Shown here in pieces: positions 1 through 64,000 of a stretch of 64,000 bases of DNA. Each line of letters starts with the position of its first letter. The first letter of the stretch is position 1. The notes under the pieces were generated by a model. The model was not told the DNA's origin and searched no databases. It was given only the letters and a program-made list of their open reading frames with translations. Made by a program: the position numbers and the translations under genes. The stretch is taken from the NCBI RefSeq assembly GCF_024347455.1, contig NZ_AP025483.1, forward strand, positions 2,108,001 to 2,172,000, given 5' to 3'. This DNA is from Vibrio echinoideorum (GTDB taxonomy: Bacteria; Pseudomonadota; Gammaproteobacteria; Enterobacterales; Vibrionaceae).

Positions 1-825
1 GAGTGGGACTTTACGACTCTTCGTCACTTGTTTGATACCTTCTCATTAGGTCGTAAACGCCGCCGCCGCTCTGAAGCACATGAGAAGAACTGGCTTCGTT
101 TAGCTGGTTACTCGCTACGTCCAGGCTTTGGTGATCCAACTGACTCATGGCGTATAGAACAAATTTGGGGACTTTACCAACAAAGCATCCAATTCGAAAA
201 CCATCAAGGTTGGACCGATTGGTGGGTATTTTGGCGTCGTGTCGCTGGCGGGTTAAAGCAAGATCAGCAAGAAACTATCTTAGCAGACATTGCTAAGTAC
301 CTTCACCCAGGCGCAATGAAGAACCCTAAGACAGCTAAAGATGCACAAGACAATGGTTATGAAGCCATGGTGAGATTGGCAGCATCACTTGAGCAACTTG
401 AAGTGGAAGACAAGGTACTGCTGGCTAGTTGGTTCTTGAGCAAGGCGATTAACCATAATCAGTTTGAGCAAGCACACTGGTGGGCTCTAGGTCGATTAGC
501 TTCAAGAACGCCTTTGTATGGCAGCCAACACAGCGTAATTCCTAGAGAGCAAGCTGAACAGTGGCTACCGAAACTGCTTGAGCAGAACTGGCAGAAAGAA
601 CAGATGATTGCCTTTGCCGCTGTGATGATTTGCCGTAAAACGGGCGACCGTCAGTTCGATATCTCTGACGACTATCGCAATCAGGTGATTGAGAAGCTAA
701 AACAAAGCAAGGTACCTGATTCTTGGTTGATGCTAGTAAGCGAAGTGACCGAGCTTTCAGAGAGTGAGTCCAAGCGCGTGTTTGGTGATGCATTACCAAG
801 CGGATTGAGCCTGATCAATAGTTGA
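1..825 (+). CDS. Hsp70-family protein, C-terminal part (5' end outside the window)
   Basis: The frame is open from base 1 and gives 274 residues, so the start lies before the window. The visible part is helical, with WRIEQIWGLYQQ and WTDWWVFWRRVAGGL stretches. This resembles the C-terminal DUF3731-type extension found on large DnaK-like proteins of Vibrio and relatives. None of the ATPase or substrate-binding core is visible, so the Hsp70 assignment comes from recalled family resemblance of the tail. Such proteins are presumed cytoplasmic chaperone-like ATPases with unknown clients. An intrinsic terminator follows about 50 bases after the stop. Confidence 0.7.
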   Translation, partial: EWDFTTLRHLFDTFSLGRKRRRRSEAHEKNWLRLAGYSLRPGFGDPTDSWRIEQIWGLYQQSIQFENHQGWTDWWVFWRRVAGGLKQDQQETILADIAKYLHPGAMKNPKTAKDAQDNGYEAMVRLAASLEQLEVEDKVLLASWFLSKAINHNQFEQAHWWALGRLASRTPLYGSQHSVIPREQAEQWLPKLLEQNWQKEQMIAFAAVMICRKTGDRQFDISDDYRNQVIEKLKQSKVPDSWLMLVSEVTELSESESKRVFGDALPSGLSLINS

Positions 826-876
826 TCTTTAACATAACCTTTGGAAGCCGATTAGCTTCTGCGATCAATTAAAAAA

Positions 877-914
877 GAAAAGCCACTTTCGATTCGTTGA
901 AAGTGGCTTTTTTA
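877..914. terminator. Intrinsic terminator, usable in both directions
   Basis: The stem AGCCACTTTC / GAAAGTGGCT has an A-rich left flank and a T-run on the right. It ends the Hsp70-like gene and could also end the leftward 71-residue gene whose stop is at 1031. Confidence 0.85.
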
Positions 915-1030
915 TTGGTGGCTAAAGGCCTGTTTGCAAGTGTCTGGTTGGTTAGTGTTTCGTTGACCAACATCTAGTCGATTAGAGGCTTGCTGGTTAA
1001 GAGCCTTAGCCGTATTGCTGTTAATCATTA

Positions 1031-1246
1031 TTAATGTTTCGTTCCAGTTGGGTTAATAGGAAAATCCGTGTTTTCATAAATATCTGCTAACTTTTTCGGT
1101 TTCTTCTCTTTGATTCCTTTCGTTGAATGGTTATGAGTTTCGCTTAAAAGCCATTCCTCATGCATTTTTGCCGAATCCAAAAACTCTGGATCCTCCATTG
1201 CTTCCTTGCGAAGTTTATTTACACGTTCGAGAGTATCCCAAATCAT
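1031..1246 (-). CDS. Small hypothetical protein, 71 residues
   Basis: I do not recognise this short, charged, probably cytoplasmic protein. It starts MIWDTLERVNKLRKEAMEDP and has a lysine-rich middle (KGIKEKKPKK). There is no signal peptide or membrane segment. It is judged real because the ATG at 1244-1246 is preceded at ideal distance by a strong ribosome-binding site, GGAGGTGAAG (1251-1260 on the reverse strand). It stands alone between the Hsp70-like gene and a DUF2947 gene. No function is assigned. Confidence 0.6.
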   Translation of the reverse strand: MIWDTLERVNKLRKEAMEDPEFLDSAKMHEEWLLSETHNHSTKGIKEKKPKKLADIYENTDFPINPTGTKH

Positions 1247-1429
1247 AATACTTCACCTCCACTAAGGCAGTACTATAAAGATAGCTCATTACATTAAAAC
1301 TTCAACTAAGCCAATGAGATAGCGATCTCAATTTCATAAAACACTCTGCTACAACCCAATGCATATCACTTAAACGTTAAGGCTAAAATAGCCAAAATTC
1401 ACCATTGATCATCGAAGATCATCGGGCAT

Positions 1430-1459
1430 AAAAAAGCGAGCTCAATGCTCGCTTTTTGT
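1430..1459. terminator. Intrinsic terminator
   Basis: The hairpin GCGAGC / GCTCGC has A-runs on the left and T-runs on the right. On the minus strand it lies about 55 bases after the stop of the DUF2947 gene. Confidence 0.8.
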
Positions 1460-1513
1460 TTGTCTATCTGTTGATCGGATCGCCAACACTCGCTCGATTA
1501 AATCACACCGAAC

Positions 1514-1987
1514 CTAAGCACGGTTACCAATTTTAACGGTACCATTTGTAGCAAACCAAAGTGCTTCTGAACGGCGGCGACCTAGTAGAATAGGGCCATC
1601 ATCGTAGAACAAAAAGTTCTTCCAGTGTTTCTTGAAAACTGACCATTTTGTTTCTAAAACATTGTATTTTTCATAACAAAAATAAACAGTTACGTCATCT
1701 TGCCAATCAATGAAGTTTAGAATCTCTTCTGGCATTTCAGGCTCATCCGCTTCCCAATTTGCCATCCAGCTGATCTCTTCATTCCAGTTCGATGCTTTGC
1801 TTGGCCAGTCTTGCGAACTTAGCCTTTCTGCATCTGGGCTTTGAGGGCTCACGTTCTCTTTCCAAAACTGAGACGCTCTTGCCTGTGTCATTGGCTTAAT
1901 CTTTTCCAAGTCCTCAGCTGGTAGCGGCATCGACTGGTGAGTGAAAATCCATTTTCTTTGGTATTCGTCCAAAGTTGTATACGACAT
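1514..1987 (-). CDS. DUF2947 family protein
   Basis: This 157-residue cytoplasmic protein resembles, from memory, the uncharacterised Vibrio/Shewanella family DUF2947. Shared features are an N-terminal LDEYQRKWIFTHQSMP stretch, a tryptophan-rich middle, and a conserved-looking C-terminal block NFLFYDDGPILLGRRR. No catalytic motif is evident. The start chosen is the ATG at 1985-1987, preceded by TTGAGG. The frame runs one TTG codon further upstream, but that codon lacks a better ribosome-binding site. A terminator lies downstream. Function unknown. Confidence 0.75.
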   Translation of the reverse strand: MSYTTLDEYQRKWIFTHQSMPLPAEDLEKIKPMTQARASQFWKENVSPQSPDAERLSSQDWPSKASNWNEEISWMANWEADEPEMPEEILNFIDWQDDVTVYFCYEKYNVLETKWSVFKKHWKNFLFYDDGPILLGRRRSEALWFATNGTVKIGNRA

Positions 1988-2153
1988 CAAAATTCCTCAA
2001 ATATCTTCTCAGGCTACTGGATTACCATGCCTATATGTTCTTCTTGACACCGCGGCGATTAGAGATCGCTTGGTATTCACTGTGTCTAAAATGCTGTTTA
2101 CGTTTAAAAGCTACTGGCGTTTCAATACTTTTCCCCGTAGCAAAGATTGGCGT

Positions 2154-2741
2154 CTAAAGAGCGCGCTTGTCTTCCCAGTTCGGGTTCACTAAAGCCGTCA
2201 GTATATGATCTTCCCATTTACCGTTAATCTGTAAGTATTCTTTAGCAAAACCTTCTCGTACAAAACCGAGATGTTCGAGCACGCCAGCACTTCGTTCATT
2301 GCGAGGCATATAGCCTGCCATTAAACGATGCATGTTTTGTACATCGAACATGTAGTCTTTTGCCATACTCAAGCCTCTACGCATGTAGCCGTGGCCTTGG
2401 GCTTTTTCAGCAAGCGAATAGCCGACGTTACACGCATAGAAAGGGAATCGAGATAGATTACTGAATGAAATGGTGCCCAACATTTCGTTGGTGTCATCAT
2501 TAACAAGCAAGCAATAATAGCCTAGTCCCATTTTATGAAGCTCATTCAACTTAATCAATCGTTGCGCCCATCCAGCCCTTTCAAAGAAAACCGCTTCACG
2601 AACCGGTTCCCAAGGCTTTAGGTATTCTTTGTTCGTCTGAAAGTACTCACTGATCATGCTCGCGTCGTCGATTTTCGCTGTGCGTAGAATAAGATTTCCA
2701 TCGCGTTTATAAACACGTTCTGGTGTACTTAAGTCTTCCAT
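2154..2741 (-). CDS. rimJ: Ribosomal protein S5 alanine N-acetyltransferase
   Basis: This is a GNAT-fold acetyltransferase of 195 residues that resembles E. coli RimJ along its length. Matching segments include KPWEPVR near residue 42, the acetyl-CoA loop region EKAQGHGYMRRGL near residues 112-124, and the terminal block NERSAGVLEHLGF...FAKEYLQINGKWEDHILTAL. RimJ acetylates the N-terminal alanine of ribosomal protein S5. The gene starts 26 bases after the tyrR stop on the same strand and probably shares its transcript. The ribosome-binding site is only moderately purine-rich (AAGAAAAGCG). Confidence 0.9.
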   Translation of the reverse strand: MEDLSTPERVYKRDGNLILRTAKIDDASMISEYFQTNKEYLKPWEPVREAVFFERAGWAQRLIKLNELHKMGLGYYCLLVNDDTNEMLGTISFSNLSRFPFYACNVGYSLAEKAQGHGYMRRGLSMAKDYMFDVQNMHRLMAGYMPRNERSAGVLEHLGFVREGFAKEYLQINGKWEDHILTALVNPNWEDKRAL

Positions 2742-2767
2742 TCGCTTTTCTTATTCCATTAACTTGT

Positions 2768-4312
2768 TCAGTTTTTTCTGATCCCATAATCACGAAGCTT
2801 ATTCGCAATTGAGGTATGAGAGACATTCAAACGTTTTGCTAACTTACGGCTCGATGGGAATGACTGATAGAGCTTTTCAAGGATCTGAGATTCATAGTCT
2901 TTCATGATCTCATCCAATGAACCGTCTAAGCTCAGGTTCGCCATTCCAGCCGTCATGGTTTCAAGCTGAGGCAAGTGGAATTGCTCAACCGTTAGCGTGT
3001 CAGAGTCTAACTCTGTTAGTGCACGTAGAACCATGTTGTCCAATTGGCGAATATTACCCGGCCATTGGTAATTACCTAATTGGTCAATCAACTCTTGAGT
3101 TAACTTTGGCTTTAACATACCTAGCTGCTGTGCGTACTTAGCAACAAACAGTTCCAATAACGGAGCTACATCATTCGAACGTTCACGCAAAGCAGGAATA
3201 GACAAAGTTAATACATTCAAGCGATAGAACAGATCTTCACGGAATGAACCCGAATCCGCTAATTCAGACAGGCGATGACGTGTAGACGCGATAATTCGAA
3301 CATCTGCATGCATCTCTTCTTCTTCACCAACACGGCGGAATGAACCATCTTGTAGGAAACGTAATAATTTGATTTGTAGATGCGGGCTCATTTCGCCAAT
3401 TTCATCTAGAAATACCGTACCGCCATTCGCTTGCTCGAAGATGCCTTTATGACCTTGTTCATGATTAAATGAACCCGGAGCATGACCAAACAATTCGGTT
3501 TCTGCCACGTCGTCAGGCATTGATGCACAGCTTAAAATCAAGAATGGGCAAGAAGAGCGATTTGAACGGTTATGACACGATTTTGCCAGCATCTCTTTAC
3601 CCGTACCCGTATCCCCTTCAATCAGCAAAGGCTGATCCAACATAGCCAACTTCTTAGCTTGGCTGATCAAGGCTTTGTGGCGGTTAGAAACACCCACAAA
3701 ATGCTCAAAGCCTAGGTTGTTCTGTTCAGGAATCGCGTCTGGTGGATTCATCTCTTGGTTACAAGAACGAATCGTCATTACGGCGCTAGCCAGTACCGCT
3801 TCGTTAACTTCACCACCAAGATAAATAGGCAATATCTCGATAGAGAAGTCTAGACCTTCCAACACCACAACTTCACGATGGCGCGTTACATCGCCCTCGA
3901 TCCAGCGAGCAAAATTGAAACTAGGAACAAATGTCGACAGCGGCTCACCGATGACTTCGTCTTCTTGCTTGCCGAATAGGTTCAGTGCAGCGTGGTTAGC
4001 CATGTCGACTGAGCCTTTAAGGTCAATCGCAATCATTGGATCAGGCAGGTTCGCGAGCAGTGCAATCAGCTCAGTGTTATGCCTTTCACTTGGCATAAAT
4101 TGGATTTTACGTACATCCTTCACACCTGAAATTCGGCGAATTTCAGCCATAAGTTCACTAAAAGCATCAAAATTAATATCAGGGCAATTTAGGTAAATAA
4201 TTCCTTTAACATCAATTTCGATTCCTCTTAAATCAATGCTTTTTGAGGCCAAGATATCGAGCAACTCACGCGTTAAGCCGAGTCTGTCTTCACACAATAC
4301 TTCAAGACGCAC
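2768..4312 (-). CDS. tyrR: Aromatic amino acid transcriptional regulator TyrR
   Basis: The 514 residues show the TyrR order: ACT domain (1-75, MRLEVLCEDRLGLTRELLDIL), PAS domain (about 80-190), AAA+ domain (about 205-430) and a Fis-type helix-turn-helix at the end (SRKLAKRLNVSHTSIANKLRDYGI). The Walker A is GDTGTGKE near 233-240 and FLDEIGEM marks Walker B. The sigma-54 contact loop GAFTGA is absent, replaced by PGSFNHEQ, as in E. coli TyrR, which acts on sigma-70 promoters. TyrR controls aromatic amino acid biosynthesis and uptake. The order ycjX-ycjF-tyrR matches E. coli. A palindrome with a TyrR-box core lies about 75 bases upstream, suggesting autoregulation. Confidence 0.95.
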   Translation of the reverse strand: MRLEVLCEDRLGLTRELLDILASKSIDLRGIEIDVKGIIYLNCPDINFDAFSELMAEIRRISGVKDVRKIQFMPSERHNTELIALLANLPDPMIAIDLKGSVDMANHAALNLFGKQEDEVIGEPLSTFVPSFNFARWIEGDVTRHREVVVLEGLDFSIEILPIYLGGEVNEAVLASAVMTIRSCNQEMNPPDAIPEQNNLGFEHFVGVSNRHKALISQAKKLAMLDQPLLIEGDTGTGKEMLAKSCHNRSNRSSCPFLILSCASMPDDVAETELFGHAPGSFNHEQGHKGIFEQANGGTVFLDEIGEMSPHLQIKLLRFLQDGSFRRVGEEEEMHADVRIIASTRHRLSELADSGSFREDLFYRLNVLTLSIPALRERSNDVAPLLELFVAKYAQQLGMLKPKLTQELIDQLGNYQWPGNIRQLDNMVLRALTELDSDTLTVEQFHLPQLETMTAGMANLSLDGSLDEIMKDYESQILEKLYQSFPSSRKLAKRLNVSHTSIANKLRDYGIRKN

Positions 4313-4380
4313 AAATAGTCCTATTATAGGTGTCAGGATAAGTTGACAGTAGTTTGAATTAAGCTCTGAGTTCAGTCAAG

Positions 4381-4410
4381 AAGAAGAGTAAACATATGTT
4401 TACTCTTCTT
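4381..4410. promoter_or_regulatory. 30-bp perfect palindrome with TyrR-box core
   Basis: Bases 4381-4410 are a perfect inverted repeat centred at 4395/4396. The core AGTAAACATATGTTTACT (4387-4404) fits the TyrR box TGTAAA-N6-TTTACA at 10 of 12 positions. It lies between ycjF and tyrR, about 75 bases upstream of the tyrR start. It could be an operator for TyrR autoregulation. It could instead act as an RNA hairpin ending ycjXF, but no long T-run follows on either strand. Confidence 0.6.
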
Positions 4411-4464
4411 CACCAAACGACTTAAGCCAGTGTCTGGAATTTGTTGACCATTACAGATGAACAA

Positions 4465-4548
4465 ATTTCGGACTCTGTATTTCATAGCGATACGCTTTTA
4501 CTTCAAACCAGTGCGCTCTTATTTCAAAGTAATGCGCTTTATTTCAGA
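4465..4548 (-). repeat. Four 21-bp tandem copies spanning the ycjF stop codon
   Basis: Degenerate units lie at 4528-4548, 4507-4527, 4486-4506 and 4465-4485. On the coding strand each resembles TTGAAATAAGAGCGCACTGGT-like sequence (TGAAATAA then AGCGC). The first unit is inside the coding region, the second carries the stop TAA, and the third repeats an in-frame TTGAAGTAA. The end of the gene therefore looks duplicated past its own stop. Confidence 0.8.
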
Positions 4549-5613
4549 AAGGACGGCTTTACGAAGGTCAGATAATTTTATTTTTCGCTCACTGTGCCAA
4601 GGCATAGGACGAAGCAAAGTCATGGCTTTTAAACCCAGTCGAGCGGTTAAAATACCAACACCTAAACCTTGCCCTGCTCTTGCAGAGACTTTACCCGCTA
4701 AGTCCATCGATACTAGGTCCATACTCGCGTCTATCGCCAGTTCGCTGGCACCCGCAGCAGCCATGTTGATTAACACCAACTTGAATAACTTAATGCGCGA
4801 CCAGTAACCTAGCTCAATGCCATAAACGTCAGCAAGCTTGTCTATCATGGTGAAATTACGCCACGCCACCAGCAACATATCCGCCGCCGCGAGTGGGCTC
4901 ACAGCAACCAGTGCTGCTGATTCCGTAGAGAACTTGGTAACGATTTGAGTGGCGACTTTATCTTGCTGACTCACGACCAACGCATCATACATATCCAACA
5001 CTTCAGCATCGCTGTGCGCCGGGTTAATACTGTTCCGCCACTTATCGTACGAAGGAGACTCAGCAACTATACCGCCCTGCTTGGCAATGTTTTCACAGAA
5101 CACTTTGCCTTTACCGACACTCTGGCTTTGTAACAGCTCTTCACTCTGCTCTTGCACACTGAAATGGTCTTTCAGTGAACGCAGCTTCCATAGCTCTTTA
5201 CCTATTGCGCCTAAACCCAATGAAGCAATAGCTGCGATAAAGCCCGCCCAACCTAACGCGAGCCAGTCTGCTGTTTGAATCGCGGTAATGACAGAGTCAA
5301 TTGCTTGCCAACCAACTAAACCAGAGAAAGCGACTAACAAGCCAGTTCCAAACCACTTCTTCTTTTTGCTCGGTCGAATCACTTGTTCCAGTTGCTGTTC
5401 AGCGTCACCATCAAGGTCGGCTTCCACTTGTGGCGCGACGGGTACAAATTTCTCTTGTTCCGTGAACAGTTGTTGAGCGCCTAAGTCTGGGTTCGCTTCA
5501 TCGATGCCTTGTTTCCCAAAAACCTTATCTTGTCCATGAAAACCACGGTCATGTTCATCGAATGAGGTCTTCAATGGTTCATCAAAGACCTGTTTTGTTT
5601 TTAATTCACTCAT
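4519..5613 (-). CDS. ycjF: YcjF family inner-membrane protein (DUF697)
   Basis: The protein has 364 residues from the ATG at 5611-5613 ([14 protein letters not shown]). That start has GAGG eight bases upstream and sits 14 bases after the ycjX stop; a longer reading frame would overlap ycjX. The N-terminal third is charged. Two membrane segments follow ([16 protein letters not shown] and [21 protein letters not shown]), then a DUF697 domain. In E. coli YcjX and YcjF belong to the phage-shock (PspF) regulon and sit next to tyrR, as here. Molecular role unknown. Its stop codon lies inside a 21-bp tandem repeat. Confidence 0.88.
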
Positions 5614-5627
5614 TTTGATTGCCTCAA

Positions 5628-7001
5628 TTACTTCAACTTGTCGCCAATGAGATACTCTAAAACCTTGTCGACTCTCAGATGCTGACAAGGCTCGTCGGAG
5701 TGTTGCTCCATTGGTCGAAAACTGGTGAAATCAAACTGGTTTGTTTCCCAATACTGTTTGTTCGGTAACTTACGTGGTACCTCACCCGGATACATAGTTT
5801 GAGGAACGTTATCTAATGTCGTTCCTTGCAATGCAGGCACTTGGGATGAACCTGAAGAAATATAACCGGCACTTGTCGCTTGAATCGACGCGATACTCAT
5901 GCAACTCATGTCGATATGTTCAAACGCCGCCTGTTGCCAAGCCGGATGCACCATCTGTTGCAATAGCGATACCAAGTTCGGATGTTGATCCGGTGTCACG
6001 TGGTCAGCCTTGGTGGCTGCAAACAATATCTTGTCTATCTTTGGAGCAAACAAGCGTCTTAGCATATTACTTCGCCCGTACTTAAAACTCTTCAATAACT
6101 GCTCTAGCGCACCGCGCATGTCCATGAAAGAGTCATAACCAGCATTGAGCGGTTGTAAGCAATCAACCAGAACAATTTGTCTATCAAACGTAGCAAAGTG
6201 ATTCTTATAGAACGCTTTGACTACTTTCTGTTGGTACTCTTCATAACGCGCTTTCAATACTGCGTAGTTACTGGTTTTTGAAAACTTATCTTCAGGTGCT
6301 TTGCACGGGAAGAATTGCAGTACAGGCGCACCTTCAAGTTCTCCAGGTAACACGAACCTACCGGGTTGTACCCAATGCAGTCCGTTATTCTTACAAGTAT
6401 GAAGATACTGAGTGTAGCTATCAGCAATCGCGACCAGTTTCTTTTCGTCAGCATCTGCTAATAAATCGATGTCACCGCGGATTGCGTTCCAGTCTTGTGA
6501 ATAGGTTTCCCTGTCGCCTTTCAACGCTGCGAATTGAGACTGACTCCACGTATCGAAGTCCATATCCAACAAGGGTAAATCAAGTAGCCACTCTCCCGGG
6601 TAATCGACAATATCGAGGAAGAGCGTACTGTTTTTACTCAGCAGTTTCTTCGCGCCTTTGGCAGGCTTATATTTGATGGCAAGGCGAATCTCACTGACAT
6701 CTCGTGTCGGCACTGGCCATTCTGGTGGCTCCGTATTGAGTGACTCCATCGCTTCATCATAAGAAAAACGTGGGATCATCATGTTGTGTTGAGGAATGCG
6801 CTTAGCGCCAATAATTCTTCCGTCTCTCGCTGATGCAAGTAGAGGCAGATTTTTGTGGGTAGACGTATGAAGAAGCTGATTAACCAACGAAGTAATGAAT
6901 GCTGTCTTACCCGCACGAGAAAGCCCCGTGACCGCTACTCGAATATGAGAATCCGTTCCTCTGCTTATAAAGTCACTCATTTCTTGAGTTAGGTGTTTCA
7001 T
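5628..7001 (-). CDS. ycjX: YcjX family P-loop GTPase-like protein (DUF463)
   Basis: The 457 residues include a P-loop [10 protein letters not shown] near residues 26-35, matching the DUF463/YcjX family. A further conserved-looking stretch, [15 protein letters not shown], resembles a G3-type DxxG region. The C-terminal part has a nucleotide-base-like element ([12 protein letters not shown], cf. NKxD). It is probably a cytoplasmic or membrane-peripheral NTPase working with YcjF, its downstream neighbour 14 bases away. The start ATG at 6999-7001 follows GGAG. A short CTTTTT x3 run (7088-7105) lies in its 5' region. The psp genes themselves are not adjacent here. Confidence 0.9.
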
Positions 7002-7150
7002 TTGAACGACTCCGTGATAGTTAGGCTAGCTGATTATGATAATAGAGAGGCAGCCTATGTACTTTCGCTGTTGGGATAGTATGTATGCTTTTTCTTTTTC
7101 TTTTTCTAATAGTAGTGAGTATGCAATACACATTCTTAATGCTAGATGAA

Positions 7151-7189
7151 TAAAAGCCCCTGACTACATTCATAATCAGGGGCTTTAGA
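7151..7189. terminator. Intrinsic terminator
   Basis: The hairpin AAAGCCCCTGA / TCAGGGGCTTT ends the small leftward gene at 7212-7397. A T-rich flank is present on the minus strand. Confidence 0.8.
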
Positions 7190-7211
7190 ATTTTTCTGCG
7201 ATATCCGACGT

Positions 7212-7397
7212 TTAATCGTCTTCAATCAACTTGTAGATAACAAACAGTGCAATCTCTGCAATTAGCCAAAGCGCACAAGTAATTGTCACGTATTTATTAT
7301 CAAAGATACTGATCCCTTTCAAGATCAGGTCGTAACCAACAAAAGCACCAATCACCACTGCCAAGATAATCTGTAGGATCTGAATAAAACGAGGCAT
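7212..7397 (-). CDS. Small two-helix membrane protein, 61 residues
   Basis: The protein has two predicted membrane helices (IQILQIILAVVIGAFVGYDL and TITCALWLIAEIALFVIYKL) with a short polar hairpin between them and an acidic end, EDD. I do not recognise the family. A strong ribosome-binding site (AGGAGAGAGGA) precedes the ATG at 7395-7397 and a terminator follows, so it is a compact single-gene unit. It is probably an inner-membrane protein; no function can be inferred. Confidence 0.75.
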   Translation of the reverse strand: MPRFIQILQIILAVVIGAFVGYDLILKGISIFDNKYVTITCALWLIAEIALFVIYKLIEDD

Positions 7398-7560
7398 TCC
7401 TCTCTCCTATGTTCTTATATCAAACGATGTGTTTATCACTATATCATTGATAATAAGACAAAAGTGCAAATAATGCTGCACTTTTGTCTTCAACTTTCTG
7501 TCAAGAATTGCAATTCAAACGCTGAAGCTAGCGCCTGTTACGACTTTTGACTTCGGTAAA

Positions 7561-9078
7561 TTATGCTTTTTCAGCTTCAGCAATTTTCACTTTCCACGTG
7601 TCAGGGCCGATCTGGTGCGCGTTCACGCCATTTGAATCAACCGCGACCGTTACAGGCATGTCTTCAACTTCAAATTCGTAAATCGCTTCCATACCTAGAT
7701 CTTCAAACGCAACCACGCGTGCTTTTTTAATTGCTTTAGCGACTAAATAAGCTGCACCGCCAACCGCCATCAGATAAACCGATTTATGTTGTTTGATTGA
7801 TTCAACCGTTGCAGGGCCACGCTCTGCTTTACCAATCATGCCCATAATGCCGGTTTCTTCTAGCATCATGTCGGTGAACTTATCCATACGAGTCGACGTT
7901 GTCGGGCCAGCAGGACCTACCGCTTCATCGCGTACCGCATCAACAGGGCCTACGTAGTAAATGAACTTACCTTTCAGGTCAACGCCTTCTGGTAGGCCTT
8001 CACCACTTTCAAGCATGCCTTGAATACGCTTATGCGCTGCATCACGACCGGTTAAGATCTTGCCTGATAGAAGAACTGTTTCGCCTGTCCTCCACTCTTG
8101 TACGTCTTCTTTGGTTATTTCATCAAGGTTAACACGGCGTGTATTTGCGCCCGCTTCCCAAGTGATGTCTGGCCACTCTTCTAACTTAGGTGGTGTTAGC
8201 TCTGCTGGGCCGCTGCCGTCTAATGTGAAGTGTACGTGACGTGTTGCCGCACAATTCGGGATCAAACATACTGGCTTAGACGCAGCATGCGTTGGCGCTG
8301 TTTTGATTTTAACGTCAACCACAGTGGTTAAACCGCCAAGACCTTGTGCACCAATACCAAGCTTGTTTACACGGTTGAAGATATCAAGACGAAGCTCTTC
8401 TTCAGCATTCTCTGGACCTTTGTCGATAAGGTCTTGGATGTCGATGTGTTCCATCAGAGATTCTTTCGCTAGTACCGCTGCTTTTTCAGCCGTACCGCCA
8501 ATGCCTATACCTAGCATGCCCGGTGGACACCAACCAGCACCCATCGTCGGCAGCGTTTTCTCTACCCACTCTGCAATGTCATCAGAAGGGTTTAGCATGA
8601 CCATCTTGGTTTTGTTCTCAGAACCGCCGCCTTTAGCCGCGATTTGAATTTCAACTTTATTGCCTGGAACCATATTAATGTGAACAACCGCTGGTGTGTT
8701 GTCTTTTGTATTAATACGCTTACCTGCAGGGTCCATTAGGACAGATGCACGCAATGGGTTATCTGGATTGTTGTAAGCTTGACGAACGCCTTCATCAACC
8801 ATCTGTTGTACTGTCTGATCCGTTTCCCACCTAACATCCATACCGATGTTCACGAAACAAGTAACAATACCCGTATCCTGACAAATTGGACGATGACCTT
8901 CCGCAGACATACGCGAGTTGATAAGAATTTGAGCAATCGCATCTTTTGCTGCTTGGCTCTCTTCTTTTTCGTACGCTTTTTCTAGGGCTTGGACAAAGTC
9001 TAAAGGGTGATAATAAGAAATGTACTGAAGTGCGTCAGCGACACTGCTGATCACATCTTGCTTACGAATAACCGTCAT
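7561..9078 (-). CDS. fumA: Fumarate hydratase, class I (single chain, iron-sulfur)
   Basis: The protein has 505 residues from the ATG at 9076-9078 (MTVIRKQDVISSVADALQYI), preceded by AGAGG. The longer frame to 9246 adds 56 basic residues unlike the family. It joins the alpha domain (about 1-290) to the beta domain (about 330-505), as in FumA/FumB. Cysteines in CQDTG (C66), GWCPPGM (C184) and IPNCAATRH (C276) are likely ligands of the oxygen-sensitive 4Fe-4S cluster. The C-terminal part has TGRDAAHKR and a glycine-rich VGPAGPTTSTRMDKF. It interconverts fumarate and malate in the TCA cycle. It stands alone, divergent from pabB. Confidence 0.95.
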   Translation of the reverse strand: MTVIRKQDVISSVADALQYISYYHPLDFVQALEKAYEKEESQAAKDAIAQILINSRMSAEGHRPICQDTGIVTCFVNIGMDVRWETDQTVQQMVDEGVRQAYNNPDNPLRASVLMDPAGKRINTKDNTPAVVHINMVPGNKVEIQIAAKGGGSENKTKMVMLNPSDDIAEWVEKTLPTMGAGWCPPGMLGIGIGGTAEKAAVLAKESLMEHIDIQDLIDKGPENAEEELRLDIFNRVNKLGIGAQGLGGLTTVVDVKIKTAPTHAASKPVCLIPNCAATRHVHFTLDGSGPAELTPPKLEEWPDITWEAGANTRRVNLDEITKEDVQEWRTGETVLLSGKILTGRDAAHKRIQGMLESGEGLPEGVDLKGKFIYYVGPVDAVRDEAVGPAGPTTSTRMDKFTDMMLEETGIMGMIGKAERGPATVESIKQHKSVYLMAVGGAAYLVAKAIKKARVVAFEDLGMEAIYEFEVEDMPVTVAVDSNGVNAHQIGPDTWKVKIAEAEKA

Positions 9079-9332
9079 TGCATGCCTCTTTATTGTTCTG
9101 GTTCCATGTGGGTTCTTGGTGTGACTGTTTTTGTCTAACCGGATTAGTTGGTTTAGCTTTTTATTATGTTGAGCTGTATTTAGTTGCTTTAGCAATCGCT
9201 TGCATAGCTTTAAACTAAACCATTTGGTTTGCACCGTTCTAATCAAGAACCCATTTTATTTTCAATTTATGATACTCTTGCTTCCTCTCACACGCCATGC
9301 AGTGAACGAACTCTTTGTCACAAATTAAACAA

Positions 9333-10712
9333 ATGAATAACAACGAATTTCGCTCTATCCAAATCAAGCCGCTTCAATATCAATCAACTTTAGCTAAACA
9401 GCTGTTTTCTCATATTGAAAGTATGCCGTGGGCAATGCTATTACGCTCTGCTTCAGAAAGCCACGTTGATAGTCGATACGACATTTTAGTTGCTCAACCC
9501 ATCGCCACCTTCGAAACTATCGGCGCAGAAACGACCGTTAATGTTAATGAAGAGTGCGAGGTTTCAACGTCGGATCCTTTCGAACTACTCGACCAATATC
9601 AACAGCAATTATTACCAACGACAACGGAACACAGCGAATTACCATTCGTCGGCGGTGCGTTGGGTTATTTCAGCTACGATTTAGGTCGACGTGTTGAGAC
9701 ATTACCTTCTCTAGCGCAGCGTGATATTGAAGCTCCTGACATGGCGGTTGGCTTATATGAATGGGCCATTGTCGTTGATCACAAAGTGAAGACGGCATGT
9801 ATTGTCGGCCAAAATATTGATTCACATCTCGATTGGTTAACCTCGCAGTCAAAGCACAATGCAGTAATCCAACCTGCCTTTGGATTAACGACGCCATGGC
9901 AATCCAACATGAGTCAAGATAGCTATGCGAACAAGTTCGATAGTGTTCAAGAGTACTTATTATCGGGTGATTGTTATCAGATAAACCTTGCTCAGCGTTT
10001 TCGTGCCGATTACCAAGGCAGCGAATGGCTCGCTTATGAAAAGTTAGAGCAATACAATTCGGCACCGTTTTCCGGCTTTATTCGTCTTGAACACTCAGCA
10101 ATCTTAAGTGTCTCGCCAGAACGATTCTTAGAGCTCAATAGTGGCACCATAGAAACCAAGCCAATCAAAGGCACGCGTCCTCGTTCTGATGATCGTGAAA
10201 TTGATGATGCCCATGCTCAAGACTTGATGAATGCAGAGAAGGATCAGGCCGAAAACCTAATGATCGTTGACCTACTGCGTAATGATATTGGTCGCGTGGC
10301 GAAACCTGGTACGGTTCACGTCCCTAAACTGTTTGATATCGAAAGCTTCCCTGCTGTGCATCACTTAGTAAGTACAATCAGAGCCGATCTAGATTCTCAA
10401 TATTCAGCAACTGACTTATTGAGAGCTTGTTTCCCCGGCGGTTCGATTACTGGCGCACCAAAAGTGCGAGCAATGCAGATCATTGAAGAGTTAGAACCCC
10501 ATCGACGCTCCGCTTATTGCGGCAGCATTGGCTACATCAGTCGAAATGGCAGAATGGATACCAGCATTACCATTCGTACGTTAGTTGCTGAAAACAACAC
10601 GCTCTATGCGTGGGCTGGCGGTGGTGTGGTGTTCGATAGTGACTGTGCCTCTGAATACCAAGAGACGCTCGATAAGCTGAGTCGCATTCTGCCTGTGCTT
10701 GAAGACTGCTAA
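9333..10712 (+). CDS. pabB: Aminodeoxychorismate synthase component I
   Basis: The 459 residues include an early block MPWAMLLRSA...DSRYDILVAQP, as in PabB. The chorismate-binding domain follows, with SPERFLELNSG, PIKGTRPR (active-site lysine) and FPGGSITGAPKVRAMQIIEELE. With PabA it makes 4-amino-4-deoxychorismate from chorismate for folate synthesis. The start is uncertain: I chose the ATG at 9333; an upstream in-frame TTG at 9315 adds six residues, and neither has a good ribosome-binding site. It is monocistronic, divergent from fumarase, and ends at a bidirectional terminator. Three 8-bp units (CAGTTAAT/CAGCTAAT/CAGCTAGC, 10732-10755) follow the stop. Confidence 0.93.
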   Translation: MNNNEFRSIQIKPLQYQSTLAKQLFSHIESMPWAMLLRSASESHVDSRYDILVAQPIATFETIGAETTVNVNEECEVSTSDPFELLDQYQQQLLPTTTEHSELPFVGGALGYFSYDLGRRVETLPSLAQRDIEAPDMAVGLYEWAIVVDHKVKTACIVGQNIDSHLDWLTSQSKHNAVIQPAFGLTTPWQSNMSQDSYANKFDSVQEYLLSGDCYQINLAQRFRADYQGSEWLAYEKLEQYNSAPFSGFIRLEHSAILSVSPERFLELNSGTIETKPIKGTRPRSDDREIDDAHAQDLMNAEKDQAENLMIVDLLRNDIGRVAKPGTVHVPKLFDIESFPAVHHLVSTIRADLDSQYSATDLLRACFPGGSITGAPKVRAMQIIEELEPHRRSAYCGSIGYISRNGRMDTSITIRTLVAENNTLYAWAGGGVVFDSDCASEYQETLDKLSRILPVLEDC

Positions 10713-10762
10713 ACATACGTCATTTATTCGTCAGTTAATCAGCTAATCAGCTAGCGAAAAGC

Positions 10763-10805
10763 AAAAAAAAGCCGAAGTCATCGATATGATAACTTCGGCT
10801 TTTTA
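10763..10805. terminator. Bidirectional intrinsic terminator
   Basis: The stem GCCGAAGT / ACTTCGGC is flanked by an A8 run and a T-run. It serves convergent pabB (+) and the histidine kinase gene (-). Confidence 0.9.
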
Positions 10806-10873
10806 ATATTTGATTCAAATAAACGCCAAACACGACTACCGAACGAATGAGACCTAATAGCCAACAGGAACTA

Positions 10874-10936
10874 ATAGCTGATAGCTGATAGCTGATAACA
10901 AATAAGCACTAAGCACTAAGCACTAAGCACTAAGCA
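10874..10936 (-). repeat. Two 7-bp tandem arrays overlapping the kinase stop codon
   Basis: There are three copies of ATAGCTG (10874-10894), then four copies plus a partial of TAAGCAC (10903-10936). The second array includes the last Ala codon and TAG stop of the kinase gene (stop at 10930-10932). Both lie between that stop and the terminator. Confidence 0.9.
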
Positions 10937-12648
10937 ACATTCGCCGGCACAATACCCCATTTATGGAGCATTTCTTTCAGATCATTCGCTGTGTATGGCT
11001 TACTAAGAATGTCATCCATACCACATTGGATACAGCGCTCACGCTCTTCTAACGTTGTACCCGCTGTTAGTGCCACAATCGACTTGCTATAGCCTTTCTC
11101 TCGTAGCTTCTGCGTCGCTTCAAAGCCGTCCATGACCGGCATTCTGCAATCCATGAACACAATATCGTATTCGTTATTGCTCGCTAACTCGAAACCTTCT
11201 ACGCCATTGCTGGCTATGGCAGGGTCAATTTCGTATTTGCGTAACATTTGTTGGATGATGATCTGATTCATCTTGATGTCATCGACCACCAGCACTTTTA
11301 ATAAAGACAACTCAACATTTGATTCGACATTTTTGGCCACTCGTTCGTCTTCAAGCGATACTTCGATAACTTGTAGAGGTACAGAAATAGTAAAAGTTGT
11401 TCCGACTCCGACCACACTCGACACACTAATCTCACCATTCATCAGAGCAACTAGCTTGCGACAAATCGCTAAACCTAACCCGGTACCCTCATAATTTCGG
11501 CTGCTCGAACTATCAGCCTGAGTAAAAGGTTCAAACAAGGTTTTATGTGCCGACTCGGCTATGCCAACCCCTGTATCTTCAACAGAGAAAGCGAATTGGT
11601 TGTTGCCCCATTCAATATCAACATTTACATGCCCGTCTTCTGTGAATTTAATCGCATTGCCAATTAGGTTCACAAATAGCTGAGTGATACGCTCTAAATC
11701 CCCATTGAAATGAGTCGGTACGTTTGAGGCAACAGTGATATTAAATTCAAGCTGCTTCTCAATCGCACGGTTGGTAAAGATACTCTGAATCGTGTTTCTC
11801 AAATCATTCAGCGCAAACTTCTTCGGAATAAGCTCCAACATACCCGCATTAATCTTACTGTAGTCCAGTAAGTCATTAATGATGGTTCTTAGAAACTCAC
11901 CAGATTGGCTTAGGTTATTGACTATTTCACGTTGAGAGCCGGTTAATTCGGTATCACTGATCAATTCAGCACTACCCAACAAGCCGTTGAGTGGGGTTCT
12001 TAATTCGTGGTTAATCATCGCAACGAAATCGCGTGTTGCTCTTTCGGACTCTTCTGCTCGTTTGCGTGATTCAATATTTCGATTGATGGCGAGCTGATGA
12101 GTTAACGCACTGCATATCAGATCTGTTACCAGCAAGAGTTGGCTCTCGATAAACTCATAGTCTTGGTCCAGTAACCTAACCTTAACGATCAGCGCACCAA
12201 CAATCACCTTCTCGACTTCGAGCGGCACTGTCAGTAATTCACCTTGCCATTGAGGTTCTTGAATATCTTGATCTAACTCGCCGACCGTTTCGTCGCCGTA
12301 GTCGTATGCTAGAAGCTGAGGGATGAGTTTAGGCGGCAGTATCAGGCGACTGGCTTCAATCAAATAACTGTTGGTCACGTTAGCCGTTAGTTCAGACAAC
12401 ATGATGTCATCGAGATCATTCCTAAGAAACGCGCGCCCAAAATTGATCAACAGGTTGTCGATTTGTTCTTGAAACTCAATGCGGCGGATATTCGCGTTCG
12501 AACGCTTTTCTAACTGACGCAGCGCAAGCTCAAGCTGTTGGTTGGCCTCAAACAATTCGAGGCTCTTTTGTTCCAACAATGCTTCAGCCGCTTTGCGTGC
12601 CGCTATTTGACGTTTAAGCTTTTTCTCTAGGGCAGATGCCAGATCCAT
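10930..12648 (-). CDS. hqsK: H-NOX-associated hybrid histidine kinase (HqsK/HnoK type)
   Basis: The 572 residues comprise an N-terminal coiled coil (about 1-60), a GAF-like sensing region (about 60-190), HisKA with MINHELRTPL (His214), HATPase_c (NLIGNAIKF, EDTGVGI, GTGLGLAI) and a C-terminal receiver with VVDD and FMDCRMPVMDG (phospho-acceptor near Asp500). There are no membrane segments, so it is cytoplasmic. It starts one base after the hnoX stop, so the two are translationally coupled. In V. harveyi and Shewanella the H-NOX partner binds NO and controls kinase and phosphatase activity; in V. harveyi this feeds the quorum-sensing relay. A stand-alone target regulator is not adjacent here. 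Confidence 0.92.
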   Translation of the reverse strand: MDLASALEKKLKRQIAARKAAEALLEQKSLELFEANQQLELALRQLEKRSNANIRRIEFQEQIDNLLINFGRAFLRNDLDDIMLSELTANVTNSYLIEASRLILPPKLIPQLLAYDYGDETVGELDQDIQEPQWQGELLTVPLEVEKVIVGALIVKVRLLDQDYEFIESQLLLVTDLICSALTHQLAINRNIESRKRAEESERATRDFVAMINHELRTPLNGLLGSAELISDTELTGSQREIVNNLSQSGEFLRTIINDLLDYSKINAGMLELIPKKFALNDLRNTIQSIFTNRAIEKQLEFNITVASNVPTHFNGDLERITQLFVNLIGNAIKFTEDGHVNVDIEWGNNQFAFSVEDTGVGIAESAHKTLFEPFTQADSSSSRNYEGTGLGLAICRKLVALMNGEISVSSVVGVGTTFTISVPLQVIEVSLEDERVAKNVESNVELSLLKVLVVDDIKMNQIIIQQMLRKYEIDPAIASNGVEGFELASNNEYDIVFMDCRMPVMDGFEATQKLREKGYSKSIVALTAGTTLEERERCIQCGMDDILSKPYTANDLKEMLHKWGIVPANVA

Positions 12649-12649
12649 A

Positions 12650-13192
12650 TTACTTTTCGACTTTTAAATTAAACCTAACCACACTTTGGTCATCATTCTG
12701 AGGTGTCATTTCTACCATTATGGTTTCGTTATGGTAGTCAGCGCACCCTTCTATTAGCCCTAAGCAAACATGTGACATGCATCTCGCACTCTTGTAATCA
12801 AAGATGAGTTGCGCTTCAGTCGTGGTAATAAAGCTAAACTCAGGTGGCTCAGCATCAGGGTAGAGCTTCTTCACTTCTACGTGAATATAGCGCTCTACGT
12901 GTTGAATAAATTGAAAAGTGGTGTTGCTATGGGCAAGGCTCGCTTTGTTCGGTAAAGAGGCTAACAGGTTCTTAAACACTGACTGCCCAAATACGCGTTG
13001 CAAACTCCCTGCATCGATATCGGTTTTCTTACTCAGGTTAATAATGAGCTTCACGAGATCTTTATGGTCGTAACTTCCGACTGATGTGTAGATCCCTTCG
13101 TCTTCTGACATTTCTAAAACTTCTTCCAAAAGCTCTAAACCAAACTTATCTTCAACAAGCTCTAAAAATTCGGTGAATATGATTCCTTTCAT
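12650..13192 (-). CDS. hnoX: H-NOX nitric-oxide-sensing haem protein
   Basis: The 180 residues match bacterial H-NOX proteins: MKGIIFTEFLELVEDKFG at the start, the proximal haem ligand His104 in RYIHVEVKKLYPDA, and the haem-propionate-binding YxSxR motif (Y133, S135, R137). A cysteine-rich stretch (C138, C143, C150) lies in the C-terminal lobe, like the thiol cluster described in other Vibrio and Shewanella H-NOX proteins. The protein binds NO through ferrous haem and regulates the kinase encoded one base downstream. The ATG at 13190-13192 has a weak AAGG upstream. Confidence 0.95.
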   Translation of the reverse strand: MKGIIFTEFLELVEDKFGLELLEEVLEMSEDEGIYTSVGSYDHKDLVKLIINLSKKTDIDAGSLQRVFGQSVFKNLLASLPNKASLAHSNTTFQFIQHVERYIHVEVKKLYPDAEPPEFSFITTTEAQLIFDYKSARCMSHVCLGLIEGCADYHNETIMVEMTPQNDDQSVVRFNLKVEK

Positions 13193-13656
13193 CTCATACC
13201 TTTTGTTCTATTTCTTTTTAGAATGAGCCACTAAGTGAGTGTTATCAAATTCTTAAGAACAAAATAACCACCCGTCACTCAATTTTATGACATGAGTAAC
13301 GCTTACTGACTCGTATGCACTTATTGAATATAGCAAAAACCTGAGAATTTAAGATAAAGCTTATATAGCTTGTCTATCTTATGTATCACTTGTCTGTCTT
13401 ATATATCACTTCCCTGTTTTTACCTTGCTTGTTTTCTTTCATACAATTTCTCCGCTTGGTTTAGACCTTCCTACTTAAAGTGACCCTATCACTATGCTAC
13501 CGGGTATTTAGCCAACAAAGAGGGGAGCAAGGAGCTGCTAAATAACAAATGGACATAAGCCAAACGAACCGCACAGCGAGCAAAACAGTGAGATTGGCTT
13601 TCGACTCAATGTTGTGCCTATACTTAAAATGATAATAATCAATATATTGGCATGAC
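13193..13656. other. 464-bp divergent intergenic region with a 20-bp repeat
   Basis: This lies between hnoX (-) and nudL (+). It contains a 20-bp direct repeat, CTTGTCTATCTTATGTATCA and CTTGTCTGTCTTATATATCA (13369-13408), followed by a degraded third copy. I see no convincing gene. Promoters for both flanking genes must lie here, but I cannot place them confidently. Confidence 0.5.
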
Positions 13657-14256
13657 ATGAATAAAGATCGCTTCCTTCAACAGTTCCAACTTAACCCAAC
13701 CGTTGGCTACCACCCAGAGTCCGTTGAACGTGTTTCTCATATAACTGGGGATCAACTTCGGAAAGCGGCAGTCGTAGTTGGTTTAGTTGAAAGAGAAGAC
13801 GGTTTACATGTCATTTTTACTAAAAGAGCAGCACATCTTAAGCACCACCCGGGCCAGATCAGCTTCCCTGGAGGAAAACACGAACTCTCCGACCCATCTA
13901 TGCAATTTACGGCACTGAGAGAACTTCATGAAGAGGTAGGAATTCGATCGGATCAGGTTAAAATTGTTGGGCAATTACCAGTATTGAGTACCATTAGTAA
14001 ATTTTCGGTTACACCGATTGTTGCAATGGTCGATCCTGATTACAAAGCTGTTATTGATGAGAACGAAGTTGCCTCTATTTTTGAGGTTCCTGCCACCTAT
14101 GTTTTAGACCAAGCTAAGTTACACAGCCACATGGTGAATTTTAAGCAAATCAAACATCGTGTTTTCGCCATGCCCTTCGAAGAGCACCTAATTTGGGGCG
14201 TCACAGCACAAATCATCCAATCATTGCAGCAGCATGTAGTGCAACAAATCACATAG
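13657..14256 (+). CDS. nudL: Nudix hydrolase, CoA pyrophosphatase type
   Basis: The 199 residues include the UPF0035-type element LKHHPGQISFPGGKHE leading into the Nudix box GGKHELSDPSMQFTALRELHEEVGI-like pattern (GX5EX7REXXEEXG). This combination is typical of the NudL/YeaB family, which cleaves coenzyme A to 3',5'-ADP and phosphopantetheine. In E. coli the nudL homologue precedes sdaA; here it is followed by sdaC-sdaA, which supports the call. The ribosome-binding site is weak. The protein is cytoplasmic and Mg-dependent. Confidence 0.9.
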   Translation: MNKDRFLQQFQLNPTVGYHPESVERVSHITGDQLRKAAVVVGLVEREDGLHVIFTKRAAHLKHHPGQISFPGGKHELSDPSMQFTALRELHEEVGIRSDQVKIVGQLPVLSTISKFSVTPIVAMVDPDYKAVIDENEVASIFEVPATYVLDQAKLHSHMVNFKQIKHRVFAMPFEEHLIWGVTAQIIQSLQQHVVQQIT

Positions 14257-14328
14257 AAACTACGTTTTGTTTAAACTCTGTTAACAAAATCCAGCCTTTC
14301 TATGGAACAGATTTATTAGTGCAATTTT

Positions 14329-14342
14329 ACGCAAACGTTTCC
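14329..14342 (+). promoter_or_regulatory. PurR-like operator upstream of sdaC
   Basis: ACGCAAACGTTTCC closely matches the PurR operator consensus ACGCAAACGTTTTC. It lies about 225 bases before the sdaC start in the 309-bp nudL-sdaC gap. Serine supplies glycine and one-carbon units to purine synthesis, so PurR control would make sense. Another LacI-family protein could bind the same half-sites. Confidence 0.45.
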
Positions 14343-14565
14343 CTGGTATAAATCCAAACAACCCCACCTCTGACATTAAAAAAACTAATGCCAAGCATGA
14401 ACATAAATCACCTGTAGCACACCATTTTCGTGATCAAAAATCCGTTTTTCGCATATCATGTGACACGCCGTTTCAATACATGATTTAGATCTATTTTTTG
14501 CAGACTAAAATTATGCAGAATTAGCCCCAACTTATTTCCTGTTCCCAAAAAATGAGTAATTTAAC

Positions 14566-15819
14566 ATGAACACAACAACTTCTTCGGCAAATGCCGTTAA
14601 AGATTCAAGCAAGTTTAACTACAAAGATTTTACCTGGTGTTTATCACTATTCGGTACAGCAGTTGGTGCTGGCGTACTATTCCTTCCAATCAAAGCAGGT
14701 GCGGGTGGTTTTTGGCCACTAGTTATCCTTGCTCTAATCGCGGCACCAATGACTTGGTTCGCACACAAATCTCTAGCTCGTTTCGTTTTATCTTCTAAGA
14801 ACCCAGAAGCTGATATTACGGATACAGTTGAAGAACACTTCGGTAAGACTGGCGCAAACCTTATTACTTTTGCATACTTTTTCGCTATCTACCCAATCGT
14901 TCTTATCTACGGCGTTGGTATCACCAACACGGTTGATTCTTTCCTAGTAAACCAAATGGGTATGGAATCTATTCCACGTCCTCTTCTTTCTGGTGCACTT
15001 ATCCTTGCTATGACAGCAGGTGTTGTATTCGGTAAAGAGCTGATGCTTAAAGCAACTTCAGCAATGGTTTACCCACTAGTATTAGTACTACTAGCGTTAT
15101 CTTTCTACCTAGTTCCTGATTGGAACACTTCAATGATGGAAACAAGCCCAGAATGGTCAGCAATGCCTTCTATTATCTGGCTTGCGATTCCAATCATCGT
15201 GTTCTCTTTCAACCACAGCCCAATCATTTCACAGTTCTCTAAAGAGCAACGTCGTGTATACGGTGACGACGCAGTTAAGAAAACTGACGCGATCACTGGC
15301 GGCGCAGCAATGATGCTGATGGGTTTTGTAATGTTCTTCGTATTCTCTGTAGTGCTTTCTCTATCTCCAGAGCAACTAGCAACAGCACAATCACAAAACA
15401 TCTCGGTTCTTTCTTACCTAGCTAACGTTCATGAGTCTCCACTTATCTCTTACATGGGTCCTCTAGTCGCGTTCGCAGCAATCACTTCTAGCTACTTCGG
15501 TCACTTCCTAGGTGCTCATGAAGGTCTTGTTGGTCTAATCAAATCTCGCTCTGGTTCTTCAATCAGCACGATTGAGAAAGCATCTCTAGCGTTCATCGTT
15601 GTTACAACTTGGATTGTTGCGGTAGTTAACCCAAGCATCCTAGGTATGATTGAAACAATGGGTGCTCCAATGATTGCAGCTATCCTGTTCCTAATGCCTG
15701 TATTCGCGATGCAGAAAGTACCAGCAATGGCTAAGTACAAAACTTCAGCACCTGTGCAAATCTTTACAGCTTTATGTGGTCTAGCGGCTATTAGTTCTGT
15801 AATCTACGGCGCTCTTTAA
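14566..15819 (+). CDS. sdaC: Serine/proton symporter SdaC
   Basis: This 417-residue inner-membrane carrier of the HAAAP (STP) family has about eleven hydrophobic helices. Its N-terminal signature FTWCLSLFGTAVGAGVLFLPIKAGAGGFWPL is family-typical. It imports L-serine with protons. The serine deaminase gene follows 120 bases downstream, forming the usual sdaC-sdaA pair. The codon pattern is markedly uniform (many CTA, CTT, GCA), as in highly expressed Vibrio genes. A structured element, beginning with the stop codon, separates it from sdaA. Confidence 0.95.
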   Translation: MNTTTSSANAVKDSSKFNYKDFTWCLSLFGTAVGAGVLFLPIKAGAGGFWPLVILALIAAPMTWFAHKSLARFVLSSKNPEADITDTVEEHFGKTGANLITFAYFFAIYPIVLIYGVGITNTVDSFLVNQMGMESIPRPLLSGALILAMTAGVVFGKELMLKATSAMVYPLVLVLLALSFYLVPDWNTSMMETSPEWSAMPSIIWLAIPIIVFSFNHSPIISQFSKEQRRVYGDDAVKKTDAITGGAAMMLMGFVMFFVFSVVLSLSPEQLATAQSQNISVLSYLANVHESPLISYMGPLVAFAAITSSYFGHFLGAHEGLVGLIKSRSGSSISTIEKASLAFIVVTTWIVAVVNPSILGMIETMGAPMIAAILFLMPVFAMQKVPAMAKYKTSAPVQIFTALCGLAAISSVIYGAL

Positions 15820-15867
15820 TCTCAAGCCTTTTTTATAAGATGGCATCCATCTTATATCGCGAGATTA
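15817..15867 (+). other. Hairpin at the sdaC stop codon
   Basis: TATAAGATGG-CAT-CCATCTTATA (15834-15856) is a perfect 10-bp stem. It is enclosed by an outer 7-bp stem, TAATCTC (15817-15823, containing the sdaC TAA) with GAGATTA (15861-15867). The long inner stem has a T-run before it rather than after it, so it is more likely an mRNA stability element than a terminator. Confidence 0.55.
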
Positions 15868-15892
15868 GACAAAAAATATAATGATAATAAAT

Positions 15893-15927
15893 GAGCCTCC
15901 CTACTCCCCTTGGGAGGCTCTCTTTTT
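15893..15927 (+). terminator. Intrinsic terminator abutting the sdaA ribosome-binding site
   Basis: The stem GAGCCTCCC / GGGAGGCTC is followed by TCTTTTT. The T-run ends at 15927 and the sdaA ribosome-binding site GAGG begins at 15929, so the terminator sits directly before translation of sdaA. It would limit read-through from sdaC or act as an attenuator. Confidence 0.8.
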
Positions 15928-15939
15928 GAGGTAATCGCT

Positions 15940-17301
15940 ATGATTAGTGTATTTGATATCTATAAAATCGGTGTTGGTCCATCGAGCTCACACACAGTTG
16001 GACCAATGAAAGCGGGTAAAGAATTTATTGATGACCTACGTTCAATGGGAAAATTGCGCGACATCACTAAAATCACCGTGGACGTATATGGATCACTATC
16101 ACTGACAGGGAAAGGTCACCACACCGATATCGCTATCATCATGGGTCTTGCTGGCAACACCCCTGAGAAAGTAGATATTGACTCTATCGCGGGCTTTATT
16201 GCACGAGTAGAAGAAACTGAACGTCTACCTGTTGGTATGCACTGTCATACTGTTTCGTTCCCTAAAGATGGCGGAATGAATTTCCATAAAACCAACCTTT
16301 CTCTACACGAGAACGGCATGAGCATTCATGCTTGGGTTGATGACGAAGTAGCTTACTCAAAAACGTACTACTCTATTGGTGGCGGTTTCATCGTTGACGA
16401 AGAGAGCTTCGGCAAAGAAGAAGAAAACCCGATTAAAGCACCTTACGAATTCACAACAGCTGAAGAGCTGGTTAATCAATGTAAAGAAAGTGGTCTTTCT
16501 ATCAGTACACTGGTTATGAAAAACCAAGCGGCTTTCCACTCAGACGAAGAGTCTCGTACTTACTTCGCAAACATCTGGAAAACGATGCGTGAGTGTATGG
16601 ATCGCGGTATGAATACTGAAGGTATCCTGCCGGGTCCATTGCGTGTACCTCGCCGTGCAGCTTCACTTCGCCAACTTCTGATTACTTCAGAAAAAACAAC
16701 CAATGATCCAATGACGGTTGTTGATTGGGTGAACATGTTTGCATTCGCAGTAAACGAAGAAAATGCTGCCGGTGGCCGTGTTGTTACTGCACCAACTAAC
16801 GGCGCATGTGGCATCATCCCTGCTGTATTGGCGTACTACGACAAGTTCATCCAAACGGTGACAGAGAAAGATTACATCCGTTACTTCGCAGCTTCTGGTG
16901 CGATCGGTGGTCTTTACAAGCGTAACGCTTCTATCTCTGGTGCTGAAGTTGGCTGTCAGGGCGAAGTTGGCGTGGCATGCTCTATGGCTGCTGCTGGTCT
17001 TGCTGAGCTTATGGGTGGTAGTCCAGAGCAAGTATGTATGGCTGCAGAAATCGGCATGGAACACAACCTAGGTCTTACATGTGACCCTGTTGCTGGCCAA
17101 GTACAAGTACCATGTATCGAGCGTAACGGTATTGCTGCAGTTAAAGCAATCAACTCGACTCGTATGGCACTTCGTCGTTCTTCTGCTCCTACTGTATCTC
17201 TAGATAAAGTTATCGAAACTATGCTAGAAACAGGCAAAGACATGAACGCTAAATACCGTGAGACTTCTCAAGGTGGTTTGGCTGTTAAGGTTGTTTGTTA
17301 G
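15940..17301 (+). CDS. sdaA: L-serine ammonia-lyase (iron-sulfur, single chain)
   Basis: The protein has 453 residues from the ATG at 15940 ([29 protein letters not shown]), preceded by GAGG; the upstream in-frame codons lie in the terminator. Domains are the beta domain (about 1-160) and the alpha domain (about 185-450). Likely 4Fe-4S cysteines lie in [11 protein letters not shown] and in [17 protein letters not shown]. The enzyme converts L-serine to pyruvate and ammonia in the cytoplasm, using serine brought in by SdaC. The stop codon lies inside an 18-bp tandem repeat. Confidence 0.95.
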
Positions 17302-17346
17302 TTAGCATTAGTTTGCTAGTCAGCATTAACTTGTTGGTCAACATTA
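17293..17346 (+). repeat. Three 18-bp tandem copies beginning at the sdaA stop
   Basis: The units are GTTTGTTAGTTAGCATTA (17293-17310), GTTTGCTAGTCAGCATTA (17311-17328) and ACTTGTTGGTCAACATTA (17329-17346). The first contains the sdaA TAG and the second repeats TAG in frame. The array ends about 50 bases before the terminator. Confidence 0.88.
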
Positions 17347-17395
17347 GTTAACAAGCCAACGCTTAACTCAGTCTGCTTGATAACGAGCAGATAAT

Positions 17396-17425
17396 AAAAA
17401 GGAACGCCAATGCGTTCCTTTTTTT
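17396..17425. terminator. Intrinsic terminator after sdaA
   Basis: AAGGAACG-CCAATG-CGTTCCTT is followed by a T-run. The A-run on the other side also suits the leftward permease gene that ends at 17489. Confidence 0.9.
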
Positions 17426-17488
17426 GTATCTAAAGCTTTTGTAGCTGAAATTTGGTAACTGATTTATTCAACCGACCAAATTGTTTTG

Positions 17489-18643
17489 TTAGATCACTTG
17501 TGAGATAAGCAAGAAGCAACCAAATAGCAATGAGAAAACCATCATTACGTTGCCACCTTCTGCGCGGTATCTATCATCAGCAACTTTCATGAAACGCTGC
17601 TTGTGAACCATAACTAAAGGAACAAACACGGCCAAGAACACCAAGATGATGCCCGCGTAGTTCAATACTTGTAAGAACTTGTCTGCTGCAAGTAATGAAC
17701 CCGCCAACGGTAAGATGAAGCTAATACAATACGTTACCGCGGTGTTTTGGTTGAACATGTCTTTGTTCTGGTTGAACAACGCCATTGCCACACCAAAGAA
17801 AGAGGTCAACAACGCCAAACCTGTGAAAGTAGAAAGAACGTTACCCACCCAAGGAGATTGAGCTTCAAACGCAGCCATCAAGTCAGACACATTGTTAAAG
17901 CTTCTGAATTGCTCTTCACTCAGGTTACCCACTACCGCAAACAACCAACACAGGTAACACACTAATGGAATCAGAGAGCCTACGATCACCATATTGCGCA
18001 GTTGCTTGTCTGTCGCTTCGTGGTTGTAAGAAACCAAGGTTGGAATCACAACCATAAAGCCAAAACTGGTAAAGAGAATCGCGCTGGTTTTGATGAGGTC
18101 AACATGATCATGGCTTGTCACCTGCATCAAGTTCTCATGAGTCATACTTGGCGCCAAGAACGTCATGGTGACAAACAGACTGACTAACATCACAAAGAAC
18201 AATGCACGGTTCAGCTTATCAATCACACCAGTTCCACTCGCCACCACGGCTCCGGCAATAAGCGTAAATGCAATTTGACCCGTTGTCGCACTTATCTCAA
18301 CACCAAAGTTAGACAGCAACTTACTTAACAAGTCGCCAGCACCCAAGATGTATGCCATTAGCAAGCAAATCAGTAGCGCATAAAGCAACCCATTGGTAAG
18401 CAGTTGACCTTGTTTACCCAGCGTTTTTCGAGCAATAGAGTTCAATCCTAAACCGCCACCAGCTTTGATGGTCGCTTCTAGAAGTAATAATGCTGCGTAA
18501 GTGGTACCGAAACAGATCAATACCATCAGCAGCGTGCCGTAAAGCAATCCGAATTGAGCCAATACCATTGGGATCGCAAGCATACCAGCACCGAGAGCGG
18601 TACCAGCGATAATTAGGGAGCTCCCTATCATTTTAATATTCAT
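17489..18643 (-). CDS. Aromatic amino acid permease (HAAAP family, Mtr/TyrP type)
   Basis: The 384 residues form about eleven membrane helices and start MNIKMIGSSLIIAGTALGAGMLAIPMVLAQFG. That GTALGAGMLAIP signature is typical of E. coli TyrP, Mtr and TnaB. It should import tyrosine or tryptophan with protons. Sequence alone does not let me choose between them, so no symbol is given. It differs from SdaC (same superfamily, 2 kb away) in length and sequence. I found no clear TyrR box upstream despite the nearby tyrR. The 5' region is long and contains two small hairpins. Confidence 0.88.
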   Translation of the reverse strand: MNIKMIGSSLIIAGTALGAGMLAIPMVLAQFGLLYGTLLMVLICFGTTYAALLLLEATIKAGGGLGLNSIARKTLGKQGQLLTNGLLYALLICLLMAYILGAGDLLSKLLSNFGVEISATTGQIAFTLIAGAVVASGTGVIDKLNRALFFVMLVSLFVTMTFLAPSMTHENLMQVTSHDHVDLIKTSAILFTSFGFMVVIPTLVSYNHEATDKQLRNMVIVGSLIPLVCYLCWLFAVVGNLSEEQFRSFNNVSDLMAAFEAQSPWVGNVLSTFTGLALLTSFFGVAMALFNQNKDMFNQNTAVTYCISFILPLAGSLLAADKFLQVLNYAGIILVFLAVFVPLVMVHKQRFMKVADDRYRAEGGNVMMVFSLLFGCFLLISQVI

Positions 18644-19196
18644 TGTCTTTAACTTATTTGTTTAGTTTTTATAGATGTGAGTCTTCGTTCATCGATGGGA
18701 TGACAAAGGAGTTCAGATAGAAATAAAGTTATAAAACGAATAACAATAGGAGCGATAAGCGATAAAGAAGCGTGCAGAGACGTTGTCGAACAGGGCGTTC
18801 AAAGGGGAGCTTGTCTTAAAAGAGGTAAAACGAGAATCATGAGTTTGCGTTAACTGATGTGGAGAACCTTCCGTAGGTTCGATGATCGGTGATGTAATCT
18901 TGAATTTCATGTATGTGTCCAGTAAGTCACATTCCATAGTATTTAAAGCAGCGTATCCGTTGCTGCCCTACCTCTCTCATAGAGGTCTTTTCATCTTATA
19001 GAATGGGTCTCGAAACACAACGCTATAACCACAATTTTTGCTATTAAATTGAACAAAATAGCCATTTGAGCATAAATAAACCACTAAACCGTATAAAGCA
19101 ACAATCATTATTAGTAATAAGTTAGCCTCAGAAATACACCAAACCCATTAACAACAATGCTTGTACGCAGAATAACCCAAATAATAAGACAGGCAC
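18644..19196. other. 553-bp region upstream of the permease gene
   Basis: Two small stems are visible: GAACCT / AGGTTC (18864-18880) and ACCTCT / AGAGGT followed by CTTTT on the plus strand (18971-18987). A 74-residue minus-strand frame (18713-18937) has no ribosome-binding site or recognisable content and is not called. It is probably the long leader and promoter of the permease gene. Confidence 0.4.
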
Positions 19197-19223
19197 AAAA
19201 AAGGCGCTCTTGTGAGCGCCTTT
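19197..19223 (-). terminator. Intrinsic terminator for queD
   Basis: Read on the minus strand, the stem AAAGGCGCTC / GAGCGCCTTT is followed by TTTTTT. It lies beyond the 8-bp repeat array that follows queD. Confidence 0.85.
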
Positions 19224-19226
19224 CGT

Positions 19227-19315
19227 AACTTTGAAACTTTGAAACTTTGAAACTTTGAAACTTTGAAACTTTGAAACTTTGAAACTTTGAAACTTTGAAA
19301 CTTTGAAACTTTGAA
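19227..19315 (-). repeat. Eleven perfect copies of an 8-bp unit downstream of queD
   Basis: AACTTTGA is repeated eleven times without change (19227-19314), with the first base of a twelfth copy. It lies between the queD stop (19404) and its terminator (19197-19223), so it is predicted to be transcribed in the queD 3' untranslated region. Perfect conservation implies recent expansion or ongoing slippage. Confidence 0.95.
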
Positions 19316-19403
19316 GACTATAACCTCAAAAGCGATATTGAATACTATCGTATTGAAGGCAATTACTTTAAAAATATAGCTTTGAAATTACAGTCTCGAA
19401 ACC

Positions 19404-19766
19404 TTATTCACCGCGGTAGATACAACCGGCAGTGCATGTTTCTTTAATTTCAACTTTGCTTAGAAGCGGCAAGTTTGGTTTTAGCTCGTTCCAGATCCAT
19501 TTAGCTAATACTTCACTCGTTGGGTTTTCTAAACCTTCAATGTCGTTCAAGTAGTAGTGATCAAGACGGTCGTAGATTGGCTTGAAGACTTCTTTAATTT
19601 CAGAAAAGTCGATTACCCAGCCTGTATGTGGATCAACTTCGCCTTCTACGTACAAACGAACAAGAAAAGAGTGTCCATGCAAACGACCGCACTTATGCCC
19701 TTCTGGCACGTGTGGAAGATGGTGGGCTGCTTCAAACATAAACTCTTTGTATAACTCAGATCTCAT
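19404..19766 (-). CDS. queD: 6-carboxy-5,6,7,8-tetrahydropterin synthase
   Basis: The 120 residues are of the usual PTPS/QueD length. Zinc-binding histidines lie in AAHHLPH and in the block CGRLHGHSF, which also carries the catalytic cysteine. The C-terminal part has [12 protein letters not shown] and [13 protein letters not shown], both QueD-typical. It converts dihydroneopterin triphosphate to carboxytetrahydropterin in queuosine synthesis. It is monocistronic here, with its 3' region occupied by a perfect 8-bp array. Confidence 0.95.
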
Positions 19767-20119
19767 TGTGTTTCTCAGGCTAAAAAAATGACACGCAATT
19801 TTACGTAAAACCCTGTCACTTCACAAGTTCTATCAATAGTAAGCCTTCAAACTGATTTTATAAGACCAAACCTCACCAGCTACAGGTATTAATAAAATTA
19901 ACATTTAAAGATTGCAAACACGGAAACAAGATCATACTTATCGCTATTTAATGATAAATTACTGACACTTACGCGCCAAAAAAACAACACAAACTTGCTA
20001 CATCACAGAAACATAACCACAACCGGAGCATGGTCACACTATTTGTTATACCCCATAGGTAGTAGGATTTCTGACACGTAAAGTATGCGCGTCATTATAA
20101 ATAAAAAAAATAACCCCCT
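19767..20119. other. 353-bp divergent intergenic region
   Basis: AT-rich region between queD (-) and the chemotaxis receptor (+). It presumably holds both promoters. I see no gene, no strong hairpin and no recognisable operator. Confidence 0.4.
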
Positions 20120-21754
20120 ATGCGCTCAACAATCACGTTCAAAATCCTGGTGGCTTTAGCCATCGTGTTTACATTCTTGCTTGCCATATCGACGTATTTT
20201 CAATATTCGCAACAGAAAGAGTTAGTTAACTCTGTACTCAGTGAACAATTGCACGATAAAGCGAGTAACTATTTCGATAGCCTTAATATGATGATGCTTA
20301 CGGGCACCATGGCACAAAAAGAGACACTTCGTCAGAAAGCGTTAGCTCAAGAAGGTATTGAAAATGTTCGTGTATTGCGCGCTGATGCGGTGAGTAAGTT
20401 ATACGGGCCTGGTAATGACAACCAAACGCCTGTTGATGATATTGATAAACGAGCGCTAGCGGGTGAAACCGTTATCGAACCCTTTTCTGCTGATTGGGGA
20501 AAAGGCTTGGTTATTGCTCTGCCAATGAAATCGAGCGAGAACTATCGTGGTACGAATTGCGTCGCTTGCCACATGGCACCTGAGGGTGAAGTACTGGGCG
20601 CAATACGTCTTGAATACAACCTAAACCATGTAAATTCATTGATTAACACTCAAACCATGGCTGCGATCGGTATCATGGCGGTGATCTCCTTTGCCGGATT
20701 CGTTCTTACTATGGGATTGATTCGTAAGATAATCGTTCGCCCGCTTCAACAAACCTCTCGCTTTATGACCCAAGTCAGCAGTGATAAAAACCTATCCACT
20801 CGGCTTCCAGAGCAAAGCAAAGATGAAATTGGTACGCTTGCTAACTCCATCAACTCGTTCATGGGCACTGTTTCCAACAGCTTAGAGAGGGTACAAGACA
20901 CCTCGCACAAACTGAATGCTTCAGCCAACCAACTGACCAGTGTTGCACAAATTACCGAGCAAGCCGCCAGCGATCAACAAAACGAAACAGCTGAAGTACA
21001 AAACAATATCGAAGGGATACAGGCGCAGCAAGTCAATGTAGAACAAGCCACTTTAACCGCTTCAGAGCTCATCAATCATACCGCTGATGTGGCCTGTAAA
21101 AGTGCCAACCAAGCACATGATGCAAGTAGTGAGATAAAGAACCTAGTCAGTAGCATAGAAGAAGTGAAACACAAGATACTGACACTCAATGAGCAAACCG
21201 GAGAGGTCTCTTCAATATTGAGTGTGATTCGTGGCATTGCCGACCAAACCAATCTTCTAGCCTTAAATGCGGCGATTGAAGCGGCTCGTGCGGGAGAACA
21301 AGGTCGGGGCTTTGCGGTAGTTGCAGATGAAGTTCGCCATCTTGCATCGCGAACCGCAGAAGCAACAGGCAGCATTGAGTCAATCATTCATCAATTTCAA
21401 CAAGGCAGCGAAGAGTCGCTGACTTCTGCCGATCGCGTTTGCGAACAAGCCCATCAAAGCTCAACTGATATCGACGCACTTTCAATTGAAATGAATGGTG
21501 TGGTCGAAGAGATGAAACAAGTCTTGGCTCACGCACAGAATATTCAGCAGCAAACACAATCCACCACACACGCGACTCAGGATGTTCAACAAAAGGTTGA
21601 AACCATCACTTATCACGCAGACAACACATCGCAGTCTGCGGCTGAGACTCGTGGAATCAGTAATGATTTAGAAGAGCTGTCTGATCACCTTGAATCTCTT
21701 ATCAACCAATTCACCTTATCGAGCTCTAATACCAACGATAAAGGTCAGTCATAA
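20120..21754 (+). CDS. Methyl-accepting chemotaxis protein with a c-type haem motif
   Basis: The 544 residues comprise a membrane helix (about 7-26), a periplasmic sensor (about 27-170), a second helix (about 172-195), HAMP (about 196-250) and a signalling domain with the hairpin tip [38 protein letters not shown] pattern. The periplasmic part carries NCVACH (C147, C150, H151), a covalent haem-attachment motif. It probably senses redox state or a gas or small ligand through haem and signals to CheA/CheW. The ATG is not preceded by a normal ribosome-binding site (the sequence is TAACCCCCT), so translation may be weak or regulated. Confidence 0.92.
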
Positions 21755-21783
21755 GTCGGTAAAACTCTCCTACCGACATCAAT

Positions 21784-21815
21784 AAAAAAGCGCTCAAAGA
21801 TGAGCGCTTTATCTT
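21784..21815. terminator. Bidirectional intrinsic terminator
   Basis: AAAGCGCTCA / TGAGCGCTTT, with an A-run on the left and a T-rich right side. Shared by the convergent chemotaxis receptor (+) and sulP (-) genes. Confidence 0.8.
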
Positions 21816-21834
21816 CATAACAATGTCTAGTTCC

Positions 21835-21874
21835 GGCTTTCAGGCTTTCAGGCTTTCAGGCTTTCAGGCTTTCA
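21835..21874 (-). repeat. Five perfect copies of an 8-bp unit downstream of sulP
   Basis: GGCTTTCA is repeated five times exactly (21835-21874). It lies 18 bases after the sulP stop (21893-21895 on the minus strand) and before the terminator. Confidence 0.92.
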
Positions 21875-21892
21875 AAGTACCTTAAACCATGA

Positions 21893-23383
21893 TTAATGCG
21901 TAATGGAAACCGCGGTTAAATCTTTATGCTTGTGGTACATCGCGTGTTTGAATATCAGATTCGCACTCACGGTATCCATTCCTGCGACCTCTACATAAGC
22001 GCCTTTTTTACGGAACTTAAATACGACCTTATCAAGCGCCTCAACCGACGTGTTATCTAGGAACGACGCATCCGATATATCGATGGTCACTAAAGACGTG
22101 GCGTTGTCATAATCAAATAGATCGACAAAGGCATCCGAAGAAGCAAAAAAGACATGGCCTTTTACTCGATGAGTGGTGTGCAGTTCGTTGGTCACGACCT
22201 CATCGGATATAAAGACCATCGACTTGCTAGCATGCGCATAAAACAGAGCCGATAGCACCACGCCAACCGCAACACCTATTGCGAGATTGTGAGTAAACAC
22301 CACCACCGCCACGGTTGCTAGCATGGTTACGTTAGTTGGGAGTGTGTGGTCTTTAAGCTCAACAACAGAACGCCATGAAAACGTGCCGATTGAAACCATG
22401 ATCATCACAGACACTAAAGCGGCCATCGGTATCAGCTTCAACCAATCAGAAACAAACACCACCATCAACAACAAGACAACACCTGCAATTAAGCTTGATA
22501 ACCTCGTCAAACCGCCAGATTTTATATTGATTATAGACTGGCCGATCATCGCACATCCCGCCATGCCACCAAATAAAGAGGCCACGATGTTCGCTACGCC
22601 CTGCCCTTTACATTCATTGTTCTTATTACTTTCTGTATCAGTCAGATCATCGACGATCGTCGCTGTCATTAAGGACTCTAATAAGCCTACGAGGGACAGA
22701 GCAATAGAATAAGGAAGTATGGTCGCCAACGTATCAAACGTGAATGGAATATTAGGAATTAAGAACACAGGCAGTGAATCAGGAAGCTTACCCATATCGC
22801 CAATTGTTCTGACATCCAAACCAAAGAGCAGACTGACGATAGTAAGTACTACGATGGCAATCAATGGAGACGGTATCGCACTGCCTAATTTAGGGAAATA
22901 AGGAAGCAGATAAATAATGGCTAAACCAAGAGCGACTAACAGGTAAACGCTTGATGGCACATTGATGAGTTCGGGGAGTTGCGCCATGAAGATAAGAATC
23001 GCGAGTGCGTTAACAAAACCCGTTATGACTGATTTTGAAACAAAGTTCATTAAGTTACCCAGCTTGAGATAACCCGCGGCAATTTGAATCACGCCAGCAA
23101 GGAATGAAGCGGCGAGTAGATATTCTAGCCCGTGGTCTTTAACTAAAGTAACCATTAACAGCGCCATTGCGCCCGTTGCTCCGGAGATCATTCCCGGACG
23201 ACTTCCAACCAAAGCAGTGACGACACAAATACAGAAAGATGCGTATAACCCTACTTTAGGATCTACGCCTGCGATAATTGAAAATGCGATAGCTTCAGGG
23301 ATCAATGCAAGTGCAACGACAATCCCAGATAATGAATCTCCTTTAACATTTGATAACCAGTGTTTTTTTAAATAATTAAGCAT
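21893..23383 (-). CDS. SulP-family anion transporter with STAS domain
   Basis: The 496 residues comprise about ten to twelve membrane helices followed by a C-terminal STAS domain (about 380-496, with LVTIDISDASFLDNTSVEALDKVVFKFRKKG). The N-terminal LSGIVVALALIPEAIAFSIIAGVDPKVGLYASF pattern is the SulP signature. Substrate may be sulfate, bicarbonate or dicarboxylate and cannot be set from sequence; it is not near carbonic anhydrase or sulfur genes. The ATG at 23381-23383 has AAGAG upstream. An 8-bp tandem array lies in its 3' region. Confidence 0.9.
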   Translation of the reverse strand: MLNYLKKHWLSNVKGDSLSGIVVALALIPEAIAFSIIAGVDPKVGLYASFCICVVTALVGSRPGMISGATGAMALLMVTLVKDHGLEYLLAASFLAGVIQIAAGYLKLGNLMNFVSKSVITGFVNALAILIFMAQLPELINVPSSVYLLVALGLAIIYLLPYFPKLGSAIPSPLIAIVVLTIVSLLFGLDVRTIGDMGKLPDSLPVFLIPNIPFTFDTLATILPYSIALSLVGLLESLMTATIVDDLTDTESNKNNECKGQGVANIVASLFGGMAGCAMIGQSIINIKSGGLTRLSSLIAGVVLLLMVVFVSDWLKLIPMAALVSVMIMVSIGTFSWRSVVELKDHTLPTNVTMLATVAVVVFTHNLAIGVAVGVVLSALFYAHASKSMVFISDEVVTNELHTTHRVKGHVFFASSDAFVDLFDYDNATSLVTIDISDASFLDNTSVEALDKVVFKFRKKGAYVEVAGMDTVSANLIFKHAMYHKHKDLTAVSITH

Positions 23384-24121
23384 GTAATTCTCTTTTACTT
23401 ATACAGTCATCCCTGCCTTGTTGAGACATAATTTGATCGACTGTTTTTCTTGAATGAGCGAGCGCTCGAAAAGTGCGGGTGTAGAGAGAATGCAGGGGCT
23501 AAGGCGGCGTAATTAACACGTGAATATTAAACTCCTCTGGTTTGTGATTGGTTTGCTATTGATTAAGTAAGCTCAAGCCGATTAATAATAGGTACGTAAG
23601 GTAAACAGTAAAAATTAAGCTAGCGAGTAAACATTAGACTAGATCGTAAGTATTAAGTTGGATCGTAAGCATTGAGCTAGCTTGAGCCGCGCCAATATAA
23701 AGTGAGTCTTGATGCAATCACACATTCATTATTGCAAACAAAGATTCCAAACCCATACCAGCTCGTCAACGGTTACGGCTATTCATTAAAACGGTTACTG
23801 CTATTCACTAAATCCGTTACTAACCTAGTTTAATAACCTAACTTCGGCATGACGTTTATAAACGTCTAACGGCAATTACACCGCATGAAATCGAACAAAA
23901 AAACAACCCTTAGTGGTTTTTATTGTCTGTAGACACAATATTTCTTTCGTCGAGCAAGAATAAAGGTTGAAGCTGTCCGTATGACAGGTAATATGTTCAA
24001 TCGATTTAAAAAGTTTATACAACTCAATGTTTCGGCTAATTATTGTGCAAAAGTCTATTTATTTGTATTAATGCCAGTAACTTTGAGCTGAATTTGTCCC
24101 TCTATGGAGAATGAAACCAAC
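23384..24121. other. 738-bp divergent intergenic region with degenerate repeats
   Basis: This lies between sulP (-) and asnS (+). It contains a 10-bp palindrome CGAGCGCTCG near 23460, two related copies around GATCGTAAG (about 23640-23680), and a 21-22-bp degenerate tandem repeat (AACGGTTACGGCTATTCATT and AACGGTTACTGCTATTCACT, 23768-23810, with a partial third). No open frame is convincing. Both promoters should be here. Confidence 0.5.
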
Positions 24122-25522
24122 ATGACTTACGCGCCTGTAACAGACGTACTTGGCGGCAAGCTAGCGGTAGACAGTGAAGTAACTGTTCGCGGCTGGATCC
24201 GTTCACGTCGTGATTCCAAAGCTGGAATCTCTTTCCTTGCCATTTATGACGGCTCTTGTTTCGACCCGATTCAGGCCGTGGTTCCTAATAATCTTAATAA
24301 TTACGAAGACGAAGTATTAAAGCTAACAACTGGCTGCTCTGTTGAAGTAACGGGTAAGATTGTTGAGTCTCCTGCGAAAGGTCAAGACTTCGAACTAGCA
24401 GCAACTGACGTTAAAGTTGTAGGCTGGGTTGAAGACGCTGACACTTATCCAATGGCTAAGACACGTCACTCTATCGAATACCTTCGTGAAGTTGCTCACC
24501 TACGCCCACGTACAAACGTGATCGGCGCAGTAGCACGTGTACGTAACTGTTTATCGCAAGCGATTCACCGTTTCTACCACGAGCAAGGTTTCTTCTGGAC
24601 TTCAGCTCCGCTTATCACTGCATCTGATGCAGAAGGCGCTGGTGAAATGTTCCGCGTATCTACGCTAGACATGGAAAACCTACCTCGCACTGACGAAGGC
24701 AAAGTTGATTTCAACGAAGATTTCTTCGGTAAAGAGACTTTCCTAACTGTATCTGGCCAACTTAATGCTGAAGCTTACGCTTGTGCACTAAGCAAGGTTT
24801 ACACGTTCGGTCCTACGTTCCGTGCTGAAAACTCAAACACAAGCCGCCACCTAGCTGAGTTCTGGATGGTTGAGCCTGAAGTTGCGTTTGCAGACCTTGA
24901 CGATGTAGCGAAACTGGCTGAAGACATGCTTAAGTACGTTTTTGCTGCTGTTCTTGAAGAGCGCCGCGACGACCTTGAGTTCTTCGCTTCTCGCATCGAC
25001 AAAGAAGCAATCACTCGTCTAGAGCAATTTGTAGACGCTGATTTCGCACAAGTCGACTACACTGACGCAATCCAAATCCTACTAGATTCTGGTAAGAAAT
25101 TTGAATTTGACGTTGAGTGGGGCATCGACATGTCTTCTGAGCATGAGCGTTACCTAGCTGAAGAACACTTCAAAGCGCCGGTTATCGTTAAGAACTACCC
25201 GAAAGACATCAAAGCTTTCTACATGCGCTTAAACGACGACGGCAAAACAGTTGCAGCAATGGACGTACTTGCACCAGGCATCGGTGAAATCATCGGTGGT
25301 GCACAACGTGAAGAGCGTCTAGACGTTCTTGACGAGCGTATGATTGGCATGGGTATCGACCCAGAACACATGAGCTGGTACCGCGACCTACGTAAATACG
25401 GCACCGTGCCACACGCAGGCTTCGGTCTTGGCTTCGAGCGTCTAGTATCTTACGTAACAGGTATGGGCAACGTTCGTGACGTGATTCCATTCCCACGTAC
25501 GCCACGCTCTGCTAACTTCTAA
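24122..25522 (+). CDS. asnS: Asparaginyl-tRNA synthetase
   Basis: The protein has 466 residues from the ATG at 24122 ([20 protein letters not shown]), which matches the E. coli length; an in-frame ATG at 24104 has no ribosome-binding site. The OB-fold anticodon-binding domain covers about 1-110, with [22 protein letters not shown]. The class II catalytic core follows, with motif 2 ([22 protein letters not shown]) and motif 3 ([15 protein letters not shown]). It charges tRNA-Asn. It is monocistronic with its own terminator, and its codon use suggests high expression. Confidence 0.97.
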
Positions 25523-25574
25523 TCTCAGCTTTCTTCTTTCATAGAAGTCAGTATAGATAGATAATTAAATAGAT

Positions 25575-25604
25575 AAAAACCTCCGTATATACGGAGGTTT
25601 TTTT
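25575..25604 (+). terminator. Intrinsic terminator after asnS
   Basis: AACCTCCGTA / TACGGAGGTT is followed by TTTTT. A strong, compact hairpin. Confidence 0.92.
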
Positions 25605-25667
25605 ATACGCGCTTATTTATAAGGGCATGTTCATAAGCGCCTACTGATAAAAGCTTAACAGCTCAAT

Positions 25668-26828
25668 CTACTCGACAGTACGAACCAAAAAGTGATCTAA
25701 AAGTATCTTCTCGCCCGTCTGTTCTAGCGGCTTAAATTCAATCACCATCTGATCACCCTTTTGCTCAAAGGCATTCACTTTAAAGAATAAACTATCCTTA
25801 TCCGCCCTAATGTTATGAGCAACCTGACGACCATTTACAAACACATCAAAAGCGGGCGCTTTTGGGTTTGCAGGAATGACAGTTTCAAAAGTGTACGTTT
25901 CACCTTCTAGCGCATAAGCGGTGTTGTAAATACCGCCATCCTTCGTCCAATAAGTACCATTAAAGTCCATACTTCCAGCTTTCCAGTAACTGTAAAAGGC
26001 ATGAAGATCTTCGATACTGTTCTGGGTCGTTGGCGTCCATCTTACGTCACCAAGATTTATTGGCTTCGAGTAACTAAACCCATGCGTTCTCATATCGCTT
26101 TTTAGAGAGTCTAATCTCCCCAAAACATCATCGAATGTATCTTGCCAGCCTAGCTCACCATAATATTGAAGGCCTATCTCCCCAATAATGTAAAGCTCGC
26201 CTTCTCTCTCAATCGTAATACCAGATCCCGAATCCCCATGGATAATCAGCCATTGAAGATTGCTTTGAGGCATTATCACCGGGTCATATTTATATTCAGC
26301 TAACCATTTCTTATCTGCGTCGTTGTACTTAACAAACTTTTTGCCACCATTACGTCCGTTATAGTTACCAAAGCCAACACTGTTTACTTCATAGATTTCA
26401 GAATGGTCAAACATCCCTTTCTCTGGTAACTTCGCGGGCTTAATACCGGTGATTGGCGTGTCTAAGCGCACCAGAGCGAAATCATAAATGCCATCGGTGA
26501 ATTCATATTCGCCCCACTCTCCATCAGGGTCGGTGGTCGCACGTGATGTATGAATAACGTTGTACTTACCGTTCTCATCTTTTTCATAAGAAGAACAAGT
26601 TACCGCATTCTCATAACCTTCGCTTTTAGACCCGGATACATGGTTAGCAGTAATCACCCAATATGGGTCAATCAACGTTGCCGAGCCGGCATTCATGTGA
26701 CATGCAAAATCGAATTGAGTTTGTAGAGCGAACGTTTTGTGTTGAGTGACCGAACGATCCATTTTTCCGAGACCCGCGTGCGCAGAAAAGGTCGCTACAA
26801 TTGCTGATGCTAGAATGATTCTTTTCAT
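25668..26828 (-). CDS. Secreted trypsin-like serine protease with C-terminal beta domain
   Basis: The 386 residues begin with a signal peptide (MKRIILASAIVATFSAHAG). The catalytic triad of chymotrypsin-fold proteases is visible: His in VITANHVSG, Asp in DFALVRLD and Ser in HGDSGSG. After about residue 265 comes a beta-rich domain (FNGTYWTKDGGIYNTAYALEGETYTF...ILLDHFLVRTVE) resembling secreted carbohydrate- or matrix-binding sandwiches. It starts one base after the stop of another secreted protein, so the two are coupled. Likely exported to the periplasm or medium; substrate unknown. I chose the ATG at 26826-26828, with AGAGG upstream. Confidence 0.85.
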   Translation of the reverse strand: MKRIILASAIVATFSAHAGLGKMDRSVTQHKTFALQTQFDFACHMNAGSATLIDPYWVITANHVSGSKSEGYENAVTCSSYEKDENGKYNVIHTSRATTDPDGEWGEYEFTDGIYDFALVRLDTPITGIKPAKLPEKGMFDHSEIYEVNSVGFGNYNGRNGGKKFVKYNDADKKWLAEYKYDPVIMPQSNLQWLIIHGDSGSGITIEREGELYIIGEIGLQYYGELGWQDTFDDVLGRLDSLKSDMRTHGFSYSKPINLGDVRWTPTTQNSIEDLHAFYSYWKAGSMDFNGTYWTKDGGIYNTAYALEGETYTFETVIPANPKAPAFDVFVNGRQVAHNIRADKDSLFFKVNAFEQKGDQMVIEFKPLEQTGEKILLDHFLVRTVE

Positions 26829-26829
26829 G

Positions 26830-27543
26830 TTACTCAACCTCTCTCAACTGGATAGCCTCAATAGCGTGATAGCCTTGTCTCGATTCAAAATCAAACTGCC
26901 TATATTGGCGTGAATATGAGATTTCAACGATGTCATCTGGAGATTGGGTTTCAAAGGTGACGATGTTTTTTACACTGGTCATGTGAAAGGAAATATCATT
27001 TTTGATAGTGTTACATTGCTTTTTAATACACGCCGTCACATTGGAAGAAGACAGCCAGTTGTGCGTGTACAGTTCAACTGAAAAACGCCCTTGTTTCCCC
27101 GGTTTAACATGAAAATCAAAACCACCAGTACCTTGAATTAGACCAGCAAAAGATAGTTCCTGTTTATAATCGTTAGAGTCACCGCCTTGCCAGTAATAAC
27201 GATTGCCAAAGGCGTTTTTACTATCTGAATTAATGATCTGCTTTAATTCACCACTAACGGTTACATCGCTTATCAGATCAATATTTTCTTTCTCAACTCT
27301 TTGATGATCACCATACAAAAATGCCCAATCCAAACCATTTAGATCCACCTCTCTTGCGTAACGATACTTTCCCTCATCAAGCTCATAGCCGATAAATTCA
27401 CTGTAAATAGACAATCTATTAGTGCCAACTTCCGAAAAATTGCTTAGTCGATTCAAATCAACATGGAGTTCGCTTGCTGAAGCATTGGTGGCTAACAAAG
27501 CCAACATGCACAGGTTTGTTTTTGTATATTTCAATCTCATCAT
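26830..27543 (-). CDS. Secreted protein of unknown function, partner of the protease
   Basis: The 237 residues begin with a signal peptide (KYTKTNLCMLALLATNASAS). The mature part is beta-rich and has two cysteines (C in TACIKKQC) likely to form a disulfide. Its ending (YHAIEAIQLREVE) resembles the ending of the downstream protease's beta domain (ILLDHFLVRTVE), so they may share a fold; this is an inference from a short match. I do not recognise the family. It lies immediately upstream of the protease gene with a one-base gap and may be its inhibitor, chaperone or co-secreted binding partner. Confidence 0.7.
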   Translation of the reverse strand: MMRLKYTKTNLCMLALLATNASASELHVDLNRLSNFSEVGTNRLSIYSEFIGYELDEGKYRYAREVDLNGLDWAFLYGDHQRVEKENIDLISDVTVSGELKQIINSDSKNAFGNRYYWQGGDSNDYKQELSFAGLIQGTGGFDFHVKPGKQGRFSVELYTHNWLSSSNVTACIKKQCNTIKNDISFHMTSVKNIVTFETQSPDDIVEISYSRQYRQFDFESRQGYHAIEAIQLREVE

Positions 27544-27859
27544 CCCGTATCCCAATTAGTTATAACCAATTGTAATAAATGGGAAATTTAAACCTGTAAG
27601 GTACTGTAAGCCTTTATTTAAATCACTTTTATCGTATAACGACCAATAATTGACATGAATGTATGACAATGAAAGGTGGGCTCTGGTTATTTCCTAGCAC
27701 AACCAATAAGCCAAGTTTTTGACTAAAGGTGATGCATATTCCAAATAATCACCATTTCGCGCTTACAAAGACTTACAAAGCCTGTGGCATTAAGGTATGA
27801 GATAGTCTTCAGAGCTAAGCTTTAATGCAGCTATTCAAAAATTCAGGCCATTTAAAACG
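27544..27859. other. 316-bp upstream region of the protease operon
   Basis: AT-rich spacer between the secreted-protein operon and the terminator of the next leftward gene. It must hold the operon promoter. No gene or repeat of note seen. Confidence 0.4.
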
Positions 27860-27894
27860 AAAAAGCCCTGCCAAATTCTGGCAGGGCTTAAAAT
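27860..27894 (-). terminator. Intrinsic terminator
   Basis: AAGCCCTGCC / GGCAGGGCTT with a T-run on the minus strand. Ends the small membrane-protein gene. Confidence 0.88.
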
Positions 27895-27914
27895 AGTTCG
27901 ACTGAATAATCCGC

Positions 27915-28121
27915 TTAATCGACATCTTGGTCGATTGCGTATTTGATGGCGAAACCACAGATTGCCATCATAACGAATGGGATCGCTGCCGTTGTATATT
28001 CAGCCCAAGCCATATCTGCGAATGCTTTTGCCAGTAATACATGGCCGATAATAAGCAGAAGTGCGCACACAATAGCCACTATAATTAGCTTAACTTCGTT
28101 TCCCATAGTCACTCTCAACAT
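27915..28121 (-). CDS. Small two-helix membrane protein, 68 residues
   Basis: The start chosen is the ATG at 28119-28121, with GGAG at ideal spacing. A downstream ATG (MGNEVKL, 28104-28106) also has GAGAG, and a longer frame reaches 28175. Two hydrophobic helices are visible (VKLIIVAIVCALLLIIGHVLLA and YTTAAIPFVMMAICGFAIKYA), with a DQDVD tail. Family not recognised. A single-gene unit with its own terminator, similar in plan to the 61-residue membrane protein at 7212-7397 but not obviously homologous. Confidence 0.7.
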   Translation of the reverse strand: MLRVTMGNEVKLIIVAIVCALLLIIGHVLLAKAFADMAWAEYTTAAIPFVMMAICGFAIKYAIDQDVD

Positions 28122-28337
28122 AACGGTATCTCCAAAATTTGGTCTACCGTTATTGAAGCACAACTCTTTGATCAATAAGGCGTACAGTTACAGAGGAATC
28201 AGTCCGTACAGTTGAAATCATTCGCTGTTTTATGAGTGACTTAGCCTTTTGGACGGTTATATCGCTACATCTTTATCTAGCGCTATACCTATATACCGCT
28301 AGATCAACCGCAAGCTAGGCGATGAGTCATAAGCAGC

Positions 28338-29741
28338 CTATTGATGAGTAAGCTTATGCGCCAGTTTTCCAAGCAGGATAAGCGCTTGTTCTTTCTCTTG
28401 CGTCAGTTCATAAGAGAAATTCAGTCTAATGGCGTTATCCACTCTGCCCTGTTCACTAAACAGATCGCCTGAAGCGACGCTGATCCCCTGAGCAATCGCC
28501 AATTGATGGAATTTTTGGCTATCAAAACTCTCGGTAAAACGAATCCAAACAAAATAACCACCGACGGGCTGTTCAATTTGGATAGAGTGCGGGAAATACT
28601 GCTTGATCACGCTGATAAAATCTTCTTTTCTCATCAACAGGTTTTTACGCAATTTACGAAGATGATTGTCATAGCTTTCATGCGTTAGAAAGTGTGCGAC
28701 ACCAAGCTGAACAGGCGCACTGCTTGATAATGTAGAAAGGAGCTGAAGCTTTTGAATGGCATCGTTGAAACGAGTATTAACAACCCACCCCACACGATAA
28801 CCTGGGCATAAACTTTTTGAATACGAACCACAAAGCAGAACAGAATCGGTCTTATCGAAGGCTTTTAGTGGCTTAGGCTTATAGCCTTCGAAGTAGAGGT
28901 CACCATACACGTCATCCTCAATAATGTAGGTTTCGTGTTGTTCTGCAATCTCTACCACACGACGCTTCGCCTCTTCAGACAAACTTGTTCCCGTCGGGTT
29001 TTGAAAGGTTGTCATCAACCAACACGCTTTCACGTTTTGAGTTTTCAACGCGTGTTCAAACTGTTGGAGATTCAACCCATTAACAGGGCATACATCCACT
29101 TCAATAGGGTTAAGCCCTAACCTCTCAACGGCCTGCAATGCACCATAAAATGCGGGGGACTCAATAACAACATTGTCACCTGATTTGGTAACCGTTTGCA
29201 AACTCAAGTTGAGCGCTTCCATTGCGCCCGAAGTAATCACGATGTCTTGATGATTCACCGTAATACCTTGCTGTAAATAACGCTGCGCAATTTGCCTTCT
29301 CAGTGACTCACTGCCCGGAGGTAAATTATTAATGACACTCGCGCCAGTCATTTTTCTGCCAGCACTCGCGAGATTTCGGGTCAAGGTAGGTAAAGGGAAC
29401 AGATCAGGGTCTGGGAATGCTGAGCCAAAAGGAATCACACCTTCTGCGGAACTCGACTTCAAAAAGTCAAACAAACGGTCGTTAATCGCTTTCTTCTCAC
29501 GCGCTGACGGCACTTGGCATTCCACACCATCTATTCTGGGCGCGACAAAATAGCCCGATTGAGGCTTAGCGATGATCCAGCCTTCACTTTCTAACAATTG
29601 ATAGGCTTGTAGAACAGTACTATTACTGACGTTGTAATTTCGACAACTCATGCGCACAGAAGGGATCTTCTCCCCGGATCGCCAAGTGTTGTTGGCAATC
29701 TGAGTTCGAATGTCCTTTGCAAGCTCTTCATAACGCGCCAT
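28338..29741 (-). CDS. MocR-type regulator (GntR HTH fused to aminotransferase fold)
   Basis: The 467 residues have an N-terminal GntR winged helix (about 1-75: KIPSVRMSCRNYNVSNSTVLQAYQLLESEGWI) followed by a class I/II aminotransferase domain. A PLP-binding lysine is visible in GSYSKSLCPGYRVGW, along with FQNPTGTSL and EDDVYGDLYF. Such proteins usually regulate a nearby or remote PLP-, amine- or vitamin-related gene. The nearest divergent gene encodes a small unknown protein (29960), which may be a target. Effector not predictable. Related to E. coli YdcR in layout. Confidence 0.88.
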   Translation of the reverse strand: MARYEELAKDIRTQIANNTWRSGEKIPSVRMSCRNYNVSNSTVLQAYQLLESEGWIIAKPQSGYFVAPRIDGVECQVPSAREKKAINDRLFDFLKSSSAEGVIPFGSAFPDPDLFPLPTLTRNLASAGRKMTGASVINNLPPGSESLRRQIAQRYLQQGITVNHQDIVITSGAMEALNLSLQTVTKSGDNVVIESPAFYGALQAVERLGLNPIEVDVCPVNGLNLQQFEHALKTQNVKACWLMTTFQNPTGTSLSEEAKRRVVEIAEQHETYIIEDDVYGDLYFEGYKPKPLKAFDKTDSVLLCGSYSKSLCPGYRVGWVVNTRFNDAIQKLQLLSTLSSSAPVQLGVAHFLTHESYDNHLRKLRKNLLMRKEDFISVIKQYFPHSIQIEQPVGGYFVWIRFTESFDSQKFHQLAIAQGISVASGDLFSEQGRVDNAIRLNFSYELTQEKEQALILLGKLAHKLTHQ

Positions 29742-29959
29742 CTAATTGTACTACCTAGATAAATTTATAAGCCGGAGATTTTATCACTAACGTTAACAAC
29801 TATTGCTGCTATCCATATGATTACCCCTGATTTCTATAATTGTGTGAATTGGTTCACAGATAACTTTGTAAGCTTTGCTAAGTTTGTACTCAAGGCGGGA
29901 GCCAAGTTCGCTCTGTGCCTCTATAATTTGATGTAACCCAAAAAACATGCGAGATAACA

Positions 29960-30259
29960 ATGAAAAAAATAGAAGCAGACCAGTTAAGTTATAAAGGAGA
30001 GTCAAACGGTGTTCATAGTTGGACAACACCGAGTGGCCAGCCATATTACTGGCACCCAGATTGGCTACATATCGCTGAAGATGCAACAGGTTCACATCCA
30101 AAGCAGAAAATCGACATCGACCAAGATAAAGCTCCAACTCAGAAACACGCGGTATCTGCAATTCTTAAGCACCTAAACCAGTGGGCAACCGACAAACTGG
30201 CGTCTCACCCTGATATTGAAACAAGCTCTATTGAAGCTGAAATCAATCTAAAAAAATAA
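29960..30259 (+). CDS. Hypothetical protein, 99 residues
   Basis: A small soluble protein with an aromatic N-terminal half (HSWTTPSGQPYYWHPDWLHIAE) and a helical C-terminal half. There is no signal peptide, membrane segment or known motif. The ATG has GAGA upstream. A 122-residue frame on the other strand overlaps it but has weaker coding character. It is divergent from the MocR regulator, 218 bases away. A hairpin follows at 30322-30352. Family not recognised. Confidence 0.65.
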   Translation: MKKIEADQLSYKGESNGVHSWTTPSGQPYYWHPDWLHIAEDATGSHPKQKIDIDQDKAPTQKHAVSAILKHLNQWATDKLASHPDIETSSIEAEINLKK

Positions 30260-30598
30260 TACGCAATGAGGCGTATCGGCTTTGACTGTTTTCACGAACG
30301 AGCAAGCCAAGATCGATAACTGAATAGCCTCGAATCTCTATCGAGGCTATTCACATATACGCATAGTAATGCTGCAATAATCCCCACTTAGTTAACAAAT
30401 CACTTACACACACCAATTTCTTGTATCATTCAGCGAAAGCTATCGATAGAATTTCTGGTCCTATTTACGCAAGTCATTCAAGTTGTGTATATTTCAAAGC
30501 AAGCAATGCGTCTTGCAAAGTAAAATATGCGTACTTAAAACTCGTGAATCTAGTAAGAATTATACAGACCAGAAACGAAACTGAACAAAGGCTTATCG
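30260..30598. other. 339-bp intergenic region
   Basis: It contains the 30322-30352 hairpin (GAATAGCCTCGA / TCGAGGCTATTC, a 12-bp perfect stem with no T-run after it) that probably ends the 99-residue gene. The remainder is AT-rich leader of the HD-GYP gene. A 65-residue frame at 30421 is not supported. Confidence 0.45.
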
Positions 30599-32101
30599 AT
30601 GGATACATCAAACTATAATCAATCGCTAACAACCCAGCTATATGCCATCGCTGGTGTGCTTTTTGGCACCTATGGCAGTCGGGTATGCCCTATGCTCGAC
30701 ACCTTAACGACGTTAGAAATTTTCACTCAAGTGAGTGTCGTTTTTGCCTTAGTCTGGTTTGTGCGCCATTACCTATTAGCCCGCCATGCTTTAGTTAAAC
30801 AAGGTCGGTTTGCGCAGCTCGACACCTTGTTGTTTTTTGCTGCTAGTGTCCCTTTTGCGCTTTATTACAACTTAAGCTATGACTTCACCATCGATAGCAA
30901 TTTAAAAGTGCTCTTTGGAATGACGTTATTTGGCTTCTTTACTGGAAGCATTCTTCAGTTGAAAGCTAAGCTTGCGCAAATGGACAAAATGGAACAGTCT
31001 GGGCAGTTTGACTTCCAACTGATTGGCGAACGAAGTTCATTGGTTAAACAAATGGTCGGTTTAGTCATCGTACTTCTGATCACGCTGACCACAATGCTGA
31101 CTATGGTTGCCGTTAAAGATATCTTTTGGTTAGAATATAACCCAGCTCGCTTACTGGACGGCACAGGTAAAGTCAGCGTGATTAAAGAGTTCATCTACCT
31201 TGCGTTGGTGCTTGGTGGATACGCAATAACCATCATGACATTGTGGAGCAAGTTGATTAAACGCGTTCTCCTGAGCCAAGAACATGCATTGAACAAGGTA
31301 ACTAAAGGCGAGCACGGCGTTCGTTTGCCTATTTTTGGCTATAACGAACTGGGTTCCATGGCGTCAATGACCAACACCATGTTAGATAGCCTTGAAACCG
31401 CACAAAACGAAGTAAAAACCACACGTGACGTAGCGATTGTTAGCTTGTCTGCCCTTGCTGAATCTCGAGACAATGAAACGGGTGCCCACATTCTGAGAAC
31501 TCAAGAATACGTTAAGGTACTCGCACAAGAACTCAGCAAATCTGAAACGCACTCTGCTTTGTTAACACCAAATTATATCGAGTTGCTTTATAAGTCGGCT
31601 CCCCTGCATGACGTCGGCAAGGTGGGTATCCCTGACAATGTTTTATTAAAGCCGGGGAAATTAACCGACGAAGAATTTGAAATAATGAAGGGCCACCCGG
31701 CAATTGGCGCTGAAGCCTTGTCTATTGCAGAAAAGCAGTTGGGAAGCTGCTCTTTCTTACAAGTCGCGAAAGAAATATCACTGACTCACCATGAAAAATG
31801 GAATGGCAGCGGTTACCCCAATCAACTGTCTGGAGAAGCGATCCCTTTGTCTGGTCGATTAATGGCATTAGCGGATGTCTATGACGCGCTAATATCGAAA
31901 CGAGTTTATAAGCCAGCCTTTACTCATGAGCAAGCCAAGCAGATCATCTTAGAGGGCAATGGGACGCATTTTGACCCGCAAGTTGTACTCGCGTTTCTTG
32001 CCGTTGAATCGCAATTTGTAGAGATTGCCGCGATCTACAAAGATGGCAAAAATGTTCAGAGCGAACTTGAGCGAGAAAGCTTCATTGCTCAACCTGCATA
32101 A
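30599..32101 (+). CDS. Membrane-bound HD-GYP phosphodiesterase (cyclic-di-GMP)
   Basis: The 500 residues have several N-terminal membrane helices (about 10-125 and 150-225), a HAMP-like linker (KRVLLSQEHALNKVTKGEHGVRLP), and an HD-GYP domain (about 275-470). Catalytic elements are HDVGK with a preceding ETGAHILRT, GHPAIGAEAL, THHEKWNGSGYP (the GYP motif) and ADVYDAL. It is expected to hydrolyse c-di-GMP to pGpG or GMP at the inner membrane and so favour motility over biofilm. The ATG has AAGG upstream. Monocistronic. Confidence 0.9.
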   Translation: MDTSNYNQSLTTQLYAIAGVLFGTYGSRVCPMLDTLTTLEIFTQVSVVFALVWFVRHYLLARHALVKQGRFAQLDTLLFFAASVPFALYYNLSYDFTIDSNLKVLFGMTLFGFFTGSILQLKAKLAQMDKMEQSGQFDFQLIGERSSLVKQMVGLVIVLLITLTTMLTMVAVKDIFWLEYNPARLLDGTGKVSVIKEFIYLALVLGGYAITIMTLWSKLIKRVLLSQEHALNKVTKGEHGVRLPIFGYNELGSMASMTNTMLDSLETAQNEVKTTRDVAIVSLSALAESRDNETGAHILRTQEYVKVLAQELSKSETHSALLTPNYIELLYKSAPLHDVGKVGIPDNVLLKPGKLTDEEFEIMKGHPAIGAEALSIAEKQLGSCSFLQVAKEISLTHHEKWNGSGYPNQLSGEAIPLSGRLMALADVYDALISKRVYKPAFTHEQAKQIILEGNGTHFDPQVVLAFLAVESQFVEIAAIYKDGKNVQSELERESFIAQPA

Positions 32102-32126
32102 TCCTGTCAAAAAGCACTAACTTCTT

Positions 32127-32160
32127 ACGCCCTATAGGTTAATCCGTAGGGTGTTTTGTT
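32127..32160 (+). terminator. Probable terminator after the HD-GYP gene
   Basis: ACGCCCTATAGG pairs imperfectly with CCGTAGGGTGT, followed by a T-rich tract. Confidence 0.55.
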
Positions 32161-32303
32161 ATCAAATACCCTCTCTAGTCAATTAATCTGATTGAAATGG
32201 ATTTTTTTTGGTCTTTCTGTTCACTTCGTATTGTCTTAAAAATTTCATACAGGTATAACTACCAATAGATACTATCCCCTCTCAATTGACATGGATGAAG
32301 ATT

Positions 32304-33494
32304 ATGTTTGAAAAAGTGCTAGCTGCTCCCGCCGACCCTATCCTCGGCCTTACTGAAGAGTTTAAAAAAGACTCTCGCGCAGAAAAAATCAACCTTGGTG
32401 TTGGTATTTACAAAAATGAAGATGGTCAAACGCCTGTTCTTAAAACAGTAAAGAAAGCAGAAGCTTCACTTCTTGAAAACGAAAAAACCAAATCTTACCT
32501 AACAATTGAAGGTACAGCTGAATACGGCCTAGCGGTTCAGAAACTTCTTTTCGGTTCAGACGCAGAGATCGTAACGTCTCAACGCGCTAAAACAGCACAA
32601 GCTCCAGGTGGTACAGGTGCACTTCGCGTAGCGGGTGAATTCATCAAGCGCCAACTAGGCGACGCAAAAATCTGGATCAGTAACCCAACTTGGGCTAACC
32701 ACAACGGCGTTTTCGCTGCTGCGGGTATCGAGACAGCTCAATACAGCTACTACAATGCTGAAACAAAAGACAAAGACTTCGCAGGCATGGTTGCTGACCT
32801 AGAGAAAGCTTCTGAAGGCGATATCGTTCTTCTTCACGGCTGCTGTCACAACCCAACAGGTATCGACCCAACAACTGACGAGTGGGAAGTGCTAGCTAAA
32901 CTGGTTGCTGAGAAGAAACTGCTTCCTTTATTCGATTTTGCTTACCAAGGTTTTGCAAAAGGCGTTGAAGAGGATGCAGCTGGCCTGCGTATTTTTGCTC
33001 AATACAACAAAGAGATCCTTGTTGCTAGCTCATTCTCTAAAAACTTTGGCTTGTACAACGAACGTGTGGGTGCATTCACTCTAGTTGCAGAATCTGCAGA
33101 CGTAGCTACTACAGCATTTTCTCAAGTTAAGAGCATCATCCGCTCTATCTACTCTAACCCACCAGCGCACGGTAGTGCTGTAGTAACTCACATCCTTGGT
33201 GATGCTGATCTACGTGCTGAATGGGAAGCGGAAGTGGCAGAAATGCGTGACCGTATCCAAGAGATGCGTGAGCTATTCGTAACAACACTGAAATCTGAAG
33301 GTGTTGATGCAGACTTCACATTCATCGAGCGCCAAAACGGCATGTTCTCGTTCTCTGGCCTAAGCAAAGAGCAAGTAACCCGCCTGAAAGACGAATTCGC
33401 TATCTACATTGTTGGTTCTGGCCGTATCAGTGTTGCTGGCATGACTAAGTCAAACATGGGCCCTCTATGTAAAGGTCTTGCTGCGGTTCTTTAA
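32304..33494 (+). CDS. aspC: Aspartate/aromatic aminotransferase
   Basis: The protein has 396 residues from MFEKVLAAPADPILGL, the usual AspC length; the frame extends six codons further upstream without a better start. Family features include NLGVGIYKNEDG near the start, CCHNPTGIDPT, the PLP-lysine in SSFSKNFGLYNERVG, and SNPPAHG. It exchanges amino groups between aspartate or aromatic amino acids and 2-oxoglutarate. Codon use is typical of highly expressed genes. Monocistronic with a strong terminator. Confidence 0.95.
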   Translation: MFEKVLAAPADPILGLTEEFKKDSRAEKINLGVGIYKNEDGQTPVLKTVKKAEASLLENEKTKSYLTIEGTAEYGLAVQKLLFGSDAEIVTSQRAKTAQAPGGTGALRVAGEFIKRQLGDAKIWISNPTWANHNGVFAAAGIETAQYSYYNAETKDKDFAGMVADLEKASEGDIVLLHGCCHNPTGIDPTTDEWEVLAKLVAEKKLLPLFDFAYQGFAKGVEEDAAGLRIFAQYNKEILVASSFSKNFGLYNERVGAFTLVAESADVATTAFSQVKSIIRSIYSNPPAHGSAVVTHILGDADLRAEWEAEVAEMRDRIQEMRELFVTTLKSEGVDADFTFIERQNGMFSFSGLSKEQVTRLKDEFAIYIVGSGRISVAGMTKSNMGPLCKGLAAVL

Positions 33495-33534
33495 TCGTAA
33501 AGCGAAACCTGTACGTGCAGACCGATAGATATGC

Positions 33535-33563
33535 AAAAGCCAGCGAATAAGCTGGCTTTTTTG
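33535..33563. terminator. Intrinsic terminator after aspC
   Basis: AAAAGCCAGC / GCTGGCTTTT with a T-run. Can also serve the leftward outer-membrane protein gene. Confidence 0.9.
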
Positions 33564-33589
33564 TATTTAAAATTATGATCTCAGTTGCT

Positions 33590-33629
33590 TTGATAAGTTG
33601 ACAAGATTATTGATAAGTTAACAAGTTAG
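33590..33629 (-). repeat. Two 20-bp tandem copies at the stop of the outer-membrane protein gene
   Basis: TTGATAAGTTGACAAGATTA (33590-33609) and TTGATAAGTTAACAAGTTAG (33610-33629). The second overlaps the TAA stop (33626-33628 on the minus strand). The array lies between stop and terminator. Confidence 0.75.
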
Positions 33630-34267
33630 TACTCTAAGAAAAACTCCACCCCTAGCTCGTTAGTACGCTCACTACGAATCTTACCTTCGCCATCTCGGTG
33701 TTGATAAGAACCACCAATCGCAAACTTGTTGGTCACTAGATAGCGTAAACCTAGGTGATAGATCTCTTCGTCAAACAGGTCACTTCGGTTAACTTGCACA
33801 CTGCCATTAGCAATCCAACGTTTCGCAAAACCATAGTTGAGTTCAGCTTTTAGACCTTGGATAAACTCCGTATCTGAAGATTCAGTTTGATTCGTATCAT
33901 TGTCTTCAACCTTACCTTTAGTAATACCAAGCAAGTAGGAAGCAACGAGATCGAGATCTTTTCGGATACTATAACGGTAACCAGCACCTGTCATTAAAGT
34001 ATCAATACGAGTGGTAGTTTCATCTGGATGAATGAAGCGTGCGCTGTAGTCACCCAATAACAACCAATCATCAGTCATCGTATAACTAACACCCAACCCG
34101 TACGATGATGCATTATTATTACTACCCGCATCTTCATTCAAACTACCCGAATGAGCGGTCGCGTATATGTGGTCATAATCCAGAATGTTTACATCTCCAG
34201 ACACTGCCCATGAGTTCGAAGAAAACACTGCAATTACTGATACTAAACTTAGCTTCCACATCGACAT
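33626..34267 (-). CDS. Outer-membrane beta-barrel protein
   Basis: The 213 residues begin with a signal peptide (KLSLVSVIAVFSSNSWAVSG). The mature protein shows alternating amphipathic strands, such as SSYGLGVSYTMTDDWLLLGDYSARF and LGLRYLVTNKFAIGGSYQHR, and ends with the outer-membrane-type terminal aromatic in GVEFFLEY. It is a small barrel, probably of the OmpA/OmpW-like porin-fold type; no ligand can be inferred. The start at 34267 has AGGA eight bases upstream. The stop codon is inside a 20-bp repeat. Confidence 0.8.
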   Translation of the reverse strand: MSMWKLSLVSVIAVFSSNSWAVSGDVNILDYDHIYATAHSGSLNEDAGSNNNASSYGLGVSYTMTDDWLLLGDYSARFIHPDETTTRIDTLMTGAGYRYSIRKDLDLVASYLLGITKGKVEDNDTNQTESSDTEFIQGLKAELNYGFAKRWIANGSVQVNRSDLFDEEIYHLGLRYLVTNKFAIGGSYQHRDGEGKIRSERTNELGVEFFLEY

Positions 34268-34419
34268 TCATATCATCCTTTAAAAACGCTCTCCGATTTA
34301 TTAAAAGGTTAGTCTATCCATAAGACTTTAAAAAGGTTTTAGCTCACAGATTGATTTGTCACGGAAAATTATTATCAAATGTTGTACCATGAAATCATAC
34401 AAACTAATGGATGATCATT

Positions 34420-36309
34420 ATGGATGCTGAGTTATTAGAGATTCAGAACTTTCTGGCACAATACCCACCTTTCACGGAGCTCCCTGAAGAGATCTTGATG
34501 AAAGTGACCAGTAGCGTGGAAATTTCTTATTACCGCCAAGATACACCTATCATTCACTTTGGTGACCAAATCCATGACCTCTATATAGTTCGAAGCGGTG
34601 AAGTAGAAGTCTACCGTCGTAAAGGCGAACTCTATAACCGCCTTGATGAAGGGCATTTGTTCGGCCAAATGGGCCTGTTGACCAACAACAAAGTTCGTTT
34701 CCCGGTCAAAGCGACCGAAGACACCCTACTCTATTGCATCCCTGAACCGATTTTCCAAGAACTCTACGACAACTACGACTCTTTTGCCGATTTCGTTGAA
34801 GTGGAAGATAACGCCCGCCTTCGTCAAGCCAACTCAGATAGTAACGATGCCAACGACTTATCAACATCGAAGGTTAAAACGCTGCTCACTAGCGAAGCTC
34901 CGATGATCGAGAAAACGCGTACGATTCAACAAGCCGCCACCATGATGGCTGAGGATAATGTGTCTTCTTTGCTGATCATCGACCCAGATATCGTTGAAGA
35001 TGACGAAGACGACTCAACACCTGTTATTGGCATTATTACTGACCGTGATTTATGTACACGAGTGCTCGCTGAAGGGCTCGATCCATCAGATGAAGTTTCT
35101 AGCGTAATGACGCCCGAGGTTATCTCACTCGACCATAATGCTTATGTATACGAAGCCATGATGACCATGCTTCGCTATAACGTACATCACCTACCAGTAT
35201 TAAAAGATAAGAAGCCAATTGGCATTATCGAAGCAACTGATATCGTGCGTTACGAATCTCAAAACTCCTTGTTACTGGTAAGCAGTATCTTCCAACAACA
35301 GAGTATTGAAGATCTCAAAGTACTTTCTGAGCAAGTAAAAGACAGCTTCGTTCGCCTAGTAAACGAAGATGCCAACGCGCACATGGTTGGTACGGCGATG
35401 TCGGTAATTGGCCGTAGCTTTAAACAGCGTATTATCGAGCTTGGTGAAGAAAAATTGGGTAAAGCACCCATTCCCTATTGTTTCCTTGCGCTCGGTTCAA
35501 TGGGGCGCGATGAGCAATTGCTCGTAACAGACCAAGATAATGCCATCATTCTCGACGATACCTACGACGAGAAAAAGCACGGTAAGTACTTTGAAGAGTT
35601 ATCAACCTTCATTTGTGATGGTTTAGACCAGTGTGGCTACGTTTACTGTACTGGCGACATCATGGCGACTAACCCCACTTGGCGTATGACTCGTCGACAA
35701 TGGGAAGAGTGCTTTGCTGATTGGATTGATGATCCAAACCCGAAAGCGCTATTGAATGCTTCGATCTTCTTTGATTTGGATGGCGTGTATGGCCGATTAA
35801 AATGGGCAGAACAATTAAACAGCTTTATCATAAGACGTGCTCGTAAGAACAACCGCTTCTTAGCGTGTCTTGCTCGAAATGCACTCAACCGCACACCACC
35901 ATTAGGCTTTTTCAAAGACTTCGTTATGGAAAAAGATGGTCGCCATAACAACTCAATCAACCTTAAGCGACGTGGTACTGCGCCGCTTGCAGATCTGATT
36001 CGTGTACACTCTTTAGCGGTGGCTTCTCGCTCGAAAAATTCATTCGAACGTTTGGATGACATTATCGACGCCGGTATTTTGCCTAAAGGTAGAGCACAAG
36101 ATCTCAAAGATGCAATGGAGTTCATCTCTCTGGTTCGGATCAGACACCAAGCACACGATGTCGACAACAATATTGAACCTGATAACAACATCGAACCCGA
36201 AAACCTTTCCGATTTTGAACGTCGTAACTTAAAGGACGCATTCCAAATTCTAAGCAATGCACAAAATTTCCTTAAGTTCCGTTATCAAGCTAGCAACAAG
36301 TTTAAGTAG
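34420..36309 (+). CDS. cNMP-binding / CBS / DUF294 nucleotidyltransferase-like protein
   Basis: The 629 residues comprise a cyclic-nucleotide-binding fold (about 15-130: LYIVRSGEVEVYRRKGELYNRLDEGHLFGQMGLL), a CBS pair (about 155-285: GIITDRDLCTRVLAEG), a DUF294 nucleotidyltransferase-like domain with GSMGRDEQLLVTDQDNAIIL (GS-x-GR-x-E plus DxD), and a C-terminal DUF294_C helical domain. The fold resembles GlnD-type nucleotidyltransferases, so it may add nucleotides to a target in response to cNMP or adenylates. It is followed six bases later by a DnaQ-like exonuclease, a common pairing. Target unknown. Confidence 0.9.
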   Translation: MDAELLEIQNFLAQYPPFTELPEEILMKVTSSVEISYYRQDTPIIHFGDQIHDLYIVRSGEVEVYRRKGELYNRLDEGHLFGQMGLLTNNKVRFPVKATEDTLLYCIPEPIFQELYDNYDSFADFVEVEDNARLRQANSDSNDANDLSTSKVKTLLTSEAPMIEKTRTIQQAATMMAEDNVSSLLIIDPDIVEDDEDDSTPVIGIITDRDLCTRVLAEGLDPSDEVSSVMTPEVISLDHNAYVYEAMMTMLRYNVHHLPVLKDKKPIGIIEATDIVRYESQNSLLLVSSIFQQQSIEDLKVLSEQVKDSFVRLVNEDANAHMVGTAMSVIGRSFKQRIIELGEEKLGKAPIPYCFLALGSMGRDEQLLVTDQDNAIILDDTYDEKKHGKYFEELSTFICDGLDQCGYVYCTGDIMATNPTWRMTRRQWEECFADWIDDPNPKALLNASIFFDLDGVYGRLKWAEQLNSFIIRRARKNNRFLACLARNALNRTPPLGFFKDFVMEKDGRHNNSINLKRRGTAPLADLIRVHSLAVASRSKNSFERLDDIIDAGILPKGRAQDLKDAMEFISLVRIRHQAHDVDNNIEPDNNIEPENLSDFERRNLKDAFQILSNAQNFLKFRYQASNKFK

Positions 36310-36314
36310 TGATC

Positions 36315-37031
36315 ATGAATAGACTCTTTAGCTCCCCTGCGGTTGATTGGCCTTTTAAATTTGCTCAAAAGCTAGAACGTTCGAAGGATGAACGTTTGAA
36401 GCAGTTCTATGGCGAACCGCTGCCCGATCCCGAAACGCCATTATCTGAAGTGACCTTTTTAGCCGTGGACTTTGAAACTACAGGCTTAAATCCGGTAAAA
36501 GATGGCATTATTACTATTGGCTTAGTGCCTTTTACACTCAATCGTATTTATCTACGACAAGCAAGGCATTGGACGCTAAGGCCTAAGCAAAAGCTGGAAG
36601 AAGAATCGGTGGTCATCCACGGTATCACGCACAATGACATCATTGATGCACCAGACTTAAATGAAGTGCTCGAAGAGATCTTAGGTGCAATGGCTGGCCA
36701 TATTCCGGTAGTTCACTACCGCCGTATTGAACGTGATTTCTTAGACAATGCGTTAAAAGTAAGGCTAGGCGAAGGCATTGAATTTCCAGTATTAGATACA
36801 CTAGAAATCGAATCTCAGATTCAGCATAAATTGGCTGGTGGCTTGTGGAACAAACTAAAAGGTAAGAAACCCGCGTCAGTAAGACTTGGGCAAAGCCGTC
36901 GTCGATACCACTTACCGGACTACACGCCACACCATGCGCTAGTGGATGCCATTGCAACCGCAGAACTACTCCAAGCGCAGATCGCCCATCACTATAGCGC
37001 TGATATGCCCTTGAAGGATTTCTGGCTGTAG
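36315..37031 (+). CDS. DnaQ-like 3'-5' exonuclease (DEDDh)
   Basis: The 238 residues start at the ATG at 36315; a GTG at 36309 overlapping the upstream stop is also possible. Exonuclease motifs: VDFETTGLNPVKDGIITIG (ExoI, D and E), an ExoII region around HYRRIERDFLDNAL, and HHALVDAIATAELL (ExoIII, H and D). It is close to the epsilon-subunit family but short and without a polymerase-binding tail. It is encoded with the cNMP/CBS/DUF294 protein, which may control it. The TAG stop is the first of twelve consecutive in-frame stop codons made by a TAGTAA repeat. Confidence 0.88.
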   Translation: MNRLFSSPAVDWPFKFAQKLERSKDERLKQFYGEPLPDPETPLSEVTFLAVDFETTGLNPVKDGIITIGLVPFTLNRIYLRQARHWTLRPKQKLEEESVVIHGITHNDIIDAPDLNEVLEEILGAMAGHIPVVHYRRIERDFLDNALKVRLGEGIEFPVLDTLEIESQIQHKLAGGLWNKLKGKKPASVRLGQSRRRYHLPDYTPHHALVDAIATAELLQAQIAHHYSADMPLKDFWL

Positions 37032-37064
37032 TAATAGTAATAGTAATAGTAATAGTAATAGTAA
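37029..37064 (+). repeat. Six perfect TAGTAA units starting at the stop codon
   Basis: The array begins with the gene's own TAG (37029-37031). Read in frame it is TAG TAA six times, twelve consecutive stop codons. The terminator lies about 35 bases further. Confidence 0.95.
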
Positions 37065-37097
37065 TCGCGATGGCCGTATGAAAGATCGCAAACATAA

Positions 37098-37131
37098 AGA
37101 AGCCCACACTCTTAAAAATTGTGGGCTTTCT
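37098..37131. terminator. Bidirectional terminator
   Basis: AGCCCAC / GTGGGCT with T-rich flanks. Between the exonuclease (+) and MOSC (-) genes. Confidence 0.8.
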
Positions 37132-37137
37132 CGAGTA

Positions 37138-37830
37138 TTACTCTGCTGTCGGACCAACCAATCGCATTTCCCAATCTTCAATCTCTCCAGTTTCTAGGCG
37201 ACGCTCGACAAGGTTGCCCCAAGATTCGACTAACGGCAGCCTAGCCAGCTCGCTTAGCTCTTGTTTGTCGAGACAACCAGTGAAAACCGCGCCCATGATT
37301 CGAGCTAGAGGCCAGTCAGGATAAGGTCTTTCGCACAAAATAATCTCATCACCAGTACCAATATCACCGTCTTCCAATACTCGGAAGTACCAACCTGTAC
37401 GAAGAGTATCTTGTAACCTTCTTGCCATGTCATGTTGGTCGAATCGTACATTCAACTTCCAACAAGGCATACGCCCTTGCGAGACTTCCAATAATGTTGA
37501 GCCAATACGAATCTTATCTTTCAAAAAAATTGACGCTTCCGTCACGCCAGTTGAACTGAGGTTCTCACCAAATGCGCCTGCGGTTTGAAAGATCGCCTTA
37601 TCGCCCAATTCGTGCTGCCAAACTGGGTAGTGTTCACTTGGATAAATATGAAGGGCTTTTTGAATACCACCATGAAAGCGAGGGTCACCTTGCTCGTCGT
37701 TGATAAAACCAAGCTCTGTAGCGTGTTGACGACCAGACACAACTTGTTTGTCAATGGCACTTTGTGCACCGTGTGCAAAGGCCACAGTCTTGCCTGCTAA
37801 TACGTTATTCACTACGCCTAACTTTTTCAT
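37138..37830 (-). CDS. MOSC-domain protein (YiiM-like)
   Basis: The 230 residues resemble E. coli YiiM and contain a MOSC domain (about 25-170), with DPRFHGGIQKALHIYPSEHY, GAFGENLSSTG and a cysteine in GRMPCWKLNVRF that corresponds to the conserved MOSC sulfur-carrying cysteine. YiiM-type proteins act in molybdenum-cofactor-dependent detoxification of N-hydroxylated bases. The ATG at 37828-37830 follows GAGGAAGGG. A cytoplasmic enzyme; no operon partner is visible. Confidence 0.85.
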   Translation of the reverse strand: MKKLGVVNNVLAGKTVAFAHGAQSAIDKQVVSGRQHATELGFINDEQGDPRFHGGIQKALHIYPSEHYPVWQHELGDKAIFQTAGAFGENLSSTGVTEASIFLKDKIRIGSTLLEVSQGRMPCWKLNVRFDQHDMARRLQDTLRTGWYFRVLEDGDIGTGDEIILCERPYPDWPLARIMGAVFTGCLDKQELSELARLPLVESWGNLVERRLETGEIEDWEMRLVGPTAE

Positions 37831-37859
37831 ATCCCTTCCTCTTTAACTGAGATTTGTCT

Positions 37860-37944
37860 GCTTAACTTTATCGCTTGCTTAGCCTTGCCGCTTATATAAC
37901 TTTATCGTTTGCACAGCCTTGTCACTTGCTTAACCTTGCCGTTT
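37860..37944 (-). repeat. Five 17-bp degenerate tandem copies after the 80-residue gene
   Basis: Units at 37860, 37877, 37894, 37911 and 37928, for example GCTTAACTTTATCGCTT and GCTTAGCCTTGCCGCTT. They lie 28 bases beyond the stop of the leftward gene 37973-38215 and occupy most of the gap to the MOSC gene start. Confidence 0.85.
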
Positions 37945-37972
37945 GTTTGGCTTCACGCGACGAAAAGCGAAG

Positions 37973-38215
37973 TTATCGCTGTCCCAATGACCTGAACATC
38001 GGAATCGAAGCCAATACCTCTATACGTTTTTCTGTACTTTTTAGATAGCGAGTTTCACTGTCAGAATACAATACATGCCGCTGATAACCTTCTAAGTGAG
38101 GGAATTTAGCTAACACGGTTTTAAGTGATATTTCACATATTTCTTGGTTGATGTTATCAATGTCTATTTTGAATAAGAGTTGGTTTTCTTTGGATATTTC
38201 GACTTGATATCGCAT
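37973..38215 (-). CDS. Hypothetical protein, 80 residues
   Basis: A small soluble protein beginning MRYQVEISKENQLLFKIDID, with alternating beta-like and helical stretches. There is no known motif and no signal peptide. A strong ribosome-binding site (GGGGAG) precedes the ATG at 38213-38215. It is followed by a 17-bp tandem array. Divergent from an AraC regulator gene 87 bases away. Family not recognised. Confidence 0.65.
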   Translation of the reverse strand: MRYQVEISKENQLLFKIDIDNINQEICEISLKTVLAKFPHLEGYQRHVLYSDSETRYLKSTEKRIEVLASIPMFRSLGQR

Positions 38216-38302
38216 ACGTCTCCCCTCATGACTTCATTCACGTTACCGAGCATGATAGCCTAGCGAACTCATGTCAGAGTAGAGATATAAGGACAGTTAA
38301 CA

Positions 38303-39115
38303 ATGCCAACCCGCCAAATTAATTCTCACTCCGGTGTCATGACTTCAAATGAGATGATGGTTGCCAATTTTAATTCACCCGCGTTGGTGAAGACCATCGA
38401 CATGCCTAAAGGGTACATCGACAAACTGCATCAACACACGTGGCATCAAGTTATCTTCCCCATCAAAGGGCTGTTGCAAACCAAAACCGATCACTATCAA
38501 CACCTTGTGCCGCATACTTCTGCTCTGTTTGTGCCTGCCGGTATTCCACACGAATCTATCGCACTTAACCATACGACATTTGTCGGCATTTATCTCAACC
38601 CTGCCTTTGGCACAACTTATAAACCCGAAGTACGCACCATTGCGCTCACGCCGTTCTTAAATGAACTGTTACAAGAAATCCGCAGGCAATGTGAAGGACG
38701 ACCTAATGACGAAGAAATATCGCGATTACTGGCGGTATTGCACGATCAAGTAATGAAAGACAACGTACAGACCTTTCAATTATTATTACCTGAAGATCGT
38801 CGCTTGAAACTGATATTCGAAGCGCTCACAGACACACCTGCTTTAGATTGGTCGCTGAACGAATGGGGAAAGAAAGTCGGAGCATCAGAGCGAACCTTAT
38901 CGCGGTTATTCTCCAAAGAGTTCAATACATCGTTTCAGTTGTGGCGACAGCAAATACGGCTGATTTACTCGTTGTCTTTGTTGGATGAAGAAGCCTCTAT
39001 TCAAAGCATTGCCGACAAAGTGGGTTATCAAAACGACTCTTCTTACATCAAAGCATTTAAAGCATATTTTGATGTTACTCCGCAGCAGTTTCGCGTTAAT
39101 GGTCGACAAGGATAG
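38303..39115 (+). CDS. AraC-family transcriptional regulator
   Basis: The 270 residues have an N-terminal cupin-like sensing domain (about 20-110: HQHTWHQVIFPIKGLLQTKTDHYQHLVPHTSALFVPAGIPHES) and a C-terminal AraC DNA-binding domain (about 185-268) with both helix-turn-helix units, including IADKVGYQNDSSYIKAFKAYFDVTPQQFR. It is likely a metabolite- or drug-responsive activator. Its target is unknown; the only divergent neighbour encodes an 80-residue unknown protein. The ATG has AAGGA upstream. Confidence 0.9.
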   Translation: MPTRQINSHSGVMTSNEMMVANFNSPALVKTIDMPKGYIDKLHQHTWHQVIFPIKGLLQTKTDHYQHLVPHTSALFVPAGIPHESIALNHTTFVGIYLNPAFGTTYKPEVRTIALTPFLNELLQEIRRQCEGRPNDEEISRLLAVLHDQVMKDNVQTFQLLLPEDRRLKLIFEALTDTPALDWSLNEWGKKVGASERTLSRLFSKEFNTSFQLWRQQIRLIYSLSLLDEEASIQSIADKVGYQNDSSYIKAFKAYFDVTPQQFRVNGRQG

Positions 39116-39138
39116 TAAGCACGTATGGTGGTAGCGGC

Positions 39139-39177
39139 TTAGTAAGAACACTAGGTAAGAACGCTGAGTAAGAACAA
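39139..39177 (+). repeat. Three 13-bp tandem copies after the AraC gene
   Basis: TTAGTAAGAACAC, TAGGTAAGAACGC and TGAGTAAGAACAA (39139-39177), starting 23 bases after the stop codon and before the shared terminator. Confidence 0.8.
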
Positions 39178-39273
39178 GTAATGTGATCTTTTTTACTTCG
39201 TTATAGCCTGGCGTTACAAGAGTTAAAACCGAGATTGGGGCTGGGAAGTCAAACTCATCGGTTCAGCAAGATC

Positions 39274-39302
39274 AAAAAAGAGGAGCATTAGCTCCTCTTT
39301 CT
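39274..39302. terminator. Bidirectional terminator
   Basis: AAAGAGGAGC / GCTCCTCTTT. Serves serC (-) and probably the AraC gene (+). Confidence 0.88.
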
Positions 39303-39327
39303 AATCGTAAATATTGAATTCTGCTGA

Positions 39328-40422
39328 TTAAGCGTATTTTTCTTCAAACTCTTTCATAAAGCTGACTAATGCTTGAACACCTTCGAGCGTCATTGCGTTG
39401 TAAAGCGAAGCTCTCATTCCACCTACCGCTCGGTGGCCTTTCAATGATTTAAGACCAGCAGCATCAGCTAGTTCTAAGAACTTGCTATCCAATTCTGGCT
39501 TCGCCAGTTGGAACGGCACGTTCATTCTTGAGCGGTTTGCTGTGTGAACATCGTTTTTATAGAACGTAGAATCATCAATCGCATTATACAATAACGCCGC
39601 TTTTTCTTGATTGACGCGTTCTATAGCTTCAACACCACCTTCAGCTTTCAGCCACTTAAATACAAGGCCTGATAAATACCAAGCATACGTTGGTGGCGTA
39701 TTAAACATTGAGTCTTTTTCAGCAAGCACTTTGTAGTTAAGAATGCTCGGCAACACATCGTTGGCAAGGTCTAGTAGATCATCACGCACGATGGCAATAC
39801 AGATACCCGCAGGACCAATGTTCTTTTGAGCGCCCGCGTAGATAACACCATACTGAGACACATCGATTTGACGAGATAAGATATTTGATGACATGTCAGC
39901 AACGATTGGCTTGTCAGTTTGCGGTAGCTCACTGATTTCAATGCCATCGATGGTTTCGTTTGGACAGAAATGTACGTACGCAGCTTCTGGGTCGATTTTC
40001 CAATCTTTAGCCGGAACAACCGCCGCTTTGCCATCAATAGACGTCTTCGCGTTAAATACATCGATTTCACAATATTTGCTCGCTTCAGTCACTGCGCTTT
40101 CTGCCCAGTAACCCGCATCAATGTAAGTCGCTTTCTTTGCATTACCTAAAAGGTTTAGAGGCACAGCAGCGAATTGAGCACGAGCGCCCCCCTGACAAAA
40201 AAGAACTTTATAGTTGTCTGGGATATTCAGAAGATCACGTAGGTCTTGTTCAGACTCATCGGCAACTTTAATAAACTCTTTGCTGCGATGGCTGATTTCC
40301 ATAACGGAAGTCCCTAAACCATTCCAGTCAATAAAATCAGCTTGTGCTTGTTTCATTACTGGTTTAGGTAGCGCCGCTGGGCCAGCACTAAAATTGAATA
40401 CGTTATCTAATGTAAGTTCCAT
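39328..40422 (-). CDS. serC: Phosphoserine aminotransferase
   Basis: The protein has 364 residues from the ATG at 40420-40422 ([19 protein letters not shown]), with AGGAG ten bases upstream; the longer frame adds 20 atypical hydrophobic residues. Family features: [32 protein letters not shown] and the PLP-lysine in [14 protein letters not shown]. It makes phosphoserine from phosphohydroxypyruvate in serine synthesis and also acts in pyridoxal phosphate synthesis. Monocistronic here, unlike the E. coli serC-aroA operon. Confidence 0.96.
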
Positions 40423-40487
40423 GGGGATAATTGCTCCTGCTAAATAATAACTAAGCAAGTAATACCATGTTTTAACCAACATAAAAA

Positions 40488-40519
40488 CAACAAAAGAGGT
40501 CTTAAGACCTCTTTTGTTT
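40488..40519 (-). terminator. Intrinsic terminator for the DUF945 gene
   Basis: CAAAAGAGGTCTT / AAGACCTCTTTTG is a perfect 26-bp palindrome with a T-rich flank on the minus strand. It lies just upstream of serC. Confidence 0.82.
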
Positions 40520-40584
40520 CGTACCGTACAAAATGTTTAACTTAACCCGTTAGAACACCTTATCAGTATTCAGTCTTATTCTTT

Positions 40585-41847
40585 TTATTGAACAAAAGCA
40601 GGCATTAGAAGTGCAATTAATGGAATTTCTTGTCCATTTTCAAACACTAGATTCCCATTCTTAATGTCAGCGCTGATTTCATAACCACTTTCCGTTTCTT
40701 TGATCATTTCCATTACCAGCAATTCATTGATGCCTTCACGAATGAATGGGTACTCCTCAACAAGCCCATTTGAGAAACTCGAGTGAATATTACCCGTCAG
40801 TGCAGGAACAATCATAGAAGGATTACTGCTGATGTTTTCAGTGCCTTCAGGTACGCTCACCAACCATTTAGAGTCGAATTCACCCTTGCCTAGCTCTAAC
40901 GACATATTATTCATTGAAAGGTCGAACCCTTTAGCAAACAGTATATCGATGAATGGGATGATCTCTGCAACGTCTTCCTGAGTCAAAACCGGGCTCGATT
41001 GATAGATCGCAAAGATTTTCTCGAACGACTCGCTATCCAGTTTTGCCATTTCGAAATCAACATTTAAGTTGTTCACTTGGCCCTCGTTGGTCTCGATATT
41101 AGCGATATCCAACTTAAGGTTACTACGCAAACGCTTAGTCGCTTCATCAAGGTGCGATTCAAAATCGTACTTTGAGTTTTCGATAGTCATGAATGGCTGC
41201 ATTGTCGAATCTGAAACAAGGAAGCTATCGATAGTAAAGTTCTGTGAACCCAACCAATAACCTTTAGCTTGCTGACCAGAACCCACACCATTTAGGTTCG
41301 ACAGTGTCACCTCTTCGCCTGTTTCAAAATCAATTTGAACAGAAGGAATAGTAAGCTTGTAATCGACTTGCCCTAATACCGTGGCATGGCCAGACAGATT
41401 CGATTTCGTGATAGATACCGAGGTACCATTGTCATCAGATCCTTGATAATTAAACTGACTTAACTCGAAGTTGAAATCGGTGTTACCGTTTAACTCAGTA
41501 CTGGTAGTAAGAGTCAGAGGAAGAATATCTGTATTTTCAAACGTCGACAGTGCATTTAGGCTTAACAGACCATGGCTAACCGCGCTGTTGATAACAAACT
41601 CACTCGGAATCCCATCAAGCGCCAGTTGTTCTTTGAGATTTTCATCCGTCACAGTTAGACGTGTTTTGACATTAGAAGATAAGTAACCTCTATCGTATTC
41701 CACGATCTCAGCTTGAATGCTCGAATTGTTAAGGTTTGCCACACCATCAGTAATAGCATTCTGTCCAATTTGGCCAACCGCTAATGGCCAACAAAGTGCC
41801 AATGAGATTGCTCCGCCAATTGCACCAATTTTTCTTAACTGTTCCAT
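40585..41847 (-). CDS. YdgA-like DUF945 protein
   Basis: The 420 residues have an N-terminal membrane anchor or signal (IGAIGGAISLALCWPLAVGQIGQNA) followed by a long periplasmic region of beta strands. Typical family stretches are EIVEYDRGYLSSNVKTRLTV near residue 48 and repeated LSG/LNGVGSGQQ-type turns. DUF945 proteins such as E. coli YdgA are inner-membrane-anchored periplasmic proteins of the AsmA-like kind. Their role is unclear. Monocistronic, with a palindromic terminator. Confidence 0.82.
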   Translation of the reverse strand: MEQLRKIGAIGGAISLALCWPLAVGQIGQNAITDGVANLNNSSIQAEIVEYDRGYLSSNVKTRLTVTDENLKEQLALDGIPSEFVINSAVSHGLLSLNALSTFENTDILPLTLTTSTELNGNTDFNFELSQFNYQGSDDNGTSVSITKSNLSGHATVLGQVDYKLTIPSVQIDFETGEEVTLSNLNGVGSGQQAKGYWLGSQNFTIDSFLVSDSTMQPFMTIENSKYDFESHLDEATKRLRSNLKLDIANIETNEGQVNNLNVDFEMAKLDSESFEKIFAIYQSSPVLTQEDVAEIIPFIDILFAKGFDLSMNNMSLELGKGEFDSKWLVSVPEGTENISSNPSMIVPALTGNIHSSFSNGLVEEYPFIREGINELLVMEMIKETESGYEISADIKNGNLVFENGQEIPLIALLMPAFVQ

Positions 41848-42030
41848 GAGTTCTCTTTCTACACTAGTCTGTTTTTTTTAGTCTAACCCATCAGTAGCAA
41901 ACAAGAAACATTGAGTTAAATCAGTCTATTGCTCGATACTTCAATTGCCTCAATAAATTAACGGCTAGCTCTCATCCTTATTCAGCGGTTCTTGCTAGGC
42001 TAGAGACGTCGTTACTATTAAGGTTGAGCT

Positions 42031-43974
42031 GTGAATCAATACGCTGTTATCTGTTTGGACAATAATCCGGTTAGCATTGAAAGAATACGTTCGGAGCTGG
42101 CTCCGTTAGCTTCTGTATTCGATATTTATACTGCCGAGAACATAGAAGACGCGCATCACGCATTAGAAGATATCCATGATCACCACCAAACCGTTGCTTT
42201 AGTGATCACTCATCATCATTCTGGATTTAATGGTGTGCAATTTCTTATTGAACTGGAACAGCTGCCCCATAGTAATACCGCAAGAACGATATTAGTCAGC
42301 GCTTCGTCAGACATTCAATCCATTCTGACCGCGGTGAATGAAGGCCGGCTCAATCACTGCCTAACCAAACCCGTTCAAGATCAAGTTCTCTTCAAATCGG
42401 CGCAAAAAGAGCTGACCTCTTTTGTTATCCAATACGACTCAGAAAACCTGTTATCTTACAGCGACGCGTTGGATCAACAGCGCTTATTCAGAGCACACAT
42501 CGAACAAAAGATTCATTCTTTTCAATCGGGTTTCATTCACGACTACCACCAACTTTCTGACAATGCCCTTGCAGAACGCGTGGTCAGTGCCTTACAAGAT
42601 GTCTTCTCTAAAGACGATAAAACCAAAGCCATTCGTGATTACTCACCGGAACATTTGCTTACTGTAGAAGGTGAAGACAATCGTTTCTTGTGGTTAATCA
42701 TCGAAGGTGAAGCGGCACTCTACAAAAAAGATGAGCTAGGACAGCAACGAGAAGTAGTACGTCACTCAAAAGGTAACATTGTTGGCGGCATGTCATTCGT
42801 GACTGGCGAGCCTTCATTCTCAACGGCAATTACCCTAACCCAGACAAGAGTGATCAAGCTTGATAAAGATAGCTTTGCTCAGGTCATGCATTCAAACAGT
42901 ACCCTGCTCCCACTCTTTACTAACCTGTTGCTTCGTCACTTTAACCGACGCTTGCAAAGAAGCATCACCAATAAGATTAAGCTCCAACAAACACTCGAGT
43001 CATTGGAATCCGCACATCAACAGTTAATCGAGAAAGAAAAGATGGCAATGTTGGGTCAGCTTGTCGCGGGCGTAGCGCACGAACTGAACAATCCAATTGC
43101 AGCTATTTTGAGAAGCATCGAAACCTTGTCTGAACATCTCGATCAGATACTCAATAACTCATCACTCCCTGACTCCAACAAAGGGACGGACGTATTAGCG
43201 CATTCGAAATTAGCGAAGCCGCTATCAACAGCTCAAGAGAGACAGTTGGTGAAGCATCTCTCGTCGACCATTGATGATCGTGCTCTGGCAAAAAAAACAG
43301 TAAGGCTAAATCTGAGCCAAGACACTGCAGTATTAAACACTTTAAAAGAGTCACCTGTCGCAGGCAGAGAGCTGCTCAACGACTTAGAACATTACCACTA
43401 TGTTGGAAACTCAATTCGCTCTATTCAAGTTTGCAGCAAACGCATTGCTGACATGGTGAAAAGCTTAAAAAGTTATGCCCGAGAAGATGAAGAAGTTCGC
43501 CACTACGCCGATATTCACGAAGGGCTTGAAGACACGCTCGTTATTTTTGAAAACAGACTTAAACATCATCAACTTGAAAAACATTACGACACCGACTTGC
43601 CACCTTTGTTGTGCCAGTCACTCGCATTGCAACAAGTGTGGACTAACCTTCTTTCCAATGCGCTCGATGCCCTTTCTGAGAAAGGGAAAGTTTCGATCAC
43701 AACCTCTCAGGAAACAAGAGGTGGCGATGCTTTTCTGGTAGTGCAAATATCCGACACAGGTCAAGGTATCGATAAAGCACACATCAACACTATTTTCGAC
43801 CCAAATTTCACGACTAAAAAAGAAGGTAACTTTGGTCTAGGGATTGGGCTATCCATCTCTCAACAAATTGTTTCAGCTCATCAAGGGTTTATTTTGGTGG
43901 AGTCTGAGGTAGGAAGCCATACTCACATGCAGGTTTGGCTCCCATTCAAACAAGAAGGAGCACCTCATGAATAA
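42031..43974 (+). CDS. Sensor histidine kinase with degenerate receiver and cNMP-like domain
   Basis: The 647 residues start at a GTG with AAGGTTGAG upstream. Order: receiver-like domain (1-130), cyclic-nucleotide-binding-like domain (about 190-310), a short coiled coil, HisKA with GVAHELNNPIAAIL (His350), an insert, and HATPase_c (about 520-640, NLLSNALDAL, ISDTGQGI, FGLGIGLSIS). In the receiver the phospho-acceptor aspartate is replaced: the segment VITHHHSGFNG has His61 where the partner regulator has Asp61. There are no membrane helices. Its last eight bases overlap the start of a response-regulator gene, so the two form a pair. Confidence 0.88.
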   Translation: MNQYAVICLDNNPVSIERIRSELAPLASVFDIYTAENIEDAHHALEDIHDHHQTVALVITHHHSGFNGVQFLIELEQLPHSNTARTILVSASSDIQSILTAVNEGRLNHCLTKPVQDQVLFKSAQKELTSFVIQYDSENLLSYSDALDQQRLFRAHIEQKIHSFQSGFIHDYHQLSDNALAERVVSALQDVFSKDDKTKAIRDYSPEHLLTVEGEDNRFLWLIIEGEAALYKKDELGQQREVVRHSKGNIVGGMSFVTGEPSFSTAITLTQTRVIKLDKDSFAQVMHSNSTLLPLFTNLLLRHFNRRLQRSITNKIKLQQTLESLESAHQQLIEKEKMAMLGQLVAGVAHELNNPIAAILRSIETLSEHLDQILNNSSLPDSNKGTDVLAHSKLAKPLSTAQERQLVKHLSSTIDDRALAKKTVRLNLSQDTAVLNTLKESPVAGRELLNDLEHYHYVGNSIRSIQVCSKRIADMVKSLKSYAREDEEVRHYADIHEGLEDTLVIFENRLKHHQLEKHYDTDLPPLLCQSLALQQVWTNLLSNALDALSEKGKVSITTSQETRGGDAFLVVQISDTGQGIDKAHINTIFDPNFTTKKEGNFGLGIGLSISQQIVSAHQGFILVESEVGSHTHMQVWLPFKQEGAPHE

Positions 43975-44464
43975 GTACCTAATTTTATGTGTCGACGATG
44001 AACCGGAAGTTCTTAACAGTGTCCTTCAAGACTTAGCGGTATTTGAAGAAAATTTTATCGTTGAAGGTGCAGAATCGGTAGATGAAGCCAAACAAGTGAT
44101 TAAAGAGATGGGACAAGATGGCATTAAACTCGCCTTAATCTTGTGTGACCACATCATGCCAGATAAAACCGGGATTGATTTTCTCATTGAACTCAACCAG
44201 CACGATCACACTAAGCCAACGCGTAAACTCCTACTCACAGGGCAAGCTGGGTTAGAAGATACCGTGACGGCAATTAATAACGCAGCGCTGGATTTCTATA
44301 TTTCTAAGCCTTGGAAAGGCGATCAGCTCAGAGACACGATTACTCAACAACTGACTGACTATGTCATTGCAAACGACAAGCAATTGCTAAACTGGACGGC
44401 GATCTTGGATACCGAACGTATACTGACCTCAATGGCAGACAAACGTACAAGCTTTGGTGAGTAG
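43967..44464 (+). CDS. Single-domain response regulator with short C-terminal tail
   Basis: The 165 residues contain a full receiver domain (1-125): acidic pocket VDDEP, phospho-acceptor Asp61 in LCDHIMPDKTG, LLTGQAG and the conserved lysine in FYISKPW. About 40 residues follow without a DNA-binding or known output domain. It resembles the N-terminal receiver of the upstream kinase, suggesting duplication with loss of the phospho-site in the kinase copy. It overlaps that gene by eight bases. Likely a phosphotransfer or protein-interaction output. A 21-bp degenerate repeat follows the stop. Confidence 0.88.
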   Translation: MNKYLILCVDDEPEVLNSVLQDLAVFEENFIVEGAESVDEAKQVIKEMGQDGIKLALILCDHIMPDKTGIDFLIELNQHDHTKPTRKLLLTGQAGLEDTVTAINNAALDFYISKPWKGDQLRDTITQQLTDYVIANDKQLLNWTAILDTERILTSMADKRTSFGE

Positions 44465-44479
44465 TTCTTACACCTTATT

Positions 44480-44562
44480 TAATTGCACTTAAGTTTTGTC
44501 TAATTACGCTTAGATTTTGTTAATTTCGACTTAGATTTTGCTTAATTGCGCTTACATTTTGG
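44480..44562 (+). repeat. Four 21-bp degenerate copies after the response regulator gene
   Basis: Units of 20-21 bp starting at 44480, 44501, 44521 and 44542, sharing TAATT..CGCTTAGATTTTG. They begin 15 bases after the stop codon. I see no clear terminator after them. Confidence 0.8.
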
Positions 44563-44756
44563 CAAACTGTCTCTAAAACATGAGATCTCAGTTGCAGAGT
44601 AACCCTTGATTTGGTCATTTTTTAGTTAATTGACAAATGATTGGCATTTTTATGGATTACTTTTCCGTGAGTTAGATTAAACTGTCTCAATGTTTATGGT
44701 TTGCCTGATTTTTCTCAAACCAAAGGAATTAACACAAATAAAGGTTTACTGTCGTT

Positions 44757-45299
44757 ATGCGCAAAATTCTACTTACTACCGCTATGCTATTGGCTTCTAG
44801 CCAAGCACTAGCTGTTGATGAACAACCACAAGTAATGAGCAACTTTAACTACGATTACTTTGAAGCACGTATCGGTGCTAGCCCAGTAACATTTGGTGGC
44901 GCGTTCAGTAAGTCAATTCACCCGAACGCTCACGCTATCGCACGTATCGATTCAGAATTTGAAGGCGATTACGATTCAGCGGTAGGTCTTGGTTTCCACG
45001 CTCCATTAAACAACTGGGCAGATTTAACAGGTGAAATGCTAGCGCGCATCGTACAGCCTGAAAACTCAAGCTCGACTGATATCGGTATGGAAATCAACGT
45101 TGGTGTTCGCCAATGGCTTGGTCCACAACTGGAAGTGGGTGGTAAAGGTGGTTACGTTTCAATCGATGATAATGATGATTGGACTGGCTCTGTTTACGCA
45201 CGTTTCCACTCTACAGAGCTATTCTCTCTTGGTGCAGAAGCTCGTATCAACGACTTCTATGGTGATCAACTCATGTTCACGGCTCGTTTCAAGTACTAA
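44757..45299 (+). CDS. Small outer-membrane beta-barrel protein
   Basis: The 180 residues begin with a signal peptide (MRKILLTTAMLLASSQALAVDE). The mature part has about eight amphipathic strands and a terminal aromatic (FTARFKY), typical of an outer-membrane barrel. I do not recognise a specific family; it is widespread in Vibrio in my recollection. The codon bias suggests good expression. Monocistronic with a strong terminator. Function unknown. Confidence 0.78.
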   Translation: MRKILLTTAMLLASSQALAVDEQPQVMSNFNYDYFEARIGASPVTFGGAFSKSIHPNAHAIARIDSEFEGDYDSAVGLGFHAPLNNWADLTGEMLARIVQPENSSSTDIGMEINVGVRQWLGPQLEVGGKGGYVSIDDNDDWTGSVYARFHSTELFSLGAEARINDFYGDQLMFTARFKY

Positions 45300-45364
45300 A
45301 ACTTAACGAGACCGCGCTCAATGAGCACTTAGTCTTTCAATAGATAGGACTAAAACAAAAACAA

Positions 45365-45391
45365 AAAAACCGAGGATATTCCTCGGTTTTT
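45365..45391. terminator. Bidirectional terminator
   Basis: AAAACCGAGG / CCTCGGTTTT. Between the barrel protein gene (+) and tfoX (-). Confidence 0.9.
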
Positions 45392-45431
45392 ATTTATTAA
45401 CAGTAATCTTAAGCATATAGGGACGACTTCT

Positions 45432-46013
45432 TTAGTGGCAGCTTTTTAGCAATTGCTGCTTGCGTGGTTCTTGTAATAGTTTCCAATGGATACCATCAAT
45501 TGCACCTGCAAATTTCCAAAGTAGTTTTAGGTCAACGTCATTGCCGTACGCTTCACGAACCTTATTAAACACTTCAGGTGCGCCTAACTGCATAAACATT
45601 GAAACATCGTCTACACCAGCCTTCTTAACCATGCGTTCTAATGTAAGTTGCATGTTCGGAAGATCTCTCAATCTACGGCTAGCTGATGATTTTTTGAAGC
45701 TACGTTGCTGAATTGAATTATCGATCGAAGTACGAATAATGCTATCCAATTCGGGATGTTCACATGTAAACAGGTCAGTAATATCGTAATAGTTTACGGT
45801 TGCTGTTGTCTGTTTTTTTACATGACGATACTTTTCACAATCAAGACCCGTCAGTTTTTTATCTAATGAGTTTCCACCTCTAATGAATAAACAACTTTCA
45901 CTCAACAAAGCGAACATAGCGTCATTTTGAAAGAGGCCAATACCCCCAAACATAGAACGTTTTTGATGCTCACCAAATTGATTCACGTAATTAATAAATG
46001 CTGTCTCGGTCAT
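45432..46013 (-). CDS. tfoX: Competence regulator TfoX (Sxy family)
   Basis: The 193 residues have an N-terminal TfoX domain (about 1-95: GEHQKRSMFGGIGLFQNDAMFALL and YRHVKKQTTATVNYYDI) and a C-terminal TfoX domain (about 110-190: RRLRDLPNMQLTLERMVKKAGV). The layout and recalled sequence fit V. cholerae TfoX, the chitin-induced activator of natural transformation with CRP, rather than TfoY. No c-di-GMP riboswitch of the tfoY type is visible upstream. Instead a hairpin overlaps the ribosome-binding site, as expected for translation control by the TfoR small RNA. Confidence 0.88.
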   Translation of the reverse strand: MTETAFINYVNQFGEHQKRSMFGGIGLFQNDAMFALLSESCLFIRGGNSLDKKLTGLDCEKYRHVKKQTTATVNYYDITDLFTCEHPELDSIIRTSIDNSIQQRSFKKSSASRRLRDLPNMQLTLERMVKKAGVDDVSMFMQLGAPEVFNKVREAYGNDVDLKLLWKFAGAIDGIHWKLLQEPRKQQLLKSCH

Positions 46014-46023
46014 ATCCGTTGAT

Positions 46024-46048
46024 CCTTAATCAAATTACCCCGATTAGG
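46024..46048 (-). promoter_or_regulatory. Hairpin hiding the tfoX ribosome-binding site
   Basis: On the tfoX strand CCTAATC pairs with GATTAAGG (one bulged A). This includes the AAGG ribosome-binding site ten bases before the ATG at 46011-46013. In V. cholerae tfoX translation is blocked by such a leader structure and released by TfoR. Whether TfoR is the activator here is inference. Confidence 0.5.
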
Positions 46049-46369
46049 TTGATCACCAGACAAGCAGCTTTTTATGCGAAAAATTTTTAATCTATCTTTA
46101 TTATTTAGGTGAATATTATGTTTCGTCTCTCACCTTTGAAACAAATGATACTTTGAAAAGAAAAATAAGTCTGGACTTAGTTCACATCAATCAATTGTGT
46201 ATTCCATGATTTCATGGTTGACGTCACAGTAAACTATCAAAAACAGCTAGAATTCTGACATTTGATGATACATCGGTTCAAGTTTTCGGAGCTTATGTGG
46301 CCCGATCAGTATTGCCTCGCAGCATCGTGGCTTGTAAAATGGTACGACATACATGTTTTTACTTTTTAT

Positions 46370-47290
46370 ATGAATCATTTATCGTTTTTCTGGCTACCAC
46401 AAAATAAGGCTCTTTTGTTAAAGGGTTTAGAATCAGAGTTTGCCCAACTTGTTGGACATTCTATCTCAGCGGGAAAAATCACACTTCCTCCTATCCCTAA
46501 CGTCGTGCTGAAAATTCAAAAGCTTTGCACCCTAGATTCAACTGGGATTGCTGAAGTTGCAGAGTGCTTACTGGAAGACCCTGGCCTTACCGCCATAGTA
46601 ATTCGAGTTGCTAACTCTGTCGTTTTTAACAGGCGTAACATTACCTGTGTCGATATTATGACAGCGGTTTCTCGTCTCGGTATATTGAGAGTACGTGACA
46701 TTGTTACGGCTCAAGCGATAGAACAGCTCAAGCATTCTGTAAATCTTAGCAACGAATGTAACCAACTACTGGTTCAGAGTGCTTCTGTTTCTAAAGAACT
46801 TGGTGCGACCATGGTACTGGTCACCAACGGCTTCAAAGAGCTATCTCCTATCGAATACCGCTATCTTGAGCATGAAAAGTCATTGCTTGTTGGGTTATTG
46901 GCTGACATTGGTTTATTTTGTTTGGTTAGCGAATATCACCTATACCTCGAAAACGGCAACTACTTAAACCACGATATCGCCCTGCAGATATTCCAAGGCC
47001 AATGTTCAGCTACGAGTAAGCTAGTTTTAAAACGTTGGGGCTTCGACAGCGACTTCATTGATGTATGTAGTAACACCATCAATAAACAAGAAGAACGCGA
47101 GGTGTCTTACCTTGATATCGCAAGAATCGCTAACCACCTACTGATGTTCAGAAATAAGGATGAGAACATCGATGAACACGAAGTTGAACTTAACGTGACA
47201 GGTGCAGAGGTGCTGTATAAATTAAGCAACTTGAGCAAACATGATTTTAATGCAAAGCTAAGCGACGTGATCAATACTAGTGGCTTCTAA
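46370..47290 (+). CDS. HDOD-domain signalling protein
   Basis: An HDOD domain spans about residues 20-220 of the 306-residue form, with LPPIPNVVLKIQKL, ECLLEDPGLTAIVIRVANS and AVSRLGILRVRDIV. HDOD is a non-catalytic relative of HD domains used in signalling. The start is uncertain. I chose the ATG at 46370 (MNHLSFFWLPQNKALLL), where family-like sequence begins. Earlier ATGs at 46265 and 46295 (the latter with GGAG only three bases away) would add 35 or 25 aromatic-rich residues. Divergent from tfoX. Confidence 0.8.
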   Translation: MNHLSFFWLPQNKALLLKGLESEFAQLVGHSISAGKITLPPIPNVVLKIQKLCTLDSTGIAEVAECLLEDPGLTAIVIRVANSVVFNRRNITCVDIMTAVSRLGILRVRDIVTAQAIEQLKHSVNLSNECNQLLVQSASVSKELGATMVLVTNGFKELSPIEYRYLEHEKSLLVGLLADIGLFCLVSEYHLYLENGNYLNHDIALQIFQGQCSATSKLVLKRWGFDSDFIDVCSNTINKQEEREVSYLDIARIANHLLMFRNKDENIDEHEVELNVTGAEVLYKLSNLSKHDFNAKLSDVINTSGF

Positions 47291-47344
47291 GTCACTGTTA
47301 AGTGACAAGTAAATGTAATATGAAGTAAATGCAATGGGGAAAGC

Positions 47345-48250
47345 ATGTTTACAGGGATGATCTTTATATTTGCACCACTCGTCGTGGGGTATCTTTTTTC
47401 TATTTCGAACGCTCAAACGCTAGAGTTCATCAACCGCTCTACGTCGCGGTTGATTTACGTAATTCTAGCGTTAATGGGGCTAAGCTTAGCCGCCCTCGAT
47501 AACCTAGGCAGTAATCTGCAGACAATACTTCTTTACACCGTCACTTTCTTTGTCTGTTTGAGCGTTTGTAACCTAATGGCGTTACCTGCTATCGATAAGT
47601 TACTGCCACTCAAAACAGACAGCAGTAAAAAGAAACTTCCCCTTTCTTCTATGGCGATGGAGTCTGCCAAACTAATCCTAGTGGTGGGTTCAGGCCTTAT
47701 CGCTGGTTTAGTGCTGCCTATCAGTCTTGGTTGGGTCAATACTGCAAGCGAATGGATTTTGTTTGTACTTCTGTTCTTTATTGGTATTCAACTGCGTAAT
47801 AGCGGATTAACACTTCGACAAATTTTGCTGAACAAACACGGCATGGTCATCGCAATCACGATTATCATCACCTCAATGCTAGGTGGCGTTATCGCGGCTT
47901 ACATTCTGGATATACCTCTGTTCAAAGCCTTGGCAATGTCTTCTGGGTTTGGTTGGTATTCTCTGGCAGGTATCTTGATGGGTGACGCCTTTGGTCCGGT
48001 TTATGGCGGCGCTTCTTTCATGCTTGAGCTGTTAAGAGAGTTGGTTGCCTTAGTACTGATTCCAGTGCTGATTCGCAGCTATCCATGCACCTCTATTGGC
48101 TATGCTGGTGCTACAGCGATGGACTTCACCCTACCGGTCATTCAAACCACAGGCGGCGTTCGATGCGTTCCTATCGCGATTGTCAGTGGCTTTATATTAA
48201 GCCTGCTTGTCCCTATTTTGATGCTGTTCTTTGTATCTCTTGCTAACTAG
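47345..48250 (+). CDS. lysO: Lysine exporter LysO
   Basis: The 301 residues form about eight to ten membrane helices and match E. coli YbjE/LysO (DUF340) along the length, from MFTGMIFIFAPLVVGYLF through GIQLRNSGLTLRQILLNKHGM and MSSGFGWYSLAGILM to TAMDFTLPVIQTTGG. It exports L-lysine from the cytoplasm. The gene follows the HDOD gene by 54 bases with a good ribosome-binding site (GGGGAAAG), so it may be co-transcribed. Confidence 0.93.
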   Translation: MFTGMIFIFAPLVVGYLFSISNAQTLEFINRSTSRLIYVILALMGLSLAALDNLGSNLQTILLYTVTFFVCLSVCNLMALPAIDKLLPLKTDSSKKKLPLSSMAMESAKLILVVGSGLIAGLVLPISLGWVNTASEWILFVLLFFIGIQLRNSGLTLRQILLNKHGMVIAITIIITSMLGGVIAAYILDIPLFKALAMSSGFGWYSLAGILMGDAFGPVYGGASFMLELLRELVALVLIPVLIRSYPCTSIGYAGATAMDFTLPVIQTTGGVRCVPIAIVSGFILSLLVPILMLFFVSLAN

Positions 48251-48424
48251 ATCGCAGGAATAGCGATTATTTTAGATTAGAATGCATCTCGAATACCAAT
48301 GCCCAAGATACCGATACAGTTACCGAAATAAAAAGACACTAAGTGTCATTGCTCAACAAATAATGATCACGGTACTCTGTAACGACTAAGTTCTAAAAAG
48401 AATAAACTTACAAAAGGAACCACT

Positions 48425-48952
48425 ATGAAACGCCTTTGCGTCGCATTACTGCTAGCTTCAACTTCTACTTTCTCTTTTGCAGCAGATTCAATGTCTGAAA
48501 CAAACCAATGCCAAGCAAAAAAATATGACGCGTACATCGACGCTTCTTTGAATTGGTACGCTGACCTTGCTGCTTTAACTTCGGAACAATACCCAGAGTT
48601 AACAGAAGTAAGTGAATGGTTCCTGGAAGGCCGTAAGCACCACTTCGAGCTTAATCGTGCCGCGGTAAACTACTACTTAGTAAACGATTCAAGCAAAGTA
48701 GCAACTGAACAGCCTGTTGAAGGTTGGTTGCAACTAGAACAACACGACATTAAGACGCTTTCAACGCGTGATGATGAGCTTGGAAAAATCGCTAAAACCA
48801 CGTTCGACGACCGTCAATCAACGCCTCATGCTCAAAACTACGAGCTACGTTCAGCCTTTGCAGAATTGCTTAGCCACCCAAAGCAAATCGACACAGCATT
48901 ACAACGCTACAATCAGTCGATTACTAAACTTGAAGCAATTAAGTGTAATTAA
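48425..48952 (+). CDS. Secreted hypothetical protein
   Basis: The 175 residues begin with a signal peptide (MKRLCVALLLASTSTFSFAAD). The mature part is mostly helical and polar with two cysteines (near the N- and C-termini, NQCQAK and IKCN) that could form a disulfide. Probably periplasmic. I do not recognise the family. The ATG at 48425 follows AAGGAACCACT. It lies between lysO and panP on the same strand, with gaps of 174 and 119 bases. Confidence 0.72.
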   Translation: MKRLCVALLLASTSTFSFAADSMSETNQCQAKKYDAYIDASLNWYADLAALTSEQYPELTEVSEWFLEGRKHHFELNRAAVNYYLVNDSSKVATEQPVEGWLQLEQHDIKTLSTRDDELGKIAKTTFDDRQSTPHAQNYELRSAFAELLSHPKQIDTALQRYNQSITKLEAIKCN

Positions 48953-49071
48953 CCCCTCATTTAGTATGCTTTTTTGAGAAGTTGGATTTCATAATTAAGA
49001 CGGGACATTGTTCCCGTTTTCGTTTAGATTATCCCGCTCGCGTCAATATAAAAAAAAATAACTCGCTTGCT

Positions 49072-50715
49072 ATGGTTACGGAACAAAAAACTGCAGATGT
49101 TAGCTTCGACAGTCTTCTACGTATATTTACAGTACCAGAAGGCCCAGATTCAACACTCACTCAAATTGAAGACAAACTTTCACGAAACCTGAATCAATTC
49201 TTACGTGAACATATTGTGGCTGAAGAAAAGCCACTACGTGAAATTGAGAAAGATTTTTCAAATGCTCATATTCCCGAGCAGCCTGAGTTTGTTTCTGAAC
49301 ACACTGAACATCTCCTCGATACTCTCGTGTCTCATTCGGTACATACGTCGTCGCCAAGTTTTATTGGTCACATGACGTCTGCTCTGCCGTATTTCTTGAT
49401 GCCGCTGTCTAAAATCATGATTGCGTTGAATCAGAATCTAGTAAAAATCGAGACCTCAAAAGCTTTTACTCCCCTAGAACGTCAAGTTTTGGGTATGCTT
49501 CACCGCTTGATTTATCAAGACAACGACCAGTTTTATTCGCGTTGGATGCACAGTGCAAACCACTCTTTAGGTGCGTTTTGTTCTGGTGGAACCATTGCGA
49601 ACATCACCGCACTTTGGGTGGCACGTAACAATGCACTGAAAGCACAAGGTTCGTTCAAAGGTGTCGAGAAGGAAGGCTTATTCAAAGCCATGAAGCACTA
49701 TGATTACGAAGGCCTGGCCATCTTAGTCTCTGAACGTGGTCACTACTCTCTAAAAAAAGCCGCAGATGTGCTCGGTATTGGCCAAGAAGGCCTAGTGTCT
49801 GTTAAGACAGATAACAACAACCGTATTTGTACTGACGACTTAAGAATCAAGATCGAGCAGCTCAAGCAGAATAAGATTAAGCCTTTTGCTGTTATTGGTG
49901 TGGCTGGTACAACAGAGACCGGTAATATCGACCCATTAAGGGATATTGCAGAAGTATGTGCTGAGTCTGATTGCCACTTCCATGTGGATGCAGCTTGGGG
50001 CGGCGCGACGCTGATGTCGAACAATCACCGTCACCTACTTGATGGCATTGAACTCGCAGATTCAGTTACGATTGATGCGCATAAACAACTCTATATCCCG
50101 ATGGGTGCTGGTATGGTTCTGTTCAAGAAACCAGACGCGATGACAGCCATCGAACATCACGCTCAATATATTTTACGTAAGGGTTCTAAAGATCTGGGCA
50201 GCCACACTTTAGAAGGCTCTCGTTCAGGCATGGCCATGCTTGTTTACGCTTCGATGCATATCATCAGCCGTCCTGGTTATGAACTGTTGATCGACCAGAG
50301 CATCAACAAAGCACGCTATTTTGCCGACCTGATTAAACAACAAAGCGATTTTGAGTTGGTATCAGAGCCTGAACTTTGTCTACTGACTTACCGCTATGTT
50401 CCTGAATCGGTTAAAGCCGCTCTGCAGAAAGCTAATGCGAAAGATCGTGTAGACCTGAATGAGTTATTGAATGAGCTCACTAAGTTCATTCAGAAAAAGC
50501 AGCGTGAAACGGGTCGATCTTTTGTTTCAAGAACTCGCTTGAACCCTGAAGATTGGGCACACCAACCGATCATCGTTTTCCGTGTCGTATTAGCCAATCC
50601 ACTAACCGGCAATGACATTCTTTCTTCCGTACTTGAAGAACAGCGTGAAATCTCTACACTAGCACCTAATTTGATGAGTAAAATCACCAAGCTGGTAGAG
50701 CAAATAAACGCCTAA
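49072..50715 (+). CDS. panP: PLP-dependent aspartate 1-decarboxylase PanP
   Basis: The protein has 547 residues from the ATG at 49072 (MVTEQKTADVSFDSLLRIF), matching the PanP length; the upstream 30 codons are atypical, though no good ribosome-binding site precedes 49072. Group II decarboxylase features: FCSGGTIANITALW, HVDAAWGGATLMSN, and the PLP-lysine in TIDAHKQLYIPMGAG. In V. fischeri PanP makes beta-alanine for pantothenate instead of PanD. It was formerly called glutamate decarboxylase-like. A long imperfect hairpin follows. Confidence 0.92.
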   Translation: MVTEQKTADVSFDSLLRIFTVPEGPDSTLTQIEDKLSRNLNQFLREHIVAEEKPLREIEKDFSNAHIPEQPEFVSEHTEHLLDTLVSHSVHTSSPSFIGHMTSALPYFLMPLSKIMIALNQNLVKIETSKAFTPLERQVLGMLHRLIYQDNDQFYSRWMHSANHSLGAFCSGGTIANITALWVARNNALKAQGSFKGVEKEGLFKAMKHYDYEGLAILVSERGHYSLKKAADVLGIGQEGLVSVKTDNNNRICTDDLRIKIEQLKQNKIKPFAVIGVAGTTETGNIDPLRDIAEVCAESDCHFHVDAAWGGATLMSNNHRHLLDGIELADSVTIDAHKQLYIPMGAGMVLFKKPDAMTAIEHHAQYILRKGSKDLGSHTLEGSRSGMAMLVYASMHIISRPGYELLIDQSINKARYFADLIKQQSDFELVSEPELCLLTYRYVPESVKAALQKANAKDRVDLNELLNELTKFIQKKQRETGRSFVSRTRLNPEDWAHQPIIVFRVVLANPLTGNDILSSVLEEQREISTLAPNLMSKITKLVEQINA

Positions 50716-50725
50716 CCATTCAATT

Positions 50726-50770
50726 TTAGTTGCATCAAATTGAAAATTTCTTTCTTTTTGATGTAACTAA
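50726..50770 (+). terminator. Long imperfect hairpin after panP
   Basis: TTAGTTGCATCAA pairs with TTGATGTAACTAA (12 of 13) across a T-rich loop. No T-run follows, so it is a weak terminator or an mRNA end-protecting structure. Confidence 0.5.
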
Positions 50771-51073
50771 GCTGTCAGTTCATACTCAATTTGCATTCTT
50801 TTTATTCAAAATCTCTTCCAGTTCTGTAGTTTTCTAAAATTTTGTTGAGGTTTGTCATATTCTTAAGCATTCATGCCGTGTTTTTGTATTAGTAAATAGT
50901 ATGTTGGGTTTATACTGACTCTATGGTGCTAGTTAGCTTGATATCTCTTTGACGCAGCAGTATTTACAGACCAAAAATATTTTGAGTATTGTTTTACTGA
51001 TATTTGTTTCAGCCATACCCCCTGGTAAAAAGATATTAACTAGCAAGTTGTTCTCTATACCCTTGTGAACACT
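50771..51073. other. 303-bp upstream region of hexR
   Basis: AT-rich leader between panP and hexR. I looked for a HexR palindrome (TGTAAT-N-ATTACA type) and found none I would defend. The promoter must lie here. Confidence 0.35.
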
Positions 51074-51928
51074 ATGAATACATTAGAAAAAATACAAAAA
51101 AACCTGGAAAATTTCAGCAAGTCTGAGCGTAAGGTAGCCGAAGTAATCATGGCTTCCCCTCAAACTGCAATTCATTCTAGCATTGCTACCTTAGCTAAAA
51201 TGGCTGACGTAAGTGAGCCTACAGTTAACCGCTTCTGTCGTCGTTTAGACACAAAGGGCTTCCCTGACTTCAAACTTCACCTAGCACAAAGCTTGGCGAA
51301 CGGTACACCTTATGTGAATCGTAATGTTGAAGAAGATGATGGCCCAGATGCTTACACGCATAAGATTTTCGAATCGACTATGGCTTGTTTAGACGTTGCT
51401 AAAAACAGTCTAGATGCGATGCAAGTAAACCGTGCGGTTGACTTGTTGACTCAAGCTAAACGCATTTCGTTCTTCGGTTTAGGTGCCTCTTCAGCGGTAG
51501 CGAAAGATGCTCAAAACAAGTTTATTCGTTTTAATATCCCTATCACTTGTTTCGAAGACATTGTGATGCAACGAATGAGCTGCATTAACTGCAGTGATAA
51601 CGATGTTATTGTTCTTATCTCTCACACTGGCCGTACCAAAAGCCAAGTTGAGATTGCGAACTTAGCTCGTGAGAATGGTGCAACCGTTATCGCAATTACC
51701 GCGAAGGACTCTCCATTAGACAAAGCAAGCTCTCTGTCTATTTCATTGGATGTACCCGAAGACACTGACGTTTACATGCCAATGGCAAGCCGTGTGGTTC
51801 AAATGACGGTTATTGACGTGTTAGCGACAGGCTTTACTCTTCGCCGCGGTTCTGGTTTCAGAGAGAATCTAAAGCGCGTAAAAGAGTCACTTCGCGATTC
51901 ACGTTACGAGAAATACTCTCAGTTCTAA
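51074..51928 (+). CDS. hexR: Central-carbon regulator HexR (RpiR family)
   Basis: The protein has 284 residues from MNTLEKIQKNLENFSKSERKVAE; an in-frame GTG at 51065 adds three. Domains: an N-terminal RpiR helix-turn-helix (about 1-75: ATLAKMADVSEPTVNRFCRRL) and a SIS sugar-phosphate domain (about 120-250: FFGLGASSAVAKDAQ, ISHTGRTKSQVEIA). It closely resembles E. coli and Shewanella HexR, which senses 2-keto-3-deoxy-6-phosphogluconate. The ribosome-binding site is weak. A 15-bp repeat and terminator follow. Confidence 0.95.
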   Translation: MNTLEKIQKNLENFSKSERKVAEVIMASPQTAIHSSIATLAKMADVSEPTVNRFCRRLDTKGFPDFKLHLAQSLANGTPYVNRNVEEDDGPDAYTHKIFESTMACLDVAKNSLDAMQVNRAVDLLTQAKRISFFGLGASSAVAKDAQNKFIRFNIPITCFEDIVMQRMSCINCSDNDVIVLISHTGRTKSQVEIANLARENGATVIAITAKDSPLDKASSLSISLDVPEDTDVYMPMASRVVQMTVIDVLATGFTLRRGSGFRENLKRVKESLRDSRYEKYSQF

Positions 51929-51929
51929 C

Positions 51930-51974
51930 CTGCAAAGACATGAACTGAAAGCACATGACCTGAAACAAGCTGAA
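51930..51974 (+). repeat. Three 15-bp degenerate copies right after the hexR stop
   Basis: CTGCAAAGACATGAA, CTGAAAGCACATGAC and CTGAAACAAGCTGAA (51930-51974). They begin two bases after the TAA and end six bases before the terminator. Confidence 0.75.
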
Positions 51975-51979
51975 TTAAG

Positions 51980-52006
51980 AAACGGAGCCTAGTGCTCCGT
52001 TTTTAT
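51980..52006 (+). terminator. Intrinsic terminator after hexR
   Basis: AACGGAGC / GCTCCGTT followed by a T-run. Confidence 0.9.
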
Positions 52007-52051
52007 TTGTCTGTTTAAAAATAGTTAATACAGAGAACAGATTAGAGCCCG

Positions 52052-53344
52052 CTAGATAGTCCAGCTATTACCCTTCTCTACCACACTGTTCTCTGAGGCA
52101 TAAGAGTTGATAATGGTAAAACTCGACTCGGCAGCAGGTTCTTGCACAACTTGATTCATTGAAGCTCCCTCATGATCCCCCTCTCCACAACTGCACTCCT
52201 CGCAAACCTGCTTCAGAATATGTACAAGCCGCTCTTGATTCAACGGTAAAGGGTTTCCTTTAATAGCCACTGATTTGAGCGCATCGGCAGACACCTCATC
52301 AAACTGAGCTTCACAGACGCCAAACTCAAGTAAGCTTGGTAGCTTGAGTGTATCCAACACTTCAGATAACCAAGCAATCGCCTCTTCTTCTTTTGCTTCT
52401 GAGTTACCTGTCACTATCTGCGCGATTCGCTGATAACGCGCTAATATGCCGTTTCTTTGCTGCTCTTTCGCTACTGCTATGTTTTCTAACATCACAAATG
52501 GCGCCAAGCGCGCTGTAATCACACTGTGCGGCGCAGAAATCTTACCTCCTAACGCCGAAGCTAGCCCGTGCGCAGCGCCGAGCTTAGCATTGGTTATCGC
52601 CATTCCTCCAAGCATAGAAGCGAAGGCAAGATTAGAACGCGCTTGAGGTTCATCATAGATACACGCCTGAATGACAGAGCCACTGAGCTTGCGCAACCCT
52701 TCTTCACAGATCATATCGGTTAGCGGGTTGGGTTCGCCACACACATAAGCTTCCATTAAATGAGTAAATGCATCCATCGCACCACGCCCCGATAAATAAA
52801 GGTTGGTACCATGAGTCAATGTTGGGTCGACAATCGCAACATCTGCCAACATGTCTGGGCTTCTAAGGCTTATCTTGACTTGGTCTTGACCGGATTTAAG
52901 CACTGCGTTCTTGGTTACTTCTGCGCCTGTACTGGCTGTCGTAGGAATCGCTATAAATGGAATAGGTTTGGTCTTCAAAGGAACATTACGACCTACCACT
53001 TCGACATAATCGTATAGATTGCCTTGGTTTGGCAGAATGGCAGCTAACGCTTTACCCATATCAATAGCGCTGCCTCCTCCCATCGCTACCACCATATCGG
53101 GCTTAAATCGACGCGCAGAAATGACCGCTTCCTCTACCATTTTGATATTAGGTTCACCTGAAACAGCAATGTGTTGATAACGCATGCTTTGTGCATCGAA
53201 ATAATCAGTAACTAACGAAGTACGTTCTAACGTATTGCCTGTAACCAATAACACGCTGTAGCCGTATTGATTAAAGAGAGACAATGAAGCCTTCAATGCC
53301 CCATCACCAAAGATGATCTTTGTAGATGTCATAAATTGAAACAT
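52052..53344 (-). CDS. Iron-type alcohol dehydrogenase with Cys-rich C-terminal tail
   Basis: The protein has 430 residues from the ATG at 53342-53344 (MFQFMTSTKIIFGDGAL), preceded by AGGAGG; the longer frame is unsupported. A class III dehydrogenase: nucleotide loop AMGGGSAIDMGKA, PTTASTGAEVTKNAV, and likely metal ligands Asp in GRGAMDAFTH and His in that motif, in GAAHGLASALGG and in SAPHSVITA. Usual length is about 385; here some 45 extra residues include CEECSCGEGDHEGAS and an unordered end. Substrate alcohol unknown. Monocistronic. Confidence 0.88.
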   Translation of the reverse strand: MFQFMTSTKIIFGDGALKASLSLFNQYGYSVLLVTGNTLERTSLVTDYFDAQSMRYQHIAVSGEPNIKMVEEAVISARRFKPDMVVAMGGGSAIDMGKALAAILPNQGNLYDYVEVVGRNVPLKTKPIPFIAIPTTASTGAEVTKNAVLKSGQDQVKISLRSPDMLADVAIVDPTLTHGTNLYLSGRGAMDAFTHLMEAYVCGEPNPLTDMICEEGLRKLSGSVIQACIYDEPQARSNLAFASMLGGMAITNAKLGAAHGLASALGGKISAPHSVITARLAPFVMLENIAVAKEQQRNGILARYQRIAQIVTGNSEAKEEEAIAWLSEVLDTLKLPSLLEFGVCEAQFDEVSADALKSVAIKGNPLPLNQERLVHILKQVCEECSCGEGDHEGASMNQVVQEPAAESSFTIINSYASENSVVEKGNSWTI

Positions 53345-53808
53345 GGTGCCTCCTGCGCCTATGTATGACGAAACAAAACTGCGAACTCTTGGTATATATG
53401 ACGTTTGTATTTCAAACAGAACCACGATATTGACGTAGTAACATCAGCGTAGATTACAGAGTATGGTTCCATATCTAGTTCTAAGATGCCGCGTTCTGCA
53501 CCTGATTTTCTTGACGGGGTGCAACTTGTCGCATTAAAAGCAGATTAAAGTCGTATTCTTAGGGGTAATTCACACTCTTATATTAGGGGTATTCGTTGTC
53601 GACATTCACAAGAAAACGACCGTGTTCTTTTTTATGAACATTATTTGCACTGATAGGCAAAACCTATGGTATTAAGAGGCAATTCCATCTTTATTTCCCT
53701 AGGGCATTAGGGCATAGTTGGTTTCAAGAATTTTTGAGTCATATTCAATTAAGAATAGTTGACGTATTTTAGGTTAACGAGCCTCATCCCGTATTTAGGA
53801 GAAATGAA
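53345..53808. other. 464-bp divergent region with a direct repeat
   Basis: Between the alcohol dehydrogenase (-) and grxA (+). Two direct copies, TTAGGGGTAATTC (53559-53571) and TTAGGGGTATTCG (53583-53595), are spaced 24 bases start to start, about 215-250 bases from both genes. This could be a paired operator. No gene seen. Confidence 0.4.
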
Positions 53809-54072
53809 ATGTTTGTAGTTATTTTTGGTCGCCCTGCTTGCCCATTCTGTGTTCGTGCAAAAGAGCATGCTGAAACTCTTAAAGCTAAGCGTGATGACTT
53901 CAACTACCGCTATGTTGATATTCACGCTGAAGGCATCAGCAAAGCTGACCTAGAGAAAACAGTTGGCAAGCCTGTAGATACAGTGCCACAAATCTTCATC
54001 GACCAAGACCACATTGGCGGTTGTACAGAATTTGAAGCATACGCAAAAGAAAACCTAGGTCTTTTCGACTAA
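53809..54072 (+). CDS. grxA: Glutaredoxin 1
   Basis: The 87 residues contain the redox motif CPFC (GRPACPFCVRAKEHAETL), the cis-proline region DTVPQIFIDQDHIGG and CTEFEAYAKE, matching E. coli GrxA. A glutathione-dependent disulfide reductase, for example for ribonucleotide reductase. A strong ribosome-binding site (AGGAG) lies eight bases before the ATG. The neighbouring ybjL-like gene recalls the E. coli grxA region. Confidence 0.95.
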   Translation: MFVVIFGRPACPFCVRAKEHAETLKAKRDDFNYRYVDIHAEGISKADLEKTVGKPVDTVPQIFIDQDHIGGCTEFEAYAKENLGLFD

Positions 54073-54153
54073 GCTAAGGTTTCTCTTACGGGAACCAAGG
54101 CTAAAGCCTTAAACAGCTAACCAATTCTAGAGTTAGTCTGTACTATTTATGTG

Positions 54154-54183
54154 AAGCCCGCTCATTGTAGCGGGCTTTTTTTA
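54154..54183 (+). terminator. Intrinsic terminator after grxA
   Basis: AAGCCCGCT / AGCGGGCTT followed by T7. Confidence 0.92.
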
Positions 54184-54322
54184 TGACCAGTTTTCGTACG
54201 GAATAAGAATAAGGTTAAAATCAAGTAAAATAACAAAATATCGCTTATAATTTATTTATATTTAGATACAATTCACCTCACAAACTTACCCTGTGTTTCA
54301 CGCCAATTATTGAGCGACCACT

Positions 54323-56005
54323 GTGAATATCGACGTTGTTTTTCTGTTAGAACAAAACCCCATTCTCCTCATCTTTGTTGTGTTATCGATTGGATTAGCC
54401 ATTGGTAAAATTCGTTTCGGTAGCCTCCAGCTCGGCAATTCAATCGGTGTTCTGATTACTTCCCTAGTCATGGGGCATCTTGGTTTTTCCTTTAACGCAG
54501 ATGCGCTCACCATTGGTTTCATGCTGTTCATCTACTGCGTGGGCATTGAAGCTGGACCAAACTTCTTTGGTATCTTCTTTAGAGACGGTAAGCACTATCT
54601 CATTCTTAGTCTTGTCGTCCTTTCCACGGCAATAGCCCTGACGTATTTCAGCAGCCACTACCTCGGGTTAGGCTTTGGCTTATCTGCAGGTATGATGGCA
54701 GGCGCCTTAACGGCAACGCCAATACTGGTAGGTGCTCAAGATGCTCTGAACTCCGGGCTTGCAGAATTACCAAGAAATATGGATTTAGGCCTGATCATCG
54801 AGAACCTCTCTGTTGGTTATGCGATGGCTTACTTAGTTGGCTTAATCAGTATGATTATGTTTGCTCGCCTTATTCCAAAGCTTCAGAAAGTAAACTTGCA
54901 CGATTCAGCTGAGCAAATCGCTCAAGAACGTGGCCTAGGTGCTTCTGGGCAACGTAAAGTTTACCTCCCAATCATCCGTGCTTATCGCGTAGGACAGGAA
55001 CTTATCTCTTGGACCGATGGTAAGAATTTACGTGAGTTAGGTATTTATCGCCAAACGGGTTGCTACATCGAGCGTATTCGTCGTAACGGTATTCTTGCCC
55101 ACCCCGATGGTGACGCGATTCTGCAAGAAGGCGATGAGATTGCATTGGTAGGCTTCCCTGACAGCCATGCTCGTCTCGACCCGAGCTTCCGTAATGGTAA
55201 AGAAGTTTTCGATCGTAACCTTCTCGACTTACGCATCGTTGAAGAAGAGATCGTCGTTAAAAGTGACAACATCGCAGGCAAGCGCCTTTCAGATCTAAAT
55301 CTATCTGAGTACGGCTGTTTCCTTAACCGCGTAGTAAGAGCTCAAATTGAAATGCCGATGGACTTAAACATCGTATTGTCTAAAGGTGACGTTTTACAGG
55401 TCAGTGGTGAAAAGAGTCGTGTTCACGGTTTAGCTGAGAAAATTGGTTTCATCTCAATTCACAGCCAAATGGCAGACTTGATGGCTTTTTGTAGCTTCTT
55501 CATTTTGGGCATCTTGTTTGGCTTAATCACCATGACGTTTGGCCAAGTTTCTTTTGGCTTGGGCAATGCAGTTGGCCTGCTACTGTCAGGTATCATGCTA
55601 GGCTTCTTAAGAGCAAACCACCCTACTTTCGGTTATGTTCCTCAGGGTGCACTAAACATGGTCAAAGACCTCGGTTTGATGTTTTTCATGGTTGGTATTG
55701 GCTTAAGTGCCGGCGGCAAGATAGTTGAACATTTATCCCAAGTGGGCCCACAAGTAATTGGTATTGCTCTGGTTGTAAGTGTACTGCCTGTATTCTTCGC
55801 CTACTTAGTTGGTGCTTACGTTCTGAAAATGAACCGTGCTCTGCTGTTTGGTGCCATCATTGGTGCGCGAACCTGTGCTCCGGCCATGGACATCGTAAAT
55901 GACCACGCTCGTTCAACGATCCCTGCGTTGGGTTATGCTGGTACCTACGCGATAGCCAATATATTGATGACCTTAGCGGGTACTTTCATCATTATTATTA
56001 GCTAA
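54323..56005 (+). CDS. ybjL: YbjL-like transporter (AspT family, with TrkA_C domains)
   Basis: The 560 residues start at a GTG (54323) with GAG upstream. Two sets of membrane helices (about 5-190 and 385-560) flank a soluble centre of two TrkA_C domains (about 210-375: [32 protein letters not shown]). The duplicated motifs [16 protein letters not shown] and [12 protein letters not shown] are typical of the YidE/YbjL duplication. Likely an inner-membrane anion or amino acid exchanger; substrate unknown. Confidence 0.9.
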
Positions 56006-56044
56006 CCTCTTAGGCGTTAAGAGCGCCTTAGCTTAGGAATTTTT

Positions 56045-56081
56045 AATGCACTAATTCATCTTGGGGTTAGTGCATTTTTAT
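56045..56081 (+). terminator. Intrinsic terminator after ybjL
   Basis: AATGCACTAA pairs with TTAGTGCATT and is followed by a T-run. Confidence 0.8.
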
Positions 56082-56265
56082 TGCCCGAAACCTTTTACTC
56101 TTTTCCCGGTCTCTCGATTTGAGCCCTCTCGTATATCAACCTTCAAACTTTCTCTTTCGATCTCTTAGTATTTCGTATTCCTCATGTTGCTACTCGCCTC
56201 TTTTAGATCTCTTCGCATCGCTACTCAATCCCGTATCTGCATTAATCTCTTTTCTCTAACTGCAG
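56082..56265. other. Pyrimidine-rich spacer between two terminators
   Basis: About 180 bases between the terminators of ybjL (+) and fabV (-), conspicuously rich in C and T on the plus strand, with recurring CTCTTT, GATCTCTT and CTACTC words. No open frame. It may be a decayed repeat array. Confidence 0.45.
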
Positions 56266-56297
56266 GCAAAAAAATAGGCACTCAATGAGCACCTATT
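56266..56297 (-). terminator. Intrinsic terminator for fabV
   Basis: On the minus strand, an imperfect stem AATAGGTGCTC / GAGTGCCTATT followed by T7. Confidence 0.75.
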
Positions 56298-56319
56298 CGT
56301 TTAGATTTGATCATTTGAA

Positions 56320-57522
56320 TTAGATGTCAGCTACATCAAACTCAACAGCTGGATTAACATCAGCTTCGTAATCAACACCTTCAATGCCAAAACCGAATAA
56401 CTTCAAGAATTCTTCTTTGTACTCAACGTAGTCAGTCAGTTCTTTTAGGTTCTCAGTTGTGATTTGAGGCCATAGGTTGCGACAGTGTTCTTGGATGTCT
56501 TCGCGAAGTTCTAGGTCATCTAGACGTAGACGGTTCACTTCATCAACTTCTGCTGCGCTGCCGTCTTCTTTATATAGACGTTGGCTGAACATACGGAAGA
56601 TTTGTTCCATACAACCTTCGTGAATGCCTTCTTCACGCATTTTCTTGAACACCATAGCGATGTAAAGAGGCATAACAGGAATAGCAGAACTTGCTTGAGT
56701 CACAACAGACTTAAGAACAGCAACGTTTGCTGTACCGCCAGTCTGGCCTAGTTTCTCGCTAAGTGCTGACGCTGCACGGTCTAGATCCATCTTAGCTTTG
56801 CCTAGCGCGCCATCCCAGTAGATTGGCCACGTTAGTTCAGTACCGATGTAGCTGTAAGCAACCGTCTTACAACCGTCAGCTAAAACACCCGCTTCAGAAA
56901 GTGCGTTGATCCAAAGTTCCCAATCTTCACCGCCCATTACAGTAACAGTGTCTTTGATCTCTTCGTCAGTAGCAGGCTCAACGCTTGCTTCAATAATCGC
57001 GTCTTTGTTCGTATCTACTGCTGTAGATGTGTACGTTTCACCGATAGGCTTTAGAGCTGAACGAATCACTTCGCCAGTCTCAGGCATTTTACGCACTGGA
57101 GATGCCAGTGAGTACACAACCATATCGATTTGACCTAGGTCTTCTTTGATCAGGTCAATAGTTTTCTGTTTAGCTTCGTTAGAGAAAGCATCGCCGTTAA
57201 GGCTTTTTGAATACAGGCCTTCTTCTTTAGCAAGCTTGTCGAACGCTGCTGAGTTGTAAAAGCCAGCTGTGCCAGTCTTTTTCTCAGTACCGGCTTTCTC
57301 GAAGAAAACACCGATAGTTGAAGCGCCGCCACCAAATGCAGCCGCAATACGTGAAGACAAGCCGTAGCCACTTGAAGAGCCAACAACGAGTACACGTTTA
57401 GGTGCATTTGCGATTGGGCCTTGAGCTTTTGTGTAAGCAATTTGTTCTTTTACATTAGCTTCACAACCGACTGGATGTGTTGTAGTACAGATGAATCCGC
57501 GAATTCGAGGTTTGATGATCAT
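56320..57522 (-). CDS. fabV: Enoyl-ACP reductase FabV
   Basis: The protein has 400 residues from the ATG at 57520-57522 ([20 protein letters not shown]), with AAGGAAG upstream. Features: the dinucleotide-binding segment [24 protein letters not shown], the catalytic Y-X8-K in [12 protein letters not shown], and the length typical of FabV (FabI is about 260). It carries out the last reductive step of fatty acid elongation using NADH. FabV enzymes, first described in V. cholerae, are naturally tolerant of triclosan. It is monocistronic, upstream on the map of fadE, so synthesis and degradation genes adjoin. Confidence 0.96.
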
Positions 57523-57690
57523 ATTCAACTTCCTTAAAAAATCAGGTTAAGGATAAGAGTTTCGTACGCAAATGGCATCTAATTTCTGTAAAAATGTGGT
57601 GAAAATGCAAGTGGTTGGAGCACTCAGGTCATATTTGCTGACTAAGTCACCATTTGTTAACGCATCTATTGCGATTTCTACGACAAAAAC

Positions 57691-57721
57691 AAAAAAAGGC
57701 ACCTTATAAGGTGCCTTTTAT
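57691..57721 (-). terminator. Intrinsic terminator for fadE
   Basis: AAAGGCACCTTATAAGGTGCCTTT-type palindrome (stem AAGGCACCTT) with a T-run on the minus strand. Confidence 0.9.
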
Positions 57722-57732
57722 CATTTCTTTAT

Positions 57733-60015
57733 CTAAGCAACGCTATTTAGCTTAGGTTTTAACTCTTTTCGCGTCAAAGTTTCACTAAAGTCATGGCTGA
57801 AGTGATCAACTTGAATCGCAGCGTAACGCAGTTTATCCGCAGCTACGATTTGGTCTACTTCTTCTTGAGTCAACACATCAGCAGCAAGTGCTTGAGCCAG
57901 TTTATCGGCTAGCAAGCCTTTACGAGCGACTTTACCCTCTTTCACAGCTTTGAAGATCTTACGTTCCAGAGGCTTAATGCTGTACATCGCATTGAAAGCG
58001 TTCTCCATAAGACCAACACTATCATCCTCTTCCTTACCAATGTAGCAAAGGTGAGTCAGACGTTCACGGTGTGCACCTGGAGTCATCAAGCTTTCTGCCA
58101 GTTGAACCGTTAGGTTATCACTTGGTTTCTCGAAGTGGTTACCTACAGGGAAAACTAAACCTTTCAGCACTTTCCCAACCATCTTGTTCGGGAAGTTACG
58201 GTACGCTTCTTGTAGTGACTTAGCCGCATTGTGGAAACAGTGTTGAACCGCGTAGTGTACGTAGTCTAGGTCAGCTTGTTGACGACCTTCATCCTCATAC
58301 TTCTTAAGCGCAGCCGAAGCCATGTATAGGTAACTTAGGCCATCGCCCAAACGTGCAGAGATAAGCTCTTTACGTTTCAGCTCACCACCTAGCGTAAGCA
58401 TTGCGAAATCAGCACTTACCGCTAACGCACGGCTCAAACGAGTTAGGTCTTGGTAGTAAGGTTTTGTTGGGCCACTCATGTCGGCTTTAATAAATTTAGA
58501 GCCCGTAAGTGCTGCACCAAACGCGCCAAACGTGTTCTTAGTTGCGTGTGAGATGTGCTTAAACAACAAGCTATCAAAGTCTTTTGCACCTTGTTTCTCA
58601 TCTGGGTTCGCTGCCGCTTCCATTTCGCTCAATACGTATGGGTGACAACGTGTCGCACCTTGACCGAAGATCATCAGGTTACGAGTTAGGATGTTCGCAC
58701 CTTCTACTGTGATAGCAACTGGAATACCTAGGTAAGGCGCAGCCAAATAGTTCATTGGGCCATCTTGAATTGCACGACCTGAATGGATATCCATTGAGTC
58801 ATTCAAAATAGTACGTGCCATTTCTGTCATGTGATATTTAGCGATAGCCGTTACGATACCTGGTTTCTCTTTCATATCTAGCGACGTAGTTGTCAACGTA
58901 CGAGTTGCTTCTAACAGATACGTTAAACCACCAATACGACCTAAGCTCTCAGCAACACCTTCAAATTTACCAATCGACATGCCAAACTGCTTACGAACAT
59001 AAGCGTACGCGCCGGTCGTTTTCGCTGTTAGGTGGCCCATCGCCGTGCCAAGTGCGGGTAATGAGATACCACGACCTGCAGACAGACATTCCACCAGCAT
59101 ACGCCAACCTTTACCTGCATAGTCAGCACCACCGATTAGCCACTCCATTGGAATGAACACATCGTGACCACGTGTAGGACCGTTCATAAATGCAAGGCCA
59201 AGTGGATCATGACGCTCACCAATCACAACACCTTCGTGATCAGCTGGGATAAGCGCACAAGTGATACCAATGTCTTCCTTATCGCCAAGCAGCTTTTCTG
59301 GATCGTGCAGTTTGAACGCCAAACCCAGAACAGTCGCGACAGGTGCAAGCGTAATGTATCGCTTGTTCCAATTCAGTTTGATACCTAGTGTTTCTTTGCC
59401 TTCATGCATTCCCATACAAACAGTGCCAACATCAGGGATACCTCCCGCATCAGAACCCGCTTCAGGGCCTGTTAGCGCGAAACATGGAATGTCGGTACCG
59501 TCAGCAAGACGAGGTAACCAGTAATCTTTTTGATCTTGAGTACCGTAGTGAGACAAGAGCTCACCAGGGCCAAGAGAGTTTGGAACCATTACCGAAACCG
59601 CAGTACTGATGCTTCGAGTCGCAATCTTAGTTACGATGGTAGAGTTTGCGTGCGCTGAAAATTCACGACCACCGTACGATTTCGCAATAATTAGGGAAAA
59701 GAAACGCTCTTTGCGTAAGAAGTTCCACACTTCCTCAGGAAGATCTCGGTCTTCTTTTACAATTTTGTGGTCATCAAGCATAGCAAGCAAGGTTTCAAGT
59801 TCATTGTCCATGAACGATTGCTCTTCCGCTGTTAGCTGAGGTTTTGGATATTGATGCAGCTTAGTGAAATCTGGTTTACCAGAAAACAGCTCTCCGTCCC
59901 ACCACACACTACCTGCTTCCATTGCTTCTTTCTCGGTGCTAGATAGTGGTGGTAGTACTTTTTTAAAGAGTTTAAAAGCTGGGTCACTTACCCATTTTTG
60001 TCTTAGAGAGCTCAT
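57733..60015 (-). CDS. fadE: Acyl-CoA dehydrogenase FadE
   Basis: The 760 residues are shorter than E. coli FadE (814) but share its plan: an N-terminal extension, the acyl-CoA dehydrogenase core (about 95-480, with CFALTGPEAGSDAGG and the catalytic glutamate in TVEGANILTRNLMIFGQGA), and a C-terminal DUF1974-type domain (about 490-760). It carries out the first oxidation of fatty acid beta-oxidation with FAD. It follows psrA by 55 bases on the same strand, so the two probably form one operon. The ATG at 60013-60015 has AAGGA upstream. Confidence 0.95.
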   Translation of the reverse strand: MSSLRQKWVSDPAFKLFKKVLPPLSSTEKEAMEAGSVWWDGELFSGKPDFTKLHQYPKPQLTAEEQSFMDNELETLLAMLDDHKIVKEDRDLPEEVWNFLRKERFFSLIIAKSYGGREFSAHANSTIVTKIATRSISTAVSVMVPNSLGPGELLSHYGTQDQKDYWLPRLADGTDIPCFALTGPEAGSDAGGIPDVGTVCMGMHEGKETLGIKLNWNKRYITLAPVATVLGLAFKLHDPEKLLGDKEDIGITCALIPADHEGVVIGERHDPLGLAFMNGPTRGHDVFIPMEWLIGGADYAGKGWRMLVECLSAGRGISLPALGTAMGHLTAKTTGAYAYVRKQFGMSIGKFEGVAESLGRIGGLTYLLEATRTLTTTSLDMKEKPGIVTAIAKYHMTEMARTILNDSMDIHSGRAIQDGPMNYLAAPYLGIPVAITVEGANILTRNLMIFGQGATRCHPYVLSEMEAAANPDEKQGAKDFDSLLFKHISHATKNTFGAFGAALTGSKFIKADMSGPTKPYYQDLTRLSRALAVSADFAMLTLGGELKRKELISARLGDGLSYLYMASAALKKYEDEGRQQADLDYVHYAVQHCFHNAAKSLQEAYRNFPNKMVGKVLKGLVFPVGNHFEKPSDNLTVQLAESLMTPGAHRERLTHLCYIGKEEDDSVGLMENAFNAMYSIKPLERKIFKAVKEGKVARKGLLADKLAQALAADVLTQEEVDQIVAADKLRYAAIQVDHFSHDFSETLTRKELKPKLNSVA

Positions 60016-60070
60016 AGTTCAGATCCTTTTGTTCACTATATTGGTTGTGAATGTTTCGCTTTTTATTGTT

Positions 60071-60700
60071 TTATTCTTCTGCTGACATGCCAGCGGCTAA
60101 ATATGGAATAAGAATATCGACCACTGCTTTAGCATCTATTCGCTTGCCGTAATCATTCTCTGCGATTTCTACGAGAGCCTGACTGGAAGCCATGGTGAAT
60201 ACACAAGTCCCTAAGGTGAAGTGTAATCGCCAAAATAACTGTTCTTGAGTGAGGTTCGGGTTGGCTTTCATTACTGAGTTGGTAAATAAAGTCAGTACTT
60301 CGCTGTAGCGAGTTGTAATGAACCAACGCAAGTGCCCTTGTACATCGGTGTAACCACGCCCAATAAGTAACATGAATCGGCTAGTACCATTCGGCCTAAC
60401 ATCATTAAGCGCTCTTAATGGCTGCCTTAAAGACTCAAACACATCATTCATAGAATACGTTTCGTTCAAGTTTAAGTTCACTAAAGCGTCTTGCAGCGCA
60501 GGCATAAATGCTTCTAAGTATCGATTGAGTACTGCACGAACCAGAGTTTTCTTATCGCCAAAGTGGTAGTTCACTGAAGCAAGATTGACATTAGCTTTAC
60601 CCGTAATAGTGCGTAAAGAGGTGTCATTAAAACCATGCTCAGCAAATAAGCCTTCAGCAACATCTAAGATTTTTTCTTTGGTTGTACTTCTTGGTGCCAT
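60071..60700 (-). CDS. psrA: TetR-family fatty-acid regulator PsrA
   Basis: The protein has 209 residues from MAPRSTTKEKILDVAEGLFAEHGF (ATG at 60698-60700; three more codons are open upstream). The TetR helix-turn-helix covers about 8-55 (TITGKANVNLASVNYHFGDKKTLVRAVL). It resembles PsrA of Shewanella, Pseudomonas and Vibrio, a repressor of fatty acid degradation released by long-chain fatty acids or acyl-CoA. It is encoded immediately upstream of fadE, with a PsrA-type operator 16 bases before the start. The VrrA-like sRNA gene lies behind it, as in V. cholerae. Confidence 0.88.
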   Translation of the reverse strand: MAPRSTTKEKILDVAEGLFAEHGFNDTSLRTITGKANVNLASVNYHFGDKKTLVRAVLNRYLEAFMPALQDALVNLNLNETYSMNDVFESLRQPLRALNDVRPNGTSRFMLLIGRGYTDVQGHLRWFITTRYSEVLTLFTNSVMKANPNLTQEQLFWRLHFTLGTCVFTMASSQALVEIAENDYGKRIDAKAVVDILIPYLAAGMSAEE

Positions 60701-60715
60701 TTCAATCACTCGTAT

Positions 60716-60729
60716 TAAACAACTGTTTG
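60716..60729. promoter_or_regulatory. PsrA-type operator
   Basis: TAAACAACTGTTTG, i.e. AAAC-N4-GTTT (60717-60728), fits the PsrA consensus (C/G)AAAC-N2-4-GTTT(G/C) known from Pseudomonas. It lies 16 bases upstream of the psrA start codon, suggesting autoregulation of psrA-fadE. Confidence 0.6.
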
Positions 60730-60870
60730 AAATATACCCTTAGCACATTTATTTAACAAGCAAGCAACATCACATTTTCACAAATTGGTCGTACCAGTTG
60801 ATAAAACTAGACACTAACCGATTGAATAAATGTGTGTTTACGAAAAAAGGAAAAATTAATGAATTTTCTG

Positions 60871-60899
60871 GGAACTGAAATAGAAATGGAGGGTCATAA
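60871..60899 (+). promoter_or_regulatory. Sigma-E-type promoter
   Basis: GGAACTG (60871-60877), a 16-base spacer and TCATAA (60894-60899) match the extracytoplasmic-stress sigma-E pattern (GGAACTT, N16, TC-rich -10). Transcription should start near 60905, at the expected 5' end of the sRNA. Confidence 0.6.
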
Positions 60900-60904
60900 A
60901 TTAA

Positions 60905-61038
60905 GTAGAAAACAGAGTATTTAGAAGTTTAACAGGCCGTCAAACTTGTTTCTCCCTGCTTTCTTAATTACTGCATTTTTCCTTATTAACTCCTATACTT
61001 GTATCCGCCCAAACCGTGTTGGTTTGGGCTTTTTTTTT
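60905..61038 (+). ncRNA. vrrA: VrrA-like sigma-E-dependent small RNA
   Basis: About 134 nt from the predicted start to the end of a strong terminator that belongs to no protein gene on this strand. V. cholerae VrrA is about 140 nt, sigma-E-dependent, represses outer-membrane proteins, and lies beside the TetR-family gene (VC1741) next to an acyl-CoA dehydrogenase gene, the same position as here. Pyrimidine stretches such as TTTCTCCCTGC (about 60949-60959) and AACTCCT could pair with ribosome-binding sites. The identity rests on position, promoter and size, not on alignment. The exact 5' end is inferred. Confidence 0.7.
61007..61038 (+). terminator. Strong intrinsic terminator of the sRNA
   Basis: GCCCAAACC-GTGTT-GGTTTGGGC followed by T9. 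The nearest plus-strand protein gene ends more than 4 kb upstream, so this terminator has no protein-coding owner. Confidence 0.95.
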
Positions 61039-61353
61039 GCCTATATCTGTACATTTCCTGCCTATTTAAGCCGTTAGAACATCAAAATTACCGATCTTTC
61101 TTTATGCGTCAACAATCGCAAATCAAGCTATTGAGTTAAAACACAATAAGAACGGCGACTAATTTAGGCCCATTTGTAAATTTACCGTCATGTATACAGG
61201 TTGATTATCGTAAATACCAACTTAAGTAATTTTCTTCATTAAACTTCTCATTTTTCAAACAAATGGCCTAAGCTTCGTTTAACAAGGTTAACAATTTTTC
61301 ACTAATTGCTCTTATCCATAGAGAAGACAGTTACAAGTAGAAGGAGAACTACT
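61039..61353. other. 315-bp upstream region of the TolC gene
   Basis: AT-rich leader between the sRNA terminator and the TolC-family gene. It ends in a strong ribosome-binding site (AAGGAG, 61341-61346). No gene or clear operator seen. Confidence 0.45.
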
Positions 61354-62661
61354 TTGAGATTGTTTAAGTTATCGATTTTAAGCTGCTGCTTAGCAGCTGC
61401 ACCCGTCTTTGCTCAAACTTTAGAGCAGGCCGTTGCTATCACCTTGGCTACAAATCCTGAGATCAAAAGCATCTTCAATGACTATGTGAGCGTCAAAAAA
61501 CGAAATGATGCAGCAGGTGGTGCTTACAGACCAAGTATCGACCTTGATGCTGGTATCGGTTACGAAGGTATAAACCCAGCGCCAAATAACGGCCCTGATA
61601 CAGACCTAACGCGAAAAGAAGCGACAATATCCCTCACTCAGTTGTTGTGGGATGGTTCTTCAACGCTAAACGACATTGATCGTACTGCCGCAGAAGCAGA
61701 ATCGGTTCGTTTACAATTAATAGCTGATGCCGAAGATAAAGCCTTAGAGGTTACCCAAATTTACTTAGACGCAGTAAAAGCAACTGAAGTACTCGCCCTC
61801 TCGGAAAGTAACCTTGCCGTGCACAAAAAGATATATAAAGACATAAAAAGACGAGCAGTTTCGGGCATAGGCTCAACGGCTGATGTATCACAAGTAGAAG
61901 CTAGGATTGCAAAAGCTCATGGTAACTTATTGGCTGCGCAAAATAATTTAATCGATACGCACACCCAATTCCGAAGAATTGTTGGTCAACAACCTCTCGG
62001 CTTAGTTTACCCAAGGGCAGATATTTCTAAGATCCCCCTATCTTTAACTGACGCTATCGTTGACGCGTTAGACAGACACCCTGTAATCAAGATAGCGGCC
62101 GCAGATGTTGATTCCGCGCACTTCCAATACAAGCAATCGAAAGGGGTTAATTATCCTACTTTCTCCATTGAAGCTTCTCAATCATGGCGAGATGATGCAG
62201 GGGGCGATGAAGGCTCAAGTCAAGAAACGTTAGCTATGCTGAGAATGCGCTATAACCTTTACAACGGAGGCACAGACAGTGCTAACTCAGAAGCAGCCGC
62301 TTATCAGCTGAATAAAGCAAAGGATCTGAGAGATCGAGCTTATCGTCAGGTAGAAGAAGGACTTCGCCTTTCTTGGAGTGCATTGGATCTAACACTGCAA
62401 CAAAAGAACTTTTTATCCGACCACGTAGATTCAGCCTCAGAAACTGTTATCGCATATGAGAAACAATATCGAATAGGTAAACGTACGTTGCTTGATTTGC
62501 TCAACACAGAAAACGAATTGTTTGAAGCCCGTAAAGATTACTTAGATGCACATTACTCAGAACAATACGCTAAATATCGCGTAATGAATGCAACAGGTTC
62601 TTTATTGAATGCTCTACTGGTCGACATTCCAGAAGAGTGGACAACGGCCGTGGAGTATTAA
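61354..62661 (+). CDS. TolC-family outer-membrane channel of type I secretion
   Basis: The protein has 435 residues, starting at TTG 61354 because AAGGAGA lies seven bases upstream and the protein then begins with a clean signal peptide (RLFKLSILSCCLAAAPVFAQ). The frame extends to 61306 without support. Two TolC repeats are present: TLEQAVAITLATNPEIKSIFNDY near the start and SLTDAIVDALDRHPVIKIAAADVD near 230, plus long amphipathic helices. It resembles the LapE/AggA type used to export large RTX adhesins. The next gene starts at its stop codon (TAATG overlap). Confidence 0.88.
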   Translation: MRLFKLSILSCCLAAAPVFAQTLEQAVAITLATNPEIKSIFNDYVSVKKRNDAAGGAYRPSIDLDAGIGYEGINPAPNNGPDTDLTRKEATISLTQLLWDGSSTLNDIDRTAAEAESVRLQLIADAEDKALEVTQIYLDAVKATEVLALSESNLAVHKKIYKDIKRRAVSGIGSTADVSQVEARIAKAHGNLLAAQNNLIDTHTQFRRIVGQQPLGLVYPRADISKIPLSLTDAIVDALDRHPVIKIAAADVDSAHFQYKQSKGVNYPTFSIEASQSWRDDAGGDEGSSQETLAMLRMRYNLYNGGTDSANSEAAAYQLNKAKDLRDRAYRQVEEGLRLSWSALDLTLQQKNFLSDHVDSASETVIAYEKQYRIGKRTLLDLLNTENELFEARKDYLDAHYSEQYAKYRVMNATGSLLNALLVDIPEEWTTAVEY

Positions 62662-63272
62662 TGATGAAGATACCTTACTTATTACTTTCAACATTAACGA
62701 TATCTTTATGTGCATGCTCTAGCCAACAAGAAGAGCCTTACATAGAAATACCTGAAGCTGAACAGATTTCTGATCTGCAAGATAACGACAAAGACGGTGT
62801 GGTGAATGCTCGAGACACATGCCCTGGCACACCAGAAGCATCGCTCGTCGATAATGATGGCTGCGGAGAAACCATTCGCTCGGAAGAAGTCAGACAACTG
62901 AAAATCCTCTTTGCAAATGACTCTTATGAAGTTAACCCCATCTTTTCAGATCAAATCAGTACGATGGCTGAATTCTTAGAAACATACAAAAGCGCGTCAA
63001 TCGAGATTCAAGGCTACGCGAGTAAAGTGGGCGCTAACGATTACAACTTAGATTTGTCGAAGAAACGAGCCCATCGTGTTGAAGATGAACTGTTGTCAAA
63101 TGGCATCGAACCTAGTCGAGTGAGAATTGTCGGTTATGGTGAAGAGCGACTAGAAAGTGATGGTGACGACCCAACATCACACGCTTTGAACCGTAAAGTA
63201 ACGGCTACGGTTGTCGGGCTAAACCAAGAGATCGTTGAAGAATGGACCATATTTACCACGCTAGAAAAATAA
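62661..63272 (+). CDS. OmpA-family lipoprotein with calcium-binding repeat
   Basis: The 203 residues start in a TAATGATG overlap with the TolC gene (the second ATG is also possible; GGAG lies in the TolC tail). A lipoprotein signal (LLLSTLTISLCAC) is followed by a thrombospondin-type-3 motif (DNDKDGVVNARDTCPGTP) and an OmpA peptidoglycan-binding domain (about 85-190: IEIQGYASKVGANDYNLDLSKKRAHRVEDEL). It probably anchors the TolC-type channel or its adhesin to the cell wall. The ABC transporter and adhesin partners are not in view downstream. Confidence 0.88.
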   Translation: MMKIPYLLLSTLTISLCACSSQQEEPYIEIPEAEQISDLQDNDKDGVVNARDTCPGTPEASLVDNDGCGETIRSEEVRQLKILFANDSYEVNPIFSDQISTMAEFLETYKSASIEIQGYASKVGANDYNLDLSKKRAHRVEDELLSNGIEPSRVRIVGYGEERLESDGDDPTSHALNRKVTATVVGLNQEIVEEWTIFTTLEK

Positions 63273-63343
63273 CGTGACATTGTCACCTTGTTTGTAAAAG
63301 GAGTTGTAGGTAGTGCGGGGAATATACAGGTAACGCGTTTAGG

Positions 63344-63373
63344 CCTGATGATATTAGAACTAATATTATCAGG
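63344..63373 (+). other. Long hairpin after the OmpA-lipoprotein gene
   Basis: CCTGATGATATTA-GAAC-TAATATTATCAGG forms a 13-bp stem with one G-U pair and a tetraloop. There is no T-run, and a proper terminator follows at 63413-63447. It may be an mRNA 3' structure or a protein-binding palindrome. Confidence 0.6.
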
Positions 63374-63412
63374 TCATCAGACGATGAATATTAGCTAGGA
63401 CATAAAATCAAT

Positions 63413-63447
63413 AAAGCCGTGATAAGGTTACCTATCACGGCTTTTTT
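63413..63447. terminator. Bidirectional terminator
   Basis: AAGCCGTGATA / TATCACGGCTT followed by TTTT. Between the OmpA-lipoprotein gene (+) and nhaA (-). Confidence 0.92.
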
Positions 63448-63541
63448 GTTCTTTGTTGTCACATGAATCGGGGGAACGATTCTGCGACTAAATTCTCGTT
63501 ACTCAATGAGTAGGCTCGCAATTAAACGAGCCTACTCACGA

Positions 63542-64000
63542 TTAAAGTTTTACTTCTTGTTGCTTCGTACTCGGTAGAGAAATACGTAGCAGGAAATAAC
63601 CCAGAATTGCAGCTGTTGTCGAACCCATCAGGATACCTAGTCGAGCAAACGTATCAAACTCTGCGTTCGTTGGACCAAATGCCAGTGAAGAGATAAAGAT
63701 AGACATTGTAAAACCAATACCACACAACACAGATACTGCGAAGATGTTCATGAAGTTGACACCTTCAGGTAGCTTAGCGATACCCAGTTTCACCGCACCC
63801 CAGCTGAATGCAAAGATACCTAGAGGCTTACCAATCAATAGACCCATAGCGATACCTAGCGGTAACATGCCTGTTAGGCTTGAGATTGAGATACCTTCCA
63901 ACGAAATACCTGCGTTTGCAAATGCAAAGACTGGCAAGATTGCGAATGCCACGTAAGGATGCAGAGCATGCTCTAGGTGTTTCAATGGAGAATAGTCGCC
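63542..64000 (-). CDS. nhaA: Na+/H+ antiporter NhaA, C-terminal part (5' end outside the window)
   Basis: Open to the window edge, 152 residues visible from [31 protein letters not shown] to the end. The NhaA signatures [28 protein letters not shown] and [17 protein letters not shown] match the last membrane helices of E. coli NhaA (about 390 residues). It exports sodium in exchange for protons across the inner membrane and supports growth in salt, fitting a marine organism. Confidence 0.95.

Follow-up and report, generated by a model that had tools for sequence, protein, structure and literature searches.

Tandem repeat arrays lie preferentially on the stop side of genes in this genome of a marine Vibrio (Vibrio splendidus clade), a placement that is real and genome-wide. 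Within a sample of 1.144 Mb (the window, i.e., the stretch of 64,000 nucleotides analysed here, and, from elsewhere in the genome, 54 stretches of 20 kb), 58 of the 111 non-coding arrays reported by Tandem Repeats Finder at a score of at least 50 lay within 30 nt of a stop codon, against a mean of 25 and a highest value of 35 when arrays were positioned at random (200 runs). The window by itself is suggestive only (7/12 non-coding arrays lie this close to a stop, against a random mean of 3.1 and a maximum of 7 in 200 runs), and it is the 54 other stretches that settle the bias, as 51 of their 99 arrays were found within this distance (random mean 22.1, maximum 33). An earlier sequence-only reading would have given up the idea had arrays been no commoner near stops than elsewhere, and this comparison, once run, did not refute it. 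Arrays were borne by 91 of 711 eligible stops, the other 620 being without a score-50 array. We favour slipped-strand mispairing during copying as the maker of these arrays, which would be tolerated where they are harmless, possibly with a further 3'-UTR cause for the short units. Copying slips just past gene ends probably do little harm, hence the arrays there, and a cellular function is unnecessary for this explanation, which accounts for the stop-side placement only in part.

Exact runs near stops, with multiples of a period counted apart, reached 133.8 per 100 kb in the real sequence vs 1.2 in Markov-simulated sequence and, given a null so near zero, the arrays are head-to-tail copies beyond chance. 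Their spectrum has maxima at periods 7 and 8 (20.6 and 14.7 per 100 kb) and holds no exact runs near stops at periods 1-4, 10 and 11; the elevated periods 14, 16, 21, 24 and 28 are largely multiples.

Arrays in the window

All 11 stop-end arrays listed by the sequence-only reading exist. They are given below with neighbouring hairpins and with the exceptions to the 3' rule.

4478..4546, minus strand: 21-bp unit, 3.3 copies, score 71, overlapping the stop of a TIGR01620-family (ycjF-type) gene, 4519-5613(-)
10874..10897, minus strand: 7-bp unit ATAGCTG, 3.4 copies, score 48, 3' UTR of the hybrid histidine kinase gene (hqsK)
10903..10936, minus strand: 7-bp unit TAAGCAC, 4.9 copies, score 68, overlapping the stop of this same kinase gene, 10930-12648(-)
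13369..13417, no strand assigned: 20-bp unit, 2.2 copies, divergent spacer (exception)
17293..17349, plus strand: degenerate 18-bp unit, 3.2 copies, score 65, overlapping the sdaA stop
19197..19226, minus strand: terminator-like hairpin and T run after the queD array, from sequence
19227..19315, minus strand: perfect 8-bp unit AACTTTGA, 11.1 copies, score 178, 3' UTR of queD, 19404-19766(-)
21785..21815, no strand assigned: terminator-like hairpin between gene 20120-21754(+) and sulP, from sequence
21831..21874, minus strand: 8-bp unit TTCAGGCT, 5.5 copies, score 81, 18 nt past the stop of sulP, 21893-23383(-)
23627..23820, no strand assigned: two long-unit arrays, 19 bp and 22 bp, divergent spacer (exceptions)
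33590..33629, minus strand: 20-bp unit, 2 copies, overlapping the stop of an outer-membrane barrel gene, 33626-34267(-)
37029..37065, plus strand: 6-bp unit TAGTAA, 6.2 copies, score 74, starting with the stop codon of a DnaQ-like exonuclease gene
37859..37938, minus strand: degenerate 17-bp unit, 4.7 copies, score 62, between a doubtful 80-aa ORF on its upstream side and a MOSC gene, 37138-37830(-), on its downstream side
39141..39176, plus strand: 13-bp unit, 2.8 copies, score 51, 25 nt past the stop of an AraC-type gene
44479..44561, plus strand: 21-bp unit, 4 copies, score 108, 14 nt past the stop of a response regulator gene, 43967-44464(+)
51934..51965, plus strand: 15-bp unit, 2.2 copies, score 48, 5 nt past the stop of an rpiR/SIS (hexR-type) gene, 51149-51928(+)
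51981-52004: hairpin and T run after the hexR-type array

Three of these arrays stand with qualifications. The queD array exists, but it starts 88 nt from the queD stop and its closeness to that stop is weak. The two copies at the barrel gene match at 16/20 positions by direct comparison, but were unreported by Tandem Repeats Finder at score 30. The array by the 80-residue gene at 37973 likewise exists, but the gene is doubtful, being uncalled by the gene finder, devoid of a Pfam match and similar to a stretch at one compared locus only (L227), where it is split in two pieces.

Turnover among related species

Copy numbers were compared between related species, at loci labelled L036, L037, L038, etc. 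The sulP site gives the fullest allele series: one copy of TTCAGGCT in L044, L047 and L125, 2.2 in L038 and 5.5 in the window, another 8-mer (4.9 copies) in L042, and the segment missing in L037. The three single-copy loci hold TTCAGGCTTTCA, where TTCA recurs at distance 8, so that an 8-bp slip could be seeded there. It is from the sulP series only that we infer a probable origin by replication slippage. The convergent region at hqsK, a kinase gene that comes after an HNOB (haem-NO-binding) gene, carries differing heptamer arrays in three species, L039 having TTGAGTG (4.9 copies) on the kinase side and L051 GCCAGAA (14 copies) on the other gene's side. At sdaA, the program reported 1.9 copies of an 18-bp unit in L051, and more degenerate copies are visible by eye in L043, L036 and L042; at the ycjF-type site it found no array in L149 and L159, where imperfect copies can be seen by eye. 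The DnaQ-like exonuclease array is absent from L226 and L227, and the 22-bp array of the divergent spacer is common to L040 (there 3.5 copies). Arrays have been born recurrently in the related species, as the sulP alleles show. Because one site can hold another unit, or another number of copies, from species to species, the proposal that repeat seeding is an ongoing process gains support.

Unit classes, spacers and terminators

Two classes were distinguished: short units of 6-9 bp (mostly 7-8) in near-perfect copies, and long units of 13 bp and up, mostly in degenerate copies. The 33 short-unit arrays fall into 32 distinct, unrelated unit classes and, together with the stop-side excess, this bears out the earlier statement that position recurs rather than sequence. 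Short units are TA-rich beyond background (28/33, null 17.2), and GG occurs in 2/33.

Short-unit arrays were found in convergent (19), tandem (12) and divergent (1) spacers and at an edge (1), the three spacer types covering 35, 101 and 47 kb, whereas long-unit arrays are present across all of them. Densities per 10 kb (convergent, tandem, divergent) were 5.41, 1.18 and 0.21 for short units and 5.13, 4.14 and 3.43 for long units; Fisher tests of unit class against spacer type gave p 0.0018 (divergent vs convergent) and p 0.020 (divergent vs rest). Samples of 200 kb from each of six related Vibrio genomes yielded no significant class split (p 1.0), with 2.20, 1.05 and 0.21 for short and 5.51, 1.64 and 1.04 for long units.

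The sequence-only reading also held that arrays usually stand before a terminator, and they are indeed commoner before than after recognised ones: among tandem genes with a recognised terminator, array bases make up 6.9% before vs 1.6% after it, and the 12 short arrays of tandem genes divide into five before (10.9 kb), three after (36.6 kb) and four with none recognised. The terminator hairpin as a seed was rejected, since tandem genes hold 3.0% array bases in the nearest 25 nt vs 9-13% at 25-100 nt upstream.

Array density declines as conservation rises over 13 compartments (Spearman -0.71, p 0.007), a correlation that draws on 7-25 regions per compartment and is partly circular because repeats spoil alignment. 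Array bases are few in start-proximal DNA (0.34% and 1.34%, at a conservation of 0.93 and 0.88) and in tandem terminators (0.66%, at 0.94) and many in 3' UTRs (6.87% and 7.36%, at 0.72 and 0.64), and convergent terminators have 3.45% despite high conservation. Divergent DNA at least 150 nt from any start has a conservation of 0.625 (only 8 regions) and 3.2% array bases, giving a 3'-UTR/divergent ratio of 2.3 for all units, with a wide interval of 1.1-7.3; short-unit array bases number 0/11,436 there vs 3.33% in 3' UTRs, the zero count itself being used since bootstrap ratios over a zero denominator carry no meaning.

Possible causes of the arrays

Slippage between short direct repeats would create arrays, born repeatedly past the stop and largely before the terminator, that would afterwards decay through point mutation. 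Loops of 6-9 bp units may be too big for MutS-type repair and so expand, whereas loops of 1-3 nt would be repaired, an argument stated in PMC4060949. Loss of any of four repair genes was rejected as the cause of the high array level: mutS, mutL, ExoI and recJ are present, mutS was matched in 61/61 genus genomes, and mutL, ExoI and recJ in 9/9 each. As the stop-to-terminator stretch is probably among the least constrained DNA of the genome, insertions that take in the stop or come after it would be kept, whereas coding DNA, start-proximal DNA and most terminators would be purged of theirs. Tolerance alone nevertheless leaves an excess, since divergent DNA is as unconserved yet poorer in arrays, and because such equally unconserved spacers hardly have short units, these may have an additional 3'-UTR-specific cause. 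TA richness beyond background also counts against slippage alone, which does not predict such a bias.

Such a cause could be a mutational hot spot, in which RNA-DNA hybrids or stalled polymerases on the transcribed but untranslated DNA between stop and terminator would let short units expand more often than in untranscribed spacers. The steep fall of short-unit density from convergent to divergent spacers and the excess before tandem terminators speak for this reading, which we regard as tentative: the class split is not significant in the six related genomes, the 3'-UTR/post-terminator ratio in three near relatives (2.6) has an interval of 0.8-24 that includes 1, leading/lagging bias is absent (p 0.50), and the link to codon usage (expression) is a hint only (p 0.057). 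That loss of ribosome cover on nascent RNA makes stop-to-terminator DNA a hot spot for 7-8 bp expansion in Vibrio, where 3' UTRs would evolve mainly by birth and decay of short arrays, is a speculative possibility. A selected function (backup stop codons, terminator-ribosome spacing or mRNA 3'-end protection) seems improbable. Arrays are commoner before terminators, the TAGTAA array amounts to 12 consecutive in-frame stop codons, and a stop triplet occurs in 22/30 sense-strand units (null 13.9), but equally in 22/30 on the opposite strand, as follows from TA richness. Backup stops are rejected, their signal being weak and strand-symmetric (in-frame stop within 10 codons, 39/58 vs 331/620, p = 0.053), and unit length shows no frame selection (mod 3 even, 33/32/26). 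Arrays are missing from most eligible stops; units vary among species, as do copy numbers and UTR lengths, and the stop-to-terminator length does so at sdaA and sulP, contrary to a fixed-length spacer. Very unlikely is a dispersed mobile element or bound repeat family (such as REP, MITE or the site of a regulator) that would have inserted where genes end. It would fit the repeated placement there, but the variety of unit classes, and the restriction of exact AACTTTGA x3 to the queD site in the genome sample, led us to reject a common-sequence element for short units.

Bacterial 3' UTRs are little studied. If short tandem duplication largely drives their evolution, it would account for their fast turnover, the arrays could readily serve as markers for typing strains of the Vibrio splendidus clade, and there would be a natural test of whether transcription without translation promotes slippage. 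Caution is warranted in inferring function from stop-proximal repeats.

Comparison with known repeat systems

Among the matches listed in open-licence PubMed Central, there was no named class of stop-anchored repeats whose units change. The marine Beggiatoaceae TAACTGA repeats (PMC4679880) are likewise short heptamers, repeated directly in many intergenic regions, but have one fixed unit, in that genome mostly immediately upstream of starts; here units differ and start-proximal DNA is array-poor. The short units, which this comparison covered, lack the common sequence at many sites of REP and MITE families. According to PMC4692102, the Xanthomonas GGGAATC and Nostoc GGGGA(C/T)T heptamers resemble our arrays in being mostly intergenic, with many at most 50 bp from stops or overlapping them, and the former also in the absence of a leading/lagging preference. 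Theirs is, as described there, a single G-rich, quadruplex-capable unit, whereas units change here and GG is rare, so that stop proximity is shared and the fixed G-rich heptamer is not.

The observation is not fully new: weak 3' placement of bacterial repeats, heptamer excess (Mrazek 2007, as given in PMC4692102) and the Xanthomonas stop-proximal heptamers are already published. PMC12699852 reports that repeats are weakly enriched on both the upstream and the downstream side of genes in bacteria, and its discussion places repeats of bacteria and archaea preferentially downstream of gene ends. In E. coli K-12, no non-coding score-50 array was found in 200 kb (ca. 24 kb of it non-coding). Prokaryotic SSR/VNTR loci, as described in PMC4060949 and PMC12699852, are like our arrays head-to-tail, of units longer than 1-3 bp, non-coding and variable, and copy number does vary here between related genomes (at sulP 1, 2.2 and 5.5 between species). 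In contrast to those surveys, there is here a several-fold preference for the stop side, with a level of arrays that is raised in a single Vibrio clade.

Sample and array detection

The window spans positions 2,108,001-2,172,000 of contig 1 in a four-contig genome (5.74 Mb in total), and the best named relatives of one of its proteins are Vibrio splendidus-clade species (96% identity). Together with 54 other 20-kb stretches it forms a sample of 1.144 Mb, in which a purpose-built small Markov gene finder called 1001 genes. On one E. coli K-12 stretch, this finder called 47 genes and recovered 42/42 stops and 39/42 starts, the test set being 42 of the 47 annotated coding rows (omitted: two cut genes, pyrR, ypeD and insL3). 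Arrays were detected with Tandem Repeats Finder.

Arrays concentrate at stop codons

All eleven arrays that the sequence-only reading had listed in the window are present, one of them too weak for Tandem Repeats Finder to report. Array counts in the window by itself are too small to decide placement bias; the claimed stop-side preference is borne out genome-wide, as 58 of 111 non-coding arrays (score ≥50) are placed ≤30 nt from a stop (random mean 25.1, maximum 35 in 200 placements), and 51 of 99 with the window excluded (random mean 22.1, maximum 33). Stops are overlapped by 26 of the 111 (random mean 14.6, maximum 24, same placements). At score ≥40, arrays across the whole sample cover 5.1-7.2% of non-coding bases 0-60 nt past stops, 0.7-1.9% of those 0-60 nt ahead of starts and 0.28% of coding bases. 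Of the 711 stops that have ≥40 nt of space, 91 carry an array within -5 to +100, and third-order Markov sequence yields almost no such exact repeat runs. The stop-side bias is real, genome-wide and raised in the clade.

Taking the first hairpin-plus-T-run past each stop as its terminator, we recognised one for 388/672 stops with 60 nt of space, vs 30/672 base-shuffled sequences. The expectation that arrays usually precede the terminator held in tandem genes, where array bases make up 6.87% of the DNA ahead of it (a figure somewhat inflated, because arrays lengthen their own stretch), 0.66% within and 1.62% beyond. Convergent pairs are rich on both sides (7.34% ahead, 7.57% beyond) because the far side is the opposite gene's 3' UTR. 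The preferred site is therefore the post-stop stretch, mainly pre-terminator, with a short gap kept to the hairpin. At the 284 stops without a recognised terminator, arrays occupy 4.8-4.9% of the first 100 nt.

Short and long units

Exact runs near stops are dominated by periods 7 and 8, with some of 6, few of 5 or 9 and none of 1-4, 10 or 11; values at 14, 16, 21, 24 and 28 are largely multiples. Short-unit arrays (≤9 bp) are mostly perfect (22/37 at 100%, four coding arrays counted in), and long-unit arrays mostly 70-89% (79/103, coding arrays counted in). In convergent (35 kb), tandem (101 kb) and divergent (47 kb) spacers and at stretch edges, non-coding short-unit arrays number 19, 12, 1 and 1, and long-unit arrays 18, 42, 16 and 2. 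The short/long by divergent/convergent split is significant in the own genome (Fisher p 0.0018) and not significant in six related Vibrio genomes sampled at 200 kb each (p 1.0), in which short units reach 2.20, 1.05 and 0.21 per 10 kb in convergent, tandem and divergent spacers and long units are likewise biased (5.51, 1.64 and 1.04). Hence the short-unit bias is present in both, and the class split is not replicated. A further small array, absent from the earlier list, lies at 10731-10753 (8 bp x 2.9, score 39), 18 nt past the stop of gene 9333-10712(+).

Turnover between species

Window features compared with homologous loci of related species (L-handles):
10874..10897 and 10903..10936 (-), hqsK arrays
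17293..17349 (+), sdaA array
21831..21874 (-), sulP array
37029-37065, array of the DnaQ-like exonuclease gene
37973-38215 (-), 80-aa open frame

Orthologous regions of related species show many arrays to be young. At sulP, three loci (L044, L047, L125) hold one copy of TTCAGGCT followed by TTCA, L038 has 2.2 copies and the window 5.5, L042 (V. tasmaniensis) bears a different unit, TTTAAGAT x4.9, and L037 misses the segment. The proposed ongoing process thus finds support in copy numbers and units that differ between species at one site. The single-copy sulP allele contains a 4-bp direct repeat spaced by exactly the later unit length, which is what slippage would need. That position recurs while unit sequence changes is supported. 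The hqsK convergent region holds TAAGCAC x4.9 and ATAGCTG x3.4 in the window, TTGAGTG x4.9 on the same side in L039, and GCCAGAA x14 on the opposite gene's side in L051.

The sdaA array is older, an 18-bp x1.9 array being detected by Tandem Repeats Finder in L051 and degenerate copies being visible by eye in L043, L036 and L042; imperfect ycjF copies are likewise visible by eye in L149 and L159. In the DnaQ-like gene the stop itself is repeated, giving 12 successive in-frame stop codons (TAG TAA x 6), and the array is absent in L226 and L227. The 80-aa frame resembles only L227 among the compared loci, in two pieces, and is possibly a small gene in decay.

Breadth across genomes

Table. Non-coding arrays per 100 kb and, for Vibrio, MutL open-frame length (aa)
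Own genome (G000): 9.7; 761 (G000:C1:3254762-3256756)
G011, near relative: 8.0; 760
G005, near relative: 4.5; 735
G006, near relative: 3.5; 737
G003, other Vibrio: 3.5; 685
G007, other Vibrio: 1.0; 656
G009, other Vibrio: 1.0; 701
G061, other family of the order: 2.0
G065, other family of the order: 5.0
E. coli K-12: none in 200 kb

Stop-side exceeds start-side density in 7/7 sampled Vibrio genomes, with G061 as an exception (0% vs 1.46%); in G065 the richest DNA is distant from gene ends (2.81% vs 2.14% at stops), and in these two pooled, post-terminator DNA about equals 3' UTRs. Within a set of 68 homologous loci, each ≤21 kb, 13 splendidus-like loci have a stop-side fraction of 2.71%, and 34 other Vibrio loci one of 0.39%. 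From these densities, the strong form is a Vibrio feature, chiefly of the splendidus clade, in a small sample. The two genomes richest in arrays also have the longest MutL open frames. Across the Vibrio genomes listed, MutL length approximately follows array density, which phylogeny alone may explain.

Tolerance, expansion and function

Slippage would generate arrays and tolerance of insertions would retain them. When regions were aligned with orthologues (7-25 per compartment), 3' UTRs were among the least conserved (identity over own bases 0.64 and 0.72). Conservation was highest in terminators (0.93-0.94) and high in start-proximal DNA (0.88-0.93). Array density falls with conservation (Spearman -0.71, 13 compartments), which favours tolerance as the main cause of placement. 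Divergent DNA far from starts is equally unconserved (0.625, 8 regions), yet has less than half the array bases of 3' UTRs. Its 11,436 bases in the own genome are free of short-unit arrays, as are 6,225 + 7,424 bases of the equivalent compartment in six relatives. This leaves room for an additional, 3'-UTR-specific cause of short units, a possibility for which we suggest loss of ribosome cover. Stop-proximal arrays are best read as slippage plus tolerance, which leave over a 3'-UTR excess of 7-8 bp units. The divergent spacer ahead of sulP contains a 22-bp unit repeated at 23768-23820 and shared with L040 (3.5 copies there); its period of about two helical turns is more suggestive of a repeated binding site than of a slippage array.

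The suggested backup-stop role gained no firm support, and frame and strand tests likewise gave nothing firm. About two dozen unit motifs were tested, so only the strongest signal deserves weight. A TA step occurs in 28/33 short units of the whole sample (background 17.2), 19/24 with stop-overlapping arrays excluded (12.6) and 26/36 with relatives included (18.6). GG and CC are rare in short units of the whole sample (2/33 each, background 6.7).

Comparison with published repeats

Within the open-licence PubMed Central literature searched, we found no account of a bias of such strength, with changing units, a stop-to-terminator lean and visible births. PMC4692102 describes G-rich heptamers in Xanthomonas, many ≤50 bp from stops, and cites a bacterial heptamer excess with polymerase slippage as hypothesis. 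Units of 4-11 bp are normally or weakly over-represented according to PMC4060949, which also gives a mismatch-repair loop-size argument, and TAACTGA repeats upstream of starts appear in PMC4679880. PMC12699852 reports repeats weakly enriched beside bacterial genes, its discussion placing bacterial repeats preferentially downstream of gene ends.
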